A stretch of 64,000 nucleotides of DNA from Maribacter sp. PR1. Its GTDB lineage: Bacteria > Bacteroidota > Bacteroidia > Flavobacteriales > Flavobacteriaceae. The stretch lies in assembly GCF_028464145.1 (NCBI RefSeq), contig NZ_JAQPCG010000002.1, positions 496,001-560,000 on the forward strand, given 5' to 3'. Numbering within the stretch: position 1 is the stretch's first letter; each line of letters starts with the position of its first letter. Positions 1-64,000 of this stretch are shown piece by piece. The notes beneath the pieces were generated by a model that saw only the letters and a program-made list of their open reading frames with translations, made no database searches and was not told where the DNA came from. The translations under genes and the position numbers were made by a program.

Positions 1-1666
1 CCACGGGTATTGGTTTTCCATTCAGACCAGGATAAAGGCCATTTTCTGAAATTACGATTCTTACATAGCCAACTTTTTGTTTTTTAAATGGTGGGATGTC
101 CAAGGTAAAATTTACGGTATCGTTTTTTGGGAGGAAAGCGATGCCCTCTTTTGCAGGACTGGGTTTAACCGACTTTAGGCCAATAGTATTTTTATACGGG
201 GTTAAATATGCTACCGAAAATTTGAGCTTGGAGAGCTCAATATTGAAATCATAGGGGTTAACGACCTTAAGGTTATATCCAGAGGTTCCCAATTTTATAT
301 TATCTTCTTCCAAGAGACATTCCAATTTCCTAAAGGAGTTGAAGTCGCCTATATATTTTCCTTTATAAGTCCAACCGTCAGACTTGGTATAGGAAAAACT
401 GTTATCGTTAATATACTTGGAAAGGTAAGCGACTTTTTTCCCCCTTACTCGTTCTTCAGAACTGTCAATAGAATATTGGTTTTTCCTGTACATGACATTA
501 TTTAGCGAAAAGGTAGGTATTCCCCCAGTGTAAAACTCATACATAGGTGCATTTCTATATGAGTTTTCGAATACCACGGGAATTTCACCGACTTCATCTT
601 TAATTCCATTTACCCACTCTTTGTTTCCGTGGCTTTCATAATAGAAATTAAAAAGCAAGGGTTGATATATTAAACCGGCCCTTAAGTAAAGTATTAAAAC
701 AGCATTAACGATTCCCAATCTTACAATCCATTTCATGGTTCCTTTGTTTGTCAACATATAATTGAAAACAAGTATTGCCAAGGGTATGCATATTACAATT
801 ATCCACTGGGTCTGTACTCTTCGATTAAAGCTAGAGATAAAGAAAAATAGGATTACACCATAGGTCAGGAATAGAAGGGCCCTGTTAAAAAGGTCTTTTC
901 CTTTTGTTTTTAGCAAGGCATAATAGATGAACGGAAAAGTGAGTCCGAAAATGGCAATAAGATTTACAAAGAAACCTAAGGTATATTTTTCAAAGTTATA
1001 GGCGTCGTTAGGTCGCTCATATAAATGATATTTTATACTCACAAAGTCATTCTCGAACAACCAATAAAAATGCGGAGAATAACAAAGTAACGCTACTCCA
1101 ACTGATAACCAGGCATATCTGTTTTTAACCAAACTTAAATTGGAAAACAAAACAAAAACAATAACCAAAACCGCATGATACTTACTATACATTAATGCGG
1201 CCATACATACACCCAAGAGGATTCCTGAAGTCAACCGAGGCGTTTTTAGAAAGTATTTGTACGTAAGTAAGAAGCAAGAGGTAAAGAACAACAAGGGAGT
1301 ATCCGGTAACGTAAAAAAGCCGTATGCGTTCAATAAGGTCATAGAAAATACCAAGAGAAAAAAATGAGGAATATGGTTTTTCTTCTTTGGATTATCTATG
1401 AGCAACCATAGGACAATTAAGTTTGCTGCAGAAATTACACAACTCAAGAACCGGACCCCTAGTTCCCCATTAAAAAAGAAGCTGCTTAACTTAATAAGGA
1501 ATGCCACCATGGGCGGATGGTCAAAATAACCCCATGCCAATTTTTGACTGTAGTACCAATAATACGCCTCATCGAATATTAATTCCGTTAAAGCAGATTG
1601 AATTAGATTTAGAATAAAATAAGCAGCAAGAAAATAATAGAATTGCTTAGGAATTTTGGCTAACAT
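1..1666 (-). CDS. GT39/ArnT-like membrane glycosyltransferase (3' end off window)
   Basis: The reverse frame is open from an ATG at 1664-1666 to the window edge, giving at least 555 codons with no stop in the parts I translated. An N-terminal membrane helix is followed by FDEAYYW (about residues 31-37) and GYFDHPPM (46-53). This acidic first-loop pattern is typical of GT-C enzymes of the PMT_2/ArnT class, which transfer sugars from polyprenyl phosphate on the outer face of the inner membrane. Many hydrophobic segments follow, then a hydrophilic C-terminal region of about 150 residues. The divergent neighbour is a polyprenol-phosphate mannosyltransferase that could make the lipid-linked donor; this pairing is inference. 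The acceptor is unknown, and the true C-terminus lies outside the window. Confidence 0.8.
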   Translation of the reverse strand, partial: MLAKIPKQFYYFLAAYFILNLIQSALTELIFDEAYYWYYSQKLAWGYFDHPPMVAFLIKLSSFFFNGELGVRFLSCVISAANLIVLWLLIDNPKKKNHIPHFFLLVFSMTLLNAYGFFTLPDTPLLFFTSCFLLTYKYFLKTPRLTSGILLGVCMAALMYSKYHAVLVIVFVLFSNLSLVKNRYAWLSVGVALLCYSPHFYWLFENDFVSIKYHLYERPNDAYNFEKYTLGFFVNLIAIFGLTFPFIYYALLKTKGKDLFNRALLFLTYGVILFFFISSFNRRVQTQWIIVICIPLAILVFNYMLTNKGTMKWIVRLGIVNAVLILYLRAGLIYQPLLFNFYYESHGNKEWVNGIKDEVGEIPVVFENSYRNAPMYEFYTGGIPTFSLNNVMYRKNQYSIDSSEERVRGKKVAYLSKYINDNSFSYTKSDGWTYKGKYIGDFNSFRKLECLLEEDNIKLGTSGYNLKVVNPYDFNIELSKLKFSVAYLTPYKNTIGLKSVKPSPAKEGIAFLPKNDTVNFTLDIPPFKKQKVGYVRIVISENGLYPGLNGKPIPV

Positions 1667-1684
1667 TCGTGGGCTTTAATGGCG

Positions 1685-1692
1685 CAAAATTA
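1685..1692 (-). promoter_or_regulatory. Putative -7 box (TAATTTTG)
   Basis: Reading leftward, TAATTTTG fits the Bacteroidetes TAnnTTTG element. It lies 19 bases upstream of the ATG at 1666, implying a leader of about a dozen bases. No clear TTG-type -33 element is visible. Confidence 0.4.
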
Positions 1693-1768
1693 CAAATTCT
1701 GGGGATTATTCATTCTTTAAAAATTTCATAAACACCTTGTGTCTACTTTTCCACCATTTTTAAAACAT

Positions 1769-1776
1769 TACTTTTG
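1769..1776 (+). promoter_or_regulatory. Putative -7 box (TACTTTTG)
   Basis: TACTTTTG matches TAnnTTTG and lies 14 bases before the first ATG at 1791 (20 before the alternative ATG at 1797). The very short leader slightly favours the second ATG. Confidence 0.4.
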
Positions 1777-1790
1777 TGCTAATATAGCAT

Positions 1791-2525
1791 ATGCAAATGT
1801 CCAACAGTGTTGTAATCATTCCCACTTACAATGAAATTGAGAACATTGACGCCATTATTAGCGCTGTTTTTCAATTACCGAAAGACTTTCACGTTCTAGT
1901 AGTTGATGATAATTCACCTGATGGAACAGCACAGCAAGTTTATGAATTGCAGGAACAATTCAACGGGAAACTTTTTATAGAAGTAAGAAAAGAGAAATCT
2001 GGTTTAGGCACGGCCTACATACATGGTTTTAAGTGGGCCATTGATAAAAAGTACGACTTTATTTTTGAAATGGATGCTGATTTTTCCCATAACCCCACAG
2101 ATCTTTTACGACTTCTCAAGGCATGTGAAAATGGTGCGGACGTTTCGGTTGGTTCTAGATACAAAAAGGGGGTAAATGTGGTCAATTGGCCATTATACAG
2201 AGTTCTTTTGTCTTACGGGGCTTCCTTTTATGTAAAGATGATAACCGGTATGAGGGTTCATGATCCAACCGCAGGTTTTGTATGTTATAAAAGACACGTA
2301 TTGGAGAATATTAATTTGGACTCTGTACGTTTTGTTGGATATGCTTTTCAAATTGAAATGAAGTTTAGGGCTTATTTGAAAAATTATACTATAAAGGAAG
2401 TTTCCATTATTTTTAGGGACCGTGTCAAAGGGAAGTCAAAGATGAGCTCCTCGATAATTAGTGAAGCGATATGGGGTGTTTTTGTAATGAAGTTGCGCAG
2501 TCTTTTTCAAAAAAATAAATTTTAA
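1791..2525 (+). CDS. Polyprenol-phosphate mannosyltransferase (GT2, DPM1-like)
   Basis: This 244-residue cytoplasmic GT-A enzyme should transfer a hexose, most likely mannose from GDP-mannose, to a polyprenyl phosphate. The family motifs are clear: VIIPTYNE near residues 8-15, VVDDNSPDGT at 37-46, KSGLGTAY near 69-76 and the metal-binding DADFSHNP at 95-102. There is no C-terminal membrane segment, so it is the soluble DPM1 type. ATG at 1797 is an alternative start that still leaves the whole domain. The dihydroorotase begins 2 bases after the stop, so the two are probably co-transcribed. The precise sugar cannot be read from the sequence. Confidence 0.85.
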   Translation: MQMSNSVVIIPTYNEIENIDAIISAVFQLPKDFHVLVVDDNSPDGTAQQVYELQEQFNGKLFIEVRKEKSGLGTAYIHGFKWAIDKKYDFIFEMDADFSHNPTDLLRLLKACENGADVSVGSRYKKGVNVVNWPLYRVLLSYGASFYVKMITGMRVHDPTAGFVCYKRHVLENINLDSVRFVGYAFQIEMKFRAYLKNYTIKEVSIIFRDRVKGKSKMSSSIISEAIWGVFVMKLRSLFQKNKF

Positions 2526-2527
2526 GT

Positions 2528-3862
2528 ATGGGAAAAACGTTATTAAAAAATGGAAAGATTGTAAACGAAGGAGTAATTTGCGAAGTGGATGTGCTTTTGG
2601 ATGGTGATACCATTTCTAAAATATCCAATGATATATCTGATAGCAACGCTACCGTAATGGATCTGGAAGGTAAATACATGCTCCCAGGGATTATAGATGA
2701 TCAGGTACATTTCAGAGAGCCAGGACTTACGCATAAGGGAAATATTTCTTCAGAAAGTAGAGCTGCCGTCGCGGGTGGCATCACTACTTTTATGGAACAG
2801 CCCAATACCAATCCGCAGACTACGACCATCAAGAAACTGGAAGAAAAATTTTCGGTAGCCAATAAAACTTCATTTGCCAATTATTCTTTTTTGTTTGGAG
2901 GGACCAACGATAATTTGGAAGAATTAAAACGTTTGGACAAAAATGCCTGTTCTGGAATAAAACTGTTTTTAGGGTCTTCTACGGGAAATATGCTGGTCGA
3001 TGATGAAGTAGTCATCGAAAATATATTTAGGAATACTGAGATGGTCATTTCTGCCCATTGTGAGGATGAAAACACAATTCGCGAGAACCTGGCAAAATAT
3101 AAATCCGAATATGGTGACGATATTCCAATAAAATACCACCCAATTATTAGAAGTGAGGAAGCTTGTTATATCTCATCATCCAGGGCAATTGCTTTAGCGA
3201 AGAAAACTGGAGCTCGATTGCATGTTTTTCATCTTTCCACTGGAAAGGAAACTGATTTGTTCAGGAATGATATTCCATTAGAGGAGAAGAAAATTACGGC
3301 AGAAGTATGTATCCACCACCTATGGTTTTCTGATAAAGATTATCAGGATAAAGGTACTTTGATAAAATGGAATCCAGCAGTTAAAACTTCGACGGATCGG
3401 GAGACACTTTGGCAAGCCTTATTGGATGATAGGATAGACGTAATTGCCACAGATCATGCACCTCATTTACTATCAGAAAAAAATAATGTATATACCAAGG
3501 CACCAAGTGGAGGTCCGCTGGTACAACATGCATTGCCCGCAATGCTTGAAAAACATTTGGAAGGGGTTATCAGTTTGGAGAAGATCGTAGAGAAAATGAG
3601 CCACAACCCCGCTAAGTTGTTTCAAATTGAAAAAAGGGGATTTCTAAGGGAAGGGTATTTTGCCGATTTGACAGTGGTGGATTTAAAAGCTCCTTGGCAG
3701 GTATCTAAAGAAAATATTTATTATAAATGTGGATGGTCTCCATTTGAAGGAAATACATTTCAATCAAAAGTCAGTCATACGTTTGTGAACGGACATTTGG
3801 CTTTTTCAGAAGGGAAACTATCAGAAAAAAGAAATGCAAAAAGACTAACTTTTAATCGATGA
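2528..3862 (+). CDS. pyrC: Dihydroorotase
   Basis: A 444-residue amidohydrolase of the pyrimidine pathway that interconverts carbamoyl aspartate and dihydroorotate. Visible landmarks are PGIIDDQVHFREPG (53-66), ITTFMEQPNTNP, SAHCED, a His in HVFHLST, and ATDHAPH with the catalytic Asp. The usual first metal-binding segment DxHxH reads DDQVH, so the first His is Gln (residue 59); I recall this in Bacteroidetes homologues, so it need not mean inactivity. The stop overlaps the start of the next gene by 4 bases (ATGA), indicating translational coupling. Other cyclic amidohydrolases such as allantoinase or hydantoinase are less likely given the length and REPGLTHKG. Confidence 0.85.
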   Translation: MGKTLLKNGKIVNEGVICEVDVLLDGDTISKISNDISDSNATVMDLEGKYMLPGIIDDQVHFREPGLTHKGNISSESRAAVAGGITTFMEQPNTNPQTTTIKKLEEKFSVANKTSFANYSFLFGGTNDNLEELKRLDKNACSGIKLFLGSSTGNMLVDDEVVIENIFRNTEMVISAHCEDENTIRENLAKYKSEYGDDIPIKYHPIIRSEEACYISSSRAIALAKKTGARLHVFHLSTGKETDLFRNDIPLEEKKITAEVCIHHLWFSDKDYQDKGTLIKWNPAVKTSTDRETLWQALLDDRIDVIATDHAPHLLSEKNNVYTKAPSGGPLVQHALPAMLEKHLEGVISLEKIVEKMSHNPAKLFQIEKRGFLREGYFADLTVVDLKAPWQVSKENIYYKCGWSPFEGNTFQSKVSHTFVNGHLAFSEGKLSEKRNAKRLTFNR

Positions 3863-4302
3863 GGATATTTAGTATTGCAATATTAGTATTGTTTATAGTT
3901 TGTTCTTGCGGTGAAAAATTAATCCAGGAACCCGATAATTTAATACCAGAGGATAAAATGGTCCAAATCTTAAAGGATATGGCCATTGTCAATGCGGCCA
4001 AAGGTACCAATATGGGCATTTTAAAAGATAATGATGTTGAACCTACCAGCTATGTTTTTGAAAAGTATGAAATAGACAGTTTGCAGTTCGTAGAAAGTGA
4101 CCGCTATTATGCCTCGTTACCTTTGAAGTATGAGGCTATCTATACAGAGGTTGAGGCGCAATTAGAAGAAAAAAAGGCATATCTGGATGAACAGAAAAAA
4201 ATAAATGACAGTTTAAAACTTTTGGAAAGTAAACGAAAAAAGAATGCCGTTTTGGATAGTATCAATGCTACCACTACTTCGAAAGAAAATGTTCCTCAAT
4301 AA
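3859..4302 (+). CDS. DUF4296-family lipoprotein
   Basis: A 147-residue predicted lipoprotein. The signal peptide ends in FIVCSC, with lipidation expected at Cys17. The conserved block IPEDKMVQILKDMAIVNAAK (about 30-49) marks the DUF4296 family, found in Bacteroidetes and of unknown function. A charged, coiled-coil-like C-terminal half follows, rich in Glu and Lys (about 95-130). It starts inside the dihydroorotase stop (ATGA). Its last 29 bases overlap the 3' end of the convergent epimerase gene. Confidence 0.8.
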   Translation: MRIFSIAILVLFIVCSCGEKLIQEPDNLIPEDKMVQILKDMAIVNAAKGTNMGILKDNDVEPTSYVFEKYEIDSLQFVESDRYYASLPLKYEAIYTEVEAQLEEKKAYLDEQKKINDSLKLLESKRKKNAVLDSINATTTSKENVPQ

Positions 4303-5290
4303 ATTTTCGAGAACAAAGCTCAATACACTCATCCAAAGGTGTAAATCCGAATTGTAGTGCCGTTTTAATTTTCTTACTTGAGTATATTTCAGGATGCTGC
4401 AGGGAATAAATGGAATTTTTGGTTATGGTCCTGGGGTTTCCTGTTATCAAACTTTTGATAAAATCGAAATATCGGCCTACCTGTAAGTGCCAAATTTTTA
4501 ATTTTTTGTGAGGAATCTTTTTTCCAATACGCTTGGCTATTCGAGTCATGATTTCCTTATAAGTGAAATTCTCGGATACAAGAATAAATCGCTCATTTTT
4601 AATTTCGGAAGTCATTAGTTTAACCATAATTTTTACAACATCTTCTACGGCGACAAAACCAGTTCCGCCGGGCGGGTAGAAGGAATACCCTTTGTTAACC
4701 GTTTTGAAAAGTTTACCACTTCCTGTACTCCAGAACCCGGGCCCCAAAATAACACCAGGATTTACAATGACCACATCTAGATTTTCTTGGGTACCTCTCC
4801 AGACTTCCATTTCGGCAAAATGCTTGCTTAAGGCATATACATTGGTATGATGTTCTGTCCAATCATTATCTTCGGTAGCTTTTTCTCCTGAAACACTTCT
4901 ACCAATGGTCCCTATAGTACTCACATAACATAGTTTTTCAACCTTATTATGAATACAAAGGTTTACGATATTGGCCGTCCCTTCCGCATTCACTTTTTTT
5001 AATTTTTTAAAATCTTTTGGATCAAAGGAGATGAGTGCAGCGGCATGGTATACCTGTATCACATCTTTAAAGGCAATTTCTAATAAAGGGAGGTTCAAAA
5101 TATCACCGGAAACCCATTCAATCTCATTAAAAATAGTGTCCGAATTCTCAGTGTAGTAAGAAAATACCTTTTTAACCTCTTGTAGTTTGGCTTCCGTCCT
5201 ATAAATTGCCCTTACCTTGGTTCCGTCCAAAACTAATCTTAATAATAAATGGGAACCTACTAACCCTGTGCCTCCAGTGACTAAAACCAT
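4274..5290 (-). CDS. NAD-dependent epimerase/dehydratase (extended SDR)
   Basis: A 338-residue extended short-chain dehydrogenase with a Rossmann fold. The nucleotide-binding TGGTGLVG (5-12) is at the N-terminus, the catalytic YALSK lies near residue 150, and STIGTIG supplies the upstream Ser/Thr of the active site. NPGVILGPG is the usual post-catalytic motif. The overall look is that of dihydroflavonol-4-reductase-like or sugar-nucleotide epimerase proteins; the substrate cannot be assigned. It is convergent with the DUF4296 gene. A TAnnTTTG box sits almost at the start codon, so the transcript may be nearly leaderless. Confidence 0.8.
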   Translation of the reverse strand: MVLVTGGTGLVGSHLLLRLVLDGTKVRAIYRTEAKLQEVKKVFSYYTENSDTIFNEIEWVSGDILNLPLLEIAFKDVIQVYHAAALISFDPKDFKKLKKVNAEGTANIVNLCIHNKVEKLCYVSTIGTIGRSVSGEKATEDNDWTEHHTNVYALSKHFAEMEVWRGTQENLDVVIVNPGVILGPGFWSTGSGKLFKTVNKGYSFYPPGGTGFVAVEDVVKIMVKLMTSEIKNERFILVSENFTYKEIMTRIAKRIGKKIPHKKLKIWHLQVGRYFDFIKSLITGNPRTITKNSIYSLQHPEIYSSKKIKTALQFGFTPLDECIELCSRKFIEEHFLSK

Positions 5291-5294
5291 AAAC

Positions 5295-5302
5295 CAAAGT
5301 TA
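5295..5302 (-). promoter_or_regulatory. Putative -7 box (TAACTTTG) at the epimerase start
   Basis: TAACTTTG on the reverse strand matches TAnnTTTG and is only 4 bases from the ATG at 5290. If real, the mRNA would be leaderless or start a few bases inside the gene, so this may be a chance match. Confidence 0.25.
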
Positions 5303-5361
5303 GGAAATACGTATGGATAAATTCATCATTAAATCAAGACGATCGACGGTGTTTTTCCTTT

Positions 5362-5369
5362 TATATTTG
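5362..5369 (+). promoter_or_regulatory. Putative -7 box (TATATTTG) for tyrS
   Basis: TATATTTG is an exact TAnnTTTG match, 27 bases upstream of the tyrS ATG at 5397, which gives a plausible leader of about 20 bases. Confidence 0.45.
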
Positions 5370-5396
5370 CAATGAATTATAAAATAATCATTACAA

Positions 5397-6695
5397 ATGA
5401 CATCAAATTTTGTCAAGGAGTTGGAATGGAGAGGAATGTTGCACGATGCAATGCCGGGAACCGAGGAATATCTTATGGAAGGAATGCAATCTGCATATGT
5501 AGGAATTGACCCAACAGCTGACTCTTTGCACATAGGGCACTTGGTAGGCGTTATGATGCTTAGGCATTTTCAATTGGCAGGTCATAAACCTTTTGCTCTG
5601 GTTGGTGGAGCAACGGGTATGATTGGAGATCCATCCGGAAAATCTGCTGAGCGAAACTTGTTGGATGAAAAGACTTTAAGACATAATCAAGAAGCTTTAA
5701 AGGAGCAGCTTTCTAGATTCTTGGATTTTGAAAGTGACGCGGAAAATGCTGCAGTATTGGTCAACAATTACGATTGGATGAAGGATTTTTCCTTTTTGGA
5801 TTTTATTCGCGATGTGGGTAAGCATATCACGGTAAACTATATGATGGCCAAGGATTCTGTAAAAAAACGACTTTCTGCGGAAGCAAAGGAAGGGATGTCC
5901 TTTACAGAGTTTACCTATCAGTTGGTACAAGGTTATGATTTTCTTCACTTGTATAGGACGCATAATTGTACCCTACAAATGGGAGGTAGTGATCAATGGG
6001 GAAATATTACTACAGGAACGGAATTAATTAGAAGAATAGATGGGGGTAAAGGATATGCGCTTACCTGCCCGTTAATCACCAAAGCTGATGGCACCAAGTT
6101 TGGAAAAACAGAAAGTGGTAATGTTTGGTTGGATTCCGAGCGTACTTCTCCCTATAAGTTTTATCAGTATTGGTTGAATACTTCCGATGCTGATGCCGAG
6201 AAATATATCAAGATTTTCACCTTTCTTTCCAAAGTTGATATAGATAGCCTTACAGTTGAACATAAGGAGGCTCCGCACTTAAGGCTGCTTCAAAAAAAAT
6301 TGGCCGAGGAAATAACGGTCATGGTACATTCTCAAGAAGATTTGGACAATGCCGTAAAAGCTAGTGGTATACTCTTTGGCAAGTCTACATCGCAGGACCT
6401 AAAGGGACTAAATGAAAAGACTTTTTTGGATATATTCGAAGGAGTCCCTCAGGCTGAGGTACCTATGACTTCATTGGATAATGGATTGGATATGATTGCC
6501 GCCTTATCCGCACAGACCGGCTTTTTGGGATCTAATGGGGAAGCTCGCAGAGAACTTAAACAAAACTCCATTTCCGTAAATAAGGAAAAAGTAAAAGAGG
6601 ACTACGTGATTGGTAAAGAGGACCTGATTAATGGAAAGTTTATTCTGCTTCAACGGGGTAAAAAAAATTATTTTGTACTTACTGTAAAGGGTTAG
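5397..6695 (+). CDS. tyrS: Tyrosyl-tRNA synthetase
   Basis: A 432-residue class I aminoacyl-tRNA synthetase charging tRNA-Tyr. The HIGH signature is at residues 45-48 (LHIGHLVG). The KMSKS-equivalent is KFGKT near residue 234, the form typical of bacterial Tyr[13 protein letters not shown] is the tyrosine-binding region, and the C-terminal part ending in [16 protein letters not shown] is an S4-like RNA-binding domain. The length is normal for the TyrRS-S type. The gene appears to be a single unit; the downstream small lipoprotein is 43 bases away. Confidence 0.95.
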
Positions 6696-6738
6696 GCAAC
6701 CTTTAGTCGGCTTTGGTATCTTCTTTAAAACGGATGTT

Positions 6739-7125
6739 ATGAAGAGATTCTTTTTGTCGATACTTGTCCTTGTTTTTTCTTGTGAAACGTCAGATGACCA
6801 AGTAATTCTTGATTACCAGTTGGAAGGAGAATGGATGTTAACGGAAATTAGCTGTTTCTGTGCCTTTGACCCTGAAATTGATTTTACAGAAACCAGACTG
6901 CTATTTGATGTTGATACTAGTTCGGTTACGGTAATTAATGATGGAAATTATCAATTGTTCAAGGAATCCGGTATATATAAATATGGAGGTCAGAACAATA
7001 TTATCAGCTTTCCGGACGAAACCAGTTATCAATTCGAGGTTAAAGGAAGCCAACTTTCCCTTATTTATCTCGATGAACCCAATATAGCGGATGATGAAGT
7101 AGCCTATTACTTCAGGAGACCATAA
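6739..7125 (+). CDS. Small lipoprotein, lipocalin-like, unknown function
   Basis: A 128-residue predicted lipoprotein; VLVFSC gives a lipobox with lipidation at about Cys15. The mature part begins with Ser/Asp-rich sequence and then LEGEWMLTEISCFC, a start often seen in small lipocalin-like envelope proteins of Flavobacteriaceae. Two Cys close together (ISCFC) may form a disulfide. No further function can be read. The next gene encodes another small lipoprotein, and the two could be distantly related. Confidence 0.6.
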   Translation: MKRFFLSILVLVFSCETSDDQVILDYQLEGEWMLTEISCFCAFDPEIDFTETRLLFDVDTSSVTVINDGNYQLFKESGIYKYGGQNNIISFPDETSYQFEVKGSQLSLIYLDEPNIADDEVAYYFRRP

Positions 7126-7178
7126 ATTCGTTCATAATCCTTTCTCTTTAATGAAAATTATTAGTCTTTAAGGCTTTA

Positions 7179-7191
7179 CGTTAACTTAACG
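7179..7191. promoter_or_regulatory. 13-bp perfect palindrome CGTTAA-C-TTAACG
   Basis: The gap at 7126-7240 contains a perfect dyad of two 6-base arms around one central C, about 50 bases before the probable lipoprotein start. Its size suits an operator for a dimeric regulator, but nothing identifies one and AT-rich dyads of this length can arise by chance. Confidence 0.25.
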
Positions 7192-7240
7192 CAACGTATT
7201 ACAATCTATGGTATCTTATGAAAGGATTGTAAAAATTCAA

Positions 7241-7693
7241 ATGGTGAACAAAAATTGCTTTTTCTTCTTAGTGGTATTACTAATGTTGGGTTGCACAAGT
7301 GATGATTTGGTGCTTAAGGATACCGAATTGCAATTTACGAGTCAAAAATGGAAGTTGACCCAAATGACAGGGAGTTGGGTAAATTCTGTTTCGGAAGGAG
7401 AAGAAATGGAGTGGCAGGAATATTATATTTTTCATCCTGATGGTTCATTTGTAAAGAGTAGGGAGCAAGATGGTATTATAAAGGAGGCCAGTGGAACCTT
7501 TGAAATAGTGGAGTTTGATAATGATGATGCGGACTACTTGTCGCTCAACTATGTTACCGGTGAAGAACTTGTCGGGAGTTGTTCCGGTAGCGATAAAAAG
7601 GAGACGTTAAGATATTTATCATCCACTGAAATATACAATACTTGGATGGCTTGTGACGGTCCCGGTTTATATTATGTTCTGGAGAAGGACTAA
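7241..7693 (+). CDS. Small lipoprotein, unknown function
   Basis: A 150-residue lipoprotein when started at ATG 7241, which puts a clean signal peptide and lipobox (LLMLGC) at the N-terminus; an in-frame ATG at 7208 would add a charged 11-residue extension. The mature part starts with Thr-Ser-Asp-Asp, then TSQKWKLTQMTGSWV, a lipocalin-like opening also used by the preceding gene. Two Cys (near residues 115 and 137) may pair. It is convergent with the LuxE-family gene, overlapping it by 4 bases at the 3' ends. Confidence 0.6.
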   Translation: MVNKNCFFFLVVLLMLGCTSDDLVLKDTELQFTSQKWKLTQMTGSWVNSVSEGEEMEWQEYYIFHPDGSFVKSREQDGIIKEASGTFEIVEFDNDDADYLSLNYVTGEELVGSCSGSDKKETLRYLSSTEIYNTWMACDGPGLYYVLEKD

Positions 7694-8667
7694 AGTGCCA
7701 TTAAGTTACAGCCACGTATGTCGGAATGGTCAAACCTACCCAAAATTTCAAATTTACCTGAAGCATGCATTTTTCCTAAGTCTTGGGTTGCGATAAAGGA
7801 ACAGGAATTTATATTGGCCAAATCGATGACATTAATACCTCCAACTTTTCCAAAGGGCTGAACCGTTAGAGGGTCTTCGGTATCCCTTATCAGTACCTTC
7901 ATCCATGGAGGACATTCAAAAAGACTATTTCCTTTAGAATAAGCCTGGGAGAGCAACTCGGTCATACCATATTCCGAATGAACTTTTTCCACTCCAAATC
8001 CTTGCTTCAATAATTCATGTAATTCCTTACGGATTAGCTCCTTTCGTCGACCCTTCATACCACCCGTTTCCATTACAAGGGTATTCTTGAGTCCCAATTG
8101 ATAACGTTCAGCAAATTCTAACAAGGCGAAGGAGACACCTATTAAAAGGACTTGTTGGTTTTCGGCCTCCAATTCCATTAAGACCGACTTTAATTTCTCA
8201 AAATCATTGAGAAAAAACCCACTTTTAGGATGATTGCTTTTCTTTATGAGGTCATTCACCATATAGATTAAGGATGAACCATTGCGCTCCATATATGAAG
8301 GTAAAAGGGCAAGAATACAGTAATCTTCTACAGTTCCATAGAATCTTTCAAAACCTTTTAGATAACTTTCCTTATAAATTTTTAAATCAGTGACGTAGTG
8401 TTTGCTGGTTGTTGCACCTGTTGTACCGCTGCTTAAAAATGTAATTTGACTAGTCTTTGTAGCGCTAACAATTTTATGCTTCTTAAAGAATTGTATGGGT
8501 AGGAAGGGAATGTCCTCCAGTGTGGATACCTCCGCAGGATTAACCTTTAGATAATCACAAAATCTACCATAAATTATGTTGTTATTGTACTGAAATAGGA
8601 AGGTGTCCAGGCATTTGGATATAAAGTCTTTATCAGAATCAATGTTGAAAATACCTTTTTGGTTCAT
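7690..8667 (-). CDS. LuxE-family acyl-protein synthetase/acyltransferase
   Basis: A 325-residue protein from ATG 8667; the longer reading to 8679 needs a TTG start and is less likely. FLSSGTTGATTSK (about 76-88) is the Ser/Thr/Gly-rich adenylate-binding loop of the ANL/LuxE class, and VHSEYGMTELLSQAY (about 228-242) is the second conserved block. LuxE proteins activate a fatty acid as acyl-AMP and transfer it to a Cys. No luxCDAB-type genes are nearby, so a role in bioluminescence is not indicated; Bacteroidetes homologues are probably acyl-activating enzymes of other pathways. The gene stands alone, with a good -7 box just upstream. Confidence 0.75.
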   Translation of the reverse strand: MNQKGIFNIDSDKDFISKCLDTFLFQYNNNIIYGRFCDYLKVNPAEVSTLEDIPFLPIQFFKKHKIVSATKTSQITFLSSGTTGATTSKHYVTDLKIYKESYLKGFERFYGTVEDYCILALLPSYMERNGSSLIYMVNDLIKKSNHPKSGFFLNDFEKLKSVLMELEAENQQVLLIGVSFALLEFAERYQLGLKNTLVMETGGMKGRRKELIRKELHELLKQGFGVEKVHSEYGMTELLSQAYSKGNSLFECPPWMKVLIRDTEDPLTVQPFGKVGGINVIDLANINSCSFIATQDLGKMHASGKFEILGRFDHSDIRGCNLMAL

Positions 8668-8685
8668 GCAACTTAACAATTAATG

Positions 8686-8693
8686 CAAAGGTA
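8686..8693 (-). promoter_or_regulatory. Putative -7 box (TACCTTTG)
   Basis: An exact TAnnTTTG match on the reverse strand, 18 bases upstream of ATG 8667. It supports the 8667 start over the TTG at 8679, which would fall about at the transcription start. Confidence 0.45.
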
Positions 8694-8748
8694 CAGAACC
8701 CTCTAGAAAGTAAGGAGTAAATGGTTTGAATTGAATTGGAAGGGATTG

Positions 8749-9072
8749 TTATTTCACCACCAGTTTTCGGTTTATAGATTTCTTATTCTCTGTCACTTGA
8801 ATTACATAGACACCAGGTGAAAGACGGGAAATGTCCAAAGTTTTGTTGGAAATACGATCAGTGAGCACCAATTCCCCAAATACATCATATATCCTAATTT
8901 CCTTGGTATCGTTTTTTTCCGTGGTCACATAGACCATATCGGCTGTCGCCGGATTGGGGTATAATTTGAAACCAGAGATTTCCTCGTTTTTTAGATTCCG
9001 AAAATCAATAGAGTCTTGACCGAAAGCCAGGAATGAAAACCCCATAAGTAGGATGACGTAGATTTTTTTCAT
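8749..9072 (-). CDS. Mini-protein: signal peptide plus T9SS sorting domain only
   Basis: A 107-residue protein from ATG 9072 (the in-frame extension to 9093 needs a TTG). A signal peptide ending in LAFGQ is followed after about 15 residues by ISGFKLYPNP, the hallmark start of a type A T9SS C-terminal domain. The usual PGVYVIQV and terminal RKLVVK follow. In normal T9SS substrates this domain is the tail of a large cargo, recognised by the outer-membrane sortase PorU; here there is essentially no cargo. The next gene encodes a close relative of the same design, so this is probably a bona fide small gene rather than a remnant. Confidence 0.75.
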   Translation of the reverse strand: MKKIYVILLMGFSFLAFGQDSIDFRNLKNEEISGFKLYPNPATADMVYVTTEKNDTKEIRIYDVFGELVLTDRISNKTLDISRLSPGVYVIQVTENKKSINRKLVVK

Positions 9073-9175
9073 TGGGCATTGATTTGGGATCAACAGGTAT
9101 AAAACTACTTATATAATGGGCTTGGTTAAAAAAAATGTTGTGAAGGTTAATATTTTGTATGTCAATACAATAGAC

Positions 9176-9211
9176 TGTGCAATTCATCGATTTATTGTGC
9201 AATTCATCGAT
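9176..9211. repeat. 16-bp direct repeat with 20-bp period
   Basis: TGTGCAATTCATCGAT occurs at 9176-9191 and again at 9196-9211, separated by TTAT. Each copy contains the palindrome ATCGAT at its end. It lies between the two sorting-domain mini-genes, about 100-140 bases upstream of the 9072 start. The two-turn spacing suits a tandem protein-binding site, but no regulator is identified. Confidence 0.6.
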
Positions 9212-9241
9212 ATGTGCTATTTTAAAAAAGAGATGGGGAAT

Positions 9242-9550
9242 TTACTTGATAATAAGCTTTCTAGTGGCCATTTTGTCCTTTTCAAAGACCCGGAGCACGT
9301 AAACCCCTGCATCCAAGTCGGTCAAGGCCAATTCTTTTCCTAAAATGGTAGTCTTTAAGATCAAGGTGCCAAAAACGTCGTAAATAAAAATTTCCTTCGG
9401 ACTATTGTTTGCAGTAGAGATATATACCTTACCATTTGTAACCGGATTGGGATACATGCTAAAACCTGCAATATCCCCTTTGTTTTGGGTGCTTTGCCCA
9501 TAACTAAAGGAGAAAAAAAGCAAGAAAATAATGAGGTAAAGGTGCTTCAT
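9242..9550 (-). CDS. Mini-protein: signal peptide plus T9SS sorting domain only (paralogue)
   Basis: A 102-residue protein from ATG 9550; the upstream reading to 9580 starts at TTG and was rejected. It has a signal peptide ending in FSYGQ, then IAGFSMYPNPVTNGKVYIST, KEIFIYDVFGTLI and AGVYVLRVFEKDK, ending RKLIIK. It aligns along its whole length with the 8749-9072 product (PNP, VY.ST, KEI.IYDVFG, L..L..GVYV, K...RKL.(V/I)K), so the pair arose by duplication. It should be exported by Sec and presented to T9SS, but there is no passenger domain. Confidence 0.75.
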   Translation of the reverse strand: MKHLYLIIFLLFFSFSYGQSTQNKGDIAGFSMYPNPVTNGKVYISTANNSPKEIFIYDVFGTLILKTTILGKELALTDLDAGVYVLRVFEKDKMATRKLIIK

Positions 9551-9577
9551 ATATAGCTGGTTACAAATGCTATGCCA

Positions 9578-9585
9578 CAAATATA
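9578..9585 (-). promoter_or_regulatory. Putative -7 box (TATATTTG) with a possible -33 TTG
   Basis: TATATTTG on the reverse strand is an exact TAnnTTTG match 28 bases from the ATG at 9550. A TTG at 9607-9609 (reverse strand) lies 21 bases further upstream and could be the -33 element. Confidence 0.45.
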
Positions 9586-9648
9586 GGAATTATAGAACCT
9601 GAAAGTCAATAGGATAGCCCCCTTTCTTTAAATTTTTCGATGAAATGT

Positions 9649-9675
9649 AAAAAAGCCTCGCGTACGCGAGGCTTT
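9649..9675 (-). terminator. Rho-independent terminator of the TonB-receptor/lipoprotein operon
   Basis: A perfect 24-bp palindrome at 9652-9675 (arms AAAGCCTCGCGT/ACGCGAGGCTTT) has a GC-rich core and, read leftward, continues into a run of six T (9654-9649). It lies 22 bases after the stop of the lipoprotein gene at 9698. This is the clearest intrinsic terminator in the window. Confidence 0.85.
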
Positions 9676-9697
9676 ATAAAATTTACATTGCTAAAAC

Positions 9698-10870
9698 TTA
9701 GTTAGTCGCCCAACTAAAGATTGCAGGATCTACAGTAGCTGCAGCATCATATGTTAATGCGGGATCAGAAGTAGCACCTTCTATAGTAACGTTAGTAACA
9801 GCACCTCCGTCCCTATAATCAATCGATGTGTCGTAACCTGTCAAGGAAAGACCTGTTATGGTAGCACCGGATTCTTTTTTGAATTGAAGTGCAGTACCAC
9901 CAACGGTAGAAACTGCAGTAAAGTTAACCAAGGAAGGATTGCCATTGTCACCATCGGCTTCAACCGCAGTTGAGAATCCAGCTTCGGTATGAAGAACATA
10001 GGCATCGGTCAAAGTACCGTTCCAGCCTTCTGTCCAGTCCACAGCGTCGTCCTGGTTGTTTTCCAAGTAAAAGTTGGAAGCGGAAACCGTTCCACCGAAG
10101 AACTCGACACCATCGTCCGTTCCGTTCAAAATGGCAACATTGCTGATAGTCGTTGCGGAACCTACTGCATAAAGTGTAAGACCGTTGTACTGGGACTCAG
10201 GGTTTATCTGCGCACCGGCGTAGTTGATGATCAAATACTCAATGCTACCGGAATCATCAGCGTCATTGGTTCCACCATAAATAATATTACCAACTTCGGC
10301 AGTGGCATCGGTACCTTTTGTAGTGGTAGCGTCACCAGCAATAACCAATCCACCCCAATCACCAGGAGATTGACTATCTGAAGTCATGATAACGGGCTCA
10401 GATGAAGTACCTTGAATATCGATTTTTGCACCTTTCTGTACAATGATATATGTACTGGTTTCATCACCTGAAGCGGCACCAGCTGTAATCGTTGTTCCGG
10501 CAGGAATAGTTAATGTTGCGCCATTCTCAATACTAACTTGACCATCTAAGGTATAGGTGTTTTGCACTTCAAGAGTCAGGTCTTCTGTAATTGGGCTAAT
10601 GGCAGCTAAATTAATAGACTCTGTACAAGCGTCGCAGGATCCACCGCAATCAACACCAGTTTCGTCTCCGTTCTGAATTCCATCTGAACATGTAGGTTCT
10701 TCTTCACAAGCGTTAGCACAGGTACCACCGCAGTCAATACCTGTTTCCGTACCATTTTGTATTCCATCACTACAGGTAGGTCCTGGAGTGTCATCATCTT
10801 TGTCACAACTAACCGTTAGTACGGCAGTTGACATAAAGAGAAGAAAAAATTTAAAGATTCTCGTTTTCAT
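9698..10870 (-). CDS. Surface lipoprotein with two Cys-rich repeats and a beta-solenoid-like domain
   Basis: A 390-residue lipoprotein. The signal peptide ends at VLTVSC (about Cys22), followed by DKDDD, an acidic stretch resembling the Bacteroidetes lipoprotein surface-export signal. Two repeats of the form TCSDGIQNG-ETG-DCGG-C (about 32-82) each carry several Cys. The rest is Gly/Thr/Asn/Asp-rich, with phrases such as IPAGTTITAG, GTSSEPVIMTS and WGGLVIAGDA. These suggest a parallel beta-helix on the cell surface. It lies 37 bases downstream of a TonB-dependent receptor in the same operon and is probably its surface partner. The ligand is unknown. Confidence 0.7.
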   Translation of the reverse strand: MKTRIFKFFLLFMSTAVLTVSCDKDDDTPGPTCSDGIQNGTETGIDCGGTCANACEEEPTCSDGIQNGDETGVDCGGSCDACTESINLAAISPITEDLTLEVQNTYTLDGQVSIENGATLTIPAGTTITAGAASGDETSTYIIVQKGAKIDIQGTSSEPVIMTSDSQSPGDWGGLVIAGDATTTKGTDATAEVGNIIYGGTNDADDSGSIEYLIINYAGAQINPESQYNGLTLYAVGSATTISNVAILNGTDDGVEFFGGTVSASNFYLENNQDDAVDWTEGWNGTLTDAYVLHTEAGFSTAVEADGDNGNPSLVNFTAVSTVGGTALQFKKESGATITGLSLTGYDTSIDYRDGGAVTNVTIEGATSDPALTYDAAATVDPAIFSWATN

Positions 10871-10907
10871 AATTAGGATTTAGATGTTTAAATAAAATGT
10901 TCTTATT

Positions 10908-13826
10908 TTAAAATGAATAGGTAACCCCAATTCCAATGGTTCTACCTAGTTTATATGACCTTACGGTTTCAGTTCTAATAATCCTTTCTGGTGCATTTGG
11001 GCCTAACCTTTCGTTAATATCATTAGAAAAAGCCCTGATTTCATTTCTATTTTCAAGCACTCCTTGTGTTCTTTTAATTTCTGGGTTTAATAGGTTTTGA
11101 CCGTTTAATGAAACTTGCCATTTCTTAGCAAATTCCTTACTTATTCTACCATTCAAAACCACAAAACCTTTCTCAACAATGTTGTCGTTATAGGAATAAT
11201 CGTAGATGTTAAATCCTTCTGGACTACCCAATACAAAAATCTTGTCCGAAGCGTAGTTAGCATTTAAAGATGCAGTAAATGGGTTTTCGGATGAGGTCTT
11301 TAAGTTTAGGTTTGTGTTTAATATAAAATCTGAAGCACCCTCTAAACCAGTTGAATTGTTGGTGCCGAATTTGAAGAAATCCGTTGCACTCAAACCATCT
11401 TCGGTAGGAACAAATTTTAAATCTTGCTCGTGATGCATTACTGTTGCATTTAATACTAAGCTTAAATCAATTCCAGAATACACATCGTTTTGCTCGTCGT
11501 AATAAGGTTTTAATAGGTTTAATTTACTTTCTAGCTCTAAACCAAGTACTTCAGCTTTTTCTCCGGTGTTCTCAAAGGTCCAAATACTCTCACCACCTCT
11601 CTGAACCGTTCTGTTAATTGGATCTTTAATGTCTTTGTAGAAAACAGCTAAAGAGATTAACTGATCATTAGAAGGGAAGAATTCCCATTTAATATCAAAG
11701 TTGTTGGTAAAGGAAGCGGTAAGGTTATCGGCATTACCCGTAACTTCTTGACCTGATGGAGCCACGTACCTAAATGGAGCAATTTCTTTAAATTCTGGTA
11801 GTGTAATAGTTCTACTAGCAGCAAAACGTAAAGCATGCTTATCATTAAGTGTGTATTTTAGGTTTAAACTTGGATAGAAATTCTGATATTCTTGATTAGT
11901 TTCACCTACTAAGCGTGTACCACTACCACCAACGTCATAGATAACATTGATATCATCTTTTTGAGCTCTTAGTCCAGCATTTACATTTAGTTTGCTAAGT
12001 GCTACATTAAAATCAACATAGGCAGCTTGAGAAGTAAATTCACCTGTGTAGATATCTTGAGGAACTCCATTTTCGTTAAGACTTAACCTACGAACTTCTA
12101 TAGAACCATTTCCGAAATTTTGAGTTGAAATAATAGAATTTAAATCGTCTAAACTTGAAGAGCGTGTACTAAACCTATCTACATCATTAGACTCCACAAC
12201 CCCAACGAATTCAGAGCTAAAGTCTCTTTCTTTATTGCGATAGAAAACTCCTAATTCAATATCAAAAGCTTTGTTGGAATCTTCCTCTTTAATAATGTGT
12301 AGGACATCATTAATATAGCCGTTGTATTCATTATCCTCAATAAGCTGAGCTGCTTTTCTTTGGTTAAAACCACCTTGTGAGTTAATAGCTACGGAGCTTT
12401 CTGGAGTGGTGTCAAAAAACACTTGGTTACGAATACGGTTGGGTTCGTCAGCATTTAATAAATTATAACCAAAAGCCCAATTTAACTGGTTCTTTTCAGA
12501 TAATTTGTGTTCGCCTAATAACTGGCTTACTAAAAGGTTGGTTTGTTTTGTATTTTGGTCTCTTACGAATTCTAAAGGAATGCCAAAACTGCTAAAGGCC
12601 CCGGTATCATCACTTACCTGGGCTTCACCGTTTCTTCCGAATTCTACCACATCGTCGTTCAATGTACTTAAATACGTGGTAGTGGACTTCAACTTATTCT
12701 TGTCATTGATGAACCAGGTTAAATCCATCAGTGCCGTGTTGTTTATTTCTGATTGAAAAGTAGTATAATCTGATGCACCAACTTGCACAAAACCGTATTC
12801 CAAAATTTGATAAATACCTTCGTTATAACGGTAACTTTCATCATGAGCTCCGGTAAGTACAAATGAAAGTTTTCCATCAAAAAACTTTTTTCCTAGGGTA
12901 AGGTTTACACCATAGTTGTATGGATTGCTTTTTATGGATGGGTCCCAGGATTGTTCAGTAAGTTGTTGAACAAGATTGCTGTTAGCATCATAAAATCCAA
13001 ACGTAGTTTCATCTGCAAGGTTTGGGCTTATTTTAAAATTATCTGCCTCATTAACGGAAGAGTTAACGCCACCAGAAATTCCAACACTTAGTTCAGAACT
13101 TCCAATTAACTCTCTCGATGTTATATTAATGTTACCAGAAGCTTGATCTGCAGATGTTCTCGCTGAATATGTTTTGCTAATACTGACGTTTTGAATAACT
13201 CTTGTGGGAAACAACCCTAGATTAATGTTCTTCTTGTCAACGTTGTCAGACGGTATAGGTAAACCATTTAAGGTTGTGGATAAGTATCGGTCACCAAGAC
13301 CTCGAACAAAAATATCTCCAGAGGCCTCACTTTCAGAAACACCAGAAATTTTGGTTGTGGCGGTTTTTGCATCAGATATACCTAAATCACCTAATTCTTT
13401 TGCACCTATACTTTCTACAACGGTAACTGCGTTTTTCTGATCTAACAATAGAGCTACCTCGGAGTCTTTTCTTGCTACAGTAACTACCGTCACCTCGTCC
13501 AAAGAAACTCCAGCGGAGGCACTGAGTGGTACATTAATGGTAGTGACCTTTCCTGCTTCTACGGAAATGTCCGGAAGCTCTACAGTTTCGTAACCTAAAT
13601 AACTGAAAACAACAGTGTAGTTTCCCGGCTCTAAATTGGCGATTTCATAAAGGCCATCGAAATCGGATGTTGTACCTTTTGTAGTTCCCTTAATTAAAAC
13701 ATTGGCAAAGGCCAATGGTTCGTTATTTACTTCTTTGTCGGTCAATGCCCCGGCAATACTTCCCGTGTCTTGGGCGGATACGGTATGTAGACCTAAAATC
13801 AATAAAAGCGTAATAAATTTTCTCAT
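10908..13826 (-). CDS. TonB-dependent receptor with carboxypeptidase-like N-terminal domain
   Basis: A 972-residue outer-membrane receptor. I start it at ATG 13826, giving a signal peptide MRKFITLLLILGLHTVSAQ; two upstream in-frame starts add a short tail. Residues about 22-105 form the carboxypeptidase D regulatory-like domain (GSIAGALTDKE to the YLGYE region). Next comes the plug (TATTKISGV, DIFVRGLGDRY) and then a long beta-barrel ending in an aromatic residue (YSF). It lacks the SusC-style companion SusD; the next gene encodes the Cys-repeat lipoprotein instead. It is divergent from the PhoB/PhoR-like pair. Uptake of a phosphorus compound is possible from context but unproven. Confidence 0.85.
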   Translation of the reverse strand: MRKFITLLLILGLHTVSAQDTGSIAGALTDKEVNNEPLAFANVLIKGTTKGTTSDFDGLYEIANLEPGNYTVVFSYLGYETVELPDISVEAGKVTTINVPLSASAGVSLDEVTVVTVARKDSEVALLLDQKNAVTVVESIGAKELGDLGISDAKTATTKISGVSESEASGDIFVRGLGDRYLSTTLNGLPIPSDNVDKKNINLGLFPTRVIQNVSISKTYSARTSADQASGNINITSRELIGSSELSVGISGGVNSSVNEADNFKISPNLADETTFGFYDANSNLVQQLTEQSWDPSIKSNPYNYGVNLTLGKKFFDGKLSFVLTGAHDESYRYNEGIYQILEYGFVQVGASDYTTFQSEINNTALMDLTWFINDKNKLKSTTTYLSTLNDDVVEFGRNGEAQVSDDTGAFSSFGIPLEFVRDQNTKQTNLLVSQLLGEHKLSEKNQLNWAFGYNLLNADEPNRIRNQVFFDTTPESSVAINSQGGFNQRKAAQLIEDNEYNGYINDVLHIIKEEDSNKAFDIELGVFYRNKERDFSSEFVGVVESNDVDRFSTRSSSLDDLNSIISTQNFGNGSIEVRRLSLNENGVPQDIYTGEFTSQAAYVDFNVALSKLNVNAGLRAQKDDINVIYDVGGSGTRLVGETNQEYQNFYPSLNLKYTLNDKHALRFAASRTITLPEFKEIAPFRYVAPSGQEVTGNADNLTASFTNNFDIKWEFFPSNDQLISLAVFYKDIKDPINRTVQRGGESIWTFENTGEKAEVLGLELESKLNLLKPYYDEQNDVYSGIDLSLVLNATVMHHEQDLKFVPTEDGLSATDFFKFGTNNSTGLEGASDFILNTNLNLKTSSENPFTASLNANYASDKIFVLGSPEGFNIYDYSYNDNIVEKGFVVLNGRISKEFAKKWQVSLNGQNLLNPEIKRTQGVLENRNEIRAFSNDINERLGPNAPERIIRTETVRSYKLGRTIGIGVTYSF

Positions 13827-14085
13827 TAAAATGTTCTTCATTATCAGCCGCAAAGAACGTCAGGGGTTGTAAAGGTCGGGTTATGGTCATGTTAAATATG
13901 GATTGCAAAAATGTTATCTAAACGTTACTATATTAAATCAACGTTAAGCGATTTCGAGATAAGGGTATTATCAGTACTTTTGATAAACTTAGTGTGTGTA
14001 CAATACCTTGAAAAAACACATATAAATCGGGATTTCGATTTGATAAAGAATACCAGAACCTAATACAACCAGATAAAAGAACAGG
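13827..14085. other. Divergent intergenic region between the TonB receptor and the PhoB-like regulator
   Basis: 259 bases without a gene. The heptamer AACGTTA occurs at 13921-13927 and 13940-13946, 19 bases apart on the same strand, which could be a binding site for the adjacent winged-helix regulator. No leftward -7 box is obvious. Confidence 0.35.
13975..13982 (+). promoter_or_regulatory. Putative -7 box (TACTTTTG) for the two-component pair
   Basis: An exact TAnnTTTG match about 103 bases upstream of the regulator ATG; a weak TTTCG about 18 bases further upstream may serve as the -33 region. The AACGTTA direct repeat overlaps the region just upstream. Confidence 0.4.
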
Positions 14086-14772
14086 ATGAAAAAGAAGGAT
14101 ATTAAGATACTTTTAGTGGACGATGAACCGGACATTTTGGAAATTATCAGCTATAATTTATCTTCTGAAGGATACGAAGTCATTACCGCTAAAAATGGTG
14201 CGGAAGGAGTCTCCAAAGCTAAAAAGAAACAACCTCACTTAATTATACTTGATGTAATGATGCCGGAGATGGATGGTATCGAAGCCTGTGAAATTATGAG
14301 GAGAACACCGGGCTTGGAGAATACCATTATAACCTTTTTAACGGCTAGGGGCGAGGATTATTCACAAGTGGCAGGTTTTGATGCCGGTGCAGATGATTAT
14401 ATTACAAAACCCATTAAACCAAAAGTTTTGGTTAGTAAGGTAAATGCCTTACTTAGACGTATGTCCAAAGGGGAAAGTCCTCAGGAAGATATAACCAAAG
14501 TCGGGGATATCGTAATTAACAGGGAAGAATATAAAATCGTTAACCAAGGGGAGGAAATTATCCTTCCAAGAAAAGAGTTTGAACTTTTGGCCTTATTGAC
14601 TTCTAAGCCAAATAAAGTGTTCAAACGAGAGGTAATACTGGATAAGGTTTGGGGCAATGAGGTCGTTGTTGGCGGCCGTACCATTGATGTTCATATTAGG
14701 AAGTTAAGGGAAAAAATCGGGGAAGATCATTTTAAGACCGTGAAGGGCGTAGGATATAAGTTTGTATTGTAA
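14086..14772 (+). CDS. OmpR/PhoB-family response regulator
   Basis: A 228-residue cytoplasmic response regulator. The receiver domain (about 6-122) has the acidic pair D12/D13, phosphoacceptor D56 (LIILDVMMPEMDG) and the conserved Lys in DYITKP. A winged-helix DNA-binding domain (about 135-228) ends KTVKGVGYKF, the typical PhoB/OmpR close. It overlaps the kinase gene by one base (TAATG), so the two are translationally coupled. The sequence style and partner suggest a PhoB-type phosphate regulator, but no pst or phoU genes are in view, so I give no symbol. Confidence 0.85.
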   Translation: MKKKDIKILLVDDEPDILEIISYNLSSEGYEVITAKNGAEGVSKAKKKQPHLIILDVMMPEMDGIEACEIMRRTPGLENTIITFLTARGEDYSQVAGFDAGADDYITKPIKPKVLVSKVNALLRRMSKGESPQEDITKVGDIVINREEYKIVNQGEEIILPRKEFELLALLTSKPNKVFKREVILDKVWGNEVVVGGRTIDVHIRKLREKIGEDHFKTVKGVGYKFVL

Positions 14773-15839
14773 TGCCTATTAAAGCTAAAAAATCCTATAG
14801 GTTTGCCTTACGTTCTGCCCTGTATATAGGATTAATTTCTTTCACAGTTTTTGGAACGCTTCTTTGGCTTTTCAAAATGCTTAATTGGGGTCTTCTTGGA
14901 CTTGCTACCATAATTATTTTTGTTCTCTCCTTTTTGGCACTACAGTTTAGAATAGAGCGGTTTATATATCGAAGAATAAAAAAAATATACGATGATGTTG
15001 CGCTATTGGAGTCCACGCCACTTACATCGCATCCAGTTACGACCGATATGCGGACCCTTACCGCAGAAATTGAAAAATTTGCCAAAGACAAGAAAATTGA
15101 AATTGACACCCTAAAAATCAGGGAGGAATATCGTAAGGACTTTTTAGGGAACGTTTCCCATGAATTGAAAACCCCATTGTTCACCGCTCAAGGCTATTTA
15201 GAAACCCTCTTGGATGGTGCAATCAATGATAAAAACATAAGAAAGAAATATTTATCCAGAGCCAATAAAGCAGTAGAAAGACTTATCTATATTGTAAGGG
15301 ACCTGGATTTAATCACAAAATTGGAAGTTGGTGACCTAAGACTGGAAAAGGAAGATTTTAACATTGTGGAACTCATACAGAGCGTATTTGATCTTCTGGA
15401 AATGAAGGCGGCCAAGAAAAAGATTGTCCTCACCTTTGATATGGTCTATCCTAAACCAATTATGGTGAATGCGGACGAGGAAAAAATACAGCAAGTTCTG
15501 ACCAACCTTTTAGTGAATTCCATTAAATACGGTAATGAAAATGGGACTACAGAGGTAAGTGTAGAAAATTTGGTAAAAAATAAGGTAATTGTTAGGGTGA
15601 CGGATAATGGCGAAGGAATCCCGGCCAACCATATTCCTAGATTGTTCGAACGTTTCTATAGGGTAGATCAGAGCGGTAGTCGTAGAGAAGGTGGAAGTGG
15701 TCTAGGTCTATCCATTGTTAAGCATGTTATTGAGGCTCATGGAGAGAAAATTTACGTGGAGAGTTCAAAGGACGTAGGTTCGGAATTTTCATTCACTCTT
15801 GAGAAAAGTAAAACTCAAAATACAAACTCCAAGAAATAA
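14772..15839 (+). CDS. PhoR-like sensor histidine kinase
   Basis: A 355-residue inner-membrane kinase. Two helices (about 14-34 and 39-59) are joined by a very short loop, so there is no periplasmic sensor domain. The phospho-accepting His is H130 in NVSHELKTPL, and the ATPase domain carries VTDNGEGIP, LFERFYRVD and GGSGLGLSIV. It is the partner of the preceding regulator by one-base overlap. Bacteroidetes PhoR proteins commonly look like this; the signal cannot be read from the sequence. Confidence 0.85.
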   Translation: MPIKAKKSYRFALRSALYIGLISFTVFGTLLWLFKMLNWGLLGLATIIIFVLSFLALQFRIERFIYRRIKKIYDDVALLESTPLTSHPVTTDMRTLTAEIEKFAKDKKIEIDTLKIREEYRKDFLGNVSHELKTPLFTAQGYLETLLDGAINDKNIRKKYLSRANKAVERLIYIVRDLDLITKLEVGDLRLEKEDFNIVELIQSVFDLLEMKAAKKKIVLTFDMVYPKPIMVNADEEKIQQVLTNLLVNSIKYGNENGTTEVSVENLVKNKVIVRVTDNGEGIPANHIPRLFERFYRVDQSGSRREGGSGLGLSIVKHVIEAHGEKIYVESSKDVGSEFSFTLEKSKTQNTNSKK

Positions 15840-15884
15840 AGACCTGTTCCAATTTTCTTAGCTTTGCGCTCTTATAGGAAAATT

Positions 15885-16553
15885 GTGGGCAGCAAGAACA
15901 AGCTTAAGAGATTTAAGGAGAACGAAACCTTTAAAAACGTAATTCAGCCGACTCGGGAAGAGGTAGTTGAAGGCTTTTCACTTCAGGGGAACTGGAATGA
16001 CCATTTTAAAAATGACAATCCAATAGTTTTGGAGCTCGGTTGTGGGAAAGGGGAGTATACGGTGGGGTTGGCAAGGAAAAACCCGGATAAAAACTTCATA
16101 GGAATCGACATTAAAGGAGCCAGATTTTGGCGAGGTGCAAAAACTGCAATTGAAGATGGCTCGGCCAATGTAGCTTTCTTAAGAACTCAAATCGAATTAA
16201 TAGATTATTTATTTGGAAAAGATGAGGTTTCTGAAATATGGATTACTTTTCCTGATCCCCAAATAAAATATAAACGGACCAAACACAGAATGACCAATGC
16301 CGTTTTTTTGGAGAAATACAGGCGTGTTTTAAAACCAGAAGGGGTCATACACCTAAAGACCGATAGTGAATTTATGCATGGATATACGCTAGGTATTTTA
16401 CATGGTCTAGGGTTGGAAATTCTATACGCAAACCACGATATTTACAAAAATGAAGGTAGTCCAAAGGATGTTCTGGAAATACAAACATTCTACGAAAATC
16501 AGTATCTTGAGAAAGGCAAACCAATAACCTATATCCAGTTTAGGGTACAATAA
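15885..16553 (+). CDS. trmB: tRNA (guanine-N7)-methyltransferase
   Basis: A 222-residue SAM-dependent methyltransferase that makes m7G46 in tRNA. LELGCGKGEYTVGLA is the SAM-binding motif I, FIGIDIKGARFWRGA the next block, and ITFPDPQIKYKRTKHR the TrmB signature with the catalytic Asp. The open frame extends back to a TTG at 15864, but family proteins usually begin MGSKNKLKRF. The GTG at 15885 yields exactly that, with AGGA 5-6 bases upstream, so I use it. A LysE-family gene follows after 4 bases. Confidence 0.88.
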   Translation: MGSKNKLKRFKENETFKNVIQPTREEVVEGFSLQGNWNDHFKNDNPIVLELGCGKGEYTVGLARKNPDKNFIGIDIKGARFWRGAKTAIEDGSANVAFLRTQIELIDYLFGKDEVSEIWITFPDPQIKYKRTKHRMTNAVFLEKYRRVLKPEGVIHLKTDSEFMHGYTLGILHGLGLEILYANHDIYKNEGSPKDVLEIQTFYENQYLEKGKPITYIQFRVQ

Positions 16554-16557
16554 GCAC

Positions 16558-17187
16558 ATGCAACATTTGCTCATTCTTTTCTTCGCTACATTTTCAGCGG
16601 CGTTCATGGCCACTGTACCTCCTGGATTACTGAACCTGAATGCAGCAAAGACCAGTGTGGAGAAAAATAAGCTCAATGGGGTTATTTTTAGTCTGGGCGT
16701 GTCTACCGTTATCATGCTGCAGGCGACCATAGCTGTCTTTATCTCTAAATTTCTCGATAGAAATCCGGAGGTTGTTTCTACTTTACTTGAGCTTGCTATA
16801 ATCGTTTTTGCAGGGTTGGCGATTTATTTTTTTATTGCCGCCAAACGAAACAAAAAGACAAAAATAAAAGCGATAAAAATCAGTAAAAGAAATAGTTATT
16901 TTAAGGGAATGTTCCTAGCTACACTCAATTTATTGACCATCCCTTACTACAGCGGATTAAATATTATGTGGAATGCTTCTGGATGGATCAAGTTTATGTT
17001 CCTGGATATTATCATCTTTGTTTTGGCGGCTGGTTTAGGAACGTTTTCGGTACTCTATCTTTACGTCTTTTACTTTGACAAACTGGAGCACAAGACCAAT
17101 AGATTTGAAAGGAATGCCAATTATATACTGTCCTTTCTTATGGTCATCCTGTTACTCATTACCGTAATTCGTGTCGTAAATAGGTAG
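16558..17187 (+). CDS. LysE-family exporter
   Basis: A 209-residue integral membrane protein with about six hydrophobic segments. The N-terminal part, FSAAFMATVPPGLLNLNAAKTSVE, contains the PPG motif typical of LysE/RhtB amino-acid exporters. Substrates in this superfamily vary, including amino acids and metal ions; none can be assigned. It sits between trmB and the alkyltransferase-like gene, with gaps of 4 and 2 bases, so the three are probably one operon. Confidence 0.75.
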   Translation: MQHLLILFFATFSAAFMATVPPGLLNLNAAKTSVEKNKLNGVIFSLGVSTVIMLQATIAVFISKFLDRNPEVVSTLLELAIIVFAGLAIYFFIAAKRNKKTKIKAIKISKRNSYFKGMFLATLNLLTIPYYSGLNIMWNASGWIKFMFLDIIIFVLAAGLGTFSVLYLYVFYFDKLEHKTNRFERNANYILSFLMVILLLITVIRVVNR

Positions 17188-17189
17188 TC

Positions 17190-17522
17190 ATGCAGGATAA
17201 TCAAAATTTTTTTGAAAAGGTATACGAGGTGGCAAGACAAATCCCACATGGTAGGGTAACTTCATATGGTGCCATAGCGAAGTATCTGGGAGCTGCAAGA
17301 AGTGCCAGAATGGTAGGTTGGGCCATGAACGGTGCGGGAAAAATGGAAGATGTTCCTGCGCACAGGGTAGTTAACAAAGCAGGGCTTTTAACCGGGAAAC
17401 ATCATTTTGACGGTAGCAACTTAATGCAGCAATTACTGGAAAATGAAGGTATTAATGTCGTTGATAACCAGATTCAGGATTTGGATAAGTACTTCTGGGA
17501 TCCTTGGAAGGAACTAGGCTGA
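17190..17522 (+). CDS. Alkyltransferase-like protein (ATL; MGMT fold without the active Cys)
   Basis: A 110-residue protein with only the DNA-binding domain of O6-alkylguanine-DNA alkyltransferases. GRVTSYGAIAKYLG (21-34) and SARMVGWAM (38-46) supply the DNA-recognition helix and the Arg finger (R40). The active-site PCHR reads PAHR (56-59), so the methyl-accepting Cys is Ala. Proteins of this kind bind O6-alkylguanine without repairing it and hand the lesion to nucleotide excision repair. The short length fits the ATL class. It ends 5 bases before the convergent kinase gene. Confidence 0.85.
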   Translation: MQDNQNFFEKVYEVARQIPHGRVTSYGAIAKYLGAARSARMVGWAMNGAGKMEDVPAHRVVNKAGLLTGKHHFDGSNLMQQLLENEGINVVDNQIQDLDKYFWDPWKELG

Positions 17523-17527
17523 TCGGT

Positions 17528-18874
17528 TTAATCAAAAATCATAGTAAAAACAGTCTTTTCATCGGATACTACATTGATACTTCCTCCATGGAGTCGCATT
17601 ATTTGTTTGGAGAGACTTAATCCGATGCCTGTACCGGAATTTTTTGTAGTAAAGAAAGGAACAAAAATTTCATTAAGTAAATCAGGGGGTATTCCTGTTC
17701 CATTATCCCAAACTTGGATATACTTCTTATTCATTTCGTTAATACCGCATATGAACTTTATCATTCCATTTTCTTGGCCTTCTAACGATTGTTTGGCATT
17801 TTTGCCCAAATTTAATAGCACCTGCGATATTTGTTGTGAATCGATATAAAGTTCTAGTTCTTTGGGGTTTACTTCGACTTCTATGCTGATAGGATGGTCT
17901 TGGTTCTGTTCTTCCAACAAAAGTTTAACCCGCTCCAAAAGCTTATTAGCAGAAACGAGCTCCTTTTCAGGTTCCGGCACACTTAGGAATTTACGGTAAG
18001 ATTGTACAAAACTCATAAGGTCATTCCCTTGGTCCTTAATTACTTCCAATCCTTTTGCCGTATTTTTTATTTGGTCTTTACTAAATTCAGAATGATCTGT
18101 GAGGGTACTTCCTTTTTTGAAATAGCTTAGAATCGATTCTGAAATTGAGGTAATCGGGGTAATGGTATTCATGATTTCGTGGGTAAGCACTCGGATTAGT
18201 TTTACCCAGGAATCCGTTTCCTTTTCATCCAATTCTCGATGGATGTCATGAACAACTACCAATAATAAATCCTGTCCCTCAATGGTCAATGGAGTACATT
18301 TAAGACTTAAATCCCGCTTTCCCCTTTCATTGCCAAGCTGATATATTTTATTTTCAAAGGGCTCCAATTTTTGAAAAATTTGATAGAGTTCGTGGTCTAC
18401 CTGATTCAACTGTTTTATATGGTTCAATGGACGATAATTCAGTAATTCTTGTACTGTGGGGTTGGCAAATAGTATATGTCCTTTCGCATTAATGGTGAAA
18501 ATACCAATATCTGCCTGCCTTAATATTTCTTGATAATATTGCTCCTGTGCCTGTTTCTTTAAATGAATATCCTGTATCATGCTATTTAACATGTTTAAGC
18601 TATGATTGAGCTCTTCCAAGGATTTTACACTAAGCTTTTCGGGAAACCGAAGCGTAAAATCTTCATTTTTAATAGCATCGAAGAAATAAGCGATTTTTCG
18701 ATTTGTCTGGTTCACATAATTTATAAGTGCCGTGGTTTGGGCGATTATAATTAAAACGCCAATACCACAGGAAATATAACTTCCATTAAAGAAAAGATAG
18801 GTTGCTACGACCACTGTCAACACAATTAGGATGATGCGGAAAAACAGCTGTAAATAAATGTTACGGCTTACCAT
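17528..18874 (-). CDS. NtrY-like histidine kinase with intramembrane-type sensor
   Basis: A 448-residue kinase from ATG 18874, one base after the regulator stop; the longer frame to 18946 runs inside the regulator gene and was rejected. TM1 (about 9-29) and TM2 (36-54) are separated by only NGSYIS, so almost nothing reaches the periplasm. A HAMP-like linker, a PAS domain (about 117-150, ADIGIFTINAKGHILFANP) and the kinase core follow, with H232 in LTHEIMNTITP and GTGIGLSLSKQI in the ATPase domain. In Bacillus Bce systems, kinases of this shape sense through an FtsX-type transporter. Here the twelve-permease block is divergent from it. That functional parallel is inference. Confidence 0.8.
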   Translation of the reverse strand: MVSRNIYLQLFFRIILIVLTVVVATYLFFNGSYISCGIGVLIIIAQTTALINYVNQTNRKIAYFFDAIKNEDFTLRFPEKLSVKSLEELNHSLNMLNSMIQDIHLKKQAQEQYYQEILRQADIGIFTINAKGHILFANPTVQELLNYRPLNHIKQLNQVDHELYQIFQKLEPFENKIYQLGNERGKRDLSLKCTPLTIEGQDLLLVVVHDIHRELDEKETDSWVKLIRVLTHEIMNTITPITSISESILSYFKKGSTLTDHSEFSKDQIKNTAKGLEVIKDQGNDLMSFVQSYRKFLSVPEPEKELVSANKLLERVKLLLEEQNQDHPISIEVEVNPKELELYIDSQQISQVLLNLGKNAKQSLEGQENGMIKFICGINEMNKKYIQVWDNGTGIPPDLLNEIFVPFFTTKNSGTGIGLSLSKQIMRLHGGSINVVSDEKTVFTMIFD

Positions 18875-18875
18875 A

Positions 18876-20240
18876 TTACTTGGATGATTTTTTAAGCTTA
18901 TTGTAAAGGGTCTGCCTTGAAATGCCCAACTGTTCTGCCGCCGCACTGTAATTGCCGTCGTTTTGATTAAGGGCGTTGGTAATCATAATCAATTCCATCT
19001 CTTCCAAGGTATTTGGTCCGTTTTCTATGGATATGGAACCTTTGGATTCCAATAAAAAATCATCGGGCTTTAATACATTCCCTTCGCTCAAAATAACTGC
19101 CCTCTCCATGGTGTGGAGCAGCTCTCTTATATTTCCAGGCCAAGCATAGGCCATTAACTTATCCTGCGCTTGTTGGTTTATCCTTAATCCTTGTTTCCCA
19201 TACTTGCTGATGAACTTGTTCAAATAGAAATCAGCTAACACAAGTATGTCGTTCTCACGGTCCCTAAGCGGTGGTACTTCTACACGAATGGTGTTGATTC
19301 GATACAATAGATCTTCCCGAAACAAGCCATCGGAAACCATTTTGTCCAAATTACAATTTGTAGCACAGATAAGCCTAATATCAATTGGAATTGGTTTGTT
19401 GGAACCCACCCTAACAATAACCCGGTTCTGTATAGCGGATAATAATTTGGCTTGCATCTGGAGTGAAAGATTGCCTATTTCATCCAAGAACAAGGTTCCA
19501 CCATTGGCCGCCTCAAATTTTCCGGCCCTATCTTCCTTTGCATCGGTAAATGAGCCTTTTACATGACCAAACAATTCACTTTCGAACAAATTTTCTGAAA
19601 TGGAACCCATATCCACGGAAATAAAAACCTCATTTTGTCTTGGTGATAATTTATGCAATTCCCGGGCAATGAGCTCTTTTCCGGTTCCGTTTTCACCAGT
19701 TACCAGTACGTTAACATCTGTCTTGGCAACTTTTTGAACAAGATTTAAAACCCGATTCAAGGCCTTGGAGTTCCCTATGATGTAATTGGAGTTTTGGTTG
19801 ATTACCTGTTTAAGGTTTGTTTCCTTCTCTTTTAACTGTACGACTTCTTTTTGTGTCTTTCTTAGCTCATAGGCAGATTTTACCGTAGTTAATAACCGTT
19901 CGTTGTTCCATGGTTTAAGAATGAAGTCGGACGCACCTTCTTTTAAAGCTTCTACCGCTAGATTAATTGCACCATAGGCGGTCATCATGATTACCGAAAT
20001 ATGCGGTGCCTTTTTCTTGATTTCCCGGAGCCAATACAATCCTTCGTTTCCGGTATTTACACCGGCGGAAAAGTTCATGTCCAACAGAATTATGTCGAAA
20101 GAGCTAAAATTGGGAAAGGAAGAAATTTGGTTGGGGTTTGAGATTGTTTGCACACTCTTATATTCAAACTGTAATAAGATTTCCAAAGCGCTTAGGACAC
20201 TTTTATTGTCGTCTATGACTAATATTTTTGCATCTACCAT
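18876..20240 (-). CDS. NtrC-family sigma-54-dependent response regulator
   Basis: A 454-residue activator. The receiver domain (1-120) has D10/D11, phosphoacceptor D54 and K109. The AAA+ domain (about 150-385) has Walker A GENGTGKE (182-189), the sigma-54-contacting loop GSFTDA (229-234, in place of GAFTGA) and Walker B TLFLDE (249-254). A Fis-type helix-turn-helix ends the protein (about 415-452, NYSAAAEQLGISRQTLYNKL). It is first in an operon with the kinase and divergent from the transporter block. Five paired palindromes in front of -24/-12 elements in this window are its likely targets, including the pair in its own upstream gap. Confidence 0.88.
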   Translation of the reverse strand: MVDAKILVIDDNKSVLSALEILLQFEYKSVQTISNPNQISSFPNFSSFDIILLDMNFSAGVNTGNEGLYWLREIKKKAPHISVIMMTAYGAINLAVEALKEGASDFILKPWNNERLLTTVKSAYELRKTQKEVVQLKEKETNLKQVINQNSNYIIGNSKALNRVLNLVQKVAKTDVNVLVTGENGTGKELIARELHKLSPRQNEVFISVDMGSISENLFESELFGHVKGSFTDAKEDRAGKFEAANGGTLFLDEIGNLSLQMQAKLLSAIQNRVIVRVGSNKPIPIDIRLICATNCNLDKMVSDGLFREDLLYRINTIRVEVPPLRDRENDILVLADFYLNKFISKYGKQGLRINQQAQDKLMAYAWPGNIRELLHTMERAVILSEGNVLKPDDFLLESKGSISIENGPNTLEEMELIMITNALNQNDGNYSAAAEQLGISRQTLYNKLKKSSK

Positions 20241-20305
20241 AAAACTATAGCATTACCTATTGATTGAGTTAAAGCTACAAATTGACTTGAATACTTTTTT
20301 ATAAG

Positions 20306-20344
20306 TGTCAAATTATTTTACAATATCTGTACAAGTATTTTACA
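20306..20344 (+). promoter_or_regulatory. Paired 17-bp activator palindromes, site A
   Basis: TGTCAAATTATTTTACA (20306-20322) and TGTACAAGTATTTTACA (20328-20344) are imperfect dyads of the form TGT-N11-ACA with centres 22 bp apart. They lie between the NtrC-type gene and the first transporter unit. The inner centre is 73 bp before the GG of the -24 element, about one helical turn more than at sites B-E. They may also control the divergent regulator gene. Confidence 0.75.
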
Positions 20345-20407
20345 GTGGTTTTCAATTTTCATTCTTGAATTTGATATAAAATACTGAATTACAGTTTTTT
20401 AAGATTG

Positions 20408-20423
20408 TGGCATGTAAATAGTA
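20408..20423 (+). promoter_or_regulatory. Sigma-54-like -24/-12 promoter A
   Basis: TGGCATG-N4-TAGTA resembles the consensus TGGCACG-N4-TTGCW. GG and the -12 dinucleotide are 10 bases apart as required, but the latter is GT instead of GC. Transcription would start near 20433, 15-20 bases before the TolC-like ATG. An 8-bp inverted repeat (AATAGTAT at 20417-20424, ATACTATT at 20435-20442) overlaps the -12 and start regions. Confidence 0.6.
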
Positions 20424-20450
20424 TTAAGAATGGCATACTATTAAAAAAAT

Positions 20451-21797
20451 ATGACGCATAAATTTAAAATAGCACTATTTGTACTTCTTATGATAGGAGT
20501 AAACGTATGGGCCCAAGAAAAATGGTCGTTGGATGAATGTGTATCCTATGCGCTGGAAAATAACTTACAGCTAAACGATTTTAAATACACCAATCAATCC
20601 AATAAGGAAACCTATGCTCAGTCCATAAGAAACTTACTTCCCTCGATTAACGCCAGTTCAGATTATTTCATCAATTCGGGTCGGGCGGAAGATCCTAATA
20701 CCGGAACTTTTGTAACCCAAGATTTCTTTAGGAATAATTACTCCTTGGAATCTTCGATCGATTTATTTCAGGGATTCCAAAAAATAAATTCAATTAAAGC
20801 CTCAAAGTTTTTGTACAAAGCTACTAAGGAGGAGGTATTACAACAGAAATTTCTATTGGCCTTTAGAGTGATGCAAGCTTTTTATGATATCCAATTTTTT
20901 CAGGGTTTGGTCACTATATCTCAAGAACAGTTAGCCGTTTCAAAATCCAATTATGAATTGGTGAACAAACAAATTGAACTGGGCTTAAAAGCGGGCGCCG
21001 ACTTATATGAGGCCGAGTCCTTATTGCTTACGGATGAATTGAATCTTACCCAAAGCAAGAATCAGTTAGCAGCGGCCAAGCTTGCCCTAATTCAAGAGAT
21101 GAATTTAGAAGGGACCTCGCAAATAAACATTCAAGAACAATTGACAGATATAGGTAATGATATTGGTGGGGAAGAAATACAATCGGACTCTATTTATACC
21201 TTTGCCCGTGATTTTTTGCCTTTGATCAAGGCACAAGAATTAAGGGCGAAAGCTGCCAAAAAACAGGTTGCTGTATCCCGTGGGCGATTGTACCCTTCAC
21301 TAACACTTTTTGCCGGTGTTGGGACCGGTTATTTTGAAACCAGAACTGATAGCTTGGGAAGTACTTTGCCATTTCGAGATCAGTTTAGAGACAATACCAA
21401 TCAATATATTGGGGTAAGTTTAAACGTACCTATAAGCAATGGGTGGTCCGCAAGATCAAGAATTAAACAATCCAAGATTGAAAAATTGAGAGCGGAAAAT
21501 AATTTAAAAACACAGGAACAAGTACTTTTCCAGACCATACAACAATTGGTGCAAGATCATAATTCCCTGTTGGTGGAGTTGGAACAAAGTGATCAAAAAG
21601 TTAAAGCACAAAACTTGGCATTTAACATTGCCCAGAAACGTTATGAAAAGGGTCTGATAAACGCATTGGAATTGTTCACGGCAAAAAATTTATTTGCCAG
21701 TGCACAAAATGAAAACTTGCAAGTAAGGCTAAGATCGGAGATTAATAAGAGTACCATAGATTTTTACAAGGGACTCCCTGTATTTAACATAAACTAA
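20451..21797 (+). CDS. TolC-family outer-membrane efflux protein
   Basis: A 448-residue outer-membrane factor. A signal peptide ends at NVWAQ (about residue 22), followed by EKWSLDECVSYALENN, the standard start of Bacteroidetes TolC-like proteins. Two outer-membrane efflux protein repeats with long Gln/Glu/Leu-rich helices form the periplasmic alpha-barrel; the second repeat contains QKRYEKGLINALELFTAKN. It should form the exit duct of a tripartite pump with the adaptor 20 bases downstream. It is the only outer-membrane channel seen for the whole permease block and is the first gene of unit A. Confidence 0.88.
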   Translation: MTHKFKIALFVLLMIGVNVWAQEKWSLDECVSYALENNLQLNDFKYTNQSNKETYAQSIRNLLPSINASSDYFINSGRAEDPNTGTFVTQDFFRNNYSLESSIDLFQGFQKINSIKASKFLYKATKEEVLQQKFLLAFRVMQAFYDIQFFQGLVTISQEQLAVSKSNYELVNKQIELGLKAGADLYEAESLLLTDELNLTQSKNQLAAAKLALIQEMNLEGTSQINIQEQLTDIGNDIGGEEIQSDSIYTFARDFLPLIKAQELRAKAAKKQVAVSRGRLYPSLTLFAGVGTGYFETRTDSLGSTLPFRDQFRDNTNQYIGVSLNVPISNGWSARSRIKQSKIEKLRAENNLKTQEQVLFQTIQQLVQDHNSLLVELEQSDQKVKAQNLAFNIAQKRYEKGLINALELFTAKNLFASAQNENLQVRLRSEINKSTIDFYKGLPVFNIN

Positions 21798-21817
21798 TAA
21801 AAAGATTAGAAAATAGA

Positions 21818-23068
21818 ATGGATATACAATTAGAAAAGAAAAAAGGATTACGACCCAAACATTACGGGTATATAGCATTGGGTATATTATTGCTCTTCGT
21901 AGGATATCAACTACTTTTTGCAACTTCGGTTTCAACTTTTAGGACTGAAAAAGACAAGTTGTCCATTGCTGAAGTTTCGCAAGGTAAGTTTGATGATTAC
22001 ATCACCATCAATGGTAATGTTGCACCCATCACAACCATTTACATGGATGCCTATGAAGGAGGACGGGTTACCGAAAAATTAATAGAGGAAGGAGCCATGG
22101 TGAAAAAGGGAGATATTATCCTAAAGTTGGAGAATATGAACCTTTATGAACAAATATTGGCTAGTGAAAGTAATTTGGCATTGAAACAAAATGATCTGCG
22201 TTCCACAAAATTAACTTTTGATTCGCGTCAAGTTGAGGGAAGACGTTCCTTGGCAACGGCCAGTACGGATTTGCAACGCCTAAAAAGAAACTTTGAGCAG
22301 AACAAGGCCCTTTATGACGAAGAATTGATTTCTCAAGAGGAATATCAGCTTTCAAAGGAAAACTATGAACTATCCAAAAAACAATATGAGATCGTTAAGG
22401 TACAGACAGAGAACGACAATGAGTTGAGAGAAAAATCCTTACCTGTATTGGAGGCTGATTTAAATCGTATGCAAAAGACCTTGGGTATGGTGTATCAGCG
22501 TCTGGACCATTTAAATGTACGTGCCCCCGCAGATGGCCAATTGGGTTTTTTGGATGCAGAAATAGGTCAGAATATTTCTCAAGGTCAACGTATAGGACAG
22601 ATCAATGTGCTTACCGATTATAAAATTGAAGCGGATATAGACGAACATTATATTGATCGTGTAAAAAGGGATTTGAGTGCTATTTTGGAACGTAATGGAA
22701 ATGAATTCCCATTACGGGTAAGGAAAGTTTATCCCGAGGTCAGAAACGGAAGGTTTAGGGTAGACTTGGTCTTTAATGACAATAAACCTGAAACAATACG
22801 TACAGGTCAGAGCTATAATATCAGATTACAATTGGGAGAATCCAGTGATGCCTTATTGGTGCCAAAAGGTAGTTTCTTCCAAAGTACAGGTGGCCAGTGG
22901 ATATTTGTTGTTGGCCCAGATGGAGGAGAGGCACTAAAGAGACCCATCAGAATAGGAAAACAAAATTCTCGCTATTATGAGGTTTTAGAAGGATTGGATG
23001 CTGGGGAAAAAGTAATAACCAGTAATTATGACAGCTTTGGAGAAGCTGAAAGAATCGTATTAAAATAA
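21818..23068 (+). CDS. HlyD/MacA-like periplasmic adaptor
   Basis: A 416-residue membrane fusion protein. One N-terminal helix (about 17-35) anchors it in the inner membrane. Residues about 60-100 begin the lipoyl-like barrel (YEGGRVTEKLIEEGAMVKKGDIILKLEN). A long coiled-coil hairpin (about 105-220) ends at LNVRAPADGQLG, which closes the lipoyl domain, and beta-barrel and membrane-proximal domains follow. It bridges the TolC-like channel and an FtsX-type permease, as in MacAB-TolC. It is the only adaptor in the block, so the twelve permeases must share it or work without one. Confidence 0.88.
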   Translation: MDIQLEKKKGLRPKHYGYIALGILLLFVGYQLLFATSVSTFRTEKDKLSIAEVSQGKFDDYITINGNVAPITTIYMDAYEGGRVTEKLIEEGAMVKKGDIILKLENMNLYEQILASESNLALKQNDLRSTKLTFDSRQVEGRRSLATASTDLQRLKRNFEQNKALYDEELISQEEYQLSKENYELSKKQYEIVKVQTENDNELREKSLPVLEADLNRMQKTLGMVYQRLDHLNVRAPADGQLGFLDAEIGQNISQGQRIGQINVLTDYKIEADIDEHYIDRVKRDLSAILERNGNEFPLRVRKVYPEVRNGRFRVDLVFNDNKPETIRTGQSYNIRLQLGESSDALLVPKGSFFQSTGGQWIFVVGPDGGEALKRPIRIGKQNSRYYEVLEGLDAGEKVITSNYDSFGEAERIVLK

Positions 23069-23080
23069 AGAAAAACTGTC

Positions 23081-23101
23081 ACATTCAGATGTACTGGATG
23101 T
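23081..23101 (+). other. Stem-loop between adaptor and ATPase genes
   Basis: ACATTCAG (23081-23088) can pair with CTGGATGT (23094-23101) around a 5-base loop, with one G-U pair. There is no T-run, so it is not a classic terminator. It could affect processing or relative expression of the genes on either side. Confidence 0.35.
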
Positions 23102-23133
23102 CATTATAACAATCAATTTAATCAAAAGTAGAG

Positions 23134-23829
23134 ATGATAACTATTAAGAATTTAAAAAAGAGCTTCAGGACCGAGGAGGTAGAGACCTTGGCTTTAAATA
23201 ATGTAAACCTTAAGGTGGAAGATGGTGAATTTGTCGCCATAATGGGACCCTCTGGCTGTGGGAAGTCCACCTTATTGAACATAGTAGGTATGTTGGACAA
23301 TCCTACGGAAGGAAGCTACAATTTTGCCGGTCATGAAGTTGGCGGGCTTAAGGAAAGCCAACGTACCCAATTGCGAAAGGGAAATCTAGGTTTCGTATTC
23401 CAAAGCTTTAACCTTATCGATGAGCTAACGGTCTACGAAAATGTGGAACTACCACTCATCTATCTAAAAATGGGAAAGAGTGAGCGAAAGGAAAAAGTAA
23501 TGAAGGTGCTGGAACGTATGAAAATCGCACATCGAGAGAAACACTTTCCGCAGCAATTATCCGGTGGGCAACAGCAACGTGTTGCTATTTCCAGAGCGGT
23601 GGTGACCAATCCAAAGTTAATTCTTGCGGATGAGCCAACGGGTAATTTGGATTCCAAAAATGGAATCGAAGTTATGAACCTATTGACGGAATTGAACCAA
23701 GAAGGAACTACAATCGTAATGGTTACGCACTCTGATCGAGATTCACATTACGCGCATAGAGTGGTGAATCTGTTCGACGGACAAATCGTAACAGAGAGTC
23801 AAAATAGGGCTATAGGGGCCATGATGTAA
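23134..23829 (+). CDS. MacB/LolD-type ABC transporter ATPase (first)
   Basis: A 231-residue stand-alone nucleotide-binding protein. It has Walker A GPSGCGKST (38-46), Q-loop FVFQSFNL (88-95), signature LSGGQQQRVAISRA (142-155), Walker B LILADE (162-167), D-loop NLDS and switch His H199. All catalytic elements are intact. In the LolD/MacB/FtsE group such an ATPase pairs with FtsX-type permeases. It precedes the first permease by two genes and may energise several of the twelve. Confidence 0.92.
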   Translation: MITIKNLKKSFRTEEVETLALNNVNLKVEDGEFVAIMGPSGCGKSTLLNIVGMLDNPTEGSYNFAGHEVGGLKESQRTQLRKGNLGFVFQSFNLIDELTVYENVELPLIYLKMGKSERKEKVMKVLERMKIAHREKHFPQQLSGGQQQRVAISRAVVTNPKLILADEPTGNLDSKNGIEVMNLLTELNQEGTTIVMVTHSDRDSHYAHRVVNLFDGQIVTESQNRAIGAMM

Positions 23830-23928
23830 AAGGAGTTTATTCACTTACCCTAAGCAAGACCATTGAGCGTTGTAAAAATGGTTTCTAGGGTTCAATCAAA
23901 AATCAAGCAAATCAAAAAAAGAACAGTC

Positions 23929-24690
23929 ATGAAAACAATTATACAGATAATTCAAAAAAAACTATTCATCACAGTTTTTTTGTTTCTTTCGACAATGGTC
24001 TTTGGCCAGCTCAAAAATATAGGGACGGACTCTTTTGAGAAGGTCATTGTAAGTCCACACATAGCAGTAACCTTTGTGGAGGGCAGTACCGAATCCGTTA
24101 CCATTCATACCAGTACGGAACCTCTTGACAAATTGAATATTGAAGTGGTCGGCTCAACCCTAAGATTATATCTAGACGGCGCCAAGACGTACACAGACAG
24201 CAAAAAAGTAAAAGGTGATCATTATGATTATAAAAAGCCCATTTATAAAGGAACTGTAGTAACGGCCACTGTTACCTATAAAACGTTAAAAGAACTTTCT
24301 CTCCGTGGTGAGGAAAAGTTTGTTTGTGAAAGCCCTTTATCCGGCAAGGAATTTAAACTTAAGGTCTATGGCGAGTCCCAAATTTATATGAACAGCGTGG
24401 ATTTCGATAATTTGACCACCACCATCTATGGTGAAAGCTATATTGAATTAAAAAATGGAACAGTTAAGCGTCAAAAAATTACGGCTTATGGTGAAACGAC
24501 GGTCAATGCTTTGGGCGTGGATAGCGACGAGGTTAAAGTTGTGGCCTACGGTGAAGGTAGCTATAGAATAGCTGTGAATGATAGATTAAAAGTAACCGCG
24601 TACGGTGAAGCGACCATTGCGTATCAGGGTTCCCCCCAAGTAAGCAAAGGCATAGTAATCGGCGAAGCCAAAATATCCCCAATCGATTAG
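23929..24690 (+). CDS. Exported head-GIN (DUF2807-like) protein with YGE repeat ladder
   Basis: A 253-residue exported protein from ATG 23929; the open frame back to 23863 begins with TTG and lacks a good signal peptide. The signal peptide ends at MVFGQ. The mature part starts FEKVIVSPHIAVTFVEGSTESVTIH, the head-GIN/auto-transporter adhesin-like opening. It then carries about seven repeats of roughly 20 residues centred on (Y/I)GE: RGEEKF, YGESQI, YGESYI, YGETTV, YGEGSY, YGEATI, IGEAKI. This predicts a beta-solenoid with stacked Gly-Glu turns. It lies between the ATPase and the first permease, suggesting an envelope-side accessory role; its function is unknown. Confidence 0.75.
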   Translation: MKTIIQIIQKKLFITVFLFLSTMVFGQLKNIGTDSFEKVIVSPHIAVTFVEGSTESVTIHTSTEPLDKLNIEVVGSTLRLYLDGAKTYTDSKKVKGDHYDYKKPIYKGTVVTATVTYKTLKELSLRGEEKFVCESPLSGKEFKLKVYGESQIYMNSVDFDNLTTTIYGESYIELKNGTVKRQKITAYGETTVNALGVDSDEVKVVAYGEGSYRIAVNDRLKVTAYGEATIAYQGSPQVSKGIVIGEAKISPID

Positions 24691-24705
24691 TCATAGGAGG
24701 AAATC

Positions 24706-27120
24706 ATGTTCAAAAATCATCTAAAAATAGCTTGGCGAAATATTAAGAAGGACAAACTCTTTACCACCATTAAAATTGGTGGTTTTGCCATGGGGATTGC
24801 CGCCTGTCTACTTATTGCCATGTTTATTAGGAATGAACTAAGCTATGATGATCACTACCAGAATAAAGATAGAATTTTTAGGGTGGTGATGCAGGGCGTT
24901 ATGAACGGTGAAGTTTTGAAGAGTGTTCATTTTCAAAATCTTTTTGCCGAAACCCTAGAATCTACGTATCCTGAAATTGAAAAAGCAGGTAAAATCAATA
25001 CCAGTGAGCTCTTTGGGGCGGGAAGAAGAGCGTTTCGCGTTAAAGGGACATCTCAAAATAATTTTGAAGAGGGCTTCATCTTTGCCGACCAAGGTGCATT
25101 TGAAATATTGGAGTTCGATGTAAAGGAGGGCAGTCCTGATCAAGTACTGAGCAACCCAGGTAGTATTGTGATGACGGCCGAAAAGGCTGCTAAGTATTTT
25201 CCAAATGGTAATGCTCTTGGAAGTACTATTTTCCTTGATGACGATACCAGTAAACCATATACGGTTACCGGGGTTATCGATGAAAATCCTATGCAAAAAT
25301 CACATCTAGATTTCGACTTTCTTTTAGTAGTAGAAGATAAAAACACCAGTTGGACGACCACCAATTATTTCACCTATCTATTAGTTGATCAAAATACAAA
25401 TATTGCAACCTTAGAAAATAAAATGGCTGCAATATTAGAGGATTATTTTATACCGGCACAAGTAGAAAGAGGCGTGGGGGAAGATTTTATGGAGGTCTTA
25501 AAAACCTTAGAATATAAACTACAACCCGTTACGGACATTCACCTAAAGTCCGATATAAAAATGGGTGACCGGTTGAAACACGGTGACATACGGTTTGTCT
25601 GGCTCTTTGCGGCGATTGCCGGTTTCGTACTCTTATTAGCCATCATAAATTTTATCAATTTGTCCACTGCAAAATCAGCGAATAGGGCAAAAGAGGTAGG
25701 ATTGAGAAAAACGGTTGGCGCTTTTAAAAGTAATTTAGTAAATCAGTTCTTAACGGAATCGGTGATTTTTAGCCTTATTTCATTTGTATTGGGCATTTTA
25801 TTGGCGTGGGCCTTACTGCCAACCTTTAATTCAATCGCTGCTAAAAGTATCGTAATGCCATGGTCTGCATGGTGGTTCTTGCCTTTGTTATTGTTTGCGT
25901 CATTGTTTGTGGGGATTCTGGCTGGTCTCTACCCCGCTCTATACCTGTCTGCTTTTAAACCTGTCAATGTGCTCAAAGGAAATCTGAGCATCGGTAGTAA
26001 AAGTGGGAGTTTACGAAGTGGATTGGTCATTTTTCAATTTACCACATCCGTAGTATTGATTATAGGAACCCTAATTATCTACCAACAAATGAACTTCATT
26101 TTAGACAAGAAATTGGGTTATGATAAAGAACAGGTGCTTATGGTGCAAGGAGCCAATTTATTGAGCAATAATGTGAATACTTTTAAGGATAGATTATTAG
26201 GGCTATCGGAAGTAAAAAGTGTATCCGTAAGTGATTATTTACCGGTGGAAGGAACAAAGCGTAACGGCAATACTTTCAATAAAATAGGTGAAGGAGATCA
26301 AGAACGTGGCGTACCCGGTCAAATTTGGCGTGTAGATTTTGATTATATAAACACCCTTGGCCTTACTATGAACCAAGGGAGAGGTTTTTCGGAAGAATTT
26401 GCGAGTGACTCCTCGGCGATTGTCATTAACGCTGCTATGGCGAAAGAACTGGGATTTGACAATCCTATTGGAAAGCGGATTACTAATGGCCAGGAATGGA
26501 CGGTTATCGGGGTACTTGAAGATTTTCATTTTAAAAGTCTCAAAGAAGAAATTACACCATTAAGCTTGGTCATAGGTAATAGTCCTAGTATTGTATCTGT
26601 AAAATTAAATGCTGCCGCTACCACTTCGGCTTTGCAGGATATTGAAAAAGTTTGGCAAGAATATGTACCCAACCAGGCTTTTGAATACACCTTTCTAGAT
26701 CAAGAATTTACCCAAATGCACGATGATGTTCAGCGCGTGGGCAAAATATTCAACAGTTTTGCCTTGTTTGCCATACTGGTCGCTTGCTTGGGTCTGTTTG
26801 CCCTTTCTGCCTTTTTGGTGGAACAACGTAAAAAAGAAATCAGTATCCGGTTGGTTTTGGGCGCCCCTTTTAAAAGTATCTATCAATTGTTAACACTGGA
26901 CTTTATGAAGTTGATTCTAATTTCCATAGGTATCGCTATACCTATAGGATGGTATATGATGAACCGTTGGTTAGAAGACTTTGCGTATAGAATTACCATA
27001 GGATGGGGAATTTTTATCTCAGCTGCCCTCATAGCGCTTGCTATTGCAATACTTACGATTAGCTATCAATCCATTATTGCAGCATTGACGAAACCACTAA
27101 AAAGTTTGCGTACGGAATAA
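24706..27120 (+). CDS. FtsX/MacB-type ABC permease 1 of 12
   Basis: An 804-residue inner-membrane permease without ATPase motifs. Predicted layout, shared by the whole set: TM1 about 21-42, periplasmic MacB-like core about 45-290, TM2-4 about 295-410, TM5 about 435-460, second periplasmic core about 465-675, TM6-8 about 680-795 and a short basic tail. The first cytoplasmic coupling helix is AKEVGLRKTVGAF. The second, KEISIRLVLGAP, departs from the EIGxRKVLGA of most others, and the tail reads KPLKSLRTE. It has a strong AGGAGG ribosome-binding site 6 bases from the ATG, unusual in this window. Its N-terminal IRNELSYD resembles permease 4. Confidence 0.9.
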   Translation: MFKNHLKIAWRNIKKDKLFTTIKIGGFAMGIAACLLIAMFIRNELSYDDHYQNKDRIFRVVMQGVMNGEVLKSVHFQNLFAETLESTYPEIEKAGKINTSELFGAGRRAFRVKGTSQNNFEEGFIFADQGAFEILEFDVKEGSPDQVLSNPGSIVMTAEKAAKYFPNGNALGSTIFLDDDTSKPYTVTGVIDENPMQKSHLDFDFLLVVEDKNTSWTTTNYFTYLLVDQNTNIATLENKMAAILEDYFIPAQVERGVGEDFMEVLKTLEYKLQPVTDIHLKSDIKMGDRLKHGDIRFVWLFAAIAGFVLLLAIINFINLSTAKSANRAKEVGLRKTVGAFKSNLVNQFLTESVIFSLISFVLGILLAWALLPTFNSIAAKSIVMPWSAWWFLPLLLFASLFVGILAGLYPALYLSAFKPVNVLKGNLSIGSKSGSLRSGLVIFQFTTSVVLIIGTLIIYQQMNFILDKKLGYDKEQVLMVQGANLLSNNVNTFKDRLLGLSEVKSVSVSDYLPVEGTKRNGNTFNKIGEGDQERGVPGQIWRVDFDYINTLGLTMNQGRGFSEEFASDSSAIVINAAMAKELGFDNPIGKRITNGQEWTVIGVLEDFHFKSLKEEITPLSLVIGNSPSIVSVKLNAAATTSALQDIEKVWQEYVPNQAFEYTFLDQEFTQMHDDVQRVGKIFNSFALFAILVACLGLFALSAFLVEQRKKEISIRLVLGAPFKSIYQLLTLDFMKLILISIGIAIPIGWYMMNRWLEDFAYRITIGWGIFISAALIALAIAILTISYQSIIAALTKPLKSLRTE

Positions 27121-27143
27121 CTTCAAATTAAAAAACAAGGGAC

Positions 27144-29525
27144 ATGTTTAAAAACTATATCAAAATCGCTTGGCGAAATATTAAGGTTAATAGACTATTT
27201 TCCTTGATTAATATTATTGGTCTTTCCATAGGATTGGCGATTGTAATTCTCCTGTTTTTGTTCATTTCACATGAACAGAGTTTTGATACTATGTTCCCTA
27301 ATAAGGACAGAATTCATAGGGTTTTGGTAGAAACGGATGGTGATTTTGGTTATGAAACTTGGGCCTCTACACCTCCCGTTGTAGCAAGTAGTTTGCAAAA
27401 AGAAGTGACCAATGTGGAAAAGGCGGCTAGAATGCTGAAACATGATTTTGGGGGTACGGCATCATTACGTGTTAACGATGAGAATTTTACGGAGGATCGG
27501 TTCTATTGGGTAGATAAAGAGTTGTTGTCCATATTTGATATTTCCATATTAAAAGGAGACAAGGTAGGTGCATTGGATCGGCCAAATACGGTAATTATTT
27601 CGGAAACGACAGCACAAATGTATTTTGGAAACGACAATCCTGTTGGCCAAGTATTACTCGTTGATGGTAGCCGAAAGCTAGAGGTAACAGGAGTGTATAA
27701 GGATTTTCCTGAAAATAGCACCTTGGATGCCGATGTAATGGCCTCTAGTAATGGTTATTGGTTTTATGAGAATACGTCTTGGAGTAATTCTAGTTTCGAG
27801 ACCTATTGTCTACTAAAGAAAAATGTTTCTCTTGAGGCTACTTTGATTCAAGTGAGCCAAATGTTGGATGCCAACGTATCCAAAGAGAACCAATGGTACT
27901 CGCTTTCCCTGCAGCCTTTGAGTAACGTACACTTGCATTCTGCTTCTTTCGGCAATACCTATACCTCCCGTGTTGGGGATATCAATGAAGTGAGAAACCT
28001 GGGATATTTGGCGGTACTTATACTGTTGATTGCCTGCATGAACTATATGAACCTAACCACGGCACGATCTCAAAAGCGCTCAAAAGAAGTGGGTATCAGT
28101 AAAACCCTTGGCGCAACCTCTGGCTCTTTGGTAGGTAGGTTCTATATGGAAACCGGATTAATTACGGTCATTTCGATAGTGTTGGGCTTGCTTTTGGCAA
28201 CTATGGTATTGCCCGCCTTTAATGCCTTGACCGACCAAGAATTAAAATTTGACCTATTACTTACGGGTAAATTTTTTGCTGTCCTATGTGTAATTTGGGT
28301 CATAACTACTTTTATATCGGGAATATACCCAGCGCTTTATTTGTCCCGTTTCTTACCCAAAGAAATCTTATCCCCTTCCCTAAAACAGGGAAAAGGAAAC
28401 ATGGCGGTAAGAAAGGGATTGGTAGTACTGCAGTTTGCTGCTTCTGCATCATTGATTGTGGGCGTGTTGGTCATTTATCAACAAACGCAATTTATTCAAA
28501 ACAAGAATTTGGGTTTTGCTCCGGAAAACGTAATGGCCATATCCGTAAGGGGATTACGCGGAATGGAGAATCAAAGTGCTATGGTCCAGGAACTAAAGAG
28601 TTTAACCGATGTTACCTCGGTAGCTATGGCCCAAGGATATCCTAGTGTTGACGTAAGTGGACGTACCTTAAAAAAAAATCAATCGGATGAACATGGATTG
28701 AATATCCAGACCAATGTGGCCGATGCTGAAATAATCGATGTCTTAAATTTGAAACTTTTAGCGGGACAAGGACTTCCAATACATAAAAGTGAAGGCGATA
28801 CATTGGTGGAAGTTGTTCTGAACAAAAAAGCTATTGATTATTTAGGCTTTTCCCCTGAGGAAGCCATTGGCAAGGAGGTATATATTGGGGTTCCCAACAC
28901 CATTGTAGGCGTATTGAACGATTTTAACTATGAATCGTTACGCCAACCTATCGGTGCCTATGCATTTCATAATAATACCAGCGAAGGTAAATCCTTTATG
29001 TTGGTGCGCTTTAAATCAGGAAATATTTCCAATACCTTGTCGGGTTTAAAAATGGCCTTTAACAAAGTAGCTCCTGATCTAGATTTTGACTATATCTTCT
29101 TAGACCAGAATCTAGAGAATCTTTATGCACGTGAAAAAAGGGCCGGGCAAATAAGTATAGTATTCTGTATACTGGCCATTTTCGTGGCTGCCTTGGGCTT
29201 GTTCGGTTTGGCCGCATTTACTGCAGAGCAGCGAAGAAAAGAAATAGGTATACGTAAGGTTTTAGGTGCTTCGGTTGCCAGTGTAGCGCAGATGTTATCC
29301 AAGGATTTTGCAAAATTAGTATTCATTGCATTACTATGTGGTTTCCCCTTGGCCTATTGGCTTATGGAAAATTGGTTGGAAGGTTTTGCTTATCGCATAC
29401 AAATTCAGTGGTGGGTATTTGTCATATCTGCAATTGTAGCTTTGGGTATAGCCTTATTAACGGTCAGTTTCCAATCTATCAGGGCTGCACTGACCAACCC
29501 TGTAAAAAGTTTGCGAACAGAGTAA
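27144..29525 (+). CDS. FtsX/MacB-type ABC permease 2 of 12
   Basis: A 793-residue permease starting MFKNYIKIAWRNI, 23 bases after permease 1. The extracytoplasmic domain after TM1 begins HEQSFDTMFPNKDRIHRV and differs from both neighbours over most of its length. Coupling helices are SKEVGISKTLGA (Lys for the usual Arg) and RKEIGIRKVLGASVASV. The second periplasmic core ends FDYIFLDQNLENLYAREKRAGQ. The tail is NPVKSLRTE. No close paralogue is evident within the set, so it is an older branch. Confidence 0.9.
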   Translation: MFKNYIKIAWRNIKVNRLFSLINIIGLSIGLAIVILLFLFISHEQSFDTMFPNKDRIHRVLVETDGDFGYETWASTPPVVASSLQKEVTNVEKAARMLKHDFGGTASLRVNDENFTEDRFYWVDKELLSIFDISILKGDKVGALDRPNTVIISETTAQMYFGNDNPVGQVLLVDGSRKLEVTGVYKDFPENSTLDADVMASSNGYWFYENTSWSNSSFETYCLLKKNVSLEATLIQVSQMLDANVSKENQWYSLSLQPLSNVHLHSASFGNTYTSRVGDINEVRNLGYLAVLILLIACMNYMNLTTARSQKRSKEVGISKTLGATSGSLVGRFYMETGLITVISIVLGLLLATMVLPAFNALTDQELKFDLLLTGKFFAVLCVIWVITTFISGIYPALYLSRFLPKEILSPSLKQGKGNMAVRKGLVVLQFAASASLIVGVLVIYQQTQFIQNKNLGFAPENVMAISVRGLRGMENQSAMVQELKSLTDVTSVAMAQGYPSVDVSGRTLKKNQSDEHGLNIQTNVADAEIIDVLNLKLLAGQGLPIHKSEGDTLVEVVLNKKAIDYLGFSPEEAIGKEVYIGVPNTIVGVLNDFNYESLRQPIGAYAFHNNTSEGKSFMLVRFKSGNISNTLSGLKMAFNKVAPDLDFDYIFLDQNLENLYAREKRAGQISIVFCILAIFVAALGLFGLAAFTAEQRRKEIGIRKVLGASVASVAQMLSKDFAKLVFIALLCGFPLAYWLMENWLEGFAYRIQIQWWVFVISAIVALGIALLTVSFQSIRAALTNPVKSLRTE

Positions 29526-29536
29526 TACTGATAATT

Positions 29537-31954
29537 ATGAATAAGCTTTTTCTGAAAATAGCAACCAGATATTTACTAAAGAACAAACTGTATTCTTTTA
29601 TTAACATTTTTGGTCTAGCTATAGGCGTTGCTTCATTTATTTTCATCATGCTCTATGTAAATTATGAACGCAGCTATGATAGATTTGAGGGATCCGAAAA
29701 TGTTTATCGCGTTTATATGGATTATTTGGAAGGGGACGAATGGGTTCCAGGTGATGCTAACGCTTATATTGTAAGCGCGCCAACTTTAAAAGACGAGTTT
29801 CCTGAAATTATTGATTTTGCGAGATTAAGGCAAGTGCGAGATATTCTATTGCTCCAACAAAATGCTATTTTCGATCATTTAAAAGGGTCATTGACAGACC
29901 CTTCTTTTCTTCAAATTTTTGATTATAGCTTATCTCAGGGAGATGCCAGTACAGCACTGAACGAACCTTACTCCATTGTTCTTACCGAGGCTTTGGCTGC
30001 GAAGATGTTCGGTAAGGAAAATCCCTTAGGAAAAGCTCTAAAAATCTTTGACTCCAACAGTCCAAATTTTACGGTGACGGGAGTACTCAAAGATGATAAT
30101 CGTAACACCCACATTAAAAATGATTTTTTGGTTTCATTTAAAACCTTTTATACATGGGACGTCTTCGAAAGAGATTGGAAATATACATGGAACCAAAATA
30201 TGTACTTTACTTATATTCAAGTTGATCCAATGGCGAATGCCGTGCAGTTACAAAATAAAATCAAGAATTTTAAGGTCGACGGATTACTTCATGAACGGCA
30301 CAATATTGAACCGTTGGAAGATATTCACCTTTACTCCGATAAGCCCTACGAGGCCGAAGCCAATGGAAGTGCCAGTAGGATTACTTTCTTAATGGCCATT
30401 GCCCTTATCATCATCATACTTTCCTGGTTGAACTATATAAATCTTTCAACGGCCAAATCTTTGGAACGTGCCAAAGAAACGGGAATTAGAAAGGTCGCAG
30501 GAGCTTTAAAACCACAAATCATTTGGCAGTCGGTATTGGAATCGATGCTTCTCAATATCGTTTCAGTTATAATTGCCTTTTTAGTAGTGTTGGCTCTACT
30601 ACCTTTATTCAACAGCTACATTGGAAAAGACTTGTCAATTCATCTTTCAAGTTTAAAGGGAATACTACCTATGTTGGGTTTTGTTTTGTTCGGGAGTTTG
30701 TTATCGGGTCTATATCCCGCTTTCGTATTAAGCAAATATTCGCCGGCTAAGGCACTTAAAGGAAAAATACAAACTTCCGGAAACGGTCTTATTGTTAGAA
30801 AAGTTTTGATTATGGGGCAATTTTTGGCGACCATTGTTTTATTGATAGGCACGATTATCGTAACCAAACAAATCAAATTTTTAGGAAATCAACCTATAGG
30901 GGCCGACCTTAATCAGGTGGTTGCTTTAAACGGGCAAGTTTTAAATTCCATTCCGGACTCCCTATTTACCAATAAACTTGAAACCTTTAAAAAGGAACTT
31001 GTAAAATTTCCTTTTGTTGAAATTACGTCCCAGGCAGAGACGTATCCCGGTGATGGATATGATGAACTAAATTCCAATTCGGGGATTACGTTCCCTGATG
31101 GAACAAGAGATGATAAGCGAATTACATATAATTATGCAGTAGATCAGAATTATTTTGAACTGATGGATATCGAATTTATCGCCGGAGGGCCTTTCAGACA
31201 AAATTCTGAAGGAAACAGTACCGACATTGTAATGAACGAAAAGTTCGTAAGGTTTATGGGAATTTCCAATATGGAAGATGCCATAGATAAGACCGTTGAA
31301 TTTTTTGGTCGTGACAACACTATTGTAGGAGTCATAAAGGATTATCATCATTTTGGGCTCAAAACATCCATTGAACCTATGATATTACGTTATGATAAAC
31401 AAGGCTCCAATTTATTGGTGAAATTCAATGAAGAGGCTTCTTCTGTTTCTGGCATGACAGGAGCCATTGGACAGATTCAGGAAAAGTGGACCGGTCAATT
31501 CCCCCAAAGTACTTTCAATTACACTTTTCTCGACCAAAAGTTCGAGGCGCAGTACAAAGAGGACAAAGCCTTTGGTTCGGCCTTTCAGGTTTTTACCATT
31601 CTAGCAATTTTGATTGCCTCCATGGGGCTTTTTGGGTTGACTTCCTATACCGTTATACAACGAAGGAAAGAAATTGGAATTCGAAAAGTCAATGGTGCCA
31701 CTATCATCCAAATTCTCTCACTTTTAAATAAAGACTTTGTAAAATGGGTGGGACTTGCATTTATCATTGCCGTGCCAATCTCATGGTATGCCATGCACCG
31801 ATGGCTAGAGGGGTTTGCCTATAAGACAACCATGAGTTGGTGGGTTTTTGGTCTGGCTGGAATTTTGGCCTTAATTATCGCATTGCTGACTGTTAGTTGG
31901 CAAAGTTTTAGGGCTGCAGTGGCGAATCCTGTGGAAGCATTGCGGAATGAATAA
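29537..31954 (+). CDS. FtsX/MacB-type ABC permease 3 of 12
   Basis: An 805-residue permease. The open frame reaches back to 29336 inside permease 2, but the family N-terminus is at ATG 29537 (MNKLFLKIATRYLLKN), 11 bases after the previous stop. This is among the most divergent members. Coupling helices are AKETGIRKVAGAL and RKEIGIRKVNGATIIQI (Asn for Leu in VLGA). The tail is NPVEALRNE instead of NPVKSLRTE. The first periplasmic core contains SNPSFTVTG-like family text with an unusual KGSLTDPSFLQIFDYSL segment. Confidence 0.88.
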   Translation: MNKLFLKIATRYLLKNKLYSFINIFGLAIGVASFIFIMLYVNYERSYDRFEGSENVYRVYMDYLEGDEWVPGDANAYIVSAPTLKDEFPEIIDFARLRQVRDILLLQQNAIFDHLKGSLTDPSFLQIFDYSLSQGDASTALNEPYSIVLTEALAAKMFGKENPLGKALKIFDSNSPNFTVTGVLKDDNRNTHIKNDFLVSFKTFYTWDVFERDWKYTWNQNMYFTYIQVDPMANAVQLQNKIKNFKVDGLLHERHNIEPLEDIHLYSDKPYEAEANGSASRITFLMAIALIIIILSWLNYINLSTAKSLERAKETGIRKVAGALKPQIIWQSVLESMLLNIVSVIIAFLVVLALLPLFNSYIGKDLSIHLSSLKGILPMLGFVLFGSLLSGLYPAFVLSKYSPAKALKGKIQTSGNGLIVRKVLIMGQFLATIVLLIGTIIVTKQIKFLGNQPIGADLNQVVALNGQVLNSIPDSLFTNKLETFKKELVKFPFVEITSQAETYPGDGYDELNSNSGITFPDGTRDDKRITYNYAVDQNYFELMDIEFIAGGPFRQNSEGNSTDIVMNEKFVRFMGISNMEDAIDKTVEFFGRDNTIVGVIKDYHHFGLKTSIEPMILRYDKQGSNLLVKFNEEASSVSGMTGAIGQIQEKWTGQFPQSTFNYTFLDQKFEAQYKEDKAFGSAFQVFTILAILIASMGLFGLTSYTVIQRRKEIGIRKVNGATIIQILSLLNKDFVKWVGLAFIIAVPISWYAMHRWLEGFAYKTTMSWWVFGLAGILALIIALLTVSWQSFRAAVANPVEALRNE

Positions 31955-31977
31955 TAATCAATCAAAAAAAATTAATC

Positions 31978-34377
31978 ATGCTTAGAAACTATCTGAAAAT
32001 AGCCTGGCGTAATCTTTTAAAGAACAAAGGGTATTCGGCAATTAATATTGGAGGGCTCGCAATAGGAATGACTTGCTTTTTATTGATAGCAATGTTCATA
32101 CGAAATGAGCTTTCCTACGATAGCTATCATGAAAAAGGTGATAGGATTTATAGAGTGGTCCACCACAGCAGTCCCGATAATTCGGAGGATAGATGGATTT
32201 GGGGAAATGCCCCGGTAGGACCGGCATTAAAGGCCGACTTTCCAGAAGTCATTGAAAAAGTACAATTTTCGGGTAGATCGGATATCCTGTTGGAATATAA
32301 TAAACGTTCTTTCCAAGAAGGCAATTGCTTTTATATGGAACCGAGTGCCTTTGAAGTGTTTACTTGGCCATTGATTTCCGGAAATCCTGAAACCGCCTTG
32401 GAAGCGCCCTATTCCATTGTCTTGACGGAAAGCACGGCGAGAAAATATTTTGGGAATGAGGATCCAATGGGCAAGGCTATTAATGGTATTGGTGGTAGGG
32501 CCAATGACGGAGTCTATACCGTAACAGGTGTCATGAAAGACGTCCCGGCCAATTCACATTTTTCTTTTGATGTGCTTATGTCCATGAGTTCGTTCTATCA
32601 GACCCGGCCTGAAATTTTTGATGCTTGGGGTTATGTGGATTTCTACACCTACTTTCTGGTCGATGAGAATTTTGACCAAGCAGCGTTTCAGGCAAAGATG
32701 CCGGCGTTTTTAGAAAGGAATCGCCCAGAGGAGAATGCGGAATATTATTACGACCTTTCTTTTGAACCTTTAAGTGAGGCGTATTTACAATCGAAAGCAG
32801 CAAGACAGCCGGGAATTACAGGTAGCCTATCCAATATATACATCTTTGCAATAATTGGTTTATTTATTCTGATTATAGCAAGTATCAATTTTATGAACTT
32901 GGCTACGGCACGTTCCTTGGAAAGGGCAAAGGAAGTAGGTATAAGAAAAGTAATTGGTGCCAATAAGAAAGGTTTGATATATCAATTTTTGGGGGAGTCC
33001 ATGATTATGGTTCTTACGGCATCATTATTAGGCTTGGGGTTGGTTCTTCTTTGTCTTCCCGGCATGCGGGAAATTACGGGAAAACCATTTTCAACAGAAG
33101 AACTTTATAATGGATTTACCCTTTTGAGCTATGTGGGAATGGCCTTGGTCATAGGTTTGTTGTCCGGGAGCTATCCTGCTTTTGTGTTATCGGGTTTTAA
33201 ACCGTCAAGTGTTTTGAAAGGGATTTTTAGAACCTCACAGAGTGGTAATAGACTTAGAAAAGGCTTGGTTGTATTTCAGTTTAGTCTTTCCATCGCTTTA
33301 ATTGCAAGTACGGTAATCGTATACTTTCAATTAGGATATATGCTCGATAAAAATTTGGGTTTTGACAGGGAACAGCAATTGGTAATCGACTTTAATTGGG
33401 ACGGTGAAGTGCTGGACAATATGGAAACCATAAAAAGCGAGTTTATGACCTTGCCAGAAGTAGTCTCCGTTGCCGGTTCGCGTACGGTTCCTGGAAGTCA
33501 TTTTCCTGCTGCCGGAACCAATATAGAGACTCAGGAAGGACAAATGGAGCACTTTGAACCGTTCTTGTATGAAATCGATTTTGATTTTATTCCCCATTAT
33601 GAAATAGAAGTAGTGGCAGGAAGATCTTATTCAAGGGAATTTGTAACGGATTCTACCCAGGCTATGGTAGTCAACGAAGCCGCAGCCAGAAGTTTTGGAT
33701 ATGCCGACCCAGCAAATATTATAGGAAAAAGTTTTGAACAATGGGGCCGTGAAGGTACCATTGTGGGCGTAGTAAAGGATTTTAATTATTTGTCCTTACA
33801 CCAGAAAGTGGCACCATTGACTTTGCGGTACTCGCAATATGGCAAGTACCTTTCGTTAAAGGTGAAATCGGACAATATTCAACAAGCCATAACCAAGATC
33901 GAAAGCAAATGGTCGGAACTGGCACCCCATCGTCCTTTTCTCTATAGTTTCTTAGATCAATCATTTAACCAGCAATATGAAGCTGATTTTAAGTTTAAAA
34001 ACCTCTTTACCATTTTTTCCTTTTTGGCCATATTAATTGCTTGCTTAGGGTTGTTGGGCTTGGCAACATACAGTGCAGTTCAAAGGACCAAGGAGATAGG
34101 GGTTCGCAAGGTTTTGGGGGCTGAAGTATCCAGTATTGCCTTACTATTATCCAAGGATTTTATGAAGCTGGTATTGTTGGCCATATTTATTGCAACTCCT
34201 TTCTCATGGTATGCCATGAACAAATGGTTGAACGATTATGCCTATCAAATAGATATACATTGGTGGGTCTTTGCCATGTCCGGAGCTATTGCATTGGCCA
34301 TTGCCATAGCTACTGTAAGTTTTCAGGCGATAAAAGCGGCCAGAGCAAATCCTGTTAAAAGCTTAAGAACGGAATGA
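31978..34377 (+). CDS. FtsX/MacB-type ABC permease 4 of 12
   Basis: A 799-residue permease with the N-terminus MLRNYLKIAWRNLLKNKGYS. The sequence after TM1, FIRNELSYDSYHEKGDRIYRVVHH, is closest to permease 1. Coupling helices AKEVGIRKVIGAN and TKEIGVRKVLGAEVSSI are canonical. Its leader (31955-31977) contains AATCAATCAAAAA, the same element seen before permeases 6, 8, 9 and 12. The tail is NPVKSLRTE. Confidence 0.9.
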   Translation: MLRNYLKIAWRNLLKNKGYSAINIGGLAIGMTCFLLIAMFIRNELSYDSYHEKGDRIYRVVHHSSPDNSEDRWIWGNAPVGPALKADFPEVIEKVQFSGRSDILLEYNKRSFQEGNCFYMEPSAFEVFTWPLISGNPETALEAPYSIVLTESTARKYFGNEDPMGKAINGIGGRANDGVYTVTGVMKDVPANSHFSFDVLMSMSSFYQTRPEIFDAWGYVDFYTYFLVDENFDQAAFQAKMPAFLERNRPEENAEYYYDLSFEPLSEAYLQSKAARQPGITGSLSNIYIFAIIGLFILIIASINFMNLATARSLERAKEVGIRKVIGANKKGLIYQFLGESMIMVLTASLLGLGLVLLCLPGMREITGKPFSTEELYNGFTLLSYVGMALVIGLLSGSYPAFVLSGFKPSSVLKGIFRTSQSGNRLRKGLVVFQFSLSIALIASTVIVYFQLGYMLDKNLGFDREQQLVIDFNWDGEVLDNMETIKSEFMTLPEVVSVAGSRTVPGSHFPAAGTNIETQEGQMEHFEPFLYEIDFDFIPHYEIEVVAGRSYSREFVTDSTQAMVVNEAAARSFGYADPANIIGKSFEQWGREGTIVGVVKDFNYLSLHQKVAPLTLRYSQYGKYLSLKVKSDNIQQAITKIESKWSELAPHRPFLYSFLDQSFNQQYEADFKFKNLFTIFSFLAILIACLGLLGLATYSAVQRTKEIGVRKVLGAEVSSIALLLSKDFMKLVLLAIFIATPFSWYAMNKWLNDYAYQIDIHWWVFAMSGAIALAIAIATVSFQAIKAARANPVKSLRTE

Positions 34378-34418
34378 TATTTTAAAACCCAATCCCCATT
34401 AGCAAAGTTGAGAGGTTG

Positions 34419-34432
34419 GAAGTATCGACTTC
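34419..34432 (+). other. Hairpin in the leader of permease 5
   Basis: GAAGT-ATCG-ACTTC forms a perfect 5-bp stem within the 81-base gap 34378-34458. Flanking GTTGG (34415-34419) and CCAAC (34440-34444) can also pair. CGACTTCGCTC resembles fragments of a short dispersed repeat (compare GAGCATAGTCGAAGC near 37052). There is no promoter-like element or palindrome pair, so this gap is probably internal to unit A. Confidence 0.4.
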
Positions 34433-34458
34433 GCTCTAACCAACAAAAGAAGAGAACC

Positions 34459-36837
34459 ATGATTAAAAACTATTTTAAAATTGCGTTTCGTAGCCTCTGG
34501 AAGAATAAGGCCTATAGTGCCCTAAATATTTTCGGCTTGGCGATTGGAATTACCTGTGCCAGTCTAATACTACTATGGGTCGAGGACGAAGTGAACTTTA
34601 ATAGCGTTTTTCCTAAACAGGATTTGGTATACTATGTACCGACCAATCAAACTTTTGAGGGTGAAGTATATACATATTATTCCACGCCGGGACCGTTGGC
34701 AAAGGATTTAAAGGATGAGATACCGGAAATCACTAAATCTTCTACTACTTGGGGCGGAGAAATTTTACTTTCCGATGGCGAAAATGGAGTCAATCGATAT
34801 GGCAGGTATGTAGATCCTGATTTTTTGGACATTTTCAGTCTTAATTTTTTAGAGGGAGAATTAAAGGGTGCACTATCAAGGCCAGATGGAATCATCTTGA
34901 CCCAAGAAACTGCCGCAACGCTTTTCGGTTCGGATAAAAAAGTGCTTAACCGTGTTATAAAAGTCAATAACGAATATAGTTTTACGGTTACCGGGGTTGT
35001 GGAAGACCTACCTAACAATGTCACCTTTGGGTTCAACTGGCTTCTGCCTTTTGAACGATTTCAGCTAGGGGAAGAAGATATGTCTTGGACAAAGGAATAT
35101 GGTAACAACTTTGCCGACACCTTTGTAGAACTTGCCCCAAATTCCGACTTTAAAGTAGTGGATAACAAAGTAAGGGCAATGATTGCCTCTAAAATGGATA
35201 GCGAAAATGAATCGCCAAATGAGGCTTTTTTACATTCCATCAAAGATTGGCATTTACGTTCAGATTTTAGCGGGGGAAAAAAGGTTGGAGGACAAATTAC
35301 CTTTGTTCGCTTGGTAGCATTTATTGCATTGATTATCCTATTGATTGCTTGCATCAATTTTATGAACTTATCAACTGCTAGAAGTGAAAAAAGGGCTAAC
35401 GAAGTAGGGGTACGAAAAGTATTGGGTTCCAGTAAAAAGCTACTGGTCTCCCAATTTATGATGGAAGCCTTGATTATGGCAGGTATTTCCGCTTTGTTCA
35501 GTATTGTGTTATTGCTGGTGTTATTACCACCCTTTAATACTCTTGTTGAAAAACAGATGGAATTAAGGGTACTTGAACCCCTACATATATTTTCACTTCT
35601 TGGAATTACTTTGGTCTCGGGTCTTTTAGCAGGTTGGTATCCTGCCCTATATCTTTCTTCCTTTAGACCTGCTCAGGTTCTTAAAGGTACTGGTAAAAGT
35701 CATGGCAGCGCAACGTTGATTCGTAAAGCACTTGTGGTTACTCAATTTGCGGTATCTATAGTTTTCATTATTTGTAGTATTATAATCTATCAGCAAATAC
35801 AACATGTTAGAGCTCGTGATGTCGGTTATGAAAAAGAGAACTTAGTTAATGTTTCGGTTAGTGGGAACATGATAGATAAATTCTACCCAATTAAAGAAGA
35901 TTTGATCGCTTCCGGTGTAGTCGATAATGTTGCACTTTCCAATTCTTATATGTTATCCAGTGGCAACAACGGAGCAGGCCTGAGCTGGCAAGGAGGTGTA
36001 AATACTGATGATGTTCTTGTGAGATTTAGATATGTGAGCCCTAGTTTTTTTAATACGGTTGGTTTAGAAATGGTTGAAGGGCATGGTTTTAATGATGATA
36101 GGGCCGTGGATAGTACCAATGTAATTATAACCCAATCTTTTGCCAATCTTATGGGCGATAAGAGTGCTCTAGGTAAGACCATCATGCGCAATAACACCAA
36201 TTATAACGTAATAGGGGTTGTCAAGGATTATCTCTATGGCGATATGTATGGTAATGGAAAAACAGGTCCCGTCATGTTCTATAATAATTATGATTTTGGT
36301 AATGCCATGTATATTAATATAAGACCGGAATCTTCAAGGGCAGAGGCATTAGGAGCGATTGAGCGGATCCTCAAGGAATACAACCCATCGTTTCCATTTG
36401 AATATCGTTTTGAAAATGATTTGTTTAATTCCAGGTTCAGAAATGAGGAATTGGTTGGTAAGCTCGCGAAAATATTTTCTATTCTGGCTATCATAATTTC
36501 TTGTCTTGGGCTGTTTGGGCTTGCGACATATACTGCTGAGCAGCGCAAAAAGGAGATAGGAGTTCGAAAGGTCTTGGGGGCCAGTGTCTCGAGAATTGTT
36601 AACCTACTTTCCAAAGATTTTTTAAAGTTGGTGTTCATTTCAATTTTAATTGCTATTCCATTAGCATGGTATGCCATGCAAAATTGGCTGGAAAGCTTTG
36701 CTTATCGTATTGAAATTAATTGGTTGGTATTTGTCATTGCCGGAGCTATTGCCATCTCTATTGCCCTATTCACGGTTAGTTTTCAAGCATTCAAAGCGGC
36801 CATGGCCAATCCTGTAAAAAGTTTGCGGACAGAGTAG
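34459..36837 (+). CDS. FtsX/MacB-type ABC permease 5 of 12
   Basis: A 792-residue permease from ATG 34459 (MIKNYFKIAFRSLWKN); the upstream in-frame start at 34408 lies in the leader hairpin and is unlikely. TM1 is followed by LLWVEDEVNFNSVFPKQD. Just before TM2 it has IKDWHLRSDFSGGKKVGGQI, shared only with permease 9 (DWHLRNSFENGKQVGGRI), so these two form a subfamily. Coupling helices are ANEVGVRKVLGSS and KKEIGVRKVLGASVSRI; the tail is NPVKSLRTE. It is the last gene of unit A. Confidence 0.9.
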   Translation: MIKNYFKIAFRSLWKNKAYSALNIFGLAIGITCASLILLWVEDEVNFNSVFPKQDLVYYVPTNQTFEGEVYTYYSTPGPLAKDLKDEIPEITKSSTTWGGEILLSDGENGVNRYGRYVDPDFLDIFSLNFLEGELKGALSRPDGIILTQETAATLFGSDKKVLNRVIKVNNEYSFTVTGVVEDLPNNVTFGFNWLLPFERFQLGEEDMSWTKEYGNNFADTFVELAPNSDFKVVDNKVRAMIASKMDSENESPNEAFLHSIKDWHLRSDFSGGKKVGGQITFVRLVAFIALIILLIACINFMNLSTARSEKRANEVGVRKVLGSSKKLLVSQFMMEALIMAGISALFSIVLLLVLLPPFNTLVEKQMELRVLEPLHIFSLLGITLVSGLLAGWYPALYLSSFRPAQVLKGTGKSHGSATLIRKALVVTQFAVSIVFIICSIIIYQQIQHVRARDVGYEKENLVNVSVSGNMIDKFYPIKEDLIASGVVDNVALSNSYMLSSGNNGAGLSWQGGVNTDDVLVRFRYVSPSFFNTVGLEMVEGHGFNDDRAVDSTNVIITQSFANLMGDKSALGKTIMRNNTNYNVIGVVKDYLYGDMYGNGKTGPVMFYNNYDFGNAMYINIRPESSRAEALGAIERILKEYNPSFPFEYRFENDLFNSRFRNEELVGKLAKIFSILAIIISCLGLFGLATYTAEQRKKEIGVRKVLGASVSRIVNLLSKDFLKLVFISILIAIPLAWYAMQNWLESFAYRIEINWLVFVIAGAIAISIALFTVSFQAFKAAMANPVKSLRTE

Positions 36838-36852
36838 GGAAACTACTTTTTT
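36833..36852 (+). terminator. Weak intrinsic terminator at the end of unit A
   Basis: AGTAG-GGAAA-CTACT forms a 5-bp stem that includes the stop codon of permease 5 and runs directly into six T (36847-36852). The stem is short and AT-rich, so termination would be partial at best. Confidence 0.35.
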
Positions 36853-36908
36853 CATAATCAAGTATTGATTTTTAATTAATTGGAACTATTTGATTTAAGA
36901 ATATTCCT

Positions 36909-36947
36909 TGTAAATATATTGTACATTATTTGTCAAAATATTTTACA
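36909..36947 (+). promoter_or_regulatory. Paired 17-bp activator palindromes, site B
   Basis: TGTAAATATATTGTACA (36909-36925) and TGTCAAAATATTTTACA (36931-36947), centres 22 bp apart. The first copy is identical to its counterpart in site C, as is the second. The inner centre is 63 bp before the GG of promoter B. They lie in the 251-base gap between permeases 5 and 6. Confidence 0.8.
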
Positions 36948-37000
36948 CTTGATCAATATAATAATTTGTTAAATATTTAATAATCAATTATTTATCTAAT

Positions 37001-37016
37001 TGGCATGAAATTGGTC
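37001..37016 (+). promoter_or_regulatory. Sigma-54-like -24/-12 promoter B
   Basis: TGGCATG-AAAT-TGGTC, with GG-N10-GT spacing. The start would be near 37027, giving a leader of about 60 bases. That leader contains GAGCATAGTCGAAGC followed by CATCAATCAAAAAAT, closely matched downstream of promoter C. Confidence 0.6.
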
Positions 37017-37088
37017 ACGCTATAATATGAGCCACTATATCAACTTGTGCTGAGCATAGTCGAAGCATCAATCAAAAAATCATAGATC

Positions 37089-39524
37089 ATGTTTAAAAAT
37101 CACATCAAAATCGCTTGGAGGAGTTTAAAGAAGCAACCCTTCTTTACGTTCCTAAATACCTTTGGTCTTGCTATTGGTATGGCGGGAGCTCTACTTATTT
37201 CATTATATATCTACGACGAGTTAACCTATGACACCATGTTTGCAGATGCAGACAGAATCTATAGGGTAAATGCAGATATAAAATTTGGTGGCGATGCCCG
37301 AAAGTATGCCGTAACCCCTGCACCAATGGCAGAGGCTCTGGAAAACGATTTTTCCGAAATTGAAGAGGTTACCCGGTTTAGGACTAGGGGGAGTGCCCTG
37401 GTCAGAAAAGTTGGGGCGGAGGCTAATGTTAAGGAAGAACAGACAACCTTCGTGGATGCCTCCTTTTTTGACATGTTCGGGATTAAACTAATTGAAGGTG
37501 ATCCAAATACAGCGCTTAAAAATCCGAATACGATAGTAATGACAAGGACAGCAGCGGAAAAGCACTTTGGGGTTTCCAGTGCTGTCGGTCAGGATCTATT
37601 GTTGAACAATGAGGAGTCATTTACGGTAACGGGAGTAATCGAGGATTTACCCAATAACTCTTTTTTGAGAGATTACAGTTTGTTCGAGGCTATGGCCGGC
37701 AATGAAGATTCCGAAATAGTAAATTGGGGAAGTAATAATTATCAAACCTATTTTAAATTGATTCCCTCTGCGAATGTTGAGGATATTAAAGAGCCCTTGG
37801 AAGGTTTTTTGGGTAAATATGTAATTCCCGGGGTACAGCGGTATATGCCCGGAATAACCGAGGAACAATTCAAAGCAGCAGGAAACTATTTGATTTACAG
37901 CATAATTCCTTTGACCGATATTCATTTAAGTTCTAATTTGGTTGCCGAGATTAGTGCCAATAATGATATGCAGAGTATTTACATACTCTCTTTTATTGCT
38001 ATATTTTTAATTGTTTTGGCCTGTGTAAATTTTATGAATCTTTCCACGGCGCAATCCCTGAAAAGAGCCAAGGAGGTCGGCGTTCGTAAAACCTTGGGGT
38101 CTAACAAGAGGGATTTGGTAAGGCAGTTTCTGGTGGAGTCTGGCTTAATTTCTTTTATATCGTTGCTTTTGGCTTTGGTTTTGGCCGTATCGGCCCTACC
38201 CTTCTTTAACGACTTGGCTGATAAGGACATTTCACTTCCGTTTCTAAATCCTTTCTTTTGGCTAATTTTATTGGGAGCAGTAATTCTTTTGGGTCTTTTT
38301 TCGGGAAGTTATCCGGCATTCTTCATGTCAAGATTCATCCCCGTAAATGTGCTTAAAGGCGGTGGGCATAGTAGTGTAGGTGGTGGAAAAATTAGGAATT
38401 CCTTAGTGGTCTTTCAATTTGCCATATCGGTATTCTTGATTATAAGTACTTTGGTGGTATATCAACAATTAAAGTACATTCAAAGTAAGGACCTCGGTTT
38501 TTCAAAGGATCAAGTATTGGTCGTTAATGACGTATATACTGCTGGAAGCAAAGCGAGTTCTTTTAAGGAACAAGTGAAGCAACTAGGCTTTGTTAAAAAC
38601 GCCACGTTAAGTAGTTTTTTCCCAACCCCGTCAAGTAGAAGCGATAATACGTTTGTACCAGAAGAAGGACTAACAGATCAGGAGAATGCGGTAAGTATGC
38701 AAACTTGGGGAGTAGATTATGACTATGTTCCAACTATGGGTTTTGAGTTGGTTGCCGGACGTAACTTTGATGAAAATTTCGGTAACGATTCTACGGCTAT
38801 TATTGTCAATGAAACTGCCGTAAAGGTTATGAAACTTAACCCTGAGACTGCCTTGGGAAAAAGATATTCACCCGATTTTAATGCGGAAAATCCTGAGTTT
38901 TTTACCATAGTTGGTGTGGTTAAGGATTTCCACTTCGAATCTATGAAGGAAGAAATCGATGCCCTTAGTCTTCGCCTAACTCAAGGTGCCTACGCCATGG
39001 CCATAAAAATAGAAGCAGGTAACTTTGATAATGCAGTTTCAGAAATAGAAGGGGTTTGGAACAACATAGTACCTGGAGAACCCTTTAATTATTACTTCAT
39101 GGATGATTCCTTTAATGACTCCTATCAAAGTGAGCAAAGATTGGGTAATATATTCGTCATTTTTACAATACTGTCTATCATTATTGCCTGTTTGGGATTA
39201 TTTGGATTAGCTGCCTTTAATGCCGAAAAACGCGTAAAGGAAATTGGCGTTCGCAAAGTGCTCGGTGCAAGCGTAGGACAAATTTCGGTAAAGCTCACCA
39301 TGGATTTTTTAAAGTTGGTTGGTGTGGCCATTTTAATTTCTTTGCCACTAGGATGGTATGCCATGAACAAGTGGTTAGAGGATTTCTCCTATAAAATTGA
39401 TATTCCTTGGTGGGTGTTCGCATTAGCCGCCTTCTTGGCCATAGCCGTTGCGGTCATTACGGTGAGTTATCAAAGTATTAAGGCTTCCCTTGTGAATCCG
39501 GTAAAAAGTTTGCGGACGGAATAA
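37089..39524 (+). CDS. FtsX/MacB-type ABC permease 6 of 12
   Basis: An 811-residue permease and first gene of unit B. The N-terminus MFKNHIKIAWRSLKKQPFFTFLN is nearly the same as that of permease 7, and the similarity runs the full length, including IKFGG, TAAEKHFG and the MDDSFN stretch. The two are the clearest recent tandem duplicates in the block. Coupling helices are AKEVGVRKTLGSNKRDL and VKEIGVRKVLGASVGQI. The divergence between the two copies is greatest in the first periplasmic core (for example around residues 60-130). Confidence 0.9.
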   Translation: MFKNHIKIAWRSLKKQPFFTFLNTFGLAIGMAGALLISLYIYDELTYDTMFADADRIYRVNADIKFGGDARKYAVTPAPMAEALENDFSEIEEVTRFRTRGSALVRKVGAEANVKEEQTTFVDASFFDMFGIKLIEGDPNTALKNPNTIVMTRTAAEKHFGVSSAVGQDLLLNNEESFTVTGVIEDLPNNSFLRDYSLFEAMAGNEDSEIVNWGSNNYQTYFKLIPSANVEDIKEPLEGFLGKYVIPGVQRYMPGITEEQFKAAGNYLIYSIIPLTDIHLSSNLVAEISANNDMQSIYILSFIAIFLIVLACVNFMNLSTAQSLKRAKEVGVRKTLGSNKRDLVRQFLVESGLISFISLLLALVLAVSALPFFNDLADKDISLPFLNPFFWLILLGAVILLGLFSGSYPAFFMSRFIPVNVLKGGGHSSVGGGKIRNSLVVFQFAISVFLIISTLVVYQQLKYIQSKDLGFSKDQVLVVNDVYTAGSKASSFKEQVKQLGFVKNATLSSFFPTPSSRSDNTFVPEEGLTDQENAVSMQTWGVDYDYVPTMGFELVAGRNFDENFGNDSTAIIVNETAVKVMKLNPETALGKRYSPDFNAENPEFFTIVGVVKDFHFESMKEEIDALSLRLTQGAYAMAIKIEAGNFDNAVSEIEGVWNNIVPGEPFNYYFMDDSFNDSYQSEQRLGNIFVIFTILSIIIACLGLFGLAAFNAEKRVKEIGVRKVLGASVGQISVKLTMDFLKLVGVAILISLPLGWYAMNKWLEDFSYKIDIPWWVFALAAFLAIAVAVITVSYQSIKASLVNPVKSLRTE

Positions 39525-39539
39525 TTAAAAAAGACGGTC

Positions 39540-41972
39540 ATGTTTAAGAATCACTTAAAAATAGCTTGGAGAAGTTTAAAAAAACAACCTGTTTTTACAT
39601 TTCTAAACACTTTTGGTCTTGCTATAGGAATGGCGGGAGCACTGTTAATCTCATTATATATCCATGATGAGTTAAGTTTTGATAAGATGTTTGCCGATGC
39701 CGAGCGTATTTATAGGATTGATACAGACATTAAATTTGGAGGGGCAGAAATGAGATCGGCCGAAGCAGCTGCCCCAATGGCCGCAACCATGCAGGGGGAT
39801 TTTGCACAGGTGGAATCTACCGTTAGGTTTCGAGATAGAGGAAGCCTATTATTAAGAAAAACTGGAACCGAGACCAATACAAAGGAATTAAGGGTATCAT
39901 TTGCCGATTCTACTTTGTTCGATTTTTTCGGAATTGATTTGTTAGTTGGTGATTCAAATACAGCTCTGGTAGAACCAAATACGATGGTGCTTACCAAAAC
40001 AGCCGCGGAAAAGCACTTTGGAATTGACAATGCGCTTGGGCAGACTATGTTGTTGAACAATAGTGATACATATACGGTTACAGGGGTTATTAATGATTTA
40101 CCAAAAAGTTCTTTTTTAAGGGACCATTCCGTTTTCATGGCAATGTCCGGTTATGCGGATGCCCAATTGATTCATTGGGGGAGTAACAACTATTATACGT
40201 TCGTAAAGCTCATTCCATCGGCAAATGTTGCTGACTTTCAAGAACCATTGGCCGGAATGTTCGATACCTACATGTTACCATGGGCGCAACAACACTTTCC
40301 TGGAATTACCAAAAAGTCTTTTATAGAGGCAGGTAATTATTTAAGATACCACACTATTCCACTTACGGACATCCACCTTTATTCCAATAAAGATTCCGAG
40401 ATGAGCGCGAACAGTAGTATTCAGAATATATACATTCTTTCTTTTATAGGTCTATTTTTGATAGTTCTGGCTTGTGTGAATTTTATGAATCTTTCTACAG
40501 CCTATTCTCTAAAGCGTGCCAAAGAGGTGGGAGTACGAAAAACGCTAGGCTCAAATAAGAGGGAATTGATCAGGCAATTTTTAACGGAGTCGTGCTTGAT
40601 TTCATTTATTTCTTTGTTGATTGCACTGGTACTTACTATTGTAGTACTTCCATTTTTCAATGAACTATCGGATAAAGCAGTGTCAATTCCTTTTACCGAT
40701 CCCATATTTTGGGTACTATTACTCATAGCTACCCTTCTGTTGGCATTACTTTCCGGAAGTTATCCTGCCTTTTTTATGTCAAAATTCAAGCCGGTTAAAA
40801 CCCTCAAAGGTGGAGCACAGAGTAATGTAGGAGGAGGAAATATTAGAAACGCCTTGGTTGTTTTTCAATTTACAATATCAATTTTCTTAATCGTAAGCAC
40901 ATTGGTCGTATTTCAACAGCTAAATTTTATACAGCGCAAAGATTTGGGCTTTTCCAAGGGGCAAATAGTTCTTGTTGAGGATGTTTTTGCGGTGGGAGAT
41001 AGGCTGGCGTCCTTCAAAGAAGAGATGTTAAAAATTGGTGATGTAGAAAATGCGACAATAAGTTACTATTTGCCAACGCCATCTTCAAGGTCTAATAGTT
41101 CTTATTTTAAGGAGGGAGCAATGACGCAAGAAAATGCCATACAGATGCAGACTTGGGACGTAGATCTTGACTATATTGAGACTTTAGGCATGGAGTTGGT
41201 AGCCGGTCGAAATTTCAATGAGCAATTTGCCACAGATTCTATAGCGGTAATAATCAATGAGGCAACCTTAAAGGTTCTGGGTATGAATGCCGATGAAGCA
41301 CTAGGAACCCGAATCTCCCAGGATATTGATCTAGAAAGGCCTCAATTCTATAAGGTTATTGGGGTGGTGAAAGATTTTCATTATGAATCTTTAAGGGAAA
41401 ATATCAGTGCACTTGGTCTTTTTTGGAATCAGACTCCAGGAGTATTGGCAGCGAAAATTAGCCCGGGTAAGTACAACGAAACCCTATTTGAACTTGAAAA
41501 TGTCTGGGAGACCTTTGCTCCGGGACAACCATTTAATTATCGCTTTATGGATGATTCCTTCAATACCACTTATGAAGCGGAGCGACGTTTGAGTAAAATC
41601 TTTATCATATTTACTATTCTTTCCATTTTTATAGCCTGTTTGGGATTATTTGGATTAGCTGCTTTTAATGCCCAAAAAAGAACCAAGGAAATTGGGGTTA
41701 GAAAAGTGATGGGAGCTACCGTAAGCCAGATTTCTTACCGGCTTACGGTGGATTTTCTAAAATTGGTAGGCATCGCCATATTTATTTCACTTCCAATAGG
41801 TTGGTATGCAATGAACCAATGGTTACAGGATTTTTCATATAGAATTGAAATAGCATGGTGGGTATTTTTATTGGCCGCGGTATTGGCACTAGGCGTTGCC
41901 ATATTAACGGTAAGCTATCAAAGTATTAAAGCCGCTATAGTAAACCCTGTAAAAAGTTTGCGGACAGAATGA
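39540..41972 (+). CDS. FtsX/MacB-type ABC permease 7 of 12
   Basis: An 810-residue tandem copy of permease 6, 15 bases downstream, starting MFKNHLKIAWRSLKKQP. Coupling helices are AKEVGVRKTLGSNKREL and TKEIGVRKVMGATVSQI. Where permease 6 has ADIKFGGDARKYAVTPAPM, this one has TDIKFGGAEMRSAEAAAPM: a preserved frame with changed periplasmic residues. The tail is NPVKSLRTE, and the DNA of that tail is almost the same as in permeases 2, 5 and 6. Confidence 0.9.
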   Translation: MFKNHLKIAWRSLKKQPVFTFLNTFGLAIGMAGALLISLYIHDELSFDKMFADAERIYRIDTDIKFGGAEMRSAEAAAPMAATMQGDFAQVESTVRFRDRGSLLLRKTGTETNTKELRVSFADSTLFDFFGIDLLVGDSNTALVEPNTMVLTKTAAEKHFGIDNALGQTMLLNNSDTYTVTGVINDLPKSSFLRDHSVFMAMSGYADAQLIHWGSNNYYTFVKLIPSANVADFQEPLAGMFDTYMLPWAQQHFPGITKKSFIEAGNYLRYHTIPLTDIHLYSNKDSEMSANSSIQNIYILSFIGLFLIVLACVNFMNLSTAYSLKRAKEVGVRKTLGSNKRELIRQFLTESCLISFISLLIALVLTIVVLPFFNELSDKAVSIPFTDPIFWVLLLIATLLLALLSGSYPAFFMSKFKPVKTLKGGAQSNVGGGNIRNALVVFQFTISIFLIVSTLVVFQQLNFIQRKDLGFSKGQIVLVEDVFAVGDRLASFKEEMLKIGDVENATISYYLPTPSSRSNSSYFKEGAMTQENAIQMQTWDVDLDYIETLGMELVAGRNFNEQFATDSIAVIINEATLKVLGMNADEALGTRISQDIDLERPQFYKVIGVVKDFHYESLRENISALGLFWNQTPGVLAAKISPGKYNETLFELENVWETFAPGQPFNYRFMDDSFNTTYEAERRLSKIFIIFTILSIFIACLGLFGLAAFNAQKRTKEIGVRKVMGATVSQISYRLTVDFLKLVGIAIFISLPIGWYAMNQWLQDFSYRIEIAWWVFLLAAVLALGVAILTVSYQSIKAAIVNPVKSLRTE

Positions 41973-41987
41973 AAATTTGAAATCAAT

Positions 41988-42010
41988 CATCAATCAAAAA
42001 ATCGAGAAAC
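41988..42010 (+). repeat. Leader repeat, copy before permease 8
   Basis: This 23-base segment (begins CATCAATCAAAAAATC, ends GAGAAAC) directly precedes the ATG and is identical to 44671-44693 before permease 9. Shorter versions (CATCAATCAAAAAAT) precede permeases 6 (37066-37080) and 12 (52210-52224). It probably acts as an A-rich translation-initiation leader copied along with the genes. Confidence 0.7.
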
Positions 42011-44440
42011 ATGTTTAAAAACTATATAAAAATAGCTTGGCGAAACCTACTTAAAAATAGGCAACAGACTATTATAAACTTATTGGGTCTTACCGTTGGT
42101 ACGGTAAGCTGTTTAGCAATTCTTTTATATGTTTTTGATCAGTTTGGTTATGATGAGCACCATAAGGAAGCTTCTTCCATTTACAGGGTTGAAACCATAA
42201 TAGAAAGGGATGGTGATGAAAATTTTGACACTGGTGCGGCATCCCCGCCTATCGCTTTTGCCCTAAAAGAAGACTTCCCAGAGGTTGACGAGGCAACACG
42301 TGTAGTTCTGGCCGATGTTTTTTATAGTAACCTGATTGGTGCCGCAAAAAGTAAGGATTCTTATTATGAGCCAAGGGTATATATTGCGGATTCAACCTTT
42401 TTTAAGGTTTTTACCTATAATTTGTTGGAAGGAAAACTAGAAACTGCTTTAAACGGGCCCAATTCCCTGGTGCTTTCATCTTCTTTGGCGGAAAAATTGT
42501 TCAGTGGTCAAAACGCTTTGGGAAAAGCCGTGACATGGGGTAGTGGTGAAGACGCACAGACTTTAACCGTGACCGGGGTTTTTGACGAAACTTATGGTAA
42601 GTCCCATTTGAACCCAAATTATATTGTAAGCATGAGTACTCCTGGAATGGGGACTTTCGTTCAAAACTTTCAGGATTTTGCAACAAATAATTTTGTGTAT
42701 AGTTATGTAAAACTAAAACCTAATGTAGCCTCATATCAAGTACAAAAAAAATTGCCTGAATTCATTACCGAAAGAGGTGCCCAGGACCTTGCCAATGCCG
42801 GTATGGACAATAAGGTTTTAATATTGAAAAACGTAACCGATATCCATTTGTATTCGGCAGGAAGAAAAAATCAAATACATGAAGTCTCCAATATTAAATA
42901 CCTGTATTTTTTATTGACTTTGGCATTTTTTATACAATTGGTGGCATGCATCAATTTTATTAATCTAAGTACAGCAAGGGCCAGTAAAAGAGCAAAGGAA
43001 ATTGGGGTTCGCAAGGTTGTTGGAGCTGGCAAAAAAAGTTTGATGTGGCAATTTATTGGAGAGTCCTTATTATTATCGCTTTTTGCCATGCTCATCAGTA
43101 TTCCTATAACCATTTTGTTATTACCGATGCTGAATGAACTTACACAGGCGACTCTCACGTACCAAAACCTTTTAAACCGGGAAATTGCTGTTATTTTGAT
43201 TGCACTTGGTATTACGACGGGATTCATAGCTGGAATTTATCCAGCACTCATACTTTCCTCAATAAAACCAATTAGAGCCCTTAAAAGCGCTGTTATTCTA
43301 AAGTCTGGAAGTGGTGGTTTTAGAAAGGCCCTAGTAGTTTTTCAGTTTGTCGTGTCCATAAGTTTGGTCGCTACGGTCATCGTTGTAACACAGCAGTTCA
43401 AATTTGCTCAAAGTAAGGATTTAGGTTTCAAGAAAGATAATCTTCTAGCCCTACGCATAGGTACTGACGAAGCTTCTAGCAAGTTTGAATCCATTAAGTC
43501 GGCATTCTTGGAAATTCCAGGGGTGGTAAGCGTCTCCAGTGGTAATTACGCTCCTTCCGAAATTGTTTTATCTGATAATGGCCTCTATCTTCCAGGGGGC
43601 AATCGGGAGAACGTAAAAATCGTTAAAAGACAGGGGATTAGTGAAGGCTATTTTGAGACCTTCGATATACCTATCGTAAACGGTAGGGACTTTACCCCTT
43701 CGGATACCACGGATCAAATAATTGTAAATCAGGCTACACTACGTGCGTTTAAAATAGAGGAAGAGAATGCTTTAAGTAGTAGATTAGTGCAAAGCTTTGG
43801 TGATGAATCCTATGAAATGCGCATCGTAGGTGTAGTAAAAGATTACCATTTTGCTTCAATTAAAGATGAAATTGCCCCTCTTTTTTTACATAAGGAATCT
43901 TCTCCGAACTGGTTATTTCTTAAAACCGAAACCAAAGAGTACGGGCAATTACTGTCGGGTTTGGAACAACGTTGGAACGCCACGGTTAAGAATGTTCCTT
44001 TCGATTATAGGTTTGTAGATCAAGAAGTTGAAAGATTGTATGACGAGGAGAAACGCTTAGGGCAGATTTCATTGGTATTCACGATTTTGGCGATTTTAAT
44101 TAGTTGTCTTGGCCTTTTTGGCTTGGTATCTTATGTGGCCGAACAAAAGAAAAAGGAAATAGGCATTCGTAAGGTTTTAGGAGCAAGTATCGGCTCTGTT
44201 GTGCAGTTATTGACTAAGGACTTTGTGGTTCTGGTAGGTATAGCCTTTTTGATTGCCTCACCTATAGCCTATTATTTTATGCAAAGGTGGTTGGAGGATT
44301 TTACGTATCGAATTGATATTCAATGGTGGGTGTTTTTGTTGGCAGGCGGATTTGCGCTGGTGATTACATTCTTGACTGTAGGGTTTCAATCTTTGAAATC
44401 TGCAATAGCAAACCCTGTGAAGAGTTTAAGGACCGAATAG
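42011..44440 (+). CDS. FtsX/MacB-type ABC permease 8 of 12
   Basis: An 809-residue permease closing unit B. The opening MFKNYIKIAWRNLLKNRQQT is followed by an atypical TM1 region with a Cys (TVGTVSCLAILLYVFDQFGYDEHH). Coupling helices are AKEIGVRKVVGAGKKSL and KKEIGIRKVLGASIGSV. The first periplasmic core is distinct from all others, with no obvious sister in the set. The gap to permease 7 (38 bases) has no promoter-like element. The tail is NPVKSLRTE. Confidence 0.9.
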   Translation: MFKNYIKIAWRNLLKNRQQTIINLLGLTVGTVSCLAILLYVFDQFGYDEHHKEASSIYRVETIIERDGDENFDTGAASPPIAFALKEDFPEVDEATRVVLADVFYSNLIGAAKSKDSYYEPRVYIADSTFFKVFTYNLLEGKLETALNGPNSLVLSSSLAEKLFSGQNALGKAVTWGSGEDAQTLTVTGVFDETYGKSHLNPNYIVSMSTPGMGTFVQNFQDFATNNFVYSYVKLKPNVASYQVQKKLPEFITERGAQDLANAGMDNKVLILKNVTDIHLYSAGRKNQIHEVSNIKYLYFLLTLAFFIQLVACINFINLSTARASKRAKEIGVRKVVGAGKKSLMWQFIGESLLLSLFAMLISIPITILLLPMLNELTQATLTYQNLLNREIAVILIALGITTGFIAGIYPALILSSIKPIRALKSAVILKSGSGGFRKALVVFQFVVSISLVATVIVVTQQFKFAQSKDLGFKKDNLLALRIGTDEASSKFESIKSAFLEIPGVVSVSSGNYAPSEIVLSDNGLYLPGGNRENVKIVKRQGISEGYFETFDIPIVNGRDFTPSDTTDQIIVNQATLRAFKIEEENALSSRLVQSFGDESYEMRIVGVVKDYHFASIKDEIAPLFLHKESSPNWLFLKTETKEYGQLLSGLEQRWNATVKNVPFDYRFVDQEVERLYDEEKRLGQISLVFTILAILISCLGLFGLVSYVAEQKKKEIGIRKVLGASIGSVVQLLTKDFVVLVGIAFLIASPIAYYFMQRWLEDFTYRIDIQWWVFLLAGGFALVITFLTVGFQSLKSAIANPVKSLRTE

Positions 44441-44469
44441 GTCAAATACTTTTTACTCAAAAATTAGTG

Positions 44470-44487
44470 AACCGATAAAGCGGTTTT
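44470..44487 (+). terminator. Possible weak terminator after unit B
   Basis: AACCG-ATAAAG-CGGTT makes a 5-bp stem followed by only two further T, 30 bases after the permease 8 stop. It is weak, and read-through into unit C is likely. Confidence 0.3.
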
Positions 44488-44514
44488 GTAACAGTTTGTT
44501 TTTAGACTAGTCTT

Positions 44515-44553
44515 TGTAAATATATTGTACATCTTTTGTCAAAATATTTTACA
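44515..44553 (+). promoter_or_regulatory. Paired 17-bp activator palindromes, site C
   Basis: TGTAAATATATTGTACA (44515-44531) and TGTCAAAATATTTTACA (44537-44553), centres 22 bp apart, inner centre 63 bp before the GG of promoter C. Both copies are base-for-base the same as site B, so this control region was duplicated with its genes. Confidence 0.8.
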
Positions 44554-44606
44554 ACTAATAAATGGGTGACTTCTGTAACTAATTAATATTCAGATGATTA
44601 ATATCA

Positions 44607-44622
44607 TGGCATGAAATTAGTC
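44607..44622 (+). promoter_or_regulatory. Sigma-54-like -24/-12 promoter C
   Basis: TGGCATG-AAAT-TAGTC, GG-N10-GT. It differs from promoter B by one base across the 16 positions. The predicted start is about 60 bases upstream of the permease 9 ATG. Confidence 0.6.
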
Positions 44623-44670
44623 GTTGTAGAGCTAGAAGTGTTCATCAACCAGTGCCGATCGTAGTAGAAG

Positions 44671-44693
44671 CATCAATCAAAAAATCGAGAAAC
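44671..44693 (+). repeat. Leader repeat, copy before permease 9
   Basis: Identical over 23 bases to 41988-42010 and immediately followed by ATG at 44694. Together with the AGAAG just upstream it matches the leader after promoter B. Confidence 0.7.
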
Positions 44694-47093
44694 ATGTTTA
44701 AAAATTATTTAAAAATTGCATGGAGAAACCTTCTTAAAAATAAGGGTTATTCGGTAATAAACGTGGGTGGACTGGCCTTGGGTATGGCCGTTACCTTGAT
44801 TATTGGCCTGTGGATTCAGGACGAGCTTTCCTATAATAGCTATTTTAAAAATAAGAATAAGATAGCCCAAGTGTACCAGTCCCAGACTTTTAATGGTGAA
44901 ACGGGAACGGGTCCTGCCATTCCCAGACCATTGGAAATGGCGCTTCGGGATGGGTATGGGGATAACTTTAAACATTTGATTATGTGTTCCTGGACCAATG
45001 ACCATTATTTGAAATATGGTGAAAAAAGTATTTCTAGGCCAGGGAATTATATGCAGCGTGTGGGGCCGGAACTTTTTAACCTAGACATTATAAAAGGGGA
45101 TAAAGATGGATTAAGGGAAATCAACTCCATTATGCTTTCCGAGTCTACGGCTAATGCCCTTTTTGGGAGCGAAGACCCTATAGGAAAGACTATTAAAGTA
45201 AGCAACGAACATGATATGAATGTTAGTGCTGTTTACAGTGATATTCCCTTTAATAACACTTTTAACGATACAGAATTTATCATTCCTTGGGAAAAATATC
45301 TGGCCAACAATGAGTGGATAAGAAATGCGGAGGACTCATGGGGTAATAATTCCTTTCAAATGTTCACGCAGATTTCGGACAATACAACGATGTCAAGTGT
45401 AACGCAGAAAATTAAGGATGTAAAGAAAACCCTAAATGAGAATTCTGCAGAGTTCAACCCACAAATTTTCCTATTTCCGATGGAGGATTGGCACCTGAGA
45501 AATAGTTTTGAGAACGGAAAACAGGTAGGTGGCCGCATAAAATATGTTTGGCTTTTTGGTATTATTGGAGCATTTGTTCTTTTGTTGGCATGTATCAATT
45601 TTATGAATCTAAGTACCGCCCGATCTGAAAAAAGGGCCAAGGAGGTGGGTATTCGTAAATCTATTGGTTCGCAAAAAGGGCAATTGATCTATCAGTTTTT
45701 AAGTGAATCTTTTTTAGTGGTCCTTTTTGCTTTTTTTGTTGCAATTTTTATTGTACTAGTATCGTTGAACGGCTTTAATGATCTATCAAGAAAGGAAATT
45801 TCATTTCCTTGGGCCAATGGTATGTTTTGGTTGGTTTCGCTAGTATTTATTTTATTCACTTCGCTATTGGCGGGGAGTTACCCGGCACTATATTTATCTT
45901 CTTTTAGACCCGTGGATGTGTTAAAGGGTTCATTTAAATCCGGAAAATATGCCGGTCTTCCAAGAAAAATATTGGTGGTGGTTCAGTTTACGGTATCCGT
46001 TGCATTCATTATAGGTACTGTAATCGTTATGCAACAGATTAATTATGCCAAAAATCGCCCCATCGGATACGATAAAGAAGGTTTGATTCAGATACCTACA
46101 TTCAGTCAAGACTTTGAGGGGAAATATGATTTAATGCGAACTGAATTTATAGGTTCTGGATCGGTGGTGGAAATGTCTACTTCCAGTAGTCCTACAACCC
46201 AAATATGGTCAAATAGAAGTGGATTTACTTGGGAAGGAAAACCTGAAGGTTTTCAGGAAGATTTGGCATGGACTGAGGTTTCACCCGAATATGCAAAGTC
46301 ACTTAATTTGAAAATTGTAGAGGGAAGGGATTTTTCACGGGAGTTTGCCACAGATTCCTTAGGAGTGCTTATCAATGAAACTGCAAAAAAATATTTGGGA
46401 ATGCCCGATCCCGTAGGTAAACTTTTAAAGGATGATGACGAGGAGGATCCGGGGCCACCCTTAAAAATAATAGGTGTGGTACAGGACATGATTGCCCAAT
46501 CTCCTTACGAACCTGTTAAACAGGGAATTTATGTGTACGATCGGTTCAATAATTCAAGTTATTATAACCTTCGGTTGAATCCCAATCAAAGCGCTGGTCA
46601 GAATTTAGCGGTAGTTGAAAGAGTGTTTAAGGAGCATTTCCCCGATATACCGTTCGAATATGAATTTGTGGATAGTCAATACGGGGAAAAATTCGCTTCG
46701 GAAGAGCGCATAGGAACCTTGTCGGGGGTCTTTACTGCTTTGGCCATCTTGATTAGTTGTCTGGGGCTTTTTGGACTTACTTCCTTTGTGGCGGAACAAA
46801 GGAAAAAGGAAATTGGAGTGCGCAAGGTGTTGGGCGCATCTATTTTCAATGTGTGGAATATGCTTTCCAAAGACTTTTTGAAACTGGTGGTAATTTCTTG
46901 TTTTATCGCTGTTCCCATTGCCTATTATATCATGAATGGTTGGTTGCAGGAATATCCCTATCGGGTAATATTAAAGTGGTGGATATTTGCTCTGGCCATG
47001 TTGGGTGCTATGGGTGTTACGGTTTTAACAGTAAGTTTTCAGGCCATTAAAGCAGCCAAGGCAAATCCCGTAAAAAGTTTACGAACGGAATAA
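44694..47093 (+). CDS. FtsX/MacB-type ABC permease 9 of 12
   Basis: A 799-residue permease and first gene of unit C. The frame opens at a GTG at 44652 in the leader, but ATG 44694 gives the family start MFKNYLKIAWRNLLKNKGYS. It is related to permease 5 through LWIQDELSYNSYFKN and MEDWHLRNSFENGKQVGGRI before TM2. Coupling helices are AKEVGIRKSIGSQKGQL and KKEIGVRKVLGASIFNV. The second periplasmic core contains an acidic insertion, DDDEEDPGPP (about residues 580-590), not seen in the others. Confidence 0.9.
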   Translation: MFKNYLKIAWRNLLKNKGYSVINVGGLALGMAVTLIIGLWIQDELSYNSYFKNKNKIAQVYQSQTFNGETGTGPAIPRPLEMALRDGYGDNFKHLIMCSWTNDHYLKYGEKSISRPGNYMQRVGPELFNLDIIKGDKDGLREINSIMLSESTANALFGSEDPIGKTIKVSNEHDMNVSAVYSDIPFNNTFNDTEFIIPWEKYLANNEWIRNAEDSWGNNSFQMFTQISDNTTMSSVTQKIKDVKKTLNENSAEFNPQIFLFPMEDWHLRNSFENGKQVGGRIKYVWLFGIIGAFVLLLACINFMNLSTARSEKRAKEVGIRKSIGSQKGQLIYQFLSESFLVVLFAFFVAIFIVLVSLNGFNDLSRKEISFPWANGMFWLVSLVFILFTSLLAGSYPALYLSSFRPVDVLKGSFKSGKYAGLPRKILVVVQFTVSVAFIIGTVIVMQQINYAKNRPIGYDKEGLIQIPTFSQDFEGKYDLMRTEFIGSGSVVEMSTSSSPTTQIWSNRSGFTWEGKPEGFQEDLAWTEVSPEYAKSLNLKIVEGRDFSREFATDSLGVLINETAKKYLGMPDPVGKLLKDDDEEDPGPPLKIIGVVQDMIAQSPYEPVKQGIYVYDRFNNSSYYNLRLNPNQSAGQNLAVVERVFKEHFPDIPFEYEFVDSQYGEKFASEERIGTLSGVFTALAILISCLGLFGLTSFVAEQRKKEIGVRKVLGASIFNVWNMLSKDFLKLVVISCFIAVPIAYYIMNGWLQEYPYRVILKWWIFALAMLGAMGVTVLTVSFQAIKAAKANPVKSLRTE

Positions 47094-47122
47094 AACAGCA
47101 TTAATCGGAACAATAAAAAATA

Positions 47123-49540
47123 ATGATTAAGAATTATCTAAAAATCGCTTGGCGAAACTTAATAAAGAACAAAGTATTCACTACGGCCAATATTGTAGGG
47201 CTGACTTTGGCTTTTACCGTAGCCATTCTTTTGGCGATGAACGCTTTGTTCGAATTGTCCTATGACCAGTTTCACAAGAATAAAGATTCCATTTATCAAG
47301 TATACGCTTCCGCTCAAACTCCAAAGGGTTCTGAGATTGCCCTATCTAAATCAGTGCCTTTTGCGCCTGCCCTAAAAGAAGAAGTACCTGGAATAAAAAA
47401 CATTGCGAGGGCACTTAGCACCAATGTCTTGGTAATTTATAAAGACAAGGAATTGAATTTAGATGCAGAATATCTGGATGTTGATTATTTCTCGATATTC
47501 AGCTTCCCTGTGGTGTTTGGGAATACGAGCAAGCCTCTTCAGGATAGGAATAGCATTGCCATTACAGAAAAAGCATCTAACAAATTATTTGGTACTAAAG
47601 ATGGTATTGGAAAAACCGTAAGATTAAAAATAGGAAAAGAAGAAAAACCATTTTCGGTTTCTGCGATTTTAAAAGATATTCCCAATAATAGCAGTGCTAA
47701 TTTTGACATCGCCATTCCCTTTGAGAACCATCGTGAATATGATGAAAATAAAGACGATTGGGATAGCCGTAACCATTCGGTTTTTTTACAATTGGAACAG
47801 GGTGTGTCTGTTGAACAATTTGAGGAAAGCACCGTTGAATTTTCAAAGTTGCACTTTAGAGAAGAAATAGAAAGTAGGGAACGTGATGGAGCGTTGCCCG
47901 ATGTCAATGGGCGTTACGTGCAGTTGAGTTTATTGTCATCTTCAGACAGACGATTTGCGTCTTTTGCAACCGGTGTGGTGCGCGTACAGCGCATCTTCCC
48001 GTATATGATATTAGGCATCGCTTTTTTAATCATTTTTATCGCATGTGCCAATTTCATAAATATGAATATTGCCTTAGGCGAAAAACGCCTTAAGGAAATA
48101 GGCATGCGGAAAACCCTAGGCGCCATTAAGGGGCAGTTATTCGTTCAGTTCTGGTTAGAGAGTTTATTGGTCTTTATGTTGTCTATTATTTTGGGTTTTA
48201 TATTGAGTAATCTACTGTTAGAACCCTTTAAGACACTGTTTAATTCCGAAGCTACTTTAGCTAATTTAATGTCACCTACTATTTTACTTGGTTTTCTATT
48301 GGGTATTTTGGCCATCACTTTTATTGCAGGTGGGTACCCAGCATTATTATTGAGCAGGTTGAATACGTTAAACGCGCTAAAGGGAAAATGGGAAATGGGC
48401 AAGAATGGGTTGCGGAATGTGCTTATTGTGGTGCAATTTGTCATTGCTATTATTTTAATAAGTGGCACTTTGGTTTTTCAAGGACAGATACAGTTTATGC
48501 GTAACAAAAACCTTGGCTACAACAAAGAACAAGTGGTGTCTATTCCCTTAAACGGAAAGAAAGATAGTTATCGTGTTATAGAATTGTTACGTAACGAGTT
48601 ACAAGGAAACCGAGATATCCTTAGTGTTAGTGGTGCAGATAATAACCTAGGGCGCGGTAGAGATGGTAGTGCGTCCACGAGTGTAATGGGGTTTGATTAT
48701 AAAGGGCGCGGGTTACGGACTAACGTACAAACAGTTGACTATGATTTTGCCAAGACCTTAGACCTTCAATTGGTAGCAGGTAGAATGTTCAGTAGGGAAT
48801 ATAGTGCCGATAGTTTGAGTATGGTCATCAATGAGGCCATGGTCAAAGAATTTAATGAGACGGAAAATCCCTTGGCAACACGTGTCTATTTTAATGAGGA
48901 TTCCGTAGCCTACTCGGTAATAGGGGTTATAAAGGATTATAATTTTAAGGATGTCAGTAGAAAAATTGAACCTTTAACCCTATTTCTTGACAGGAATTAT
49001 GATCTATACTATGCTTACATAAAAGTGGCGCCTACGAATATTACCGAATCCTATGAAGCGATCAAGAGGGCATGGCAAACCGTGGAACCCAATGCCGAGT
49101 TTATAGGTTCTTTTTTAGATGAAAATGTGGACCGTACGTTTAGGCGGGAAAAAACAATGGCTACCATTATCACCAGTGGTTCTATTTTGGGTATTGTGCT
49201 CAGTTGTATCGGCTTGTTCGCCATGTCATTATTGGTAGTTGCCCAACGGACCAAAGAAATCGGCATCAGAAAAGTCATAGGTGCAAGTGTTTCTTCTATT
49301 ACACTTTTATTGACCAAAGACTTTTTAAAACTAGTAGGTGTTGCCTTTGTTGTCGGAACTCCTATTGCTTGGTATGCTTTGGATAGGTGGTTACAAGAGT
49401 ATGCGTTTCATGTTCCCTTGAGTATGTGGTTCTTTATAGGAGCGGGGTTTTTAGCCGCCTTGATTGCCTTGATAACTGTGGGAACAAGAACAATAAAAGC
49501 CGCAGCTGCGAACCCCGTAAAAAGTTTAAGAACAGAATAA
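47123..49540 (+). CDS. FtsX/MacB-type ABC permease 10 of 12
   Basis: An 805-residue permease, sister to permease 12 although permease 11 lies between them. Shared features are YASAQTPKGSEIALS versus YSVWQNPKGPQVSVS after the first core start, VPGIKNIARAL versus VPGIKKATRHL, and FLDENVDRTFRREK versus FLDENINRTFRKEE. Both also have GGYPALLLS after TM4 and EIGMRKTLGA in the first coupling helix (Met for Val or Ile). The second coupling helix is TKEIGIRKVIGASVSSI. It starts 29 bases after permease 9; the tail is NPVKSLRTE. Confidence 0.9.
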   Translation: MIKNYLKIAWRNLIKNKVFTTANIVGLTLAFTVAILLAMNALFELSYDQFHKNKDSIYQVYASAQTPKGSEIALSKSVPFAPALKEEVPGIKNIARALSTNVLVIYKDKELNLDAEYLDVDYFSIFSFPVVFGNTSKPLQDRNSIAITEKASNKLFGTKDGIGKTVRLKIGKEEKPFSVSAILKDIPNNSSANFDIAIPFENHREYDENKDDWDSRNHSVFLQLEQGVSVEQFEESTVEFSKLHFREEIESRERDGALPDVNGRYVQLSLLSSSDRRFASFATGVVRVQRIFPYMILGIAFLIIFIACANFINMNIALGEKRLKEIGMRKTLGAIKGQLFVQFWLESLLVFMLSIILGFILSNLLLEPFKTLFNSEATLANLMSPTILLGFLLGILAITFIAGGYPALLLSRLNTLNALKGKWEMGKNGLRNVLIVVQFVIAIILISGTLVFQGQIQFMRNKNLGYNKEQVVSIPLNGKKDSYRVIELLRNELQGNRDILSVSGADNNLGRGRDGSASTSVMGFDYKGRGLRTNVQTVDYDFAKTLDLQLVAGRMFSREYSADSLSMVINEAMVKEFNETENPLATRVYFNEDSVAYSVIGVIKDYNFKDVSRKIEPLTLFLDRNYDLYYAYIKVAPTNITESYEAIKRAWQTVEPNAEFIGSFLDENVDRTFRREKTMATIITSGSILGIVLSCIGLFAMSLLVVAQRTKEIGIRKVIGASVSSITLLLTKDFLKLVGVAFVVGTPIAWYALDRWLQEYAFHVPLSMWFFIGAGFLAALIALITVGTRTIKAAAANPVKSLRTE

Positions 49541-49568
49541 GCTCGGTCAATAAAAACTGGAAATATGT

Positions 49569-52016
49569 ATGTTTAGAAACTATTTAAAAATTTCCTTCAG
49601 AAACATATGGAAGAACAAGGTTTTTTCCTTCATCAATATTTTAGGTCTTTCCATTGGCTTAAGTGCTGCCTTTGTCATCGGGGCCATGGTATATTACGAT
49701 CTTTCTTTTGACAAGTTCCATCCAGACGGTGAACGTATTTATAGAATAACGACTTCATTTAAAAGTCCAAGTGGAGAATTTTATAATGCAGGAGTAACCG
49801 TGCCCTTGGCTCAGGAATTACATAATATGGAAATGTCGGAACTAGAGTCCGTAGCACCATTTTTTACGGCATACCCACTATATGTAGAAAATCCGGAAAC
49901 AGGAAATAAATTTAAAAGACCGGACTTCGTAATTTATACGGATGATTCATACTTTAAAACTTTTGAATATGAATGGCTTGCGGGAAATGAACAAAAGGCA
50001 TTGCAAGCGCCTAATAAAGTCGTTCTATCCGAACAAAGAGCAAAGAAATATTTCCCAAATGAAGAGCTAACAAATATAATTGGAAAATCAATTGTATATC
50101 AAGACACCATATCCACAACGGTTTCTGGCATTGTAGCAAACTTTGAGGATCGAACGGATATTGTTTTCGAGGAATTCATTTCTTTAAAAACAGGTATCAC
50201 CCAAGACATTACCAATACAATGGAATCTGGTTGGGACAACACCAACTCCGCTTCTCAGTTGTTTATCAAGCTTACAAAAAATGGAAGTTCGGCTGACGTG
50301 CAAAAAACCTTAACAAGAATAGCCAAGGAACACGATAATCCTGAAATGGTAGCTGAGGGTAGAACGAATACCTATACCATGCAACCCTTGGCCGACATTC
50401 ATCTAAATCCATTGTACGGTACATTTGATTTTAATGACAGCCGAACCACAATCTCCGCTTTAAACAGTTTGCTTTTGCTGGCCGTTATTCTCATAGTTCT
50501 TGGATGTATAAATTTCATAAATTTAAATACGGCCCAAGGAATACAGAGGTCCAAGGAAATAGGAATTAGAAAAACGCTCGGAAGCTCCAGAATTCAGTTG
50601 GTATTTCAATTTTTAGGAGAAACCTTTTTGCTTACTTCCGTAGCGGCCATTCTTTCCTTCTTTCTATCCAAATGGCTATTGTTACTATTTTCTGATTTTA
50701 TTCCTCAAGGACTTACATTCGATATATTTTGGAACCCATGGGTGCTTATTGGTGTAATATTTTTATTGGTTTTGGTGACTTTATTATCCGGGTTTTATCC
50801 AGCCCTTATATTATCAAAATACAAACCGGTATCTGTTCTAAAACAACAAATTATACCCAATTCAGATAAGGGAACAATGCGCAAGTATCTTACCATTTTC
50901 CAATTTGTAATCGCCCAGGTGTTTATCATTTCCACTGTACTTGTAGGTAAACAACTAAACTATGTTATGAAAAAGGACATGGGGTTTAAAACGGAGGCCA
51001 TTGCCTATTTTAGAACCCCTTGGCGCGATGTCTCTTACGATAAAAGAAAACGATTTGTAAAGGAAATAAACAATCTTCCGGGTGTCACGGAAGCAGTTCT
51101 GTCCGGAAATCCTCCAGCATCTTTTACTACGATGAGTATGGGGGTTACATACCATAAGGGTGATAACGAAGTAAATTCGGATATACAGTTGTTATATGGT
51201 AATCCCGAATTTTTCAATTTGTATGATTTAAAACTGTTGGCTGGCAGAATGCCTTTAAACGATTCTATAAGAGAATACGTGGTGAACACCTCCTACTTAA
51301 AAGTTATAGGAATTAGTGATCCCATGGATGCATTGGGTAAAACTTTTAAAGCGAATAATGAGGATTTGCCCATTGTGGGTGTTATGGAAGACTTTAACCA
51401 GCATTCACTAAAATATGGTGTCTCTCCTATGGCATTTACGGGAAGCTCATACACCGATAAATGGACCCAGTTTAGAACCATTCATTTCAAATTGAGCAAT
51501 TTGGAAAGAAGCGACTGGTCACAAACCATTGGTCAGATTGAAGCTATTTGGAAAGACATATATCCTGATTCTGATTTTGAATACACGTTTATGGATGACA
51601 CCGTAAAACGGTTTTACGAATCCGAACGAAAAACATCTATATTACTTCAATGGGCAACGGGTTTAGCTATTCTCATCAGTTGCCTTGGTTTGTTTGGACT
51701 TGTTATTCATACAACGGAGCGGCGTATAAAGGAAATAGGTATTCGTAAAATTCTGGGAGCATCTGTGGTTCAATTGAACATATTGCTATCCAAAGAATTT
51801 TTAAAATTGGTCCTTATTGCTTTCATAATTGCTACTCCTATCGCATGGTACGGACTTAATCACTGGTTGGAAGGTTTCACCAACAAAACTGGGTTAAGCT
51901 GGTGGATTTTTGTATTGAGCGGGTTATCGATGATGTTTATCGCATTAGTAATCATGAGTGTAAAAACAGTATCCTCTGCAAATACAGACCCAGTTAAAAA
52001 CCTGAGAATAGAATAG
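49569..52016 (+). CDS. FtsX/MacB-type ABC permease 11 of 12
   Basis: The longest member, 815 residues (MFRNYLKISFRNIWKN). An overlapping ATG at 49565 is out of frame. Coupling helices are SKEIGIRKTLGSSRIQL and IKEIGIRKILGASVVQL. The tail DPVKNLRIE deviates from the common NPVKSLRTE. The periplasmic cores (for example YPLYVENPETGNKFKRPDFV) are unlike those of its neighbours, so it separates the related permeases 10 and 12. It ends unit C. Confidence 0.9.
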   Translation: MFRNYLKISFRNIWKNKVFSFINILGLSIGLSAAFVIGAMVYYDLSFDKFHPDGERIYRITTSFKSPSGEFYNAGVTVPLAQELHNMEMSELESVAPFFTAYPLYVENPETGNKFKRPDFVIYTDDSYFKTFEYEWLAGNEQKALQAPNKVVLSEQRAKKYFPNEELTNIIGKSIVYQDTISTTVSGIVANFEDRTDIVFEEFISLKTGITQDITNTMESGWDNTNSASQLFIKLTKNGSSADVQKTLTRIAKEHDNPEMVAEGRTNTYTMQPLADIHLNPLYGTFDFNDSRTTISALNSLLLLAVILIVLGCINFINLNTAQGIQRSKEIGIRKTLGSSRIQLVFQFLGETFLLTSVAAILSFFLSKWLLLLFSDFIPQGLTFDIFWNPWVLIGVIFLLVLVTLLSGFYPALILSKYKPVSVLKQQIIPNSDKGTMRKYLTIFQFVIAQVFIISTVLVGKQLNYVMKKDMGFKTEAIAYFRTPWRDVSYDKRKRFVKEINNLPGVTEAVLSGNPPASFTTMSMGVTYHKGDNEVNSDIQLLYGNPEFFNLYDLKLLAGRMPLNDSIREYVVNTSYLKVIGISDPMDALGKTFKANNEDLPIVGVMEDFNQHSLKYGVSPMAFTGSSYTDKWTQFRTIHFKLSNLERSDWSQTIGQIEAIWKDIYPDSDFEYTFMDDTVKRFYESERKTSILLQWATGLAILISCLGLFGLVIHTTERRIKEIGIRKILGASVVQLNILLSKEFLKLVLIAFIIATPIAWYGLNHWLEGFTNKTGLSWWIFVLSGLSMMFIALVIMSVKTVSSANTDPVKNLRIE

Positions 52017-52056
52017 CGTCATTTTCTTTTAAATCCTACGTTCTTAATCAATGTAT

Positions 52057-52095
52057 TGTCAACATATTTTACATTTTTTGTAAAAATGTTAGACA
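52057..52095 (+). promoter_or_regulatory. Paired 17-bp activator palindromes, site D
   Basis: TGTCAACATATTTTACA (52057-52073) and TGTAAAAATGTTAGACA (52079-52095), centres 22 bp apart, inner centre 63 bp before the GG of promoter D. The sequences are more diverged than sites B and C while the geometry is unchanged, which argues for selection on spacing. Confidence 0.75.
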
Positions 52096-52148
52096 GTGAC
52101 GAATACTTGTTTAATTATAATTAATTCATTTTCAAATTGTTAATCTTT

Positions 52149-52164
52149 TGGCATGGTAATCGAT
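52149..52164 (+). promoter_or_regulatory. Sigma-54-like -24/-12 promoter D
   Basis: TGGCATG-GTAA-TCGAT; the -24 half is a good match, but the -12 dinucleotide is GA, the weakest of the five. The leader contains CATCAATCAAAAAAT before permease 12. Confidence 0.5.
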
Positions 52165-52232
52165 TTCTATATAATCCAGCAAGACTAGAATAATCATATC
52201 ATTACTTTGCATCAATCAAAAAATGAAAAATC

Positions 52233-54647
52233 ATGTTTTACAATTATTTAAAAACCACGTGGCGTAGTCTTCTTAAAAACAAAACTTTTACAATTCTAAA
52301 CGTCTTTGGATTGTCCGTTGCTTTCGGTGTTGCCATTCTATTGTCCATGGCGGGTTTTTTTGATTTATCATATGATAAATTTCATACCAATGCCCAGGAT
52401 ATTTATAAGGTCTACTCCGTATGGCAAAACCCTAAAGGCCCTCAAGTAAGCGTAAGCCATGCCGCTCCATTAATGCCTGCTCTAGTGGAAGAAGTGCCGG
52501 GTATAAAAAAGGCTACCCGCCATTTGCAGCAGGAAGCGGTACTTACCTATGACGAAAAAGAAATTAATATGGATGCCATTTGGGTCGATGCAGATTTCTT
52601 CGAAATGTTCACGTTTCCCGCTATTTCTGGAAAAATAGACAATCCTTTGGAAAACCAATCCGATATAGTCATTACCGAAGGAACGGCCAAAGCATTGTTC
52701 GGGACTGAGGATCCCATTGGCAAAACGATACAAATTCTTATTAATGGCAGAGACCAGCCTTTTACAGTTGGAACCGTTGTTGGAAATACACCATCGCAGA
52801 GTATATTGGATTTTGAAGTTGCCGTTCGGTTCGAAAAAGATGCAGAATATTTAGAAAATAAAAATGAATGGGGTGCAAGATATCATGATGTATACGTGCA
52901 ATTGTCTGAGAATGTGGAATCAAGCGAGTTTGATAAGGCAACCCGTTCCTTGGTCAGCAATAATTTTGAAGAAAGAATAGCTAATGCCAAGCGCGATGGT
53001 GCCCAGCCGGATGCCGATGGTCTTTATTATAAGTTTGAGCTTTTACCTTTATTGGATGAAAATTTTGCGACGTTCCGAAATGGATATGTCGAAGTGAGTC
53101 GAGGTAATGCCTATTTAGTATTGGGTGTTGCTTTTTTAATTCTTTTTATCGCTTGCGTCAACTTTATTAATATGAGTATTGCTCGAAGCGGGCAAAGGTT
53201 AAGAGAGATTGGCATGCGTAAAACACTGGGAGCAAGACGCAAACAGCTTTTTTTTCAATTTTGGACCGAAAGTGTACTTGTATTTGTTTTTTCCGTTGGA
53301 ATCGGTTTAATGATAAGCGCTTTGTTGATTGATGAATTTAAAACAATTTTTAGAACGGATGTCTCTTTTGGACTGGTCTTGACTCCAATAAATATCTTAT
53401 TTTTTGTATTTGCTATTCTCATAATAACCTTAATAGTAGGAGGGTATCCAGCTTTACTTTTGAGTAAAATGGGAACCATTCAATCTTTAAAAGGAAAATT
53501 GGATGTCTCCGGTAAGAATAGGGTTAGGGATGCTTTAATGGTCTTACAGTTCGGGATTGCCATTTTAATGATAACAGGGACATTGGTTTTGCATAGTCAG
53601 TTGGATTTTATGCGTAATAAAGACCTTGGATTTAATAAAGAACAAGTACTTTCCTTTCCATTGGACGGTAAAAAGAATAGCTATGATGCTTTGGAACTAT
53701 TACGAAATGAATTAGCTGGTAATCCGGACATCCTAGAAATTTCGGGAGCCGACAATAATCTAGGATATGGAAAAGATGGTAGTGTTTCAAGTAGTATGTT
53801 CGGTTTTGAATACAAGAACAGGATAATCAATACAAACTATTTGACGGTCGATTATGACTACGTAGAAACATTGGATTTGGAACTAGTAGCTGGTAGGAAC
53901 TTTAACAGGGAATTCGCAAGTGACAAGTCTGGGGCAGTTATCAATGAGGCGATGGCCAAAGAGTTTGGGGAAGAGGACCCGTTGACGGCATATATTAGTT
54001 TTAATGATTCATTACGCTTTCCGGTAATAGGAGTAGTCAAAGATTACCATTTTGAAAAATTGGATAAGACCATAGCACCCATCACCATGATGATGAGTCG
54101 TGATTATGATTTGTACTATGCTTACGTTAAAGTAGCCCCGGTCAACTTGGCAAAGTCCTACGATGCCATCAAAAGTGCTTGGGCGAAGATTTCTCCCAAT
54201 TCTAAATTTTTAGGTTCGTTTTTGGATGAAAACATAAACAGGACCTTTAGAAAAGAGGAGCGGGTGACCACTATGATCACAAGTGGATCCATACTTGCAA
54301 TTGCCTTGAGTTGTATAGGTCTTTTTGCAATTTCGCTATTGATTGTTAATCAACGCACCAAAGAAATTGGTGTTAGAAAAGTAATAGGTGCCAGTGTGGC
54401 CAATATTGCTTTTTTATTGACGAAGGACTTTTTGAAATTAGTTGGGGTATCATTTTTAATTGCATCCCCATTAGCTTGGTGGTTTATGAAGGAATGGTTG
54501 GAGAATTATCCGTTTAAAATTGACCTTAGTCCCATATTTTTCCTTGGAGCTGGGTTGTTAGCGGCCGTAATAGCTTTGTGTACAGTTGGTGCCAGAACGA
54601 TTAAAGCTGCGATGGGAAATCCAGTAGATTCATTAAGACAAGAATAG
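52233..54647 (+). CDS. FtsX/MacB-type ABC permease 12 of 12
   Basis: An 804-residue permease and first gene of unit D, beginning MFYNYLKTTWRSLLKNKTFT. It is the sister of permease 10 along its whole length, with the second core carrying the same DNNLG-GKDGS-SS and DYDLYYAYVKVAP stretches. Coupling helices are LREIGMRKTLGARRKQL and TKEIGVRKVIGASVANI. The tail reads NPVDSLRQE, with two changes from the common form. A hybrid kinase gene follows after 216 bases. Confidence 0.9.
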   Translation: MFYNYLKTTWRSLLKNKTFTILNVFGLSVAFGVAILLSMAGFFDLSYDKFHTNAQDIYKVYSVWQNPKGPQVSVSHAAPLMPALVEEVPGIKKATRHLQQEAVLTYDEKEINMDAIWVDADFFEMFTFPAISGKIDNPLENQSDIVITEGTAKALFGTEDPIGKTIQILINGRDQPFTVGTVVGNTPSQSILDFEVAVRFEKDAEYLENKNEWGARYHDVYVQLSENVESSEFDKATRSLVSNNFEERIANAKRDGAQPDADGLYYKFELLPLLDENFATFRNGYVEVSRGNAYLVLGVAFLILFIACVNFINMSIARSGQRLREIGMRKTLGARRKQLFFQFWTESVLVFVFSVGIGLMISALLIDEFKTIFRTDVSFGLVLTPINILFFVFAILIITLIVGGYPALLLSKMGTIQSLKGKLDVSGKNRVRDALMVLQFGIAILMITGTLVLHSQLDFMRNKDLGFNKEQVLSFPLDGKKNSYDALELLRNELAGNPDILEISGADNNLGYGKDGSVSSSMFGFEYKNRIINTNYLTVDYDYVETLDLELVAGRNFNREFASDKSGAVINEAMAKEFGEEDPLTAYISFNDSLRFPVIGVVKDYHFEKLDKTIAPITMMMSRDYDLYYAYVKVAPVNLAKSYDAIKSAWAKISPNSKFLGSFLDENINRTFRKEERVTTMITSGSILAIALSCIGLFAISLLIVNQRTKEIGVRKVIGASVANIAFLLTKDFLKLVGVSFLIASPLAWWFMKEWLENYPFKIDLSPIFFLGAGLLAAVIALCTVGARTIKAAMGNPVDSLRQE

Positions 54648-54769
54648 CTAAAATTTTAATTGAGCTAATGTCCGTCCTTGGTCAAAAGAACTAAAAAATG
54701 CTTTGAATACCGTCTTAATCGAATATTTCTACTGTAGAACCGAAAAACGTACCATTACTGCATAAACTC

Positions 54770-54841
54770 CCGTTTTTTAAAGAACGGAAAATTGGGTGAT
54801 GATACCCAATTAAAAAAATAACCTTGCTTCCCAAAGGCAAG
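54770..54841 (+). other. Three consecutive stem-loops before the hybrid kinase
   Basis: The 216-base gap 54648-54863 ends in three hairpins: CCGTT/AACGG (54770-54774 with 54783-54787), AATTGGGT/ACCCAATT (54790-54797 with 54804-54811) and CTTGC/GCAAG (54823-54827 with 54837-54841). None is followed by a rightward T-run. No palindrome pair or -24/-12 element is present, so the kinase is probably read from promoter D, possibly at a reduced level. Confidence 0.45.
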
Positions 54842-54863
54842 TTTATGAAACCTACTTACGTTT

Positions 54864-57251
54864 ATGCTACTAAAAGAACAGCTGATATCAATTGGGGCTA
54901 CTTTTATATTTCTCCTTTGTGGTATTTCTACTGCCACAGCTCAAGTACAAATTGGTCCGGACTTTGAAGAATCGACTTCTATAAGAGCAAATGCTTTTAT
55001 GTATGTCGCAGGAGATACAACCAGTACTATTGAATACATTCTCGAGAACCATAATGCGCTTTCTTTTAAGCCAATGGCGGACTATAAAACCAATTATGGC
55101 TTTACAGAAGACCAATTATGGGTAAAATTCGACTTGGAAAACAATACGAATGAGGAATTTCATGCTTATTTGGAAACGGCAAGGCCGATTACGGATGTTG
55201 CCACACTCTATTTAATTGATAACATTGGAGAAATAATAGAACAGAAGAGTGGAGACCTCATTCCTTTTGATGAAAAAACCGTTCGCAATCGGAAGTCTAT
55301 TTTTAATATAGAAATTGCTCCAAAGCAAAAGATTACGGTATTTGTTCACCTTAAAAGTGATGGAGAGGTTTTAATGCTCCCTTTAAACTTAATTGATAAA
55401 GAAACGTTTTTGGAAGCCACCTATAAAGAACAAATGTTCTATGGTCTGTTTTACGGCATACTATTTATGGCGTTCCTGGTCTATCTGTTTTTTTATTTCG
55501 GTCTTAGGGATATTGCCTTCGCATATTATAGTCTTTATGTGTTCTTTATAGCAATGATGCAATTTTCTTTAGATGGTTTTTTTCATCAGTATATAACGCC
55601 TAATGGAGGTTGGCTGTCCAATCATTCCGTATTGTTATCGGCGTTGTTGTCTCTTCTATTCTTTGTTAAATATGGAAGTGAATTTTTGGGAATTAAGAAA
55701 CGGAACAAAATTTTACATTACTCCTATGAGGGAATGTGTGTTACCGTTTTAGTAGCTATAGGGGCTTTGGTATTGTTCCCAAGCCTATTATCGGCTTCTT
55801 ATCCAATAGCGAATGCAATAGGTTTAATAGTGCTGGTCCAAACGTTGACTACTTTGGCGTATTATAGAAAGAAAGGGATATCAGTTGATATAAGTTTTGT
55901 TATGGGTATCTCGTTTTTAGTCTTTGGTTTTATTGTTTTTATACTAAACAACTTCAATGCTGTTGAGAATTCATTTTTTACGGACAATGGTGCCAAATTC
56001 GGAATAGGATTGGAAATAATGTTCCTTTCAATTTCCATGAGCAAAAGAATACGAACCCTACGTATGGAAAATGATAGAAACCAATTACTGGCATTACAGC
56101 GTTCTGAGGATATGAATGAAATTAAATCATCTTTTATTTCCAATATCAGTCATGAACTTAGAACTCCCTTAAATCTTATCATGGGCGTTGCCAACTCTTT
56201 AGATGGACATAATGAAAAAACAGAAATAGAGGAGAAAAGTAAATTAATTCTAAATTCTTCGGAAAATCTTTTGGGATATATAAATGACATTCTAGATTTT
56301 ACAATTATTGAAAAAGGAAATCAAGAATTAAAAAACTGGCCCTTCGATTTGGAAACTTCTCTAAAGAAGGTCTTTAGCGAAAACCAAATAAAGGCTGAGC
56401 ATAAAAAATTGGACTTTACCTATAACTTACCCAGTGACCTTCCTAAAGGTATTATAGGTGATAGAGCCAAAGTAATCAAGATTATAGAGCATTTATTGGA
56501 TAATGCAATAAAGTTTACTAGCAGTGGTACAGTAAGCTTTAGTTTGAGCTATAAGATTTTGGAAGGAAAAAAACTTTGCTTGGATTTTGAGGTAAGCGAT
56601 ACAGGGACGGGCATTTCTAAAGAAAAGATGAGTACGGTTTTCGAGGCTTTCACTAAAAAATCTTTTTTGGATAAAAGGGAGTTCAGCGGTTTGGGGCTGG
56701 GACTTTATATTGTAAAAACGTATGTTGATTTACACAATGGTGATATTTCCGTAAGAAGAAACAAAGAAGGAGGAACTAAATTCTCTGTTCATCTTGAAAT
56801 GGGTTATGCCCCCGAATTGGACATCTCAAAGGATGGTAAGGATTACCGGAAAGAAATTAATTTAGAAGGAATTAATATCTTATTGGTGGAAGACAATAAA
56901 ATGAATCAACAGGTAATTAAGTTGATTGTAAAAAAATGGAAAAACGCCATATTGACTATTGCTAATAATGGAAAGGAAGGTTTAGAGCTATTGGCTCAAA
57001 ATGATTTCGATATTGTATTGATGGATTTACAAATGCCTGTGATGGATGGTTTTGAGGCAATAGCGATGATTAGGGGTGGAATGGTATCAGATGAAAAAAC
57101 AGACATTCCCATCGTGGTTCTAACAGCGGATAGTACCGAGAAAACAAGAAAGGAAATATTCCGTCTAGGGGTAAATGATTATGCTACAAAACCTATAAGT
57201 GCAGAAGTTGTTTATAAAAAGGTTACAAATAATTTAAGGAAAGTCATATAG
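54864..57251 (+). CDS. Hybrid histidine kinase with 7TMR-DISM sensor
   Basis: A 795-residue hybrid sensor kinase. A signal peptide ends at TATAQ (about 27). A periplasmic domain (about 35-180) resembles 7TMR-DISM extracellular modules (LWVKFDLENNTNEEFHAYLE). About seven membrane helices (about 185-395) follow, then HisKA with His near 429 (ISHELRTPLN) and an ATPase domain (DTGTGISKEKM, GLGLGLYIVK). A C-terminal receiver (about 670-790) has the acceptor Asp in VLMDLQMPVMDG. There is no DNA-binding output, so phosphate must pass to another protein, possibly the NtrC-type regulator at 18876. It shares unit D with permease 12. Confidence 0.85.
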   Translation: MLLKEQLISIGATFIFLLCGISTATAQVQIGPDFEESTSIRANAFMYVAGDTTSTIEYILENHNALSFKPMADYKTNYGFTEDQLWVKFDLENNTNEEFHAYLETARPITDVATLYLIDNIGEIIEQKSGDLIPFDEKTVRNRKSIFNIEIAPKQKITVFVHLKSDGEVLMLPLNLIDKETFLEATYKEQMFYGLFYGILFMAFLVYLFFYFGLRDIAFAYYSLYVFFIAMMQFSLDGFFHQYITPNGGWLSNHSVLLSALLSLLFFVKYGSEFLGIKKRNKILHYSYEGMCVTVLVAIGALVLFPSLLSASYPIANAIGLIVLVQTLTTLAYYRKKGISVDISFVMGISFLVFGFIVFILNNFNAVENSFFTDNGAKFGIGLEIMFLSISMSKRIRTLRMENDRNQLLALQRSEDMNEIKSSFISNISHELRTPLNLIMGVANSLDGHNEKTEIEEKSKLILNSSENLLGYINDILDFTIIEKGNQELKNWPFDLETSLKKVFSENQIKAEHKKLDFTYNLPSDLPKGIIGDRAKVIKIIEHLLDNAIKFTSSGTVSFSLSYKILEGKKLCLDFEVSDTGTGISKEKMSTVFEAFTKKSFLDKREFSGLGLGLYIVKTYVDLHNGDISVRRNKEGGTKFSVHLEMGYAPELDISKDGKDYRKEINLEGINILLVEDNKMNQQVIKLIVKKWKNAILTIANNGKEGLELLAQNDFDIVLMDLQMPVMDGFEAIAMIRGGMVSDEKTDIPIVVLTADSTEKTRKEIFRLGVNDYATKPISAEVVYKKVTNNLRKVI

Positions 57252-57329
57252 TTTAGGGGGTGTAACTCATTTATCCCCAAACCTAGAGAACATCTCTAAT
57301 CCTGATTTCTGTATTGTTGACCTATTAAG

Positions 57330-57368
57330 TGTAAAAATTTTATACATTGCTTGTAAAATAATTTTACC
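57330..57368 (+). promoter_or_regulatory. Paired 17-bp activator palindromes, site E
   Basis: TGTAAAAATTTTATACA (57330-57346) and TGTAAAATAATTTTACC (57352-57368), centres 22 bp apart, inner centre 62 bp before the GG of promoter E. The second copy is the most symmetric of all ten half-site pairs except for its last base. An upstream dyad (GTTTAGGGG at 57251-57259 with CCCCAAAC at 57275-57282) may mark the end of the kinase transcript. Confidence 0.78.
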
Positions 57369-57420
57369 ATCAAAAGGCGAATTATTTTTTAAATAATTAA
57401 AAATCAATTAATTATGTTTT

Positions 57421-57436
57421 TGGTACAATAGTGGTT
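57421..57436 (+). promoter_or_regulatory. Sigma-54-like -24/-12 promoter E
   Basis: TGGTACA-ATAG-TGGTT, GG-N10-GT. The -24 half is weaker than in promoters A-D, but the position relative to the palindromes is conserved. The predicted leader is about 40 bases. Confidence 0.5.
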
Positions 57437-57486
57437 AAACTTTTAGTTATAACACCACTTACATAAAGTATAATCAAGCTAAACTT

Positions 57487-58152
57487 ATGTTACTACAACT
57501 AAAGAATATTTTTAAATGGGTCAACTCCGGCGGTCAACGTGTCTTTCTTTTAAAAGATATTAATTTGGAGATTAATGAGGGCGAATTCATTTCTGTAATG
57601 GGTCCTTCCGGATCTGGGAAATCCACCTTATTGAATGTCATAGGAATGTTGGACACATTTGATGAAGGGGAGTATAATTTTCTGGATGAATCTGTACATA
57701 ATTTAAAGGAGAAGCACCGTTCCAACCTTTATAAGGAATATATAGGGTTTGTTTTTCAGTCCTACCATTTATTGGATGATTTAACTGTTCAGGAGAACTT
57801 GGAAATGCCATTATTGTACAAAAAGTTCAAGGGTTCTGAACGTAAGGCCATGGTGGCGGATATGTTGGACCGCTTCAACATTGTAGGCAAAAAAGATTTG
57901 TTTCCTTCGCAACTGAGTGGTGGGCAACAGCAATTAGTAGGAGTTGCCAGAGCACTGATCGCAAACCCAAAGTTAATTCTAGCGGATGAGCCAACTGGAA
58001 ATCTGAACTCGCAACAGAGTGAGGAAATTATGGAGTTGTTTAAAAAATTGAACGAGGAAGATGGGGTCACCATTATTCAAGTGACGCATTCTGAAAAAAA
58101 TGCGGCCTATGGTTCCCGAATCATCAATTTATTGGACGGGAGAAAGGTTTAA
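57487..58152 (+). CDS. MacB/LolD-type ABC transporter ATPase (second, variant motifs)
   Basis: A 221-residue stand-alone ATPase closing the block, alone in unit E. Walker A GPSGSGKST (39-47), Q-loop FVFQSYHL (88-95), Walker B LILADE (163-168) and switch His H201 are intact. The signature reads LSGGQQQLVGVARA where the first ATPase has LSGGQQQRVAISRA, so the Arg after the Gln run is Leu. The D-loop is NLNS instead of NLDS. The enzyme is probably still active but may differ in dimer coupling or partner choice. Having its own activator-controlled promoter lets the ATPase supply rise together with the permeases. Confidence 0.88.
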   Translation: MLLQLKNIFKWVNSGGQRVFLLKDINLEINEGEFISVMGPSGSGKSTLLNVIGMLDTFDEGEYNFLDESVHNLKEKHRSNLYKEYIGFVFQSYHLLDDLTVQENLEMPLLYKKFKGSERKAMVADMLDRFNIVGKKDLFPSQLSGGQQQLVGVARALIANPKLILADEPTGNLNSQQSEEIMELFKKLNEEDGVTIIQVTHSEKNAAYGSRIINLLDGRKV

Positions 58153-58161
58153 TTTGTATTA

Positions 58162-58554
58162 TTATTTCCATTCCTTTAATCCATTATTGGAAACTTTATA
58201 GAAATATGGTCTTTGTTTCAAATTCTCATGTAGTTCGACCTTTTCCTTAATGAGCTTCCAACTCTTTAAAATCAAATGAACTTTTTCTGAATATTTTTCG
58301 CTGCCAAAGCTTAAAGCAAAAACCGATACTTTATGACGTTTCAGCAATTTAATATGTGCTTTAAGGGCCTTTCTATCAAACGTTACCAAAACTCCTTTCT
58401 TTTTTGAAATCTTTGGAATTAGATTAGGATCTTTAATGCCTGGTTTGAATATTCTTCTTGTCGGACTTACACTGTGCTTACCTTCTAATTTTTCGATTAG
58501 ATTCAATGCGTCAGGAATATTATTGTCGAAATTCTCGTCAAAGAAAAACTCCAT
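58162..58554 (-). CDS. DUF5615/PIN-like putative toxin
   Basis: A 130-residue protein. The N-terminal FFFDENFDNNIPDAL, the middle DPNLIPKISKKKGVLVTFDRK and the downstream VFALSFG fit the PIN-like DUF5615/VapC45-type fold, whose conserved acidic residues (here D6, E7, D71) would bind a metal for RNA cleavage. Its start overlaps the stop of the upstream DUF433-type gene by one base (TAATG), the usual antitoxin-first order. It is convergent with the second ABC ATPase, 9 bases away. Toxicity is inferred from family and context. Confidence 0.65.
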   Translation of the reverse strand: MEFFFDENFDNNIPDALNLIEKLEGKHSVSPTRRIFKPGIKDPNLIPKISKKKGVLVTFDRKALKAHIKLLKRHKVSVFALSFGSEKYSEKVHLILKSWKLIKEKVELHENLKQRPYFYKVSNNGLKEWK

Positions 58555-59219
58555 TAAGCAGATTGATTGTAATAGGAAATCGCATCATTTATAGTCTCAT
58601 AATTGAGATTGTAAATGTTTGAAATTAACTCCTTGCTATCTCCTGCGTTGTACATTTCAGCAACACTTTGGACGAGAATATTTGTGTTTTTTATTGTTGG
58701 CTCGCCAAACTGATGTTCAGGATCTATTATAATAGATTTTTCTTTTCCTAATGGATAATAGGATTTTGCAATATTTTTCGAGTTATACTCGATTTTCTTA
58801 CAAAAAGGAAGGACTATGCCTTTGATTGCAGTTTGCTTGGATTCATCTGCTTTTATTAAATCCTTGCTATCTAATTCAAAAAGAATATCAGATCCAGAAA
58901 TCAATATTTCATGATGAGCAAACGGATAGGGCGTTTTTAATTCTTTGGAAAGAAATTCATGCGCTTTGAAAGTTGTTGGATATTTAATACCGTGTTCATG
59001 TAGAGTGAAAAAAATTTTTATTTCAACAAGGCTTAAAAAATTTACAGCTTTATGACCTTCAATATCCAATAAATACTTATGATTTGATGAATCTTCGAGT
59101 TTATAGTTATAATAATAATTGAAAATATGCGAAATCTTATTCTTCTTAATTTTAAGAATATCGGAAATGCTTGTAATTGTATATATACCAGCTCCTAGTT
59201 CAAGTTTTTCGCGTACCAT
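58554..59219 (-). CDS. DUF433-type putative antitoxin
   Basis: A 221-residue protein. The C-terminal 60 residues (GEPTIKNTNILVQSVAEMYNAG to NYETINDAISYY) match the short DUF433 helix-turn-helix module that often precedes DUF5615 genes. The N-terminal part begins GAGIYTITSISDILKIKKNKISHIFNYY, which looks like a second DNA-binding helix-turn-helix. It therefore probably neutralises the downstream protein and represses its own operon. The base composition looks somewhat more AT-rich than the neighbours, which would fit horizontal acquisition; I did not measure it. Confidence 0.65.
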   Translation of the reverse strand: MVREKLELGAGIYTITSISDILKIKKNKISHIFNYYYNYKLEDSSNHKYLLDIEGHKAVNFLSLVEIKIFFTLHEHGIKYPTTFKAHEFLSKELKTPYPFAHHEILISGSDILFELDSKDLIKADESKQTAIKGIVLPFCKKIEYNSKNIAKSYYPLGKEKSIIIDPEHQFGEPTIKNTNILVQSVAEMYNAGDSKELISNIYNLNYETINDAISYYNQSA

Positions 59220-59285
59220 CGTTATCTCAATATTATAAATAGTGACTTGTTATAGATTGTTGCCATTATCAATAACTAATTTTGT

Positions 59286-59308
59286 ATCAATTAATTGCTT
59301 TAATTGAT
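59286..59308. promoter_or_regulatory. Inverted repeat upstream of the toxin-antitoxin pair
   Basis: ATCAATTAA (59286-59294) and TTAATTGAT (59300-59308) are perfect 9-base arms around TTGCT, 67-89 bases upstream of the putative antitoxin start, in a 149-base gap that otherwise shows nothing clear. It is a candidate autoregulatory operator. Confidence 0.4.
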
Positions 59309-59368
59309 TTACTTCTAATATAATGTATAGTTTAGTTATTTTTTGTTAAAGAATGCAAATTTAAGATA

Positions 59369-61039
59369 TTAATCCATGTACCCTTCTGGATGCATTTCAT
59401 CAAATTCCGTGTTTTCTTGAAAGGCTTTTGCCAATAGAAGAATACTGGCCTCGTCATAGAGATTCCCTACCAAAGTGATGCTGGTGGGGTGTTTGTCCTT
59501 GTCCAACCCGGTTGGAATGGCGATTACAGGGTGTCCCGTTAAATTCGTAATGACCAACTGTCTATTGCCAAAGGAAGGAGAGATGATGACGTCGTAATCC
59601 TTGATCAATTGGTACATTTTTTCTATTAATACTTCCCTGTGTCTATTGGCCTGTAAGTATTCCACTGCGGGAATAAATCGCGCTTGCCGTAGGGAATTTG
59701 CCCTGGACCGTTGGTCTTGTTCCACCATTTTATCAACATCTGACGAAAGCACTAAATCATCAAAAAATGCTCCAGCCTCTGCCCTGAGAATAATGTCGAA
59801 GCTACTAAAAGGGAGATCTTCCGGTAATTTTAAGGAATCCATTTTAATCCCCATTTTTTTGAATATTCCTAGGGCTTTTGTCAAATTGTCTTTGGATTTG
59901 GAAGTATCCTTATCGATGTCTTCTTTCAAATATCCAATTTTAAGTGTACGGACATCTTTGTTTTTGTCAAACCCAAAAGGATAGTCAGTGGTTGTTGGGT
60001 CTTTGGGGTCTTTTCCAGATATGATGCTGTAAACAATAGCACAATCTTGGGCATTTCGGGCCATAGGACCAATTTTATCCATGGACCAACTTAAACTCAT
60101 GACCCCGTACCTGCTTACCCTTCCATAGGTAGGACGTAAACCTGTAATGCCATTTCGGTTACTTGGTGAGGTAATACTGCCCAATGTCTCCGTACCAAGG
60201 GCAAAGGGAACTAAACCTGCAGAGGTTGCTGAACCTGAACCCGCAGAAGAACCGCTGGCTCCTTGTTTGGTATCCCATGGGTTTTTGGTTTTTCCTCCAA
60301 ACCAAACATCTCCCCGTGCCAGTGAACCGGATACCAATTTAGCAATTAAGACGCCCCCGGCTTTCTGTAACCTTTCAACAACCGTAGCGGTCATATCAAA
60401 CTGTTGGTTTTTATAAGGTTCTGCTCCCCATGTAGTTTTGTAACCTTCAACGGACATAAGGTCCTTTACTCCATAGGGAATTCCATGTAAAATGCCCCGG
60501 TATTTTCCTGTTGTCAATTCTTCATCCATTTTTTGGGCCTGATTCATAGCCAGTTCCTCCGTAATGGTAATGGTCGATTGTAGGACATCGTCGTATTTTT
60601 TTATTCTATCAATGAAGAATTGAGTCAATTCAACAGAAGTGATTTTTTTGTTCTTTATCAATGAAGCGAGTTGAGGAATTGTGTAAAAAGCAAGCTCCGA
60701 TTTTTTGGTAGGTAATTCCACATCATTAGGAATTTCCCAAGATGGGAAATCGGCTTGCGGTTTGGGAGTGAAATTAAGGGGTAGGGGATCAAATTTTAAT
60801 GCAGGAAATACCGTGTAATCCAAATCATATTTCCTCAAAGAATCGAATCCTTTTCTATTTCGTTGCAAATAAGGATATAGAGTGTCTATCTGTTTGTTTG
60901 TAAAGGAAAGTCCCACTAATGCCTGACTTCGTTTTACATCTTTTTTGGAGAACTTTTTTGCCCCACCGCAGGAACTTAGAAAAAAAGTCAAAATAACTGA
61001 AACTAAAACAATGTGTTTACCAGAAAAGGACTTTCGCAT
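59369..61039 (-). CDS. Amidase-signature lipoprotein
   Basis: A 556-residue lipoprotein (lipobox LSSC, about Cys24) of the amidase-signature family, which hydrolyses carboxamides through a Ser-cisSer-Lys triad. The Lys lies in GIPYGVKDL (about 185-193), the Ser-rich GASGSSAGSG near 257-266 holds one Ser, and TLGSITSP near 282-289 carries the nucleophile region. Residues about 30-110 form an N-terminal extension beyond the core domain. The lipid anchor places it in the envelope, unlike GatA, and no gatB or gatC is nearby. The substrate is unknown, possibly peptide or cell-wall amides. It stands alone. Confidence 0.82.
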   Translation of the reverse strand: MRKSFSGKHIVLVSVILTFFLSSCGGAKKFSKKDVKRSQALVGLSFTNKQIDTLYPYLQRNRKGFDSLRKYDLDYTVFPALKFDPLPLNFTPKPQADFPSWEIPNDVELPTKKSELAFYTIPQLASLIKNKKITSVELTQFFIDRIKKYDDVLQSTITITEELAMNQAQKMDEELTTGKYRGILHGIPYGVKDLMSVEGYKTTWGAEPYKNQQFDMTATVVERLQKAGGVLIAKLVSGSLARGDVWFGGKTKNPWDTKQGASGSSAGSGSATSAGLVPFALGTETLGSITSPSNRNGITGLRPTYGRVSRYGVMSLSWSMDKIGPMARNAQDCAIVYSIISGKDPKDPTTTDYPFGFDKNKDVRTLKIGYLKEDIDKDTSKSKDNLTKALGIFKKMGIKMDSLKLPEDLPFSSFDIILRAEAGAFFDDLVLSSDVDKMVEQDQRSRANSLRQARFIPAVEYLQANRHREVLIEKMYQLIKDYDVIISPSFGNRQLVITNLTGHPVIAIPTGLDKDKHPTSITLVGNLYDEASILLLAKAFQENTEFDEMHPEGYMD

Positions 61040-61211
61040 TTAATAAGGAATTGGTTGGGTTCTAAAATACTACAATTAGGTCTTTTTAAACCTTATTTAC
61101 AGTACAAAAAGGGATAATAAATGACTTTTTGACTTTTTGTTAAAATAAATAGTTCCTATTGTTTTATCTTCAATTTCAATGTTATGGCTTCTTAATCTCA
61201 TACCTAAGGAC

Positions 61212-61219
61212 TATCTTTG
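61212..61219 (+). promoter_or_regulatory. Putative -7 box (TATCTTTG) for the Fe-S operon
   Basis: An exact TAnnTTTG match 22 bases upstream of the Mrp-like ATG at 61242. The rest of the 202-base gap 61040-61241 contains a short direct repeat (GACTTTTT twice near 61122-61137) and nothing else I can name. Confidence 0.45.
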
Positions 61220-61241
61220 TTGTTTAGAATGAATATACATA

Positions 61242-62384
61242 ATGAAGATAGATAAAAAGGAGGTTTTAAAGGCTTTGGAGACCATTACAGTTCCTGGTGA
61301 AGGCCAGAATATGGTAGAAAGTGAGGCAGTAAGAAATATTCAAATATTTGGTGATGAGGTAGAAGTGGATATTACCATAAAAAACCCTAGCCTGCAGGCA
61401 AGAAAAAAAACCGAAGTTGAAATATTGAAGGCTATTCATAGGGAAGTTTATGCGAAGGCCAAAATAAAGATCAATATTAAGGTCGATGCTCCTGCTAAAC
61501 CTACCAAAACGAATGAAATAAAAGGAAAACCGATTCCTGGAATTCAAAATATAATTGCCGTAGCTTCTGGAAAGGGAGGAGTTGGAAAATCGACGGTTAC
61601 TGCAAATTTAGCCGTAACCTTGGCCAAAATGGGATTCAAAGTAGGTCTTTTGGATGCTGATATCTATGGGCCTTCCATGCCTATTATGTTCGATGTGGCT
61701 CAAGAAAAACCTTTAGCGGTAAATGTGGATGGCAAATCCAAAATGAAACCTGTAGAAAACTATGGGGTAAAACTACTTTCCATCGGGTTTTTTACGCAAC
61801 CCAACCAAGCCGTAATTTGGAGGGGGCCTATGGCCTCAAAGGCATTAAACCAAATGATTTTTGATGCGCATTGGGGCGAAATCGATTTTATGCTATTGGA
61901 TTTACCACCGGGAACAGGGGATATACATTTAAGTATTATGCAATCAATGCCTGTAACGGGTGCTGTCGTGGTAAGTACACCCCAAGAAGTTGCGCTGGCC
62001 GATGCAAGGAAGGGAGTGGCAATGTTTCAACAAGACTCTATAAACGTTCCCGTTTTAGGAATTGTAGAAAATATGGCCTACTTTACTCCTGCAGAACTTC
62101 CAGATAACAAATATTATATTTTTGGAAAGGAAGGTGCTAAATACCTATCGGAAGATTTAAAGGTGCCCTTTTTAGGAGAAATTCCATTGGTACAAAGTAT
62201 CAGGGAGGCAGGTGACGTTGGTAGACCGGCTGCTTTACAGACCGCCACACCCATAGAGGCTGCGTTTGAGGAACTCACAAAGAATGTGGTGCAACAAGTA
62301 GTTAATAGAAATAAAAATATTCAGCCTACGGAGGCGATTAAGATAACAACAATGGCAGGCTGTTCTGCTGTTAAAAAGAAGTAG
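61242..62384 (+). CDS. Mrp/ApbC-type P-loop ATPase for Fe-S cluster transfer
   Basis: A 380-residue cytoplasmic protein. The N-terminal MIP18/DUF59 domain (about 1-90) is followed by a Mrp/NBP35 P-loop NTPase with the deviant Walker A GKGGVGKST (110-118) and LLDLPPGTGD. The family carries and inserts Fe-S clusters. The usual CxxC for cluster bridging, expected after ENMAYF, is absent here: the segment reads FTPAELPDNKYYIFGKEG. A single Cys remains near the C-terminus (AGCSAVKKK). The NifU-like gene starts 2 bases after the stop, supporting an Fe-S role. Confidence 0.88.
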   Translation: MKIDKKEVLKALETITVPGEGQNMVESEAVRNIQIFGDEVEVDITIKNPSLQARKKTEVEILKAIHREVYAKAKIKINIKVDAPAKPTKTNEIKGKPIPGIQNIIAVASGKGGVGKSTVTANLAVTLAKMGFKVGLLDADIYGPSMPIMFDVAQEKPLAVNVDGKSKMKPVENYGVKLLSIGFFTQPNQAVIWRGPMASKALNQMIFDAHWGEIDFMLLDLPPGTGDIHLSIMQSMPVTGAVVVSTPQEVALADARKGVAMFQQDSINVPVLGIVENMAYFTPAELPDNKYYIFGKEGAKYLSEDLKVPFLGEIPLVQSIREAGDVGRPAALQTATPIEAAFEELTKNVVQQVVNRNKNIQPTEAIKITTMAGCSAVKKK

Positions 62385-62386
62385 TT

Positions 62387-62635
62387 ATGACAACAATGAC
62401 TTCGGACGATTTAAAAGAAAAAGTAGAAAAGGCATTGGATGAAATACGTCCCTTCCTCCAAAGTGATGGTGGAGATATTTCCCTTATTTCTATTGACAAT
62501 GGCAACTCAGTCAAGGTAAGATTACATGGCGCTTGCGTAGGGTGTACCGTGAATCAGATGACCTTGAAGAGCGGGGTAGAAATGACCATTAAAAAATATG
62601 CCCCTCAAATAGAAGAAGTTGTGAATGTTGAATAA
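62387..62635 (+). CDS. NifU-like Fe-S scaffold (C-terminal domain type)
   Basis: An 82-residue protein consisting of only the NifU C-terminal domain. RPFLQSDGGDISLISI is the family opening, and GACVGCTVNQMTLK holds the CxxC pair that binds a transient cluster. An internal Met at residue 4 is an alternative start (62396). It is 2 bases downstream of the Mrp-like gene and probably hands clusters to or from it. Confidence 0.88.
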   Translation: MTTMTSDDLKEKVEKALDEIRPFLQSDGGDISLISIDNGNSVKVRLHGACVGCTVNQMTLKSGVEMTIKKYAPQIEEVVNVE

Positions 62636-62702
62636 CAACCTGATTAAAATCATAATTTTTAAACTTTCCCAAGAGTAGTTTAGCCCGCTAATAGCGCTTT
62701 AC

Positions 62703-63761
62703 ATGATTAAAACAGATATACTTATTATAGGGGCCGGACCAACAGGCCTCTTTGCAGTTTTTGAAGCAGGATTATTACAATTAAAATGCCACCTCATTGA
62801 TGCCCTGCCCCAGGCAGGTGGACAGTGTTCAGAAATCTACCCCAAAAAACCTATCTATGATATCCCCGGATTTCCGGAAGTATTGGCAGGTGATTTAGTG
62901 GATAATCTAATGGAGCAGATAAAACCTTTTCAACCGGGTTTTACCCTTGGGGAAAGGGCGGAAACCATTAAAAAATTGGGCGACGGTACCTTTGTGGTCA
63001 CTACCAACAAAGGAACAGAACATAATGCCCCAGTTGTGGCCATAGCCGGAGGACTGGGTAGTTTTGAGCCGAGAAAACCCTTACTACAAAATCTAGCGGA
63101 TTATGAGGATAAGGGAGTCGCCTACATGATAAAGGACCCGGAAATTTACCGCGATAAAAAAGTTGTCCTTGCAGGTGGTGGGGATTCTGCTTTGGACTGG
63201 AGTATTTTTTTAGCCGATGTGGCTTCAGAGGTTACTTTGGTACATAGAAGAAATGAGTTTAGAGGAGCATTGGATTCCGTAGAAAAAGTACAGCAACTAA
63301 AGAACGAGGGTAAGATTAATTTAGTTACCCCAGGTGAAATTGTAGGTTTAAAGGGTGAGGGCAAATTGGAATCCGTAACAATCCGGAAGACCTCCAACGC
63401 TGCAGAGGATATCCATTTAAAAGTCGATGAATTCATTCCTCTTTTTGGACTTTCACCAAAACTTGGACCTATTGCGGATTGGGACTTGGAAATTGAAAAA
63501 AACGCCATTAAGGTAGATACCTTTGATTATCAAACCAATATTCCTGGGGTATATGCCATAGGTGATGTTAATACCTATCCTGGTAAATTAAAATTGATTT
63601 TATGTGGTTTTCATGAGGCTACGCTTATGTGTCAAAGTGCTTATCAAAGAATTTTTCCAGATAAAAAATATGTAATGAAGTATACCACCGTTGGTGGCAT
63701 AAGTGGTTTTGATGGTTCCAAAAAAGAAGCACCCAAAGCCGTGGTAAAAGCGATTGATTAG
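62703..63761 (+). CDS. Thioredoxin-reductase-like ferredoxin-NAD(P)+ reductase
   Basis: A 352-residue FAD-dependent oxidoreductase with two nucleotide-binding motifs, GAGPTG (10-15) for FAD and AGGGDSALDW (about 157-166) for NAD(P)H, plus GVYAIGDVNTYPGK for the flavin tail. The redox CxxC of true thioredoxin reductases is missing, which points to the YumC-type ferredoxin/flavodoxin reductase. A 2Fe-2S ferredoxin gene begins 2 bases after its stop and is the likely partner. The 67-base gap before it has no clear promoter. Confidence 0.87.
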   Translation: MIKTDILIIGAGPTGLFAVFEAGLLQLKCHLIDALPQAGGQCSEIYPKKPIYDIPGFPEVLAGDLVDNLMEQIKPFQPGFTLGERAETIKKLGDGTFVVTTNKGTEHNAPVVAIAGGLGSFEPRKPLLQNLADYEDKGVAYMIKDPEIYRDKKVVLAGGGDSALDWSIFLADVASEVTLVHRRNEFRGALDSVEKVQQLKNEGKINLVTPGEIVGLKGEGKLESVTIRKTSNAAEDIHLKVDEFIPLFGLSPKLGPIADWDLEIEKNAIKVDTFDYQTNIPGVYAIGDVNTYPGKLKLILCGFHEATLMCQSAYQRIFPDKKYVMKYTTVGGISGFDGSKKEAPKAVVKAID

Positions 63762-63763
63762 AA

Positions 63764-64000
63764 ATGACCGATATAAAAATCAAAATAACCGACAGAGAAG
63801 GTGTATTGCACGAAATTGATGCACCAACTGATATGAACATGAACTTAATGGAAGTGGTTCGTTCTTATGAACTTGCCCCGGAAGGAACTATAGGCATATG
63901 TGGCGGTATGGCCATGTGTGCATCTTGCCAGTGCTATGTTATATCGGACCATGACCTGCCAGAGAAAAGCGATGACGAGGAAGCTATGCTATCCGAGGCT
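63764..64000 (+). CDS. 2Fe-2S ferredoxin (3' end off window)
   Basis: The first 79 codons of a ferredoxin from ATG 63764. GICGGMAMCASCQCYV gives three cluster ligands in the C-x5-C-x2-C pattern of adrenodoxin-type 2Fe-2S proteins; the fourth Cys should lie just beyond the window. SDHDLPEKSDDEEAML matches the acidic partner-binding helix of that family. It is most likely the electron carrier for the adjacent reductase. Confidence 0.88.
   Translation, partial: MTDIKIKITDREGVLHEIDAPTDMNMNLMEVVRSYELAPEGTIGICGGMAMCASCQCYVISDHDLPEKSDDEEAMLSEA

Follow-up and report, generated by a model that had tools for sequence, protein, structure and literature searches.

A run of twelve related permease genes in the genome of Maribacter sp. 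PR1 raises the question whether they form one multi-permease system or twelve independent pumps. We analyzed a stretch of 64,000 nucleotides around them (the window), in which positions 24706-54647 are occupied by twelve open reading frames, all on the plus strand. As argued below, this block probably makes up the variable half of a single tripartite ABC exporter of type VII (MacB/FtsX-type), a chassis under sigma-54 control that carries an exchangeable permease repertoire.

Twelve intact but divergent permeases

The genes are listed here; the evidence is Pfam, hydropathy and motifs unless given otherwise.

24706-27120, +, permease P1
27144-29525, +, permease P2
29537-31954, +, permease P3
31978-34377, +, permease P4
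34459-36837, +, permease P5
37089-39524, +, permease P6, near-constant type (Pfam, clustering, motifs)
39540-41972, +, permease P7, clusters with P6 (Pfam, clustering, motifs)
42011-44440, +, permease P8
44694-47093, +, permease P9, near-constant type, structure modelled (Pfam, clustering, model)
47123-49540, +, permease P10
49569-52016, +, permease P11
52233-54647, +, permease P12

With starts placed at the conserved N-terminus, all twelve are intact and comprise 792-815 residues, as originally predicted, and their pairwise identity of 28-64% marks them as divergent duplicated MacB/FtsX-type permeases. The proposed identity as 8-TM permeases lacking Walker motifs was borne out: Pfam places MacB_PCD and FtsX domains in every one, as expected of type VII (MacB/FtsX) ABC permeases, and no further family at E<=0.001, hydropathy predicts eight TM segments in each, and a motif scan found neither Walker A nor LSGG in any. 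The exact C-terminal tail NPVKSLRTE, said to be carried by most, is present in eight. The N-terminal pattern M(F/I/L)xN(Y/H)xKI(A/S)(W/F)R, taken to be common to all, occurs in ten, P3 and P12 being the exceptions, and the two EIGxRK coupling helices had been drawn too narrowly, as the strict motif is found twice in only four permeases but the relaxed form E[TIV][GS]x[RS][KL] twice in all twelve. An assembly artefact is unlikely because the complete M. halichondriae chromosome and the single-contig genomes G288 and G202 carry comparable arrays. Searches of the 64-kb window returned no Rfam match at gathering scores and no tRNA.

A frame of regulators, adaptor, duct and ATPases

The interval 24706-54647 omits parts of the system that lie at 17528-24690 and 57487-58152. 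The genes surrounding the array are the following.

17528-18946, -, histidine kinase (HK): two TM helices, 4-residue loop, PAS, HATPase; start possibly too early (domain search, hydropathy)
18876-20240, -, NtrC-type response regulator/sigma-54 activator (EBP): Response_reg, Sigma54_activat, HTH_8 (Pfam)
20451-21797, +, TolC-like outer membrane protein (OEP) (Pfam)
21818-23068, +, HlyD/DarC-like adaptor (MFP) (Pfam, NCBIfam)
23134-23829, +, ABC1, DarD/MacB-type ATPase (Pfam, NCBIfam, conservation)
23863-24690, +, DUF2807 secreted protein, accessory, in 7/21 loci (Pfam, locus comparison)
54864-57251, +, 7TMR-DISM hybrid sensor kinase, accessory or unrelated, in 2/21 loci, not a permease (Pfam, locus comparison)
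57487-58152, +, ABC2, second ATPase, 3' border of the system (Pfam, locus comparison, conservation)

HK and EBP are divergent from the OEP-MFP-ABC1 run, which is followed by permeases of variable number and usually by a second ATPase. The EBP combines a receiver, a sigma-54 AAA+ domain and a Fis-type HTH, the domain set of a sigma-54 enhancer-binding regulator, and rpoN is present in the Maribacter sp. PR1 genome. A GAFTGA loop is expected of such regulators; at its place 35 of 37 EBP rows, one of them a duplicate genome, read G[AS]FTDA. The kinase has the build of an intramembrane-sensing kinase, with two TM helices joined by a very short loop of 2-8 residues in all 24 distinct Flavobacteriaceae and in nine of 11 other sequences; for these motif and loop counts, sequences below 430 aa were dropped.

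The frame recurs widely. Among 80 loci found via the adaptor, ABC1 is present in all and the TolC-like protein in 78, EBP and HK accompany it in 76/76 loci having upstream room, a permease in 75/75 having downstream room, and the palindrome pair described below in 74 of the 75 scored. The order HK-EBP-adaptor-ATPase is common to all 11 more distant Bacteroidota genomes fetched. The 21 Flavobacteriaceae loci share a constant frame, within which the permeases number 1-15 per locus in reshuffled order (only ORFs of at least 700 aa were counted, shorter ones being dropped throughout); the 151 permeases fall into 43 clusters, 22 of them singletons. Among the matches listed, some Bacteroidota genomes have at least a dozen to two dozen such genes. 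Note that three of the four other places in the Maribacter sp. PR1 genome with MacB-type permeases adjoin a DarD-like ATPase of their own. ABC2 was not found beside three of the 21 arrays, those of Pseudozobellia and bin181 and that of M. ulvicola, in which it is broken; such arrays weaken the notion of a division of labour between the two ATPases, with a different half of the duplicated permease assigned to each.

Paired palindromes and sigma-54-type promoters

Candidate regulatory sites were located by pattern and matrix (palindromes, no strand assigned) and by promoter scan (promoters).

20306-20344, paired palindrome at the frame promoter, proposed EBP site
20408-20421, +, sigma-54-type promoter before OEP
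36909-36947, paired palindrome before P6
37001-37014, +, sigma-54-type promoter before P6
44515-44553, paired palindrome before P9
44607-44620, +, sigma-54-type promoter before P9
52057-52095, paired palindrome before P12
52149-52162, +, sigma-54-type promoter before P12
57330-57368, paired palindrome before ABC2, two mismatches
57421-57434, +, sigma-54-type promoter before ABC2

Four array units and the ABC2 gene are thus each preceded by paired palindromes and, spaced in helical phase with these, by a sigma-54-type promoter; three loci have this arrangement before ABC2. A pattern built from the window's own sites has five matches in the 4.73-Mb genome of the strain, all at this locus. In 20 other genomes it yields 45 match rows, spread over 18 of them and all situated either within the locus or upstream of a solitary family permease, and in the two silent genomes the palindrome matrix gives one site each. 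TGGYA follows 51-53 or 62-64 nt downstream at 47/47 palindrome sites (shuffles: mean 4.7, maximum 12), so that, judged by sequence, each has the layout of a -24/-12 promoter with an upstream activator site. Taken alone, TTGGCATG was unconvincing as a promoter signal in the window (six found versus 2.36 expected, with 4/100 shuffles reaching six); the signal convinces only through its pairing with the palindromes. The site precedes five of ten solitary permeases elsewhere, weakly in one of these five, and is lacking before the other five.

Away from the Flavobacteriaceae the promoter evidence is mixed. Their palindrome matrix has no match in the 11 more distant Bacteroidota genomes, where sites read otherwise, TGT-CG...CG-ACA, as spotted by eye and then scored. 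Scores of at least 21 were obtained in 5/10 frame upstream regions, in 5/15 in G186 and in 1/16 in five other genomes, 99% of 138 gene-internal windows lying below 21.6; as the score was written after inspection of those sites, this result leans towards the claim.

Selection, turnover and fold

The mean pairwise identity of the permeases is 57-61% in the coupling helices versus 24-26% in the periplasmic domains. All twelve are more closely related to a permease of another genome than to any other of their own array; G286 (= M. flavus) was left out of this comparison, as was G291, where frames are broken across the locus, probably through poor assembly. Gains and losses have their edges at whole-gene boundaries, and single permeases show far lower dS than the frame genes. 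The notion of very recent turnover had to be toned down, because between the window and the nearest relative compared the frame genes are already at dS 0.63 to saturation. Across 11 permease pairs (one saturated), dN/dS is 0.02-0.11, alike in periplasmic and membrane parts, a result that lends no support to positive selection on the periplasmic domains.

These data bear on the reading that the permeases are independent pumps or products of neutral amplification, using unrelated ATPases or persisting as idle copies. The variable copy number, the broken permease copies present in M. halichondriae and the broken ABC2 of M. ulvicola would fit it, but the low dN/dS in all computable pairs, the promoter signal common to the units and the closer kinship of every window permease to one in another genome make it improbable.

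P9, the one permease modelled (pLDDT 82.1, pTM 0.75), is predicted to adopt a type VII permease fold. Its best whole-length match is YbbP (Z 24.4, rmsd 10.0 over 657), and BceB (Z 20.1, rmsd 4.2 over 340) and MacB (Z 14.9, rmsd 4.5 over 359) match as well, as do LolE/LolC and FtsX. The latter folds would suit Lol- or FtsX-like work, that is, the extraction of lipoproteins or the passing of motion to cell-wall enzymes, without expulsion of any compound. To our knowledge, Lol and FtsEX systems have neither adaptor nor TolC-like partners, and the presence of both here renders this reading very improbable.

Relation to known systems

The nearest known systems are the darobactin exporter DarBCD (NF038008, NF038010, NF038007) and the 'ADOP' permeases, and the cut-offs of neither are reached. 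DarBCD likewise comprises an adaptor, a free ATPase and a duplicated permease, and DarC and DarD are the top NCBIfam matches for MFP (211.5 bits, cut-off 450) and ABC1 (299.9 bits, cut-off 375); against the DarB model P6, P9 and P11 score 175.4, 103.5 and 147.7 bits (cut-off 700). DarBCD has a single permease, whereas the present system has 1-15 per locus. In MacAB-TolC we find the same adaptor and TolC-like duct (HlyD_3 and OEP domains) and type VII permease fold, but MacB carries its ATPase within the permease chain, a fusion not seen here, where permeases and ATPase are separate and the former number 1-15 per locus. YbbAP, the best whole-length fold of P9, also pairs a duplicated permease with a separate ATPase but is not known to have an adaptor or duct; the YbbP model NF041854 (cut-off 999 bits) gives 28.9 bits for P11, and P6 and P9 do not match it at E<=1e-4.

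Bce modules (BceAB with BceRS) resemble the system in their FtsX-type permease fold and in a kinase without extracellular sensor domain. They employ an OmpR-type regulator and one permease and are not known to have an adaptor or duct, whereas here an NtrC-type EBP, a permease array, an adaptor and a TolC-like duct are encountered. The locus might be a sensor array, in which Bce-like permeases would signal the presence of envelope-active compounds to the loop-less kinase and the kinase would in turn increase expression of the whole set, transport being secondary. The conserved very short loop and the place of BceB among the best folds of P9 point in this direction, but the adaptor and TolC-like protein in one unit argue for transport, the kinase bears a PAS domain, and no single permease can be its universal partner, because the P9 type is missing from two of the 21 arrays and the P6/P7 type from one. 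We consider a sensor array rather unlikely.

For the three permeases scanned (P6, P9, P11), the best full-length NCBIfam match is ADOP (TIGR03434; E 1e-76 to 1e-95), with scores of 321.2, 291.2 and 258.6 bits versus a cut-off of 622.3. ADOP permeases are orphans without an adjoining ATPase; here ABC1 lies upstream and ABC2 downstream, and with an ATPase and an adaptor encoded in their frame the genes are not orphans. Copies of the 'acidobacterial duplicated orphan permease' are described in the relevant part of PMC11573002, 28 and 33 in two Dyadobacter genomes.

The AatPABCD and CexPABC systems of E. coli, likened here by description and not by sequence, combine a MacB-like permease, a separate ATPase and a TolC-like protein, but have one permease and a known secreted cargo, each secreting defined proteins according to the relevant part of PMC8277102. 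Such relatives, the nearness of DarC and DarD to adaptor and ATPase, and the TolC-like duct encoded in the adaptor-ATPase unit would be compatible with a secretion machine for peptides, lipopeptides or lipoproteins made by the cell itself, each permease handling a cargo of its own. Yet no precursor or maturation gene, as expected beside a DarBCD exporter, was found among the 30 neighbouring proteins scanned (10.9-63.8 kb of the window, very short ORFs lying outside the scan), and of the eleven intervals that separate the permeases eight measure at most 81 bp, too short for a cargo gene. This reading is possible but unlikely.

The original prediction knew of no functional description of such an array, and none was found in open-licence PMC papers; the statement needs qualifying insofar as PMC12316311 predicts sigma-54 control of COG0577 permeases and PMC11573002 reports the ADOP copies. 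In the former in silico study (2025) such permeases are enriched for sigma-54 promoters in Bacteroidia, termed first evidence; its main text contains 'tandem' and 'gene cluster' 0 times, and the sections available describe neither an EBP nor its binding site, and neither a frame nor an array. The accessible portions of PMC9723704, PMC10434189 and PMC10942906 do not describe the present system.

A probable chassis with exchangeable permeases

One frame, one EBP, one type of site and far better conserved coupling helices favor one system over twelve independent pumps, as was originally proposed, the further notions of a physical multi-permease complex or a sensing role being more conjectural. 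In the exporter that we prefer, the EBP would bind the paired palindromes, and sigma-54 polymerase would transcribe the units together. Each permease, a putative pseudo-dimer, may dock on the common ATPase via its two conserved coupling helices; this sharing we infer from coupling-helix conservation and gene content. All permeases would then work with a common adaptor and exit duct, the divergent periplasmic domains of each setting what is handled. Lacking a periplasmic sensor, the kinase may respond to the membrane, to a permease or to a signal in the cytosol. Note that its PAS domain could itself be a sensor. Between species the repertoire probably shifts as entire permease genes are gained, lost or transferred. 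As to the likeliest role, our guess is envelope protection by expulsion of a range of membrane-active compounds.

More tentatively, the system might represent a phylum-wide toolkit exporter, with fixed motor, adaptor and duct, one sigma-54 activator fed by a kinase listening within the membrane, and an open-ended set of horizontally exchanged permease heads that replace one another as entire genes, in some cases downstream of an unchanged promoter; a cell could thereby alter what it expels or senses without altering the machine. The multi-copy permeases of Bacteroidota hereby gain a likely partner, the frame of ATPase, adaptor and TolC-like protein, and a likely regulator in one EBP, and the system offers a readable site and promoter together with a testable logic of many heads on one motor. 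One motor common to up to fifteen permeases would, if true, be unusual for an exporter, and differences in repertoire among related species would record the envelope-active compounds that each of them meets.

The permease array

As evidenced by the ORF list and the translations, twelve intact open reading frames follow one another on one strand at 24706-54647, and with the starts placed at the conserved N-terminus their products, P1 to P12 in gene order, measure 792-815 residues. All twelve match MacB_PCD and FtsX, with no other Pfam family at E<=0.001, hydropathy gives eight transmembrane segments in each, and neither Walker A nor LSGG occurs in any. The original prediction of twelve intact eight-helix permeases of this length on one strand, free of Walker motifs, was thus borne out, as was a tail NPVKSLRTE in most of them (8/12). 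The N-terminal pattern claimed to be shared is present in ten and absent from two, and the two EIGxRK motifs proposed for each permease are found in all twelve in a relaxed form, but in only four in the strict one. Pairwise identity within the array is 28-64% (mean 34%).

Outside the array, the genome (4.73 Mb, 23 contigs) contains one 888-residue permease-type frame (contig C8) and six further frames of 415-425 residues, four near C1:0.30 Mb and one each at C12:0.563 Mb and C1:0.123 Mb. A DarD-like ATPase adjoins three of these four places (C8, C1:0.30 Mb and C12:0.563 Mb), with none among the listed neighbours of C1:0.123 Mb.

A constant frame around the array

18876-20240, divergent from the array: NtrC-type sigma-54 activator (EBP)
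23863-24690, array strand: DUF2807 gene
24706-54647, array strand: permeases P1 to P12
54864-57251, next ORF after P12, inside the array border: 7TMR-DISM hybrid sensor kinase
57487-58152, beyond the hybrid kinase: second ATPase, ABC2
58162-59219, just beyond ABC2 on the opposite strand: adjacent PIN-like and DUF433 genes

The array is preceded on its own strand by genes for a TolC-like protein (OEP), an adaptor, the ATPase ABC1 and the DUF2807 protein, with a histidine kinase (HK) and the EBP divergent from them; the hybrid kinase and ABC2 lie downstream. Scanning genome contigs with the adaptor brought up 353 relatives; the best 80 loci, mostly titled Maribacter or other Flavobacteriaceae and one Cytophaga sp., were analysed. 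Among these best 80 of 353, ABC1 is present in 80/80, the TolC-like protein in 78/80, EBP and HK in 76/76 with upstream room and a permease in 75/75 with downstream room. The HK contains a PAS domain. Its two transmembrane helices are joined by a loop of 2-7 residues in 24/24 distinct Flavobacteriaceae sequences (4-8 residues in 9/11 others).

From 20 named genomes among the 80 the whole locus was retrieved, giving 21 loci with the window. EBPs usually read GAFTGA, where 35 of 37 EBP rows here carry G[AS]FTDA. The ABC1 signature LSGGQQQRVAI occurs in 21/21 loci, at a position where ABC2 differs and reads LSGGQQQLVGVAR in 16 of 18 (LVGIAR and VVGVAR in the other two). In M. ulvicola (locus L093) ABC2 DNA is there, 86.5% identical to that of genome G282, with its reading frame broken by an in-frame stop. 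The DUF2807 gene accompanies the array in 7/21 loci at varying positions; the hybrid kinase recurs in M. flavus (71%), with no match in the other 19 fetched loci. The PIN-like/DUF433 couple is possibly a toxin-antitoxin pair, and protein BLAST with DUF433 found no counterpart in most fetched loci.

A variable permease repertoire

Permeases of at least 700 residues number 1, 2, 3, 4 (three loci), 5 (three), 6, 7 (four), 8 (four), 12 and 15 (two) in the 21 loci; the complete chromosome of M. halichondriae has 15, plus several shorter, broken-looking pieces. The permeases of the 21 loci, pooled with those from ten solitary places away from arrays, total 151; average linkage at a mean identity of about 52% or more sorts them into 43 clusters, of which 22 are singletons. 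Two types are near-constant, P9 in 19/21 arrays and P6/P7 in 20/21, while others appear and disappear and gene order varies. For each of the twelve window permeases the best relative lies in another genome (62-94%, versus 32-64% within its own array), so no fresh tandem duplication produced the array.

The nearest relative compared, G288 (one contig), shares ABC1 at 99%, adaptor at 97% and EBP at 97% with the window, and partners of at least 80% exist for 4/12 window and 4/15 G288 permeases; for M. ulvicola and G282 the figures are 6/6 and 6/10. In DNA comparisons the edges of difference fall at gene ends: G282 has one additional permease exactly between two genes common with M. ulvicola, and the window and G288 have in common the segment behind P5, which bears a promoter in the window, together with some 40 bp of the gene that follows, but not the rest of that gene. 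Synonymous distances between window and G288 are 0.38 for P2, 0.83 for P5, 1.16 for P6 and saturated for P1 and P9, while twelve genes of frame and flanks range from 0.63 up to saturation; between G288 and M. flavus they are 0.23 (P1), 0.46 (P6) and 1.31 (P9), versus at least 0.97 for comparison genes. We read this gene-to-gene variation in synonymous distance as a probable trace of single permeases having been transferred or converted later. A dN/dS of 0.02-0.11 indicates purifying selection, in periplasmic and membrane parts alike.

Predicted sigma-54 control

In four gaps of the window, a pair of TGT-N11-ACA palindromes spaced 22 bp apart precedes TGGCATG. The pattern built from them, with up to two mismatches, matches the own genome five times (control 0): exactly at these four gaps, and once ahead of ABC2 with two mismatches. 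It gives 45 rows in 18 of 20 other genomes (control 0; palindromes often counted on both strands), all 45 inside the fetched stretches, in the EBP-OEP gap or before internal permeases, ABC2 or solitary permeases. Three solitary permeases on other contigs have a match 115-176 bp upstream. Of the 75 loci, among the best 80 of 353, that have EBP and OEP both placed, 74 carry the palindrome pair and 71 show a sigma-54-type match.

We trained a matrix on 41 seed sites taken from the same sequences that it then scanned, and it found 47 sites: 21 at frame promoters (21/21), 18 at internal permeases, three ahead of ABC2 and five at solitary permeases (5/10, one weak), with none inside matched genes or in three Markov controls. 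TGGYA follows all 47, 14 of them at 51-53 nt and the other 33 at 62-64 nt, classes that differ by one helical turn, and T and G at the two -12 positions are kept in 46 and 45; shuffled stretches gave a mean of 4.7 sites with spaced TGGYA and a maximum of 12 in 300. In 18/21 OEP promoters another TGGCA/TGGTA lies 23 nt beyond the first (at 20431 in the window), a spacing seen in 0/26 other promoters. The own genome has rpoN. Through these predicted sites the EBP would turn on frame, permeases and ABC2. PMC12316311 already predicts that COG0577 permeases of Bacteroidia have sigma-54 promoters.

The wider phylum

The adaptor was found at E<=1e-40 in 41/148 sampled Bacteroidota genomes, the own genome counted, and 38/120 genomes of the family matched the permease profile at E<=1e-100. 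In 11 of the 41, picked by us (two within the family of the own genome, five within its class, four within its phylum), wider regions show HK-EBP divergent from adaptor and ATPase in 11/11, at identities of 28-33% (HK), 46-53% (EBP), 36-42% (adaptor) and 67-73% (ATPase). Two have an additional gene between EBP and adaptor, and G176 a permease between adaptor and ATPase. Permeases adjoin the frame in 9/11; in the two exceptions the permease matches lie elsewhere, 23 in G186 and 7 in G188. A promoter score devised after looking at the sites reached at least 21 in 5/10 frame upstream regions, 5/15 upstream regions in G186 and 1/16 in five other genomes, against a 99th percentile of 21.6 in 138 gene-internal windows and 20 in 820 shuffles, so that the promoter evidence in these 11 genomes appears mixed.

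A proposed single motor with many heads

When three permeases and the frame proteins were scanned against NCBIfam, the nearest models were the duplicated-permease family ADOP (TIGR03434) for the permeases and the darobactin exporter DarBCD for permeases, adaptor and ATPase, all of them scoring below cut-off. Judged by its anatomy, the system works as a tripartite exporter of DarBCD or MacAB type would, and we assign it to neither; we found no printed description of such a system in open-licence PMC papers. A model of P9, built on an alignment that combined the window's twelve permeases with 19/26 P9-type relatives (pLDDT 82, pTM 0.75), matches YbbP along its whole length (Z 24.4, rmsd 10.0, 657 residues) and the P. 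gingivalis permease domain 3is6 (Z 21.2, rmsd 3.1, 220 residues), with BceB and MacB also among the fold matches.

Among the twelve paralogues identity is 57 and 61% in the two coupling-helix regions and 24 and 26% in the two periplasmic domains, with borders set by us. Since coupling helices contact the ATPase in this fold, as PMC8277102 describes, this is the pattern expected of many permeases with different outer faces on one motor. A detached Eudoraea unit (L128, C1:245000-253000), in which a P9-type permease (78%) adjoins an ABC1-type ATPase (80%) and no palindrome pair was found, agrees with a P9-ABC1 pair. We infer the common ATPase, the adaptor docking, the substrate and the signal: the motor would accept any one of the array permeases, and the periplasmic heads would set the choice of substrate.
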